In this document: positions 1 through 25,033 of the stretch, piece after piece
Layout: every line of letters starts with the position of its first letter
Numbering within the stretch: position 1 is the stretch's first letter
Origin: a virus
DNA: 25,033 nucleotides
Virus record (IMG/VR): IMGVR_UViG_3300033571_014625
Location: 1 to 25,033 of that record
Reading direction: 5' to 3' (one strand)
Made by a program: the position numbers and the translations under genes
The notes under the pieces: generated by a model
The model's database searches: none
What the model saw: only the letters and a program-made list of their open reading frames with translations
What the model was told of the DNA's origin: nothing

Positions 1-1179
1 AATACATTACCAGGTATTCGTGCTGGTACACTTGCTCGTGTTAAAGGAACTTCTGAACCAGGTGCTAAGGCAAAAGATTTAGTAAACTTGGCTATCAATG
101 TAGTTGTGACCGAGGACGATTGTGGAACCAAGAATGGTGTTTCTATGCCAACTAAAAATATTGACTGCGAAGGTAGATACCTAGGGGAAGATACGACTAT
201 TGGTGGAACACTATATAAACGAAATACACTCATGACTGTTGAATCCATGAAGGAAATTCAAAAACATATTAGTGAAATAAAATTACGTAGCCCTCTCACA
301 TGCTTATTAACTCGTGGTGTTTGTAAAAAGTGCCAAGGCTTTAATGAGCATGGTAGAGATTATAATGTGGGTGAAAATGCTGGAGTAAACGCAGCACAAT
401 CTATGTCTGAACCGCTCACACAGATGGCCATGAGATTATTCCACTCTGGTGGTTCCGCAAATGGTGCGGGGGCTAAAATGGGAAATCAATTAGATCGTTT
501 AAGTGAGCTTTTTGAAATGCCCCAAACACTTAGAGATAAAGCAGTTATCACTACAGTGGATGGGAGCGTTGTTAATATAAAAGAAGATGACGTTGCAGGT
601 GGTTACTTTGTACAGATTGGTGAAACTGAATTTAAAATTCCTAGTGGTAAACAACTATCTGTAAAAATAGGAGATACGGTTAAAAAAGGCCAAGCGTTAT
701 GCGATGGGCCGGTAAATCCTCATGAGCTCCTTGAGGTTGGTGGTATGCCCATGGCTCGCGATTATTTGCTAAAAGAAATGTCTCAAATTTATGGATCCTA
801 CGGTGTAAGACAAAGACATGTAGAAACTGTTCTGAGAAATCTTACAAATATGGTAGAAGTAGTAGAAGATCCAGAATTTGAATTTGTTCCAGGAGAGGTA
901 ATTGCACGTACACAGATGCTGCGTACAAATGCAGAAAGAAATGTTTCTAAGAAAAAACTAATTGTCGCCAAAGATACATTGAAACGTATCAATGAGGCTG
1001 TTCAAGTAAATACAGAAAACGACTTTTTAGCTGGATTAAATTACCAAGAGATTAGAGATGTTATTACCGAAGGTGCGGCTTTGGGAGCAAAATCTAACTT
1101 GCATGGTATAAATCCTTTGCCTGGTATCGCTTATGGATCGGAATTTGGCATGAAGCAGTCAGCAACCGGAGTTTACTAA
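1..1179 (+). CDS. DNA-directed RNA polymerase beta' subunit, C-terminal part (5' end outside window)
   Basis: This is the C-terminal part (392 residues) of a multisubunit RNA polymerase catalytic subunit. The frame is open from base 1, so the real start is upstream. Numbering from the first codon, all four cysteines of the beta' zinc site 2 are present: C41 (in DDCGT), then C101, C108 and C111 (in LTCLLTRGVCKKC). The trigger-loop region follows, with NAAQSMSEPLTQ at about 130-141 and FHSGG at 147-151, close to the bacterial AAQSIGEPGTQ and FHIGG. The C-terminal part also aligns by eye with bacterial beta', with no large trigger-loop insertion: GDTVKKGQALCDGPVNPHEL (about 226-245) and the ITEGAALGAKSNLHG stretch. 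The stop overlaps the next start (TAATG). It would transcribe phage genes, either late in infection or from a virion-carried enzyme; the sequence does not decide which. The family assignment is secure. Confidence 0.95.
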   Translation, partial: NTLPGIRAGTLARVKGTSEPGAKAKDLVNLAINVVVTEDDCGTKNGVSMPTKNIDCEGRYLGEDTTIGGTLYKRNTLMTVESMKEIQKHISEIKLRSPLTCLLTRGVCKKCQGFNEHGRDYNVGENAGVNAAQSMSEPLTQMAMRLFHSGGSANGAGAKMGNQLDRLSELFEMPQTLRDKAVITTVDGSVVNIKEDDVAGGYFVQIGETEFKIPSGKQLSVKIGDTVKKGQALCDGPVNPHELLEVGGMPMARDYLLKEMSQIYGSYGVRQRHVETVLRNLTNMVEVVEDPEFEFVPGEVIARTQMLRTNAERNVSKKKLIVAKDTLKRINEAVQVNTENDFLAGLNYQEIRDVITEGAALGAKSNLHGINPLPGIAYGSEFGMKQSATGVY

Positions 1180-2294
1180 TGTTTAAAGTCTCAAAATCTA
1201 CGTGGGAAAATGGAAGTGATTTTATTTCTAAGTCTCCCGCAGAGATTAAAAAAGGCATAGTTGTGGAGGTCTATTCGGATAGAGGTACGTGTGATGTACG
1301 TACTTTAGATATACGTAGCTCATTCTATGGGGATATACCATACGCAACAGGCTATTTAGGTCCAGATGGAAATGGTATGGACATCTGCCCAGAAGTCGGT
1401 TCATATTGTTATTTCATAGCAACAGACTCTGCTAGTATGGATGCTAAGGATGCAAAATATACACAAGCAACTATATTCTGTTTTATGTCTCCTAGATCTG
1501 ATAATGCTAGCCTTGGTACGAGAAGTCAAATATCTCCAGGAGATATACGAATGACAGCTGGTAGCGGAGAAGTTCTTCTTAGAAATAACGGCGACATGTA
1601 CTTATTCTCTGGCCCAGCAATTGGAACGGCATTTTTATCCACAAGAGCTTTGATGCAAACAGTGGCTCCATCATATGTTTTAAATACAATGGGTGGCTCT
1701 GTAAAGTGGATTACAAATTCTGATATAGAAGGCGGGCCAACAGACTTTACTGCGGTCATTAAAAAATCGGCGACAGATGAGCAAGGGTATGTAACGATTT
1801 CTGCCGGAGACGCAAACAATGGCACATTTTCTGTAAGCGTGCAAGATACCGGATCTAGTGATTCTACAAATGTATTTGATCTACGAGTGTTCACAGACTC
1901 TCAACCAACAACATTGTTTGCTGGAAATGGTCTTGAAATATCTACAGGAACGGGGCCTTTGTCCTTAAATGGTAGAGTAATTATAGAACAAACATCCCTT
2001 AATATGAACCTAGGCAACGCATCCGTCTTGCTAGAAAACGATGAAGCGAGTAAGATGACAATTAACGCGGATGAGATCGTTATCAATACTAGTAAACCCC
2101 TCGTTATCAACATGGACGGCGAGGAGATTGTACGGTTGGAGAAAGACACGTTAAAAAAACTTGTAACAGAGTTTTTAATTCCGTGGATTAAAACACACAC
2201 TCACGCAAACGCTCCCGTAGATGCACCCCAGCTCCAAGCGTTAGAGCTTTTAATACAAAATGAAAAATTGATTACAAAAAGTAAACTTTCTTAG
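1179..2294 (+). CDS. Putative baseplate central spike protein (gpV/gp5-like: OB-fold plus beta-helix)
   Basis: This 371-residue protein probably forms the membrane-piercing tip under the tail tube. Residues about 25-110 are rich in beta strands and resemble the OB-fold of gpV-type spike proteins (KKGIVVEVYSDRGTCDV, then a glycine-rich PYATGYLGPDGNG loop). Residues about 120-325 are short alternating strands of the kind that build a beta-helix (GDIRMTAGSGEVLLRNNGDM; MNLGNASVLLENDEASKMTI). Near the C-terminus a THTH sequence (H340, H342) resembles the His-x-His motif that binds iron at some spike tips, although here about 30 helical residues follow it. The gene overlaps beta' by one base, and a GGAG follows it for the next gene. 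The assignment rests on architecture rather than on a diagnostic motif. A tail fibre or other beta-helical virion protein is the main alternative. Confidence 0.5.
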   Translation: MFKVSKSTWENGSDFISKSPAEIKKGIVVEVYSDRGTCDVRTLDIRSSFYGDIPYATGYLGPDGNGMDICPEVGSYCYFIATDSASMDAKDAKYTQATIFCFMSPRSDNASLGTRSQISPGDIRMTAGSGEVLLRNNGDMYLFSGPAIGTAFLSTRALMQTVAPSYVLNTMGGSVKWITNSDIEGGPTDFTAVIKKSATDEQGYVTISAGDANNGTFSVSVQDTGSSDSTNVFDLRVFTDSQPTTLFAGNGLEISTGTGPLSLNGRVIIEQTSLNMNLGNASVLLENDEASKMTINADEIVINTSKPLVINMDGEEIVRLEKDTLKKLVTEFLIPWIKTHTHANAPVDAPQLQALELLIQNEKLITKSKLS

Positions 2295-2302
2295 GAGAAG
2301 TT

Positions 2303-4375
2303 ATGTTTGATATTCCTTTATTTAGAGATAGGTATTCACTTACCAAGATTGCTATGCCTGCAACTGTATCATTACCAGATGATGACAAGAAGTGGGGGCC
2401 ACAAGTATTAAGCGAGTTGCACAGACAAGCTCCTATTATGCAAGATTATCATAGCAACATTGTTATGGACAGAACTGACCCACAAAAAGGCTACGGCTTT
2501 GGTTATATTATTGCTACACCAAAAACAAATAATCCTTTACTTGCGGATACACTTCCATCTGTAAAAATTCCGGTAGTTATTCGTAACTTTAGACTATCCC
2601 CTTTTGATGTTTTCTTCGACCAATCAGGTGATGGGTTTCCACTAACTGAACGCAGATTACAGCAAGCCTTGATGCGCATGGATCCGTTTGATGGCCCTGT
2701 TAATGAAAATGAACCAGGACCAGGTAGTGACGTTCGTCAGATGCTAACACCTCCTTGGGAAAATGTTGGTCAGTTTTATAGAGGTGTTAACAGTGCTGTG
2801 AGTCAAGCCGGACAAGTAAAAACGTCATCCTTACTCAGTAGTCTAAGCGGGTATATTCAACCAAAGGCTTTAGTTAAAATTGCAAATTGGGTCCGATCAG
2901 ACGAAGGTAAACATTTACTCTACAATAATGACGCAAGAGATGCATTTCAACGATCTTTAGGTCTTCGCCCAATGGCTACAGATAATTTAGTAAAGGTTGC
3001 AGAAGCAGAAGGACCCGTTGTTATCCAGTACAGATGGAATGGCGGAGACAACGTTATGGTAAAGTTTGCACAGCCTGGAGGTTTTGACCCTCAGCAAGGA
3101 CAAGTACCCGCCCAAGACGCCGCCCAACAAATGCCCCCTGAGCAACAAGAACAGTTAGCGCAAGACGGCGCAGCAGTCCAGGCTCCACAGATGGAAGTAA
3201 TGTCTCCCGAGCAAATGGATATGGACGAGTTTCAACCCGTTTCAACTTTTGGTGTTTACAAGGTAATCACAGTTAATAACGAACAAATGCTAGGTTGGGT
3301 TTTCCCATTCCTTTTATCATTTAAGATGGAAAAAATCCCAATGGCGTTATTTACAGACGGGTCTAACTATGCCACACACCAAATGATTCCAGGGGTATTA
3401 GCAGGTACATCAACTGCACTACCAAGTGAAACTCCTCAAGGTCGGGGATTTTTCTACGTAGTTAGAAACGGTAAAGCTTTTGCATTTGCACCTATCGATC
3501 TTATGGGGGAGCAACAGCAGCCCGACGGTAGTGTAGTCTATATGGCAACTACTATTTTAGGTGGTAATCAAATCCAATTACAAAAGGTACAAGGCATGAA
3601 CTCACCTGCTGAGATGGGTGAGCAGATGTTCGCAATACCAATGGACGTAAAGTGGGTTTCATTTAAGAACCAAACAAATCCTTTGGTTGAAGATCCTATG
3701 CAGGCTAGCCAACGCTCAGCATCATATTTAATGGCACAACAGGCTCAAGCTCAACAAGCTGCCATGGCTCAGCAACAACAAGCGCAACAAGGAGGCGGTA
3801 AACAACAAAAGACCGCTTCTTTAATGGCTACAGTTAGAGCAACGCAAGACAATACCTATACTCTTGGTGGACCAGCGTTTGAGGAATTAGATAGAAAACA
3901 TACACACTTTTTAGACGCATCTGATACAGCTTGGATGTTAGCATTGGCTGGTATCGATCCAGACTATACAATGAGTAAGCTTGCCTCTATTCATATTATG
4001 GACAAGGGTTTCTTAGAGTTTCCTACCTTACGTAGACTTACACCACCACGTGTAGAACATGTAAAAATAGCCTCTTTGTCTCACCCAATCTATAAGCTAA
4101 ATCGTTTCTTAGTTAAAGAGGCGGCAGCAATTCAAGATCCAATGATTGCTGATACACTTTTATCTTTAAACTTTCTAACACCTGACAATATCTCCCACTT
4201 TATTGCAAATATTCCTCAGCTAGAAGAAACAATTCATTTGTTATCAAATATGCTTTTGGCTTCAAGAGTTGGCGCAAAAGAGATTCCAGAAGGTGCGTGC
4301 AGTGATGCTCTTAGGAATTTGGATGATGTTATCAATGGTATAAGACTACTTACCATGAGAGACGTAAACGTATGA
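2303..4375 (+). CDS. Large virion-associated protein of unknown function with two Q-rich linkers and eight KxA motifs
   Basis: I do not recognise the family of this 690-residue protein. It starts after a good AGGAG site. Globular-looking segments are separated by two low-complexity linkers rich in Gln, Ala and Pro, at about residues 259-312 and 477-502. The recurrent K-x-A motif occurs at K15, K192, K231, K254, K503 (directly after the second linker), K559, K588 and K605. The first is L13-T-K15-I-A17, the same position as in three other proteins here. This layout would fit a structural or internal head protein cut at several sites by the prohead protease, but that is inference. Its size would allow a portal, yet I see no portal signature. 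The stop overlaps the next start as ATGA. Confidence 0.75.
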   Translation: MFDIPLFRDRYSLTKIAMPATVSLPDDDKKWGPQVLSELHRQAPIMQDYHSNIVMDRTDPQKGYGFGYIIATPKTNNPLLADTLPSVKIPVVIRNFRLSPFDVFFDQSGDGFPLTERRLQQALMRMDPFDGPVNENEPGPGSDVRQMLTPPWENVGQFYRGVNSAVSQAGQVKTSSLLSSLSGYIQPKALVKIANWVRSDEGKHLLYNNDARDAFQRSLGLRPMATDNLVKVAEAEGPVVIQYRWNGGDNVMVKFAQPGGFDPQQGQVPAQDAAQQMPPEQQEQLAQDGAAVQAPQMEVMSPEQMDMDEFQPVSTFGVYKVITVNNEQMLGWVFPFLLSFKMEKIPMALFTDGSNYATHQMIPGVLAGTSTALPSETPQGRGFFYVVRNGKAFAFAPIDLMGEQQQPDGSVVYMATTILGGNQIQLQKVQGMNSPAEMGEQMFAIPMDVKWVSFKNQTNPLVEDPMQASQRSASYLMAQQAQAQQAAMAQQQQAQQGGGKQQKTASLMATVRATQDNTYTLGGPAFEELDRKHTHFLDASDTAWMLALAGIDPDYTMSKLASIHIMDKGFLEFPTLRRLTPPRVEHVKIASLSHPIYKLNRFLVKEAAAIQDPMIADTLLSLNFLTPDNISHFIANIPQLEETIHLLSNMLLASRVGAKEIPEGACSDALRNLDDVINGIRLLTMRDVNV

Positions 4376-5196
4376 TAAAGCACCCAAGTGAATTGTTCAT
4401 TAAACATTTACTAACACTTAGTTTTGATGACGACGCAGTTAAAAATGCGTTAAAAGATTTTGGCTTACCGCCTATCTTAGATACTCATGCGAGTTATTTA
4501 AATGAGTTAAGAACGTCTTTGGACTCAAACAAGCCCAAATGTTTTAATATTGCGGATACATCAGACGATAGCGTAAATTATTTAAAGGGTCATAAGATTT
4601 ATAATTTATTGCACCCAGATGCGTCTGTTCTCTCTTGTATACAAGTTTTTGATAATCCACAAGCTAGGCGAGACTTATTTATGGGTATTCTTGGTAGAAT
4701 AGATGAAACACAGCTAGTCGGCCATATTAACCGTAAGTTTTCCCTAGATATTAGCGTTAGAACGCTTCAGATTATTAAACACTATTATTTCAATTCCGAT
4801 GGCATTTCTTCAGAGGATTGGGCTGATCTATTTTCAAATATGCCAGGTGGTACAGATGCCACTGGATTTGAGTCTTGTCTATCTGGTGGAGCAAGTGTCG
4901 CTTCATATCGTATTGGTATTGAACAAAATGTTACAATACGTGAAGTTGTAAAAGAAGCTGTAACAGCTCTTTACGTTTCCTTACAAGAAGTAAAACATTG
5001 GCCTGCGTCATCATCAAAAATTAAAGTTTTATCAGACACTGTAAGCGCACTTGCTAAGGCGCACGCAGTTATGAACACCGCTGACCAAGAATTAGCAGCC
5101 GTTGCGTCCGAATTAAAACAATTTAAGCTGGCAAGAAATACAAACAAACCGATTCCATTAGATATACTAGCAAAGCAAGGTAAAGTTCATGCTTAA
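4372..5196 (+). CDS. Hypothetical phage protein (274 aa), operon member
   Basis: This is an unrecognised, mostly helical, soluble-looking protein with no signal peptide or membrane segment. Its ATG overlaps the preceding stop (ATGA), and its own end overlaps the next gene by 8 bases, so it is probably translationally coupled in the beta'-spike operon. Late K-x-A-like sequences occur (LAKAHA, FKLARN), but none lies near the N-terminus, unlike in the internal-protein candidates. Its place between a large virion protein and two further small genes suggests a structural or assembly role. The sequence alone does not show which. Confidence 0.7.
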   Translation: MIKHPSELFIKHLLTLSFDDDAVKNALKDFGLPPILDTHASYLNELRTSLDSNKPKCFNIADTSDDSVNYLKGHKIYNLLHPDASVLSCIQVFDNPQARRDLFMGILGRIDETQLVGHINRKFSLDISVRTLQIIKHYYFNSDGISSEDWADLFSNMPGGTDATGFESCLSGGASVASYRIGIEQNVTIREVVKEAVTALYVSLQEVKHWPASSSKIKVLSDTVSALAKAHAVMNTADQELAAVASELKQFKLARNTNKPIPLDILAKQGKVHA

Positions 5197-5557
5197 AGAC
5201 GAATACTTTTCAAAGAATTTTAAAACGGAACCAGTTATATTTCATGATGTTACATCCACCTTTTATACATGTAGCTTTGCACAAAAGGGTAATGACATGA
5301 TTTACCATTTTTATGGTACTCCTAAATGTAGTTCTTTAGCGATATCCCAAATCATCGAGCCAATCTTTTTAGAAACGTTAGGTGAAGACAGCCGTAAGAA
5401 TATAAGCGTAGAGTTTATAAATGACCCACTTCTAGATAACCTAGAGTCTGTCTTTGTAAAAGTAGAAAACCTATGTAAAAATGAGTTAGCACTTAAAAAA
5501 ATGCGTAGAGATGTTTTTGAGCTACTACATGAAAAATTGGGGCAACGATATGCATGA
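5189..5557 (+). CDS. Hypothetical phage protein (122 aa), operon member
   Basis: This is a small alpha/beta protein of unknown family with scattered cysteines (for example TFYTCSF, TPKCSS and ENLCKN) and a basic helical C-terminus (LKKMRRDVFELLHEK). It overlaps the upstream gene by 8 bases and the downstream gene by 8 bases when the downstream start is taken at 5550. That tight packing is the main support for its being real and cotranslated with its neighbours. No motif indicates a function. Confidence 0.65.
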   Translation: MLKDEYFSKNFKTEPVIFHDVTSTFYTCSFAQKGNDMIYHFYGTPKCSSLAISQIIEPIFLETLGEDSRKNISVEFINDPLLDNLESVFVKVENLCKNELALKKMRRDVFELLHEKLGQRYA

Positions 5558-6794
5558 TAATCTAATAAAATTGGCTGTCAGTATGAAACAGCTACAAAAT
5601 TTATCAGATATCAAAGAAAAAGAGGGAACTCTTAGGTATAATACTACGGCACCAATGTTAGTACGTGAAAGCTTTGACAAACAAGGCTTAAATAGAAACC
5701 AAAGAAAACGCGTTTTAAATATAATGAGTGAAAACTTATTACAAACTGTTCCAACAGAAGAAGTATTAAATAAACGCAAAGCTGTAGAGGTACTTAAAGA
5801 GGGAACTCGTCCTGGTCTAGGCAGTCAATCCTTTATGAGTAAAAAGCAATTAAAGATTTTACCTGAGCATGTTCAAGATCAAATGAAGTTGACTCTTGAG
5901 ATGGGACAAAAGCCGAATTCTTATAAAAACACTAGATATCTTTATAAAAACCCAAAGATGGCTAATACCGTAAATAAAACTGTAGAAGATTTGTTTACAA
6001 GGGACAAAGCTGTAGCCTTGGTAAATCCTGAGGCAGATATTAAATCGTTATTATTCAAACATAACTTAAGATCAAACACTAACATAACGCCTAATGATCT
6101 ATCTCAAAAGGATAAGGACGCTCTAAAGTTAATAACAGCTCACCACGAGTTAAGTGAGGTTAATCCAAAGCATAATAAGCATGGATCTAGGTTTGCATCC
6201 GTTAGCCCAGGACACTCTCATATAGCCTTGCAGAATGTAAGAGATATGAATGTTGTCAATACGATGAATGAAGCGCCAGAAGCTCAAAAAATTATGCGTA
6301 ATTTTAGACAAGCGGAGTTGGGGGAAATGACTAGAAAGGGTACCGATTTTGTTAGCGCTACCGTTGCGCCAAGTCAAGGGATTAGTAAACTAACTGAGGG
6401 TATTAGAGGTGGTCAGCAAGGTTTTGAAAATCGTATAAAACAAAATGCGGAAAGATTGATGTCGGAGCATAAAGAACATAATCAAAAAGTACTCAGTAGG
6501 GTACCAGAAAGATTGCACAGTCATCCTGCAGTACAACAAAGGCTAAAACCTACCGACCAAAATGTTATTGATCAAATGGCCGAGACTACTACTAGAAAGG
6601 CTGGTAGACTAAATAGACACCAAATTAAAACCCTTGGGAAATTGCTAGATAAACATGTATCTGAACCAATGATTGCGGATAAAATAGAAGAAATAAGTGG
6701 GTATAGGGCAGGATCTGATTTAATGAGACAAGACGCTGTTAAGAGTATGGGAAAATACATTAAAAGAATTTCTAGAAAAGGCCGTGTAAGATGA
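5550..6794 (+). CDS. Basic protein of unknown function with an N-terminal KLA motif and an HHExxE segment (414 aa)
   Basis: I chose the ATG at 5550, which has a GGGG tract about 8 bases upstream and puts the recurrent motif (LIKLAVS, K7-L-A9) at the extreme N-terminus. An in-frame ATG at 5529 is possible but lacks a good ribosome site. The protein is strongly basic and helical and ends in RISRKGRVR. A segment around residues 196-224 reads AHHELSE (H198, H199, E200, E203) and then GHSH (H222, H224). This looks like a metal-ligand arrangement, but it is not a standard HExxH peptidase motif. A DNA-associated internal head protein is plausible because of the charge and the leader motif. The 3' end overlaps the next start (ATGA). 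Confidence 0.7.
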   Translation: MHDNLIKLAVSMKQLQNLSDIKEKEGTLRYNTTAPMLVRESFDKQGLNRNQRKRVLNIMSENLLQTVPTEEVLNKRKAVEVLKEGTRPGLGSQSFMSKKQLKILPEHVQDQMKLTLEMGQKPNSYKNTRYLYKNPKMANTVNKTVEDLFTRDKAVALVNPEADIKSLLFKHNLRSNTNITPNDLSQKDKDALKLITAHHELSEVNPKHNKHGSRFASVSPGHSHIALQNVRDMNVVNTMNEAPEAQKIMRNFRQAELGEMTRKGTDFVSATVAPSQGISKLTEGIRGGQQGFENRIKQNAERLMSEHKEHNQKVLSRVPERLHSHPAVQQRLKPTDQNVIDQMAETTTRKAGRLNRHQIKTLGKLLDKHVSEPMIADKIEEISGYRAGSDLMRQDAVKSMGKYIKRISRKGRVR

Positions 6795-6949
6795 AATACT
6801 TTTTAGTAATAATATTTTCTATTATTTGTTTAGCTCAAGCTCCATTACCCCCTAAAGAAGAGCCCAAAAAGGTGGACATGTTCATAGACCCTGATACAAT
6901 TGATAAAGACGAATGTCCTGAAGGTATAGACCCAAAACATTGTAAATAG
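6791..6949 (+). CDS. Small predicted secreted protein (52 aa) with signal peptide
   Basis: This short gene starts with an ATG that overlaps the upstream stop (ATGA at 6791-6794), so it is likely translated by coupling. The product begins MKYFLVIIFSIICLAQA: one Lys, a hydrophobic core, and an A-x-A-like end (AQA) that fits signal peptidase I cleavage after residue 17. The mature part is about 35 residues, rich in Pro and acidic residues, with two cysteines (C42, C51) that could form a disulfide outside the cytoplasm. A lipobox is not convincing. A role in the envelope (lysis helper, spanin-like or superinfection-related) is possible but not shown. The exact overlap and the signal peptide make it a credible gene despite its size. 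Confidence 0.65.
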   Translation: MKYFLVIIFSIICLAQAPLPPKEEPKKVDMFIDPDTIDKDECPEGIDPKHCK

Positions 6950-6977
6950 GCAATATAATTTGCGCCTAGATGATAGT

Positions 6978-7020
6978 AAATCTGCAAAAATACTAAAAAT
7001 ATTGGGATAAGTATATAGAA
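6978..7020 (+). promoter_or_regulatory. Promoter-like conserved element, copy A
   Basis: This 43-bp element lies in a 112-bp gap. By eye it matches 38 of 43 bases of the element at 7859-7901. Conserved blocks are AAATCTGCAAAA at the left and GATAAGTATATAGAA at the right. Both copies lie upstream of a start codon (here about 42 bases before 7062). No TTGACA-type -35 lies at a proper distance from the TATATA, so this is not an ordinary sigma70 promoter. A promoter read by the phage polymerase or by an alternative factor is inferred. Confidence 0.5.
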
Positions 7021-7061
7021 CAGAAACAAAACAACTATAGCATTCAGAAAGGCTATTTATC

Positions 7062-7748
7062 ATGTTCAAGTCCACATTTTCTACTCCATCAGAGGTACAT
7101 TCAACCATGAACACACAACAACCAGCACAAGAAGCTCGTAAAGCACGCGTAAACCGTTTCAAGAAAGAAACAAAGAAGGAAGCTCAACAAATGGACATTA
7201 AGCAATTATTAGACGCTATCAATGAAGCAGAAACCCAACTAATCATGTTATTGGCTATGGTCGAAAATAACCCATTATTTGCAGCAAATACAATGGGTGC
7301 TGTACAAGACATTTTGACACAAATCATTGATACATTGAAGCCACATACAAATGATCTTGCAACTATCATCAATGAATATAACAGCATCTCTTGGGATCTT
7401 ACAGAAACAGTTGCCATCTCATTTAAGGATATCTATCCAGTAATGGGAGAAGCATATGATGCGATCAAAAATCAAAAGTGCCCAATGATCTGTAAGGAAG
7501 ATATTGATGCTGTACTTGATCTCGCTGATGAACAAATCACTTTGATGAATTGCACATCAGATCAAGCATGTGATGTAATCAAAGGTATTCTAAGCGTGAT
7601 CAGTAAGATCAAATTGATGGCACCAAGGATCTTGAGATTACTCGGGAAGATCGATGTATTGGGTAAAACCTTACAAGCAAAGTTTGGTGAGATCAAGATT
7701 GATCCTTACTATGAGGGCAATGCATTTGATGGATTTGCTCAAAAGTAA
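7062..7748 (+). CDS. Helical cytoplasmic protein of unknown function (228 aa) in accessory cassette
   Basis: This is an all-helical protein I do not recognise. The start at 7062 is preceded by GAAAGG with 9 bases of spacing; an internal ATG at 7107 is the alternative. After a basic, polar N-terminus (ARKARVNRFKKETKKEAQQ, about 26-44), amphipathic helices run to the end. Three of its four cysteines lie in the second half (KCPMICK and NCTSDQAC, about 138-167). It is the first gene behind the conserved element at 6978 and stands alone, unlike the overlapping virion genes. Its codon use differs from its neighbours, favouring ATC and AAG, and its second half is dense in GATC tetramers. It looks like an independently expressed accessory gene, but its function is unknown. 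Confidence 0.75.
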   Translation: MFKSTFSTPSEVHSTMNTQQPAQEARKARVNRFKKETKKEAQQMDIKQLLDAINEAETQLIMLLAMVENNPLFAANTMGAVQDILTQIIDTLKPHTNDLATIINEYNSISWDLTETVAISFKDIYPVMGEAYDAIKNQKCPMICKEDIDAVLDLADEQITLMNCTSDQACDVIKGILSVISKIKLMAPRILRLLGKIDVLGKTLQAKFGEIKIDPYYEGNAFDGFAQK

Positions 7749-7835
7749 CATTAATATTTGCTAAGAAAATGAATAAACTAGTAGGAATAAAACGGTTTAA
7801 AGACGGAAAGTAAACTGAATTAATACACGATATTT

Positions 7836-7857
7836 TTTAGCTTAAATCACTATCATC
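7836..7857. repeat. 22-bp repeat, copy 1 (partner at 8609-8630)
   Basis: TTTAGCTTAAAT followed by ACTATCATC one base later matches 21 of 22 bases at 8609-8630. Here it is the left flank of the promoter-like element copy B. At 8609 it forms the last codons and the stop of the minus-strand gene. Read on the minus strand, both copies end in DDS-x-LS-stop. The nonamer also occurs inverted (GATGATAGT) at 6969-6977, next to element copy A. Confidence 0.6.
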
Positions 7858-7858
7858 A

Positions 7859-7901
7859 AAATCTGCAAAAGTGCTGAAAATGTTGTGATAAGTATATAGA
7901 A
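7859..7901 (+). promoter_or_regulatory. Promoter-like conserved element, copy B
   Basis: This is the second copy of the 43-bp element, differing from copy A at five positions (four A/G transitions and one G/T). It lies in the 215-bp gap between 7748 and 7964, about 60 bases before the start of the 91-aa gene. The rest of this gap holds the 22-bp repeat to the left and a purine- and CAAA-rich leader to the right. I see no clear terminator for the upstream gene in it. Recurrence upstream of two accessory genes supports a promoter or regulator-binding role. Confidence 0.5.
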
Positions 7902-7936
7902 ACAAAGAGAGAAAAGTCATAACTCTCATAACTCTA

Positions 7937-7969
7937 ACAAACCAAACAAAAAAGGAGTCCAAAATGGAC
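7937..7969 (+). promoter_or_regulatory. Duplicated translation leader, copy 1
   Basis: This CAAA-rich, unstructured leader ends in AAAGGAGTCC, AAA and ATGGAC. It is almost the same as the leader at 8261-8291, differing mainly by two extra A residues. The GGAG lies 6 bases before the ATG. GTCC and GGAC can pair across AAAAT to make a 4-bp hairpin with the start codon at its edge, and both copies keep it. The near-identity suggests a duplicated translation unit. Confidence 0.6.
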
Positions 7970-8239
7970 CACACAATTCAACTGTTAACAGTATATCTAG
8001 TCTTAAACAGTGGTGTATCTCACGCAACACAACCAGTTAATGCTTGCGGGGAAAACGATCCCTTGTACGTAACATTCCACTACGGCAAAATTGGTAGAAC
8101 AACTGAGGGGTACGATCCTCACACTATCATCTGCACAAAGGAAGAACTAAGCGAAGCGTACAAAGCATATGACTTGTCAAAAGGTCAACACAAACCATGT
8201 ATGGCTCCAAGTGTAGCCAAAGTTCTAGGCAACCTCTAA
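7964..8239 (+). CDS. Small hypothetical protein (91 aa), accessory cassette
   Basis: This gene of unknown family has a strong GGAG site in the duplicated leader. The N-terminus is fairly hydrophobic (IQLLTVYLVLNSGVSHA) and ends in an A-x-A-like position, but it carries Asp and His instead of basic residues, so a signal peptide is uncertain. Three cysteines (NACGEN, IICTKE, KPCMAP) are spread along the rest. It stands in the cassette behind promoter-like copy B, 46 bases upstream of the next gene, with which it shares its leader design. No function is visible. Confidence 0.7.
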   Translation: MDHTIQLLTVYLVLNSGVSHATQPVNACGENDPLYVTFHYGKIGRTTEGYDPHTIICTKEELSEAYKAYDLSKGQHKPCMAPSVAKVLGNL

Positions 8240-8260
8240 ACTAACAAACAAACAACCCAA

Positions 8261-8291
8261 ACAAACCAAACAAAAGGAGTCCAAAATGGAC
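8261..8291 (+). promoter_or_regulatory. Duplicated translation leader, copy 2
   Basis: This is the second copy of the CAAA-rich leader with GGAGTCC and ATGGAC, preceding the 84-aa gene. It fills most of the short gap after 8239 and carries further CAAA units on its left. The pairing GTCC/GGAC around the start codon is kept. Confidence 0.6.
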
Positions 8292-8540
8292 ATTCAAACA
8301 AAAACTACAGTACAATTGGCGTTACAATTAACACGTGGAAATCGCACCGCTGGTCCATGGCCATATATCCGTATGGGAGAAGAATTATGCAAAGGAGGCA
8401 GCTTTTACTTCCAAGTGGAAATGTCCTTGCAAATCTACGGTACCACAGGTTTTATCGTTGAGCTCCCTGAAGAACATCGTGCTGAGGTGGTCAGGATGGT
8501 GGAGGAATATGCGGCAACAGTAACCAATAAGTGGGTATAA
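8286..8540 (+). CDS. Small hypothetical protein (84 aa), accessory cassette
   Basis: This is a compact alpha/beta protein of unknown family with no membrane segment: polar N-terminus, a central GGSFYFQVEMSLQIYGTTGF strand region at about 38-57, and a C-terminal helix (EEHRAEVVRMVEEYAATV, about 62-79). Its ribosome site and first codons (ATGGAC) copy those of the gene before it. It is the last + strand gene of the cassette and is followed by inverted repeats facing a convergent minus-strand gene. It may be a small regulator or host-takeover protein, but nothing in the sequence shows this. Confidence 0.65.
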   Translation: MDIQTKTTVQLALQLTRGNRTAGPWPYIRMGEELCKGGSFYFQVEMSLQIYGTTGFIVELPEEHRAEVVRMVEEYAATVTNKWV

Positions 8541-8563
8541 TCATCCACTAGTCGGTGCAACTT

Positions 8564-8613
8564 AATCACGAGTACAAGAACGTGATTGACTAAGAAAACA
8601 GGTTTTTCTTTAG
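8564..8613. terminator. Two adjacent hairpins, possible bidirectional terminator
   Basis: AATCACG (8564-8570) pairs with CGTGATT (8581-8587) over a 10-base loop. Next, CTAAGAAAA (8590-8598) pairs with TTTTCTTTAG (8604-8613) around a CAGGT loop, with one bulge. The second has A-rich and T-rich arms, as expected of a terminator working on both strands. It lies exactly between the convergent ends of the 84-aa gene (+) and the 106-aa gene (-). The stems are short and AT-rich. Confidence 0.45.
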
Positions 8614-8630
8614 CTTAAATTACTATCATC
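8609..8630. repeat. 22-bp repeat, copy 2 (partner at 7836-7857)
   Basis: This copy matches 7836-7857 at 21 of 22 bases. It contains the stop codon and last six codons of the minus-strand 106-aa gene, and it abuts the terminator-like hairpin. Confidence 0.6.
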
Positions 8631-8930
8631 GTCTGGACACCATACGGGGTCAAAGCGTCTTTTATAATAAACCTTAATTGATACGCCATCTAAATCTATT
8701 GCGCCTGCAAAGGCTCCTTGATCCTTTATCGTGCTCTTTATACATTTTCTTAGCTCTGTATGAAACTGTGGAGCAATTTTTGATATTAGCTTATATTCTA
8801 GTATAATCATAAGCGGATCAGCACTTTGTTTAACTTGTGATTCTCGTAAATCTAGCGTATCAAAGGTTACGAGATTAATAAGTCGTCCGACCGATCCTAA
8901 TAGCAGATTAGCCTTTTCTAGTAAATTCAT
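8610..8930 (-). CDS. Hypothetical protein (106 aa), minus strand, divergent from terL
   Basis: This minus-strand gene fills a stretch with no competing + strand gene. The protein starts MNLLEKANLLLGSVGRLINL and looks globular alpha/beta (LDGVSIKVYYKRRF near the end), with an acidic tail DDDSNLS. The ATG at 8930 is only 9 bases from the terL start and has no clear ribosome site, which lowers confidence in the exact start. No family is recognised. Convergent with the accessory cassette and divergent from terL, it must be transcribed from within the terL 5' region. Given its place, a packaging-related or regulatory role can be imagined but is not shown. Confidence 0.55.
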   Translation of the reverse strand: MNLLEKANLLLGSVGRLINLVTFDTLDLRESQVKQSADPLMIILEYKLISKIAPQFHTELRKCIKSTIKDQGAFAGAIDLDGVSIKVYYKRRFDPVWCPDDDSNLS

Positions 8931-8939
8931 GGTGAGTAC

Positions 8940-10691
8940 ATGCCCATAGTTAAAAATTCAGCAAGAACACGATCTAGTGTTGATAAACCCTATCGTGTAA
9001 CAAGATATAGCACAGATCCAAACCCAATACTAGAGGAGTGGGATTTTGAGCCAGATCTACCAGATGAGATGATGAGCCTTGATCCTTCTCTAATGGTAGA
9101 AGTACGCCCAACAGACTTTGTAGAGTTTGCGATTATGATACCAGATGAAAAGACTAAGGCGCTTCTACCATTCTCCTTTGGTAATCGTAGGTACTTACGA
9201 CCAATATATGACACTACTTCGCCACGTGTATTATTAAAATGTGGTCGCCAAGTAGAGAAGTCTACATATCTTGGTAATCGTTTATTAGCTCTTACGTGTA
9301 TTCAGCCAAACTTAACAGCTCTATATGTATCACCTACTAATCAACAGACAAAAACATTCTCTAATGACCGTATTAGAGAGCCATTAGAAACAAGCCCACG
9401 TTTAAAGGTGTGGACAAACCCATCACTATCCCAAAACGTTTTCCAAAAGAAGTTTATTAACCGTTCACAGATTGTACTTAGGTATGCGTTTTTAAATGCA
9501 GACCGTGTTCGTGGTATTCCCGCAGATCTAGTGTGTATAGACGAAATCCAAGATATTCTTACAGACAATATTCCCGTTATTGAAGAATGTATATCACACA
9601 GCTCATTCAAGTTTAAGCTCTATGCAGGTACACCTAAATCTCTTGATAATACAATTGAGGGTTTATGGATTGAGGAGTCAACGCAAAACGAATGGGTAGT
9701 TCCTTGTGATTCATGTGGGGGAGGCGACTTCCGGCACTGGAATATATTAGGCGAGGAAAATATAGGTAAAAAAGGTTTAATATGTGCAAAATGTGCTAAG
9801 CCTTTGAATGTCCTTCATGATGATTGTCAGTGGGCATCTTTAAATCCGAACCCACGCGTACCATACCCCATGGATGGTTATCGTATACCACAAATTATGG
9901 TCCCCTGGTTACAATGGAATGATATCCTAAATAAGCAGATGACGTACTCACGTGCTAAGTTCCATAACGAAGTTCTTGGTTTGTCTTACGACAGTGGTAC
10001 AAGACCACTTACAAGAAAAGATGTGGAGGATAACTGCAATCCAACAATAACGTTGGACGCACCAGGCATTAAAAGATCGATACAAGGAACGATTGGTAAG
10101 CAAGTATTTATGGGTATAGACTGGGGTACAGGAGAACAGACATTTACACTTGTTACAATTGGGTATTATTCTGGACATAAGTTTACAATCGTATATGCAA
10201 GACGATTTGAAGGGCCAGAGTCTGAGCCAACAATCCAAATACAAAAGATAGAGGAGCTTGTACGTATTTGGAGAGTATCTATGATAGGAACAGACTATGG
10301 TGGTGGTTTTGATAGAAATGACGCATTGATTCGTATTTATGGTCCACAAAAGGTATTTAAGTACCAATACTCAACAATTTCACAGGGGAAGGTAAAGTGG
10401 GATAATGGTCTTATGCGTTTTCTAGTCAATCGTACAGAGGTAATGTCGGATATATTCAATGCAATAAAACGCAAGGATGTTTTTTCGTTTCCTTGTTGGT
10501 CGGATTGGGAACAGCCGTTTGCATCCGATATGCTTAATATATTCTCTGAATACTCTGAACAACGTAGGTGTAATGAGTATAAAAAGAGTAAGAGTGTGTC
10601 AGACGATACCTTTCACTCTCTAGTACTATGCTTCCTAGTATCCCAGCTTACAAACCCACGACCTGATGTGTTAGTACCTCAAAAAGAATAG
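8940..10691 (+). CDS. terL: Terminase large subunit (ATPase and nuclease)
   Basis: This is the motor that pumps phage DNA into the prohead and cuts the concatemer. In the 583 residues I see an ATPase with Walker A CGRQVEKST (101-109, Lys107), Walker B LVCIDE (197-202) and a motif-III-like YAGTPKS (228-234). A zinc-binding insert follows with C256, C259, C282 and C285. The RNase H-like nuclease has MGIDWGTGE (Asp394), MIGTDYGGG (Asp452) and DDTFHSL (Asp555/Asp556). The arrangement resembles GpA-type terminases with a zinc insert. The only in-frame start nearby is ATG 8940, behind a modest GGTGAG; a stop codon lies upstream at 8922. Its 3' end overlaps a convergent minus-strand gene by 13 bases. 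No small subunit precedes it. Confidence 0.95.
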   Translation: MPIVKNSARTRSSVDKPYRVTRYSTDPNPILEEWDFEPDLPDEMMSLDPSLMVEVRPTDFVEFAIMIPDEKTKALLPFSFGNRRYLRPIYDTTSPRVLLKCGRQVEKSTYLGNRLLALTCIQPNLTALYVSPTNQQTKTFSNDRIREPLETSPRLKVWTNPSLSQNVFQKKFINRSQIVLRYAFLNADRVRGIPADLVCIDEIQDILTDNIPVIEECISHSSFKFKLYAGTPKSLDNTIEGLWIEESTQNEWVVPCDSCGGGDFRHWNILGEENIGKKGLICAKCAKPLNVLHDDCQWASLNPNPRVPYPMDGYRIPQIMVPWLQWNDILNKQMTYSRAKFHNEVLGLSYDSGTRPLTRKDVEDNCNPTITLDAPGIKRSIQGTIGKQVFMGIDWGTGEQTFTLVTIGYYSGHKFTIVYARRFEGPESEPTIQIQKIEELVRIWRVSMIGTDYGGGFDRNDALIRIYGPQKVFKYQYSTISQGKVKWDNGLMRFLVNRTEVMSDIFNAIKRKDVFSFPCWSDWEQPFASDMLNIFSEYSEQRRCNEYKKSKSVSDDTFHSLVLCFLVSQLTNPRPDVLVPQKE

Positions 10692-11245
10692 AGACGCAGT
10701 TTGAGCTTTGTTTCAAGAACGCGAGCATTTTTACGTTTATAAAAGCCTAGAAGTGCAATAATCTTTTCAATACATTGTTTAGCAGTATCAACTCCAATTT
10801 TTTTATATAATGCATTAGATATTCGAATAACATCCCTAGCCCACGTTTCTAAATCATCCCAACGCATTTCTTTAGCACTTATGATGGTATTGAAGCAATC
10901 CCTAGTAATAGATATCTCTTCATCAGTAAGTTCGGTAATTTCGTCTAATATAAGCCCATTGATAGACTCAATTACGGAAATTCTATTTTTCAATGCTCTT
11001 ATTTCTTGCTCTGCAAATTCTAATCGTTGAACAATTTTAGCATTTATTGTAGTATTCTGCATAGTAATGTGTAGCTTAGACACATCCTCAACCTTGAAGC
11101 AGACTTTGTTTTTTATCTTGACAAATGGTAGAACGCCTCTTTTCCTATATCTTAGGATAGTTCGCTCACTACAATTTAAAAAATCCGCTGCATCCTTTTG
11201 AGAGACGTATGTACTGACTACATCATCAATACCTTTTTGATTCAT
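10679..11245 (-). CDS. Excisionase/MerR-type helix-turn-helix protein with coiled coil (188 aa)
   Basis: Residues about 12-57 (YVSQKDAADFLNCSERTILR, then GVLPFVKIKNKVCFKVEDV) match the HTH_17 pattern: a sequence-reading helix followed by a small wing. A likely coiled coil follows (RLEFAEQEIRALKNRISVIE, about 74-93), then a helical C-terminal domain. The protein is therefore a DNA-binding oligomer. Known uses of this fold are excisionases, MerR-like regulators and some small terminase subunits. Being antisense to and overlapping terL by 13 bases, it could be a regulator of late genes or an unusually placed TerS; the sequence does not decide. The ATG at 11245 has GGGAG 6 bases upstream, on the opposite strand of the next gene's ribosome site. 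Confidence 0.8.
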   Translation of the reverse strand: MNQKGIDDVVSTYVSQKDAADFLNCSERTILRYRKRGVLPFVKIKNKVCFKVEDVSKLHITMQNTTINAKIVQRLEFAEQEIRALKNRISVIESINGLILDEITELTDEEISITRDCFNTIISAKEMRWDDLETWARDVIRISNALYKKIGVDTAKQCIEKIIALLGFYKRKNARVLETKLKLRLYSF

Positions 11246-11257
11246 AGGAGACTCCCA
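11246..11257. promoter_or_regulatory. Shared bidirectional Shine-Dalgarno spacer
   Basis: The whole gap between two divergent genes is 12 bases. On the + strand it gives AGGAG 7 bases before ATG 11258. On the minus strand the same bases read TGGGAGTCTCCT and give GGGAG 6 bases before ATG 11245. The near-palindrome AGGAGACTCCC thus serves both genes, and both promoters must lie inside the neighbouring coding regions. Confidence 0.75.
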
Positions 11258-12037
11258 ATGGCTATATATGACAAGATGGCACTAGCAGAAATTGGAAAAC
11301 GTGCATCAGATCTATTTCTGAAACATGAAGTGCCTTTAGTGGATGCCATCGTTAAAGTAGCTAGTAAATTACCCGACTTTACAGATGAACATGTAAAACG
11401 TGTAATTGAGAACGCAAATTTAGTGACATTCGAGGAGATGTTTAAATCATCCGACTCAAAACACATTACATTCGATTTGGCTGAGTTTAATGATGTCAAA
11501 GAAAAAATGCAAGCCGAAATGCACGGTGGTAAAGAGCCAACTAGTATGGAATATCTAGTGCCTCCTGACGCACCAAAGATGGAAACAAACGTATTTGATC
11601 GTGAATCTCTTGAAAAAGCTAGTAGCTACACAGATTTTCCAAAGCATTTAGTAGACAAACGTGATAGGGAACATATTAAACAAGCTCAAGCACATGTGTC
11701 TGAATGGTTGTTAAGAACTGATAACGATTTACAAAATGAAATTGCTATCTTAAATACCATGTGTAAGCGAGCAAGCTTAGCGCATGGTGTAGAAAGCGTT
11801 GCTTATCTTTTAGATGCAAGTACACGAGACAAAGAAACGCTAACTAAAATTGCATCTATTATTGACATTCCTGTATTAGAGCATGAAAATAAAAATCAAG
11901 TACCTAACACTGAACACCCAATTGTAATCCAATACAACAAATGCGTTGGTCTTGTAAAAGAAGCTAAACGTTTGAGAGGCGCTTCAGTATATCTAGAAGA
12001 TCAACGACAAAAATTACTACATACTGTGGGGAGATAA
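11258..12037 (+). CDS. Helical virion-associated candidate with KxA motifs (259 aa)
   Basis: I place the start at ATG 11258 behind AGGAG. Longer reading frames to the left would run into the divergent gene and lack a ribosome site. The family is not recognised. The protein is mostly helical, with a polar middle (EPTSMEYLVPPDAPKMETN, about 93-111). The recurrent motif occurs at K14 (GKRAS), K33 (IVKVAS), K170 (CKRAS), K197 (LTKIAS) and K234 (LVKEA). It opens the head module ahead of the coiled-coil protein and the protease, so an internal or scaffold-associated head protein is the most likely role. This rests on context and the shared motif. Confidence 0.7.
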   Translation: MAIYDKMALAEIGKRASDLFLKHEVPLVDAIVKVASKLPDFTDEHVKRVIENANLVTFEEMFKSSDSKHITFDLAEFNDVKEKMQAEMHGGKEPTSMEYLVPPDAPKMETNVFDRESLEKASSYTDFPKHLVDKRDREHIKQAQAHVSEWLLRTDNDLQNEIAILNTMCKRASLAHGVESVAYLLDASTRDKETLTKIASIIDIPVLEHENKNQVPNTEHPIVIQYNKCVGLVKEAKRLRGASVYLEDQRQKLLHTVGR

Positions 12038-12039
12038 TA

Positions 12040-13464
12040 ATGAGCATTCTTGATAAGTATAATTTAACAGAGGAACAACGCGATCGTGTAATGACAAAAG
12101 TGGCATCTACACTTAGCGAATTACAAAAGACTGACACACTTGAAAAGGTTGCAGTGGATTGGCACTCACCTATTGCCCAGACCGGTTTAGCATTAGCAGC
12201 TACAGCCGTTGGCACAGGTATCTCTATGGGTGTTCCTAAATTAGTAGATGCAATTAGAGCGGCTAGTATTAGGCGAAATAAAGACGAATACTTAAAAGCT
12301 ATGAAAGATGCTCACCCAGAGCTTAAAAACGTTTCACAGAGAGATTTGGATTTAGCGTACAATTCTATGGCAATGCATAGTCCAGGCGTTATTAAAGATC
12401 CGCTTCTTGGTGGACAAGTTATGAAAGAAATTACAGGACGTGCAATGCGTTGGGATCTTAATCAGTATAGTACTCTCAATCGTACAGCTGGTGGAGGTCT
12501 TGCAGATTATGAACACCAAGCTTTACAACAATTTGGTAAAGGTGTTGGAAATCTCACAAATGTTTATTATGATGCTTCCGCAAAGGCTGACCAAGCCAAA
12601 CGTGATCAAGAACGTTTGAATCTTAGCCAACAAGTACACACTTACAATACTCAAAAAGATCAAAGAGCTGAGCAATTCCAAAAAGATCAATTTGACTATC
12701 GAAAGACACAAGATAGCGCCGCTGATGCGTTTAATAAAGAAAAATTCCAATTTGAGAAAGATAAGAATACTGAAGCTAAGGCATATCAAGATAAGCAACT
12801 CGCAAATCAAGATAGACAATTTACAGCACAAGAGGCGAGAGATAGACAACAACAAGGTAATTTTGAACGTACCTTTAATGCTAACGCAGCCGATCGTACT
12901 TTTCAGCAGAATATGGCTAATAAGAATTATCAAGCATCACAAGATCGAGACACTCAGCAACAGTCTAACTTCAATAGACAATTTACAGCACAAGAGGCGA
13001 GAGATAAGCAACAACAAGGTAATTTTGAACGTACCTTTAATGCTAACGCAGCCGATCGTACTTTTCAGCAGAATATGGCTAATAAAAAGTACGATATGGA
13101 TTCAACCAATCAAGCTTATAATATGGGATTTGATATTGAACGCAGTGGCCACACTACAAATCGTTACGACGTTGCGCATAGAGAAGCCCTCGGTAGAGCA
13201 CAGGCTGACTTAGACTTTAAGATGAAAAACCAAAAAGATGTAAATACATTGGCAAGAAATCAGTCCTACAATCAAGCACAAGGCCAGGCGCAAGGTCAGG
13301 TAGACGCAGAGAATAGGAATTACGCTTATCACATGAATAAAGCGTATGATATGGGCTACCACGGTACTACTGGTAAAAATGATGCTCCTGCTATCTTATA
13401 CGATACAAAGTCTGGTAACCATATAGGCAATAAACCTAGTAATTATCTAAGACCCTATAAATAA
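12040..13464 (+). CDS. Long Q-rich helical repeat protein with N-terminal membrane-like segment (474 aa)
   Basis: The N-terminus carries two recurrent motifs (MTKVAS, K20; LEKVAV, K36), then a Gly/Ala-rich hydrophobic segment at about 44-65 (GLALAATAVGTGISMGVP) that could cross a membrane. From about residue 185 the chain is a long, highly polar helix rich in Gln, Asp, Arg and regularly spaced aromatics. It includes a 54-residue unit present twice, with a nearly identical DNA repeat. The C-terminus is rich in Asn, Gly and Tyr. The family is not recognised. The design fits a rod-like protein stored in the head and perhaps ejected with DNA, as known for internal proteins of some phages; this is inference. 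A tape measure is less likely because it sits in the head module. A GGGAG site precedes ATG 12040. Confidence 0.75.
   Translation: MSILDKYNLTEEQRDRVMTKVASTLSELQKTDTLEKVAVDWHSPIAQTGLALAATAVGTGISMGVPKLVDAIRAASIRRNKDEYLKAMKDAHPELKNVSQRDLDLAYNSMAMHSPGVIKDPLLGGQVMKEITGRAMRWDLNQYSTLNRTAGGGLADYEHQALQQFGKGVGNLTNVYYDASAKADQAKRDQERLNLSQQVHTYNTQKDQRAEQFQKDQFDYRKTQDSAADAFNKEKFQFEKDKNTEAKAYQDKQLANQDRQFTAQEARDRQQQGNFERTFNANAADRTFQQNMANKNYQASQDRDTQQQSNFNRQFTAQEARDKQQQGNFERTFNANAADRTFQQNMANKKYDMDSTNQAYNMGFDIERSGHTTNRYDVAHREALGRAQADLDFKMKNQKDVNTLARNQSYNQAQGQAQGQVDAENRNYAYHMNKAYDMGYHGTTGKNDAPAILYDTKSGNHIGNKPSNYLRPYK
12812..12923 (+). repeat. 112-bp direct repeat, copy 1, in coiled-coil gene
   Basis: This segment recurs at 12974-13085, 162 bases (54 codons) later, with only two mismatches (AGATAGAC versus AGATAAGC). 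The reading frame is kept, giving QFTAQEARD and FERTFNANAADRTFQQNMAN twice. The near-identity at synonymous sites implies a recent in-frame duplication. Confidence 0.9.
12974..13085 (+). repeat. 112-bp direct repeat, copy 2, in coiled-coil gene
   Basis: This is the second copy of the 12812-12923 segment, offset by 162 bases, a multiple of three. The sequence between the copies (QASQDRDTQQQSNFN) looks like a diverged part of the same periodic rod. Confidence 0.9.
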
Positions 13465-13476
13465 AAGGATTAGTAA

Positions 13477-15342
13477 ATGATCATTAAAGAGAGCATGTTT
13501 CCAGCGTTTAACTCCTATGGAGAACCGGTCGTACGACTCCTTAATGACATAGGTACGCCTGGACTTATGGAGAAGACAGCTGGAGTTCACCCCGAAATCC
13601 TTGCATATAAGATGAACTTAACCCCTGACCCCAATAAAACTTATGTTCACATCATAGCTTTGGGCGCGGGGGAATACTATGGTGCTAATCTTAACAACGA
13701 CTATTTTCCTTGGAAGGCGTTAGCTCACGATCATACAACAACTCCTCATGAACATATACATGGGTATAAGACATTCTTAAATGCACATGCATTCGCACAC
13801 CATGTAAATAAAGATCCCGAAAAGGCTTATGGAGATGTTCTTCTTAGCGTTTTAAATCATAAGATGAAACGTGTAGAGTTGATTGTTGCTATTGATAATG
13901 AGAAGTGTATTCGCAATGGTGGATCTAAAACACTTGAACGTATTAACAATGGTGAATTCCCAAGCACATCTATGGGTTGTAGAGTACCTTATGATACTTG
14001 TAGTATCTGTGGCAATAAGGCTAAGACGCGCGTTCAATACTGCGACCATATGAAAACAGAGGCTGGAAAGATCTACGCAGATGGTAGAAAAGTATTTGTA
14101 TACAATGACTACCCTAGATTTTTTGACATTAGTTTTGTTTTTATTGGTGCGGATCGTACTAGCTTTGTACTTGAAAAGATTGCTTCTATAGAGAAGACCG
14201 CGGGAGACGCAGGTCTTGGAAAAAATCTAAGAAAAAACGCGGGGACTGTACAAGAAAAACTTGTCGATAGAATACCACGTAAGGTAGAGCGACAAGATAG
14301 ACTTAGGCCTCGACCAATGTCGTTTGGTAAAATAAATACTATGCTAAAACGAGATAAAGAGAGCAAAGCTATTCCCTTGATTACGCAGACTGCTTTTAGC
14401 CCAAGAAACTCTTTGTTGTTTACAAATGGTAGTAGTATGCTAATTAGATCGGGTGATACAACCAAAAAAATTGAGGGGGGCGAGATGAAAACCGCATCAT
14501 TTAAATTTGCCGAAACATCCAAGCATAGTGATATATTTAAAGATGTCGATGCGACTCCTATGGGTAAAGCTGTAAAGATACTAGCGGGTACAGACGAAGA
14601 TCTTCCTAAACCTATTTTAAATGCGATGGCATCTGAGGGTGACTTAGGGTCAACGCTAAGCCAAGCTGCTGGTATGGGTATTGTTCTAAAGCCAAAAGAA
14701 TTCCAACGCGTTATTTTAACAAGAAGTGGACAACCAGATTTAGCGGATGATTTAGAAGATGACGGCACATGCTTTGATAGTCATGATGAACACGTCCCTG
14801 TTATGAGATCAGTAAGAATTATTATCGGATCTACAGGAGGCGTGACACCAAATATAGCAAGTATGCTTGCACCTATTCTTCAAGCTAGAAGTGCTTTAAC
14901 ACCGTTTGCAACTCGTAGAATGATAACTATAACGGCAGTCCCAAAGCCATCAAACGGCTGTGGTTGCGGTGGTGATGATGACAGCTACAGTGAGGATGAC
15001 AGCTACGACGACAGTTCTATGGGTGGGTGCGGGTGTTCTAACGCAATGCCTATTTTACAGAAGATTGCTAGCATGTATCATGGATACAGACAAGATGTGT
15101 TAGAAAATATGGAAACATTAATTTCTGACGCGTATAATAGTGGATTGAAACGAGAAATTGAAAAAACTAGAGGAGGTAGCTATAATGATGACGAAGTTAT
15201 TGAAAAAATCGCATCATTTGCTATACCATACTTTAGCAATGCCTATTGGTCTAACCCGCAGGCAAGCTCTAGCATGAGTAAGTTTGCGTCTTTTAGCCCA
15301 AAACTTTCAAACTACTTACTCAAATCTCTTGCCAATAAATAA
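13477..15342 (+). CDS. Probable prohead (head maturation) protease with zinc knuckle and long C-terminal extension
   Basis: The N-terminal about 230 residues follow the pattern of serine prohead proteases: a His region (AFAHHVNKDPEKAYGDV, H108/H109), a hydrophobic strand ending in Asp140, a putative nucleophile in STSMG (S165), and FDISFVFIGADRTSF (217-230), like the usual EiSlV-PA strand. Between Ser and that strand lies a probable zinc knuckle, C175-x2-C178-x10-C189-x-H191. The remaining about 390 residues are unusual. They include KxA motifs at K234, K240, K338, K529, K577 and K602 (another is at K33), and two Cys-Gly-Cys clusters (495-497, 518-520) flanking an acidic linker. The protease would cut scaffold and other head proteins during maturation, perhaps releasing itself from its tail. 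Catalytic assignments are by pattern only. The gene follows AAGGA and precedes the scaffold candidate. Confidence 0.65.
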   Translation: MIIKESMFPAFNSYGEPVVRLLNDIGTPGLMEKTAGVHPEILAYKMNLTPDPNKTYVHIIALGAGEYYGANLNNDYFPWKALAHDHTTTPHEHIHGYKTFLNAHAFAHHVNKDPEKAYGDVLLSVLNHKMKRVELIVAIDNEKCIRNGGSKTLERINNGEFPSTSMGCRVPYDTCSICGNKAKTRVQYCDHMKTEAGKIYADGRKVFVYNDYPRFFDISFVFIGADRTSFVLEKIASIEKTAGDAGLGKNLRKNAGTVQEKLVDRIPRKVERQDRLRPRPMSFGKINTMLKRDKESKAIPLITQTAFSPRNSLLFTNGSSMLIRSGDTTKKIEGGEMKTASFKFAETSKHSDIFKDVDATPMGKAVKILAGTDEDLPKPILNAMASEGDLGSTLSQAAGMGIVLKPKEFQRVILTRSGQPDLADDLEDDGTCFDSHDEHVPVMRSVRIIIGSTGGVTPNIASMLAPILQARSALTPFATRRMITITAVPKPSNGCGCGGDDDSYSEDDSYDDSSMGGCGCSNAMPILQKIASMYHGYRQDVLENMETLISDAYNSGLKREIEKTRGGSYNDDEVIEKIASFAIPYFSNAYWSNPQASSSMSKFASFSPKLSNYLLKSLANK

Positions 15343-15357
15343 ACTAACCTATATAGT
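15329..15357 (+). promoter_or_regulatory. Sigma70-like promoter ahead of scaffold candidate
   Basis: TTGCCA (15329-15334) and TATAGT (15352-15357) are separated by exactly 17 bases; each hexamer matches 5 of 6 consensus positions. The -35 overlaps the end of the protease gene, and the -10 is 24 bases before the acidic protein's ATG. This would add transcription of the scaffold-to-capsid block. Confidence 0.6.
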
Positions 15358-15381
15358 TTACAAATAAACGGAGTAAAAACC

Positions 15382-16095
15382 ATGGATGAACTACTTTTAA
15401 ATGAGTTATATGGCAATGTCGAATCTGCTGATGATGAACAAGTTAAACTTGCTCAAGCTGAATTTGTAGAACAAGCCGCATTAGAAGCTGGCATTGACAT
15501 TGATACATTAAACGATGACGAATTGAACAAGTTTGCCGAATACGTATTGGACAATTCCAACGTTTCTGACGAACAAGAATATTCCTATTTAACACAAGAA
15601 CAAGCTCTTGAAGCAGATGAGATGGGTAGAATCATGGCTCACTCTTATGCTGACGAACTAAACAAAATTGCTTCCTACGAAGGGGACGATCAAATGACTG
15701 AAGAACAATATGTTGTGGCGCTAGCCTTACAAGACATTGCAAACGCTTGGGACGAAGAACTTGAAGGCGAAGGCTTTATTAAGTCAGCATCCGCCGACAT
15801 TGCTTTAGAATTCCTTGAAGCTGGGGAACCAGAATTAGCTTATATCCAAATGCTTGATTCAGAAGAATTCGCTAAAGAAGCTGAATATCGCGCTTCCGAG
15901 ATTCTTTTAGCCTATGGTATCGATCCAGTTACCTTAGAAGATGTAGAACCAGAATATGTTAAACTTGCGTCATTCCCAGAAGTAGAAGATGCAGATAACT
16001 ATGCTACAGCTGAAGTTTTGGCTGAATACAATGATAAGCTTGACACTGCTGCTGAATACATCATCGAATGTTTAGTAGGAAGTATTTTTGGTTAA
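15382..16095 (+). CDS. Highly acidic protein, scaffold candidate (237 aa)
   Basis: The protein is strongly acidic throughout, helical and without membrane segments, as expected of a head scaffold. Six recurrent motifs are spread at fairly regular distances: K22 (VKLAQ), K50 (NKFAE), K95 (NKIAS), K134 (IKSAS), K165 (AKEAE) and K194 (VKLAS). If these are protease sites, the scaffold would be cut into peptides of about 30-45 residues for exit, as known for scaffolds of other phages; this is inference. It lies directly after the protease, has its own promoter and a CGGAG site, and its codon use resembles that of the capsid gene, suggesting high expression. No family is recognised by sequence. Confidence 0.6.
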   Translation: MDELLLNELYGNVESADDEQVKLAQAEFVEQAALEAGIDIDTLNDDELNKFAEYVLDNSNVSDEQEYSYLTQEQALEADEMGRIMAHSYADELNKIASYEGDDQMTEEQYVVALALQDIANAWDEELEGEGFIKSASADIALEFLEAGEPELAYIQMLDSEEFAKEAEYRASEILLAYGIDPVTLEDVEPEYVKLASFPEVEDADNYATAEVLAEYNDKLDTAAEYIIECLVGSIFG

Positions 16096-16098
16096 TAT

Positions 16099-16386
16099 AT
16101 GAATACGTATGTATGGAATAGCTTTAGACGTGAACTAATTAAGATGGCAGGTATGAATCCTATGCAATCCCCAATTAATGCACAAAGAGCTCCAAACGTA
16201 CAGACTAATATTTCCAAACAAGTAGGTATGCAACAGGGTCCTATGACACCTCCAGTACCAACAGTGTTTAAGGCGCCCCCCGCGCCTCCACCATCTCCTA
16301 GTACAAGAATTAATACTGCACAGGAGATGGTTCAACAATTGCCTCAAGGTCATACGAATACCTTACCTACGAATACGCTTTACTAA
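16099..16386 (+). CDS. Small proline-rich protein with L13xK15xA17 leader (95 aa)
   Basis: This short gene is 3 bases after the scaffold candidate. The first 20 residues carry aromatic and basic residues, then L13-I-K15-M-A17-G. The rest is unstructured, rich in Pro, Gln and Met (KAPPAPPPSPSTR near 58-70). No clear ribosome site is present, so it may be translated by coupling with the gene before it. It is not a recognised family. The leader followed by a disordered body recalls internal head peptides of T4-like phages, by analogy only. Confidence 0.6.
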   Translation: MNTYVWNSFRRELIKMAGMNPMQSPINAQRAPNVQTNISKQVGMQQGPMTPPVPTVFKAPPAPPPSPSTRINTAQEMVQQLPQGHTNTLPTNTLY

Positions 16387-16396
16387 GGAGTCTTAA

Positions 16397-16699
16397 ATGA
16401 GTAACAACTTAAAGTCGCTTATTGATAACGCTCTCAAATTCGGTGAGCAATACCAAGACGAAAGAGCAACTTCCGAACAGGTATTCACCGCAGATGAGGC
16501 AAGCACCGACATTGAAAAGTTAGCAGCTGCTTTAGATTTTATTGCAGTTAACTTAGATGACATGGAACCAACAGCCGAAGAGAAACTTGCGGAAGCTGAG
16601 CTTTTAGTATCCTATATTACAGATATGCAAAATGGAAGTGTAGTAGAGCAATCTAATCCACAATCCGTTGTAGATCTTATTAGAGCCAGAAGAGGTTAA
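16397..16699 (+). CDS. Small acidic helical protein (100 aa)
   Basis: This is an unrecognised acidic, helical protein starting after AAGGAG. Recurrent-motif matches appear at about K41 (IEKLAAALD) and again in EEKLAEAE; unlike its neighbours it lacks one within the first 20 residues. It is tightly packed between two other small head-module genes, with a 1-base gap to the next. It could be a scaffold accessory or an internal protein; there is no direct evidence for either. Confidence 0.6.
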   Translation: MSNNLKSLIDNALKFGEQYQDERATSEQVFTADEASTDIEKLAAALDFIAVNLDDMEPTAEEKLAEAELLVSYITDMQNGSVVEQSNPQSVVDLIRARRG

Positions 16700-16700
16700 C

Positions 16701-17066
16701 ATGAAAAAGATTGCATCAATTAAAGCAGCTAGTCAACTTATCAAGGTCGCTAGTACACGTTTACGAGAACTAGACGAGGAAAATCGTTATCTTCGAGAAC
16801 AAGTTCAACATTTTGAGCAAATGAATAAGGCTGCGTCTCTCGCTAAAAAGATGGCGGATCGTGGTCTTGTTGATACAACAGATGTAGACACACAAGCAAC
16901 AATGATTTATGCGAATCCTCAAAAGATGAATGCGATTGAGGAAGCGATGGATTTATTAAATGGTGGCGGTTCATTTAAGATTGCAACCCTCTCAGACGAG
17001 CAAGGACGTGTAGCTACTACAGCACGCTCCGCACTAGAATCATACTTAATCGGAAATGAACTCTAA
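16701..17066 (+). CDS. Small coiled-coil protein with repeated KxA motifs (121 aa)
   Basis: The first 18 residues hold two recurrent motifs (K3-I-A5-S and L13-I-K15-V-A17-S). A coiled coil follows (RLRELDEENRYLREQVQHFE, about 20-39), with further motifs at K43 (NKAAS) and K93 (FKIAT). The C-terminal part is mixed, with a glycine run (LLNGGGSF, about 85-92). It starts after AGAGG and ends 11 bases before the next gene. I do not recognise the family; the position directly before the capsid-shell genes suggests an assembly or internal head protein. Confidence 0.65.
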   Translation: MKKIASIKAASQLIKVASTRLRELDEENRYLREQVQHFEQMNKAASLAKKMADRGLVDTTDVDTQATMIYANPQKMNAIEEAMDLLNGGGSFKIATLSDEQGRVATTARSALESYLIGNEL

Positions 17067-17077
17067 AGGAGACAACG

Positions 17078-17692
17078 ATGGCTATTCAAACTTTTGAATT
17101 AGTATCGCCATTTTTATCTATCTATACCCCAAGTAAGGTATGGAAGGGCGATAGCAGTTTATTGCTTGGTCAAACAACCAACGCTTTAACACCTGGTGAA
17201 ATGCTTCAAATTACAGCAGATTACGGCGCTGACCGTTTGGCTGACTTAGTAGATGCAAATCAAAATAATGATGCTGGTACTATTGATTCAGGTGCTGGTA
17301 CTACCCTTGCACAAAACAAGGTTCCCGCTTTTGCATTTTTCTCAGAAACTGGTCGTGGGGATATCGTAACAGGTGGTCGTATTCCATTGTTACAATTTGG
17401 TCCCTATGAAGCTGATACCATGATTTTTGATCGTGGTGCAGACGGTATTTTGATTAATGAAGCTGGCGCAGCTCTCAGTACTGCTGATATCGGTAAGCCT
17501 GTGGGTGTTTTTGCCGTTCGTAATTATAAGGACTTTGCATCCGCTGACCCAATCCAAGGCACCTTAATGCAATCTGGTCTCGCAGTATTATCTTATGACC
17601 AAATTAAGAACGGTGCTTTTAAAGCCGGTTATATTTCTCGTATCTCTGGCGTTGGCACTAAAATGCGCGTCCGCATCTTGTTTGGTATTTAA
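17078..17692 (+). CDS. Putative head decoration or stabilisation protein (204 aa)
   Basis: This beta-rich, glycine-rich protein without charged repeats or membrane segments starts behind a strong AAAGGAG. It sits immediately before the probable major capsid gene and shares its codon preferences. Capsid decoration or cement proteins are often encoded exactly here, and the small-beta-domain look fits (FGPYEADTMIF; KPVGVFAVRNY; KMRVRILFGI at the end). It has no KxA motif, unlike the genes before it. I know no diagnostic motif, so the name rests on position and composition. Another shell or vertex protein is possible. Confidence 0.45.
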   Translation: MAIQTFELVSPFLSIYTPSKVWKGDSSLLLGQTTNALTPGEMLQITADYGADRLADLVDANQNNDAGTIDSGAGTTLAQNKVPAFAFFSETGRGDIVTGGRIPLLQFGPYEADTMIFDRGADGILINEAGAALSTADIGKPVGVFAVRNYKDFASADPIQGTLMQSGLAVLSYDQIKNGAFKAGYISRISGVGTKMRVRILFGI

Positions 17693-17703
17693 GGAGTATA
17701 AAA

Positions 17704-18876
17704 ATGACATACAGTGCAGAAATGATCAATTCCCTTTTTGTGGAAAAGTTAGGTACCGAAGAAGGTCGTTCAAAGCTCGCTGCTTATGGTGGTGGTGTTA
17801 TCCGCGACCATTTGCGCGAAGTATCCTTTGCTCGTAAGGTATTACCCCCACAACCTATTACTCCCGCAGAATGCCAAGTTTCTACTGAACATGACGGGCT
17901 TGTAAAGATTGAAGAACTCGAACCAGAATCACGCGCAATGGTCGTTGACTTCCGCGGTGGTGCTAGAGCTCGCTATATCCGTGCACCTCGTGTTGCCGTT
18001 TCCTTCTTTACAATCGAATCCGAACACTTCGAAAAGACTGAACAAGAATTGCTCGCTTATAAGATGCCAATCACTAAAATGATTGAAGAACAATCTGCGA
18101 ACAACTTACAAGAAATCGAAGATCGTCAATTCCTTTTGTTTGCTGAAGCCGGTATTCAACAAATTCAAAAGGATAGCAATGAAAAGGCTGGCGTTGCTCA
18201 TGCTGGTTTCTCTGCTACACGCGTAAACAACGGAACTGTTGCTGTTGGTCCAGATCAAAACGCTTCCGTTATGAAGGGTCAATTAGCTTTGACTGCTGGC
18301 GTAGATGACTTTACTGTACGCCCAATCAATAGACCCGACTTTGTAAACTTCTTTAAGATGATGAGCGGTCCAGAACGTAGATTACGTTTGGAACTCGTTC
18401 TTTTGACTGAAGCAGACTATGATGACATCCTCCAATGGACTCTAGAAGATATGGGTGATCGTATCCAATCAGAAACCGTTGTAGATGGCTATAAATATAA
18501 CACACTCTTAGGTCGTCGCTTTATTAGAACAATTAAGACTGACATCCTTCGTCGTGGTAATCTTTATGGTTTCACTACTCCTGAGTTCATGGGATGTTTT
18601 TATATCTTGAATAACACAAAGTTCTATGTAGACAAAGTTGGTAACAAGATTACATTCTGGTGTTGGGAAGACATTGGTATGGCATTCTTAAATCTCAACT
18701 CTCTTGTTAAGATGGAACTTTATAGCGGTTCTGTAACACCTGGTCATGAAACACAAATTCAAAGTGGTCTTACATATCTTAGCCGCTTACCAGCTACAGA
18801 AGAAAACCTCGGCCGTGCTAGAAATCAAGCATTTGCAGATGGTAGCTTCGTAGCTCCTCTTGTTACACAATTCTAA
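17704..18876 (+). CDS. Probable major capsid protein (390 aa)
   Basis: Several features point to the shell subunit: the length of 390 residues usual for HK97-fold capsid proteins, placement after protease, scaffold and decoration candidates, a strong AAGGAG site, and codon use typical of a highly expressed gene. The chain has a helical N-terminus with K24-L-A26 (GRSKLAAYGGG), which could be a delta-domain cleavage point. A long acidic spine-like helical segment follows (IESEHFEKTEQELLAYKMPI, about 101-120). Beta-rich parts are at about 210-340. I identify it by context and general pattern and cannot show the fold from sequence alone. It is the last gene before an 84-bp promoter gap. Confidence 0.75.
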   Translation: MTYSAEMINSLFVEKLGTEEGRSKLAAYGGGVIRDHLREVSFARKVLPPQPITPAECQVSTEHDGLVKIEELEPESRAMVVDFRGGARARYIRAPRVAVSFFTIESEHFEKTEQELLAYKMPITKMIEEQSANNLQEIEDRQFLLFAEAGIQQIQKDSNEKAGVAHAGFSATRVNNGTVAVGPDQNASVMKGQLALTAGVDDFTVRPINRPDFVNFFKMMSGPERRLRLELVLLTEADYDDILQWTLEDMGDRIQSETVVDGYKYNTLLGRRFIRTIKTDILRRGNLYGFTTPEFMGCFYILNNTKFYVDKVGNKITFWCWEDIGMAFLNLNSLVKMELYSGSVTPGHETQIQSGLTYLSRLPATEENLGRARNQAFADGSFVAPLVTQF

Positions 18877-18894
18877 GAATATTATTGTACTTTA

Positions 18895-18923
18895 TTGATT
18901 TAATTTAATTATCAAACTATACT
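18895..18923 (+). promoter_or_regulatory. Sigma70-like promoter ahead of neck genes
   Basis: TTGATT (18895-18900) and TATACT (18918-18923) are 17 bases apart in the 84-bp gap after the capsid gene, 37 bases before ATG 18961. TTGAT (18895) and ATCAA (18911-18915) form inverted half-sites over the -35 and spacer, a possible operator. No convincing terminator for the capsid gene is visible here. Confidence 0.6.
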
Positions 18924-18960
18924 ATACATAAATTGAATACCACACCTCTACGGAGACATT

Positions 18961-19434
18961 ATGTATAGGATCGAATTACTCTCTCAAAAAGAGCTTACAG
19001 ACTTATTAAGACGCGGGATTAGAACACGCACACTCACTATTACTACCACAGACGGAAGTAATATTCGTTTGATGCCAAATCGTCCCGTGATCGTGTCTGA
19101 TGAAACAATTAAAATGAATCCATCAATTTTGACTGATCCAACTGTCAAGGCTAGACATATTCCAGATAAAAAGATTGTTGATACTATTAGACAAGAAGAG
19201 TTTGCAATTATTGAACTTCCCGTTGATTTAGAAGTTCGTAAGGTACAGCCAGCTGTTGAACAAGTACAAGAAGAAGCACAACCAATTGTTGAGCACAAGG
19301 AAGAAGAAATCTCTGATGCAGACATTGAAGCTCTTTTACTAACACCTTCAGAAAATGATCCTGAAGAAACGGTTGAAGAGCCCGCTGATGCGCCACAACA
19401 AAAACAAGTAAGCTCTAAAAGAAAGAGAAGATAA
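18961..19434 (+). CDS. Hypothetical protein with acidic tail (157 aa)
   Basis: Residues about 1-80 look like a small beta-containing domain (TRTLTITTTDGSNIRLMPNR). From about 95 the chain is disordered, rich in Glu, Gln, Val and Pro, ending in a basic SSKRKRR. The start has a GGAG with 5-base spacing directly downstream of the promoter gap. The stop overlaps the next ATG by one base. No family is recognised. The position right after the capsid gene suggests a neck, decoration or assembly protein. Confidence 0.7.
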   Translation: MYRIELLSQKELTDLLRRGIRTRTLTITTTDGSNIRLMPNRPVIVSDETIKMNPSILTDPTVKARHIPDKKIVDTIRQEEFAIIELPVDLEVRKVQPAVEQVQEEAQPIVEHKEEEISDADIEALLLTPSENDPEETVEEPADAPQQKQVSSKRKRR

Positions 19435-19925
19435 TGTCTCGTGCAAGCCAACAAAGTCTAGCTAGTTTTGTATCTCAAGTACGTATGTATTTACGTGATT
19501 ACCCAGAGCTCAATCGTCTTATCGATGGTGAAGAGACTAGCGATAGAATGATTGCGTGGGCTGTAATTGATACACTAGACGACATTAACAACACTCCTCC
19601 TTTTTTAGGTGCGTACAATGTTGAGAACTTTCCATATAGACACTTGCTTATGCGGGGAACAGTTATATCAATTTTAGAATCAGTTGGTATGCTACAAACA
19701 CGTAATCAACTTAACTACAGTGATGGCGGTATAAGCGTACAAGCGTCTGATAAAGCGCCTATGATTATGCAGTGGATTGGTATGTTTAGGTCTACATACG
19801 AACAAAAGAAAAAAGACTTTAAAATATCCATGAATCTCGCAATGGGGTTTGATGGACAATCAATTCAATCAGACTATTACTTTATCGGCGGGTACTACGA
19901 TGTATTCGACAAGGTATTTAGATAA
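19434..19925 (+). CDS. Putative head-tail connector (neck) protein (163 aa)
   Basis: This helical protein has the look of head-completion adaptors: VRMYLRDYPELNRLIDGEE (about 16-34), a helix with AVIDTLDDINNTPPF, then MLQTRNQLNYSDGGISVQAS (about 86-105) and YEQKKKDFKISMNL. I believe this layout recurs in connector-like proteins of other phages, but I cannot confirm a family. Translation is coupled to the gene before it (TAATG). Genes between capsid and sheath in myoviruses commonly encode the neck, which supports the call. Confidence 0.45.
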   Translation: MSRASQQSLASFVSQVRMYLRDYPELNRLIDGEETSDRMIAWAVIDTLDDINNTPPFLGAYNVENFPYRHLLMRGTVISILESVGMLQTRNQLNYSDGGISVQASDKAPMIMQWIGMFRSTYEQKKKDFKISMNLAMGFDGQSIQSDYYFIGGYYDVFDKVFR

Positions 19926-19934
19926 GGAGATAAT

Positions 19935-20339
19935 ATGGCTACACCAGCAGATACCCCCCTCACAGGACCAAAACCTCCCGTAGGGAGTCCCCCATATTTA
20001 ATAAATGCGTTTGCAGGCTCAACATATAATGCTATTGGCGGGAATGCCGAACCCGATAAGCAGTTCACTGGATATAGTGATGTTGGTACTCTACGTATGA
20101 ATATGCTGCAATGTATTATGTTCCACGGCTACGCAGCCGGAATGAGATTAGCTGAATTTGTACGTAATTATAAGAATAACGACGGAACAGTTGGTGCCAT
20201 TCTTTTGACCGGTATTAATATTGTACTCGACTCTCAAGACGTTTTTCATTTATTCTATATGGGTACAAATGAAGATGACGATGACAATATTGCTCTTAAG
20301 GCCCGCCTTACGGGTGGACCAAAAGGATTTGGAGGTTAA
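19935..20339 (+). CDS. Hypothetical neck-region protein (134 aa)
   Basis: This unrecognised protein starts after AAGGAG. The N-terminus is proline-rich and flexible (TPLTGPKPPVGSPPY), then a mixed alpha/beta core (RMNMLQCIMFHGYAAGMRLA, about 54-73; VGAILLTGINIVLDSQDVF), an acidic turn (NEDDDDN) and a glycine-rich end. It has no KxA motif and no membrane segment. It is tightly packed between the connector candidate and a glycine-zipper protein, so a neck or tail-completion role is plausible but unproven. Confidence 0.65.
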   Translation: MATPADTPLTGPKPPVGSPPYLINAFAGSTYNAIGGNAEPDKQFTGYSDVGTLRMNMLQCIMFHGYAAGMRLAEFVRNYKNNDGTVGAILLTGINIVLDSQDVFHLFYMGTNEDDDDNIALKARLTGGPKGFGG

Positions 20340-20341
20340 TC

Positions 20342-21070
20342 ATGACATGGTTTAAAGATGAAAGTGTTGTGGATGTTCTATACAAGCAAGCTTCCGCCTT
20401 GGAGGATTTACAGCCTGAAAGATTCTCTAGTGTCAATAGAACTGATCTCGCTAGTAAGACATTGGGTATGGGAGGTGTTCTTAGCGGAAACCGACATATG
20501 ATTATGGCATCAAGAGCTCTTAGGCCTACAAGCATGGCACTAAAGGAAAAAGCACTGAGAATGCAAACTCTAAAGGCGAGAGGATTAAAGACAGAAGATA
20601 TTCCTCGTCCCATTGACAGTCATGTAAAAACCGCCGGACTCTTCATGAAGCCTTCTGACTTAGCCGATCATAGAAATTTGGCAAATGTTTTAGAAGGTGC
20701 CTTATCTAATAGTAATCAAACTAAGAATTTTAAGAAGCATGCTAGTATTGATCCATATCGTGTAGCTGGAGCAGTCACTGGTGCAGCCGTGGGAGCCACT
20801 AGTGAGTATTTAAGACAGCAATACGTAGGTAAAAGAAATGACCCAATACCACCTCCACAACCTGTTGAAGGAACGCTGCCTGAAAAAACTAGGGCGTTGA
20901 TAAGCAATGCTAAAAATCAAGCGGAAGATTGGTCTAGAAAAAATCCAATGACATCCGTATTAGCGTCCACTGCGACGGGAGCGGTAGCGGGAGGAGTTTT
21001 AGGTAGCTCTTTACCAAATGCTTATAAAAATCTAGTCACGACTATTAAAAATATACCTGTCAGACCTTGA
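20342..21070 (+). CDS. Membrane-hairpin-like protein with L13xK15xA17 leader (242 aa)
   Basis: After a GGAGG site the protein begins with a leader carrying L13-Y-K15-Q-A17-S; further motifs are K96 (HVKTAG) and K132 (KKHAS). Two Gly/Ala-rich segments follow: about 141-153 (VAGAVTGAAVGAT) and 205-222 (SVLASTATGAVAGGVLGS), separated by a proline-rich linker (PIPPPQPVEG). Small-residue spacing of this kind (glycine zippers) is typical of helices packed in membranes or pores. The protein might be held in the virion and inserted into the host envelope during DNA entry; this is inference. The family is not recognised. Confidence 0.65.
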   Translation: MTWFKDESVVDVLYKQASALEDLQPERFSSVNRTDLASKTLGMGGVLSGNRHMIMASRALRPTSMALKEKALRMQTLKARGLKTEDIPRPIDSHVKTAGLFMKPSDLADHRNLANVLEGALSNSNQTKNFKKHASIDPYRVAGAVTGAAVGATSEYLRQQYVGKRNDPIPPPQPVEGTLPEKTRALISNAKNQAEDWSRKNPMTSVLASTATGAVAGGVLGSSLPNAYKNLVTTIKNIPVRP

Positions 21071-21089
21071 TATAATAAAAGAGGACTAA

Positions 21090-21908
21090 ATGATAAGTAT
21101 TAAAGAACTTGTTTTAGATAGCTTTGATCTAAATTATATTGACGTATCTTGGAGTATAAATTCCAATACTGATGATATACTTAAATACGAGTTCTTTGTT
21201 GAACGGGGAGAATCTCCTGCAGGTCCCTTTGAAATTGTGGCAGGTCCTCTTGTAGATAGGTATCATGTTAGGGATAACATAGCTCCACGAAGAATGTCGT
21301 GGAGACAGCTTTATTATAGAGTTACTTGTAAAGACACGTTGAACAACACAACTGTTGAATCTCCCGCTAAAAATCTTTCAGCACGACTTCCTTTTGACGC
21401 TATTGAGATGATAAGATTGTTTAATCTTCAATTGCGTGAGTTTACGGGTAGACCATGTTTACTATTCCCACTTAGAACGTTTGGGCAAAGATGCGTATGT
21501 TTTGACGTGATTAGTCAGCGTAGAACTGTCTCATCTTGTAAAACTTGCTATAATACAGGATTTATAAGAGGGTATCATTACCCTTTATTGATTTATATAC
21601 AAATAGATCCTTACGCAAAGAATAAAGAAGTTCGTGAGGAAATTATATCTAACGGGGCTTTGACAGGAGCGAAAACAATAGCGTATCCTATACTAAAACC
21701 TGGAGATATTCTTGTTGAAAGAGAAGGAACTCGTTGGAGAGTCCAAAGTGTTCAAAATACGGAGAGATTGCGATCACCTGTTCAACAAAATCTAAACTTA
21801 TTCAAGATTACGGAGGGTGACATAGAATTTGCTTTACCAATTACATGGCCTAGTGAGTATGTGACATCCCCCAGATCTTATAACCCCAAATCAGACATAG
21901 GAACATAG
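21090..21908 (+). CDS. Putative neck protein with fibronectin-III-like domain and zinc ribbon (272 aa)
   Basis: Residues about 10-95 resemble a fibronectin type III domain (DVSWSINSNTDDILKYEFFV, then LYYRVTCKDTLNNT). A Cys cluster follows, RCVCFD (C134, C136), then SSCKTCYNTGFIRGYHYPL (C148, C151). I recall similar CxC...CxxC, GTGF, GGY-type segments in head-tail joining proteins of other phages. The C-terminal half has a basic, beta-rich part (DILVEREGTRWRVQSVQNTE, about 210-229). It starts after AGAGGAC and precedes the last small genes before the sheath. A structural neck or connector role is likely. No KxA leader is present. Confidence 0.5.
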   Translation: MISIKELVLDSFDLNYIDVSWSINSNTDDILKYEFFVERGESPAGPFEIVAGPLVDRYHVRDNIAPRRMSWRQLYYRVTCKDTLNNTTVESPAKNLSARLPFDAIEMIRLFNLQLREFTGRPCLLFPLRTFGQRCVCFDVISQRRTVSSCKTCYNTGFIRGYHYPLLIYIQIDPYAKNKEVREEIISNGALTGAKTIAYPILKPGDILVEREGTRWRVQSVQNTERLRSPVQQNLNLFKITEGDIEFALPITWPSEYVTSPRSYNPKSDIGT

Positions 21909-21909
21909 T

Positions 21910-22257
21910 ATGAATGGAAGACTCTTTAGAATAATATCCGAGTTGCATGGTGATATTTATGATACACCCATATTTGATGGCGTTAAGCTAGCAGAACACA
22001 CGCCAGAGCATGGTAATAGACTTAGAGATCTAGGTTTAATGGTAGGTGGATCCGCAGCAGGTGCCGGTGCTGGTTATGGTGCGTCTAAATTAATTCGTAA
22101 GAAGTTTGGACCAACACTTGCTAAAGTAGATCCAAAAGATCGTTTAAAGTATATATTACCCGCATTAGCTCTTGCTGGTACTGCAACAACGATTGCCAAA
22201 CTCCAACAAAACAATTATACTAAAAATGAGAAGACCGCTTCACACTACTTAGGCTAA
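21910..22257 (+). CDS. Small glycine-zipper membrane-like protein (115 aa)
   Basis: The protein has a K26-L-A28 motif near the N-terminus and ends in NEKTASHYLG. Between them are two hydrophobic segments: a Gly/Ala zipper at about 41-62 (LGLMVGGSAAGAGAGYGASK) and a second at about 81-97 (YILPALALAGTATTIAK), separated by a basic loop. This two-helix hairpin could be a holin-like or injection-pore protein, but no holin family is recognised. The start has only a weak GGA, and the gene follows the previous one by one base, so coupling is likely. Confidence 0.6.
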   Translation: MNGRLFRIISELHGDIYDTPIFDGVKLAEHTPEHGNRLRDLGLMVGGSAAGAGAGYGASKLIRKKFGPTLAKVDPKDRLKYILPALALAGTATTIAKLQQNNYTKNEKTASHYLG

Positions 22258-22259
22258 AC

Positions 22260-22919
22260 ATGATAAACGTAAATAAACCTTTAGACTTTGATCCAAAGAA
22301 CCGTGAGTACGATCCTTTTTACGATCCTATCGCACATTCTATGCGAGTTCTTATTGGATTTCTACAAGGGCTATTTGCACAATGTGAATCTGGTAAGTAT
22401 AGGTGGTCGCCGGACATTGAAGACACTGAAATTACGATAACAGGGCAATATCCACTAACGATTGAATCTTTAGCTAGACGCCCCGCAATAGTATGTGTTA
22501 ATAGTCAAGCAGCATATCTTAATACGAGCATGAATAATCTAGAAACAATCAAGATATCTACGGGCAATAAAGTGCATAGAGATATCATTAGTTGTAATGC
22601 TGTTTTTAACTGCGTAAGTAGAACAGGTTTAGAAGCATCACGAATAGCATGGTTTGTGGCGTCTAATATAAAGGCGTTACAGGTTTTTCTCCAAAGAAAC
22701 GGACCATTTACTAGAATAGGCCACGATGTAACAATAGGTGGAGAGTCGTCTCCAGGTGGCATACTTCCAGATGTTGTAGATGGGAGTGCAATAAACGTAC
22801 AAGTTGTTGTACCATTCTTTATTCCTCATAAGTGGGAAGTAAGAAACCCATCATACAAAAATGACGATATTCAATTAAAAGTAGATGCTGTAACAAAACA
22901 AAACTATAAGGGAGACTAA
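22260..22919 (+). CDS. Putative tail terminator or tail-completion protein (219 aa)
   Basis: The protein lies directly before the sheath, where tail terminator genes usually are. It has a helix near the start (HSMRVLIGFLQGLFAQCESG, about 26-45), the segment KYRWSPDIEDTEITITGQYP (46-65), then RRPAIVCVNSQAA (72-85) and a beta-rich remainder. The pattern 'helix, GKYRWxxD, then RPAIV' resembles tail-completion proteins I recall from other myoviruses. It has no KxA motif. The call rests on this resemblance and on position; another neck protein is possible. Confidence 0.5.
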   Translation: MINVNKPLDFDPKNREYDPFYDPIAHSMRVLIGFLQGLFAQCESGKYRWSPDIEDTEITITGQYPLTIESLARRPAIVCVNSQAAYLNTSMNNLETIKISTGNKVHRDIISCNAVFNCVSRTGLEASRIAWFVASNIKALQVFLQRNGPFTRIGHDVTIGGESSPGGILPDVVDGSAINVQVVVPFFIPHKWEVRNPSYKNDDIQLKVDAVTKQNYKGD

Positions 22920-22921
22920 CC

Positions 22922-25033
22922 ATGGTAGATAGCGTAAGAAAGCCTGGGGTAGAAATTACTCAAAGGATTACAACCAATTCACCAACCATCTCTGCACCCA
23001 ATCTTGTTCCTTGTGTTGTCGGACCTGCATTTGAGGTTGTGGAGCTTTTAGATCAAAACGGATCTTTAACTACCGATTCAAAGCTAAAAGACTCTCAGGG
23101 AAATGATATTACATATCAACAGATTTCAAAGTCTGTAGAAGTTATTGACTTTCCAACATCAAAGGCGGACTCCACACAAATGTCCGTGTTATCTGATGAA
23201 GTTCAAGTAGCGTTGTCTAATGGTAAGAAATATGATATTTTGCCAATTAGACCAAGCAGTGCATTTTTAGCTTACGCTAATTTTTCATATAAAGCTGGGG
23301 TATTTCTTTATGGTGCGCCTAACAACTACGCTGTAAGCTTTAATGTCGCAGTAGATGTTATTTCTCGTACTCAAGTTGTATCTGACAAATTACTTAATAT
23401 AAGTGTGAACCTAGCCTCTTATGCCGACTTGGCAGAGGCTATTAACACAGAAATGGGATTTGAATTTGCCCACGCTATTCAATTAAATGTCCCAAATCTT
23501 GGCCCAACAGACGGTATTTTATTATTAAGTCAGCGATATGGCGCTGGAAGTAGTGTTACACTAAGATTCCAAAGTGGTGGTAATAACGCAAATCATATTG
23601 CTTGGGGGTTAGCTGCTAAAACCTATAGAGTTGAAGGTTCTGGCTTTAAAACACAAGATGAGTCAGCTAATAACGTTACTGTATCCCCTTATATCGTTTA
23701 TAGTCGTGGTAAGTTTTTCAATGCTGACGATATTAGTGCCATCTCTGGAGATGCAGATAGCTATCTTGGACAAGGTAAGATACCACCAATTTGGGTAACT
23801 GGATCAGTTGATGCCACCGATGTTTCTAATATTGAAATTACACGCCCAAGTGCCGTTACATTTACAAGTGGAGGCTCACAAAGAGATATACCTCTCAAGG
23901 GTGCTACTAGATTTGCTAATGGTGATCTATTTTTCGCAAATGGCCCATTTGGTAGCTCAGTATCTGGCGTACAAGTTGCACAAGTAGAAGCAAACCGTTT
24001 TAAATTAGTAACAGTCGATACAGCTAATAGTGTCTATGATGCTCAAGGTAATATTGTTGATCAACGATACCTCGATTTCAAATTAGGTGAACTGACATCA
24101 CCTAATCCTTTTGGACCTAAGAACGCTTTTTTCCGCGCACAAAATATTAATTCCGTTAACGAAACCTCTACCTTTGCTGAGGTTTCTATTGAAATTGATA
24201 CAGGTGCTTTCGGTTATATTGCGCCAACAGGCGGTTCAATTAGCTTAGTATTGAAAAATGTTGATCAAGCTATTCTGGGAGCAGATGGTTTAGAGCTTAA
24301 GCTATTACTAACAAACGGTGATGTTATCGGGAATGAATACACATTTACAGCAGGGCCTAATTACGCAAACGTTGCTGCTCTTATTACAGCGATATCAGAT
24401 GCGCTAGTAGCAGATGGCGTAACAGACTTTGTAATCTCTAGTGTAAATGGTAATGCTAATGCACTAAATATTAAGACAGTGCTCAAAGGCGCATCAATCA
24501 GCTTGCAAGTACGAGGTTCTTTGCTTGCACTATTTGAAAGTCTAAACGGTGTTGATTATACAGCTGCTGATATCTTGACAGACGAAGGCAACGATGAAAC
24601 TATTCCAGACTTGGCTGGTGAAACTATAAGTTTATTCTTTAACGGTAATGATAAGTCTGTAGACATTCTAGCAACCACAGATAGCCTAGACGCTTTTGTT
24701 GCTAGAATCAACGAAACTGTTGGTGCAGTTGTTTCTACAATTACAGAGAGCAACGGAGATAGATTCTTTAATCTTAGAACATATTTGCGTGGTATGGCTG
24801 GTAGTATTAAAGTATCGGACTTCTCCCCCCTTGGTATTTTAGATAAACCTATTGCTTATGGTACAGGTCGCCCAGACCCAGACTTATTAGTTTATAGTGA
24901 TGGCGCTATTTTAATTGGTGCGGAAGCTCTTAGAAACTCAATTACAGGCCAACCACTCAAAAATATTCGTGCCGGTATTCATATTTCTTATCGTGCATTA
25001 CGCTTAGATCTTAGCCCAATTGCAAACGAACCA
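22922..25033 (+). CDS. Tail sheath protein (3' end outside window)
   Basis: An open frame of 704 codons runs from ATG 22922, behind GGGAGAC, to the last base of the window. The N-terminus has the sheath hallmark of a Pro-Gly-Val start followed by Thr/Ser-rich strands and a Val-Gly-Pro turn: RKPGVEITQRITTNSPTISA (6-25) and PCVVGPAF (30-37). Long beta-rich insertions follow, as in sheath proteins whose outer domains vary, and the visible end (ISYRALRLDLSPIANEP) resembles the start of the conserved C-terminal domain. It would form the contracting outer tube, showing a myovirus-type tail. The length suggests a large sheath, perhaps above 800 residues. No KxA-S/G motif is seen. Confidence 0.8.
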   Translation, partial: MVDSVRKPGVEITQRITTNSPTISAPNLVPCVVGPAFEVVELLDQNGSLTTDSKLKDSQGNDITYQQISKSVEVIDFPTSKADSTQMSVLSDEVQVALSNGKKYDILPIRPSSAFLAYANFSYKAGVFLYGAPNNYAVSFNVAVDVISRTQVVSDKLLNISVNLASYADLAEAINTEMGFEFAHAIQLNVPNLGPTDGILLLSQRYGAGSSVTLRFQSGGNNANHIAWGLAAKTYRVEGSGFKTQDESANNVTVSPYIVYSRGKFFNADDISAISGDADSYLGQGKIPPIWVTGSVDATDVSNIEITRPSAVTFTSGGSQRDIPLKGATRFANGDLFFANGPFGSSVSGVQVAQVEANRFKLVTVDTANSVYDAQGNIVDQRYLDFKLGELTSPNPFGPKNAFFRAQNINSVNETSTFAEVSIEIDTGAFGYIAPTGGSISLVLKNVDQAILGADGLELKLLLTNGDVIGNEYTFTAGPNYANVAALITAISDALVADGVTDFVISSVNGNANALNIKTVLKGASISLQVRGSLLALFESLNGVDYTAADILTDEGNDETIPDLAGETISLFFNGNDKSVDILATTDSLDAFVARINETVGAVVSTITESNGDRFFNLRTYLRGMAGSIKVSDFSPLGILDKPIAYGTGRPDPDLLVYSDGAILIGAEALRNSITGQPLKNIRAGIHISYRALRLDLSPIANEP

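Follow-up and report, generated by a model that had tools for sequence, protein, structure and literature searches.

A repeated K-x-A-[S/G] motif in head-region proteins as the probable cleavage site of a prohead serine protease in a mostly uncultured phage group

Prohead-protease specificity is known for few model enzymes. The herpesvirus maturational protease cuts an Ala-Ser bond. The proteases of phages T4 (gp21), phiKZ (gp175 type) and SPN3US (gp245) cut after (L/I)-x-E, S-x-E and A-x-E, respectively (PMC5694885, PMC10052503). The locus described here has in common with them a phage-encoded prohead serine protease, a three-residue core with a hydrophobic or small residue upstream and, as predicted below, self-cleavage and a large number of substrates, with N-terminal propeptides that are cut at several places (PMC5694885, PMC10052503); the SPN3US enzyme likewise prefers S at P1'. 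By contrast, these enzymes cut after glutamate, whereas the core is K-x-A here and the mapped homologous cut falls after alanine. Herpesvirus assemblin (pUL26/UL80) offers another comparison, with an N-terminal protease domain, a release site right after it and a long C-terminal extension that carries sites near its end (PMC4498786).

We analyzed a stretch of viral DNA of 25,033 nucleotides (the window), the source record being only this fragment; all features below lie on its plus strand, ORFs are named by their first position, and an arrow marks the predicted scissile bond. A sequence-only reading had noticed a hydrophobic-x-K-x-A-(S/G) motif near the N-termini of eleven proteins and had proposed a prohead-protease signal of a new form. 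In a shuffling test that took in 27 window proteins, hydrophobic-x-K-x-A-[S/G] was found 22 times against 1.3 expected (z = 18), a frequency unlike that of shuffled sequences, and K-x-A alone 61 times against 35.5. The repeated motif is real. Because forms in which R or E substitutes for K were at chance in the same proteins (1 observed, ~1 expected), K is not replaceable by either residue. Copies reached 5-6 times the expectation at residues 10-30 and ~3 times over the whole protein length, so that the N-terminal placement held as a peak while copies also ran through the proteins; a purely N-terminal motif was rejected on this overall excess and on the internal, linker and C-terminal copies. 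The excess was clear in the single proteins 2303, 11258, 13477, 15382, 16099, 16701 and 20342; 12040 and 16397 were weak from the window alone, and homologues back both. As had been claimed, TerL, beta', the spike and the connector candidates were at chance, in agreement with their homologues (TerL, 0.3 times expected over 49 homologues), and the families of ORFs 4372, 19434 and 21090 had no motif at all. Strict motifs reached 11-64 times the expectation in the homologue families of 2303, 11258, 13477, 15382, 16701 and 20342, K was kept in 64-78% of cases within K-x-A vs 35-54% for other K, and the sites recurred at fixed places in homologues, the most notable being those that immediately flank the protease domain.

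That domain belongs to a prohead (head maturation) protease of 621 aa (13477-15342), assigned from PHROG, its relatives, a structural model and the invariant S165 and H109. It matched PHROG 18299, head maturation protease, at 5e-10, and 9 of 32 relatives match this family too; relatives are found in Arash, phage G and actinophages, a Gordonia one being annotated as capsid maturation protease. The likely catalytic Ser and His are S165 and H109, neither of which varies among 31 relatives, those of phage G and Alexandra included. The gene sits between the terminase and capsid genes, and the order is identical in Arash. With Foldseek, the AlphaFold2 model retrieved named prohead proteases from BFVD at E ~6e-3 to 0.03 and nothing significant from the PDB, the cytomegalovirus protease standing at E ~1; a PDB sequence search gave no match, and Pfam and NCBIfam no useful family for the protease or the motif proteins. 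A catalytic domain (~aa 38-213) is followed by a disordered linker (214-369) and a helical C-terminal part. The further copies that had been claimed inside the motif proteins are well seen here, with sites at residues 33, 234, 240, 253, 338, 529, 577 and 602. Site K33 (LMEKTA↓G, 13567-13584) directly precedes the domain, in a segment (15-36) modeled with low confidence, and its K33 and A35 are invariant in 32 relatives. Sites K234 and K240 (LEKIA↓S-IEKTA↓G, 14170-14205), putative release sites directly after the domain, lie in the low-confidence linker, and a site occupies the same place in L001-L003, Vibrio phage D69 (LQKVAS) and phage G gp19 (LEKVAS). Site K253 (LRKNAG, 14227-14244), also in the linker, is weakly conserved. 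The homologous gp19, of the phage G gp19/gp27 system, differs in its 300 aa without a long C-terminal extension. The arrangement of domain, putative release site and extension, the last with more sites toward its end, resembles that of assemblin; unlike assemblin, K is required at P3, there is an extra N-terminal site and the PDB fold match is not significant.

The other motif-bearing proteins lie on both sides of this gene. The ORF at 2303-4375 encodes a 690-aa candidate virion protein with eight K-x-A copies (K15, 192, 231, 254, 503, 559, 588 and 605), among which K15, K254/A256 and K605/A607 are invariant in 18 homologues at ~28% identity; the family has 15 times the expected strict motifs over 30 homologues. 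Its site K15 (LTKIA↓M, 2339-2356) falls in a low-confidence model segment (1-20), while the conserved K254 is predicted in a strand and K559 in a helix. We left the protein unnamed because the model matched no solved structure. A 259-aa head-region protein (11258-12037) has sites K14, K33, K170 and K197 at positions conserved in relatives (21 times expected over 16 homologues), and a 474-aa Gln/Asn-rich protein with internal repeats (12040-13464) has site K20 (MTKVA↓S), identical in L003 (5 times over 11 homologues). Between the protease and capsid genes, a 237-aa acidic protein (15382-16095) has sites K50, K95, K134, K165 and K194 (YVKLA↓S), K194 and K165 being conserved in the five close relatives compared (family, 12 times expected). 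It is followed by site K15 of ORF 16099-16386 (LIKMA↓G, 16135-16152; ELEKIAG at K15 of the L003 ORF at the same place), site K41 of ORF 16397-16699 (IEKLA↓A, 16511-16528; EKLAS or TKLAS in relatives) and a 121-aa coiled-coil-like protein before the capsid gene (16701-17066), with sites K3, K8, K15 (LIKVA↓S) and K43, where K15 is conserved in all relatives compared and the family reaches 64 times the expectation over 6 homologues. Further downstream are site K15 of ORF 20342-21070 (LYKQA↓S, 20378-20395; LYKEAA in L003; 14 times over 4 homologues) and the C-terminal site K108 of ORF 21910-22257 (NEKTA↓S, 22225-22242; NEKKAS in L003).

Nine of the eleven proteins were thus upheld. The exact L13-x-K15-x-A17 arrangement was present in all four ORFs said to have it (2303, 16099, 16701 and 20342), as were K14 (11258), K20 (12040), K33 (13477) and K41 (16397). 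Two other first copies stood as K-x-A only: in K22 of 15382 (QVKLAQ) and K26 of 21910 (GVKLAE) the hydrophobic residue stands at -1 instead of -2 and S/G is missing, and K26 is not conserved in L003, so that 21910 is retained only through its C-terminal copy. ORF 5550 dropped out, its K7 (LIKLAV) being without S/G and the ORF, which has no homologue, being at chance.

Among 908 non-redundant ORFs from 76 loci with the window protease or a relative, K-x-A-S was the top over-represented spaced triplet (372 vs 77 expected) and the strict motif occurred 267 times vs 43, while the mirrored motif was at chance (50 vs 43). Glutamate, the P1 residue of the T4, phiKZ and SPN3US type, was likewise at chance at the K position (h-x-E-x-A[S/G], 63 vs 54). 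A and S were nearly as strict as K, S was strongly preferred and selectivity peaked around the A-S bond. Because the window record is a fragment, Salmonella phage Arash served as the whole-genome test: its annotated structural proteins, a label assumed to come from virion proteomics and with 4 of 59 listed genes missed by the ORF caller, had 19 motifs vs 4.9 expected, and its remaining proteins 5 vs 5.7, no enrichment. T4 and Erwinia phage Alexandra showed no motif excess, and three loci with a protease relative (L068, L071 and L073) showed little. The motif accompanies the protease family across phages of Bacillus/Lysinibacillus, Salmonella and Vibrio, and K-x-A-S is in excess in the phage G head region; a large, mostly uncultured phage group including giant phage G shares this signal. 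Literature searches found no earlier K-x-A[S/G] prohead site, as the sequence-only reading had supposed; a mention in a 2020 phage G capsid paper is possible.

N-terminal sequencing showed that the phage G capsid protein is shortened from 282 to 255 residues (PMC5646251), and it is therefore cut after A27. This residue aligns with A26 of the window capsid protein (K24-L-A26↓A27, 17767-17784), a site with a non-canonical upstream residue. The phage G site itself has A, not K, at P3, its bond is A-Q, and the full motif is missing from most capsid homologues (1.2 times expected). K24-L-A26 had been set aside as an exception but is probably a genuine site of non-canonical form.

Taken together, the statistical excess, the positional conservation, the confinement to head-region and, in Arash, annotated structural proteins, the absence of excess in T4 and Alexandra, the co-occurrence with the protease and the phage G cut at A support the proposed new form of signal. 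We conclude that the motif is very probably where the phage's own prohead serine protease recognizes and cleaves its substrates, and that the cut would fall after alanine. The consensus of the site is [M/L/F/I]-[E/V]-K-[T/V/I]-A↓[S > A,E > Q,G], with A at P1, K at P3 and a hydrophobic residue at P5; the mapped cut is that of the phage G capsid, and cleavage at the canonical K-x-A-S copies is predicted.

K, A and predicted helix abound in the motif proteins, but the probability that such a composition, in helices and coiled coils, produced the motif by chance is negligible: the composition-matched shuffles, the mirrored motif and the residue swaps, all at chance, and the positions conserved between homologues refute it. 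Signal peptidase sites have a small residue at -1, which A-S resembles; yet cutting by such a host enzyme is hardly credible, since the sites have no hydrophobic signal stretch upstream, K would occupy the disfavored -3 position, and the motif tracks the phage protease family across hosts. The phage protease could instead cut after lysine (h-x-K↓x-A-S), in the T4 (L/I)-x-E register, the motif sharing a hydrophobic-x-charged pattern with the sites of T4 and SPN3US, where cleavage follows the charged residue (PMC5694885). We consider this very unlikely and rejected it, like signal peptidase, since in the phage G capsid protein the cut lies after alanine; moreover, A and S vary hardly more than K, with selectivity strongest around their bond.

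An uncut docking or targeting motif, through which scaffold and cargo would attach, within the prohead, to one another, to the shell or to the protease, would fit the concentration of copies at residues 10-30 in many proteins, the several copies in predicted helix or strand and the N-terminal capsid-targeting sequence of T4 cargo (PMC9958956). Like the latter, the short N-terminal segments end in a putative protease site; unlike it, there are internal and C-terminal sites, and no common N-terminal sequence was noticed except the cut site. That sites flank the protease domain within the protease itself, that a small residue is preferred after A, as is typical of a scissile bond, and that the mapped phage G cut lies at the A column make docking very unlikely. 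On the other side, we counted against cleavage the A at P3 in phage G, the rarity of the full motif among capsid homologues, the conserved 2303 copies in predicted ordered structure, the three low-excess loci and the protease fold with no significant match to a solved structure.

If the motif is the cleavage site, the protease would strip its own N-terminal propeptide (after A35) during prohead maturation and be freed from its C-terminal extension by cuts after A236 and A242. Scaffold and internal proteins (2303, 11258, 12040, 15382, 16099, 16397, 16701 and 20342) would be trimmed or fragmented and the capsid protein would lose ~26 residues, a trimming that would clear the interior for DNA.

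With a motif that can be read from sequence, both the set of proteins entering the prohead and their cleavage points become predictable in phage G and dozens of uncultured phages, which would assign a role to head-region proteins otherwise unrecognized; the isolated phages G, Arash and Vibrio D69 open these predictions to direct test. More speculatively, and on present evidence doubtfully, a large tailed-phage lineage, from phage G to uncultured phages, may have an Ala-Ser-type head protease needing lysine at P3, nearer to assemblin than to T4 and with the same layout of protease, release site and C-terminal extension, A-S cutting being ancestral to or shared by phage and herpesvirus maturation. 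Such a specificity, if true, would bear on the relationship between phage and herpesvirus capsid maturation.

The 25,033-base virus record, which makes up the entire window, opens with what the sequence-only reading called the end of RNA polymerase beta'; over 275-350 residues it shows 32-34% identity to ORFs in Salmonella phage Arash and Vibrio phage D69. There follow the terminase (8940-10691; Pfam GpA_ATPase), the prohead protease (13477-15342; PHROG head maturation protease match), at 17704-18876 the major capsid protein, with a match to PHROG major head protein, and, open at the right end, the ORF named sheath in that reading. Adjoining the terminase gene is a lone minus-strand ORF (10679-11245), the N-terminus of which reads like a helix-turn-helix (DAADFLNCSERTILRYRKRG), and the Gln/Asn-rich head-region protein at 12040-13464 contains two near-identical stretches of ~35-45 residues (QFTAQEARD[RK]QQQGNFERTFNANAADRTFQQNMANK).

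The hydrophobic-x-K-x-A-[S/G] motif (strict motif), previously flagged in eleven of these proteins, here named by ORF start, clearly exceeds chance. The 27 window proteins hold 22 copies versus 1.3 in shuffled sequences (z 18), replacing K with either R or E lowers the count to chance level (1 and 1), and K-x-A-S comes out first when all spaced residue triplets of the window are scanned without bias (24 versus 2.4). The motif positions reported earlier were correct, with loose cases, S/G being missing in 5550 and, for both 15382 and 21910, from the first copy. ORF 5550 is not supported as a motif protein, its count being at chance and no homologue being found; in 21910 a C-terminal copy is conserved but the first one is not. 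The carriers are several terminase-to-capsid genes plus 2303, 20342 and 21910.

We sampled 67 IMG/VR loci through the protease domain and 5 through the capsid protein; by blastp, a protease relative was present in 74/74 loci, Arash and D69 among them, and K was the best residue at its motif position in nearly every one. In a non-redundant set of 908 ORFs (230,150 residues) from these loci, the window and phage G, with T4 and Nappy left out, K-x-A-S was the most over-represented spaced triplet (372 versus 77, z 34). The strict motif occurred 267 times versus 43 expected, its mirror image 50 versus 43, and the excess was lost when K was changed to R, E or Q, or A to G. The site has further preferences: M/L/F/I at -2 and E or V at -1 upstream, T/V/I between K and A, where P and G are avoided, and, after h-x-K-x-A (h, hydrophobic), S/G most of all, with E and A next and Q last. 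L and K are not enriched there, nor are P, D, T, V and R after the looser K-x-A.

The sites are also conserved. In close relatives, K-x-A lysines are kept at 64-78% of aligned positions versus 35-54% for other lysines; K33 and A35 are invariant in 32 proteases, and K15, K254/A256 and K605/A607 of 2303 in 18 homologues at about 28% identity. A site lies directly past the protease domain in the window (VLEKIAS), D69 (VLQKVAS), phage G (ILEKVAS) and locus L003. Sites occur all along proteins, with a peak at residues 10-30. In the AlphaFold2 model of the protease, sites 33, 234, 240, 253 and 338 fall in low-confidence segments, as do 5 of the 8 sites of 2303; because 2303 sites 254 and 559 lie in a predicted strand and a predicted helix, respectively, some copies may not be cut.

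The strict motif is found at 11-64 times expectation in homologues of 2303, 11258, 15382, 16701, 20342 and the protease, versus 0.3 times in 49 TerL homologues, and homologues of 4372, 19434 and 21090 have no strict-motif copies. In Arash, with just 26% identity in the capsid protein, it occurs 19 times versus 4.9 expected in 55 recovered genes labelled structural, a label that comes from the record annotation and is only assumed to derive from virion proteomics, and 5 times versus 5.7 in 222 other ORFs. The phage G head region has 9 versus 1.5; T4 and Erwinia phage Alexandra show no motif excess, and three loci with a long protease relative (L068, L071, L073) show little K-x-A-S excess. High-GC actinophages with a distant protease relative instead have an excess of [K/R]-T-A-[S/G] (Nappy, 9 versus 1.3; RedWattleHog, 10 versus 0.9), which suggests that site specificity drifted there, with the enzyme or with base composition. 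In actinophage loci L080 and L082, the excess is of RTAG / [K/R]TA[S/G].

PHROG matching links ORF 13477 to head maturation proteases (5e-10), and the relatives of this ORF include Arash gp222, phage G gp19, and Bxz1-like and Gordonia proteins; S165 and H109 are invariant across 31 relatives. In its AlphaFold2 model, a domain at ~38-213 is followed by a linker modelled with low confidence (214-369) and by C-terminal regions that are helical. Foldseek retrieved phage G gp19 at 7e-9 and named prohead proteases more weakly; comparison with PDB structures gave no significant match, cytomegalovirus protease appearing several times at E about 1. Just past the conserved Ser, residues 172-193 (13990-14070) carry a C-x2-C ... 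C-x2-H cluster (CSICGNKAKTRVQYCDH), also present in phage G and replaced by S/T in some relatives, which could bind zinc. In relatives, the protease gene contains inteins: one in the gene of L049 (8672-11479), ending VHN before SNINGD, and two in that of L070 (8582-12601), one of these within the conserved FKHH/NKDP histidine motif; since protease ORFs reach 900-2000 aa, many more are suggested, and the long ORFs among L046 and L051-L071 probably contain further inteins. The window copy has none.

The cut bond can be placed through phage G, whose capsid protein has 282 residues by gene and 255 when mature, the latter marked as N-terminal sequencing (Hua et al. 2017, Table 1, PMC5646251). Counted from the gene, the cut follows A27 (TEEGRVALA|QAMANP), which shares a column with window capsid A26 (TEEGRSKLA|AYGG) in an alignment of 18 capsid proteins, so that the cut bond follows the K-x-A alanine. 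The downstream preferences of the motif agree with a P1' residue of Q, E or A. P3 of the phage G capsid is A, not K, and the capsid site is therefore non-canonical. From this one mapped cut, we infer the same register for all other K-x-A copies.

No earlier description of a K-x-A[S/G] prohead site was found in a limited literature search. Herpesvirus assemblin cuts an Ala-Ser bond. The bond predicted for the window site would resemble it, and the window protease, whose fold match in the PDB is not significant, also resembles assemblin in its protease / putative release-site / extension layout (PMC4498786). Head maturation here would work as it does in T4 and SPN3US; their motifs, however, are defined by glutamate at P1, and the K-x-A site, tested against this definition, falls outside it.

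We propose that the motif is the cleavage site of the phage's own prohead protease. The enzyme would be assembled into the prohead as a precursor, and its N-terminal propeptide would be cut off behind A35. The analogy is with T4 gp21, where residues at the N-terminus obstruct the active site (PMC9958956). Cuts after A236 and A242 would free the window enzyme from its own C-terminal extension. Scaffold and internal proteins would then be trimmed or fragmented and the capsid protein trimmed, and the multi-copy proteins 2303, 11258, 15382 and 16701 would be cut into several pieces, as has been described for SPN3US propeptides (PMC10052503).
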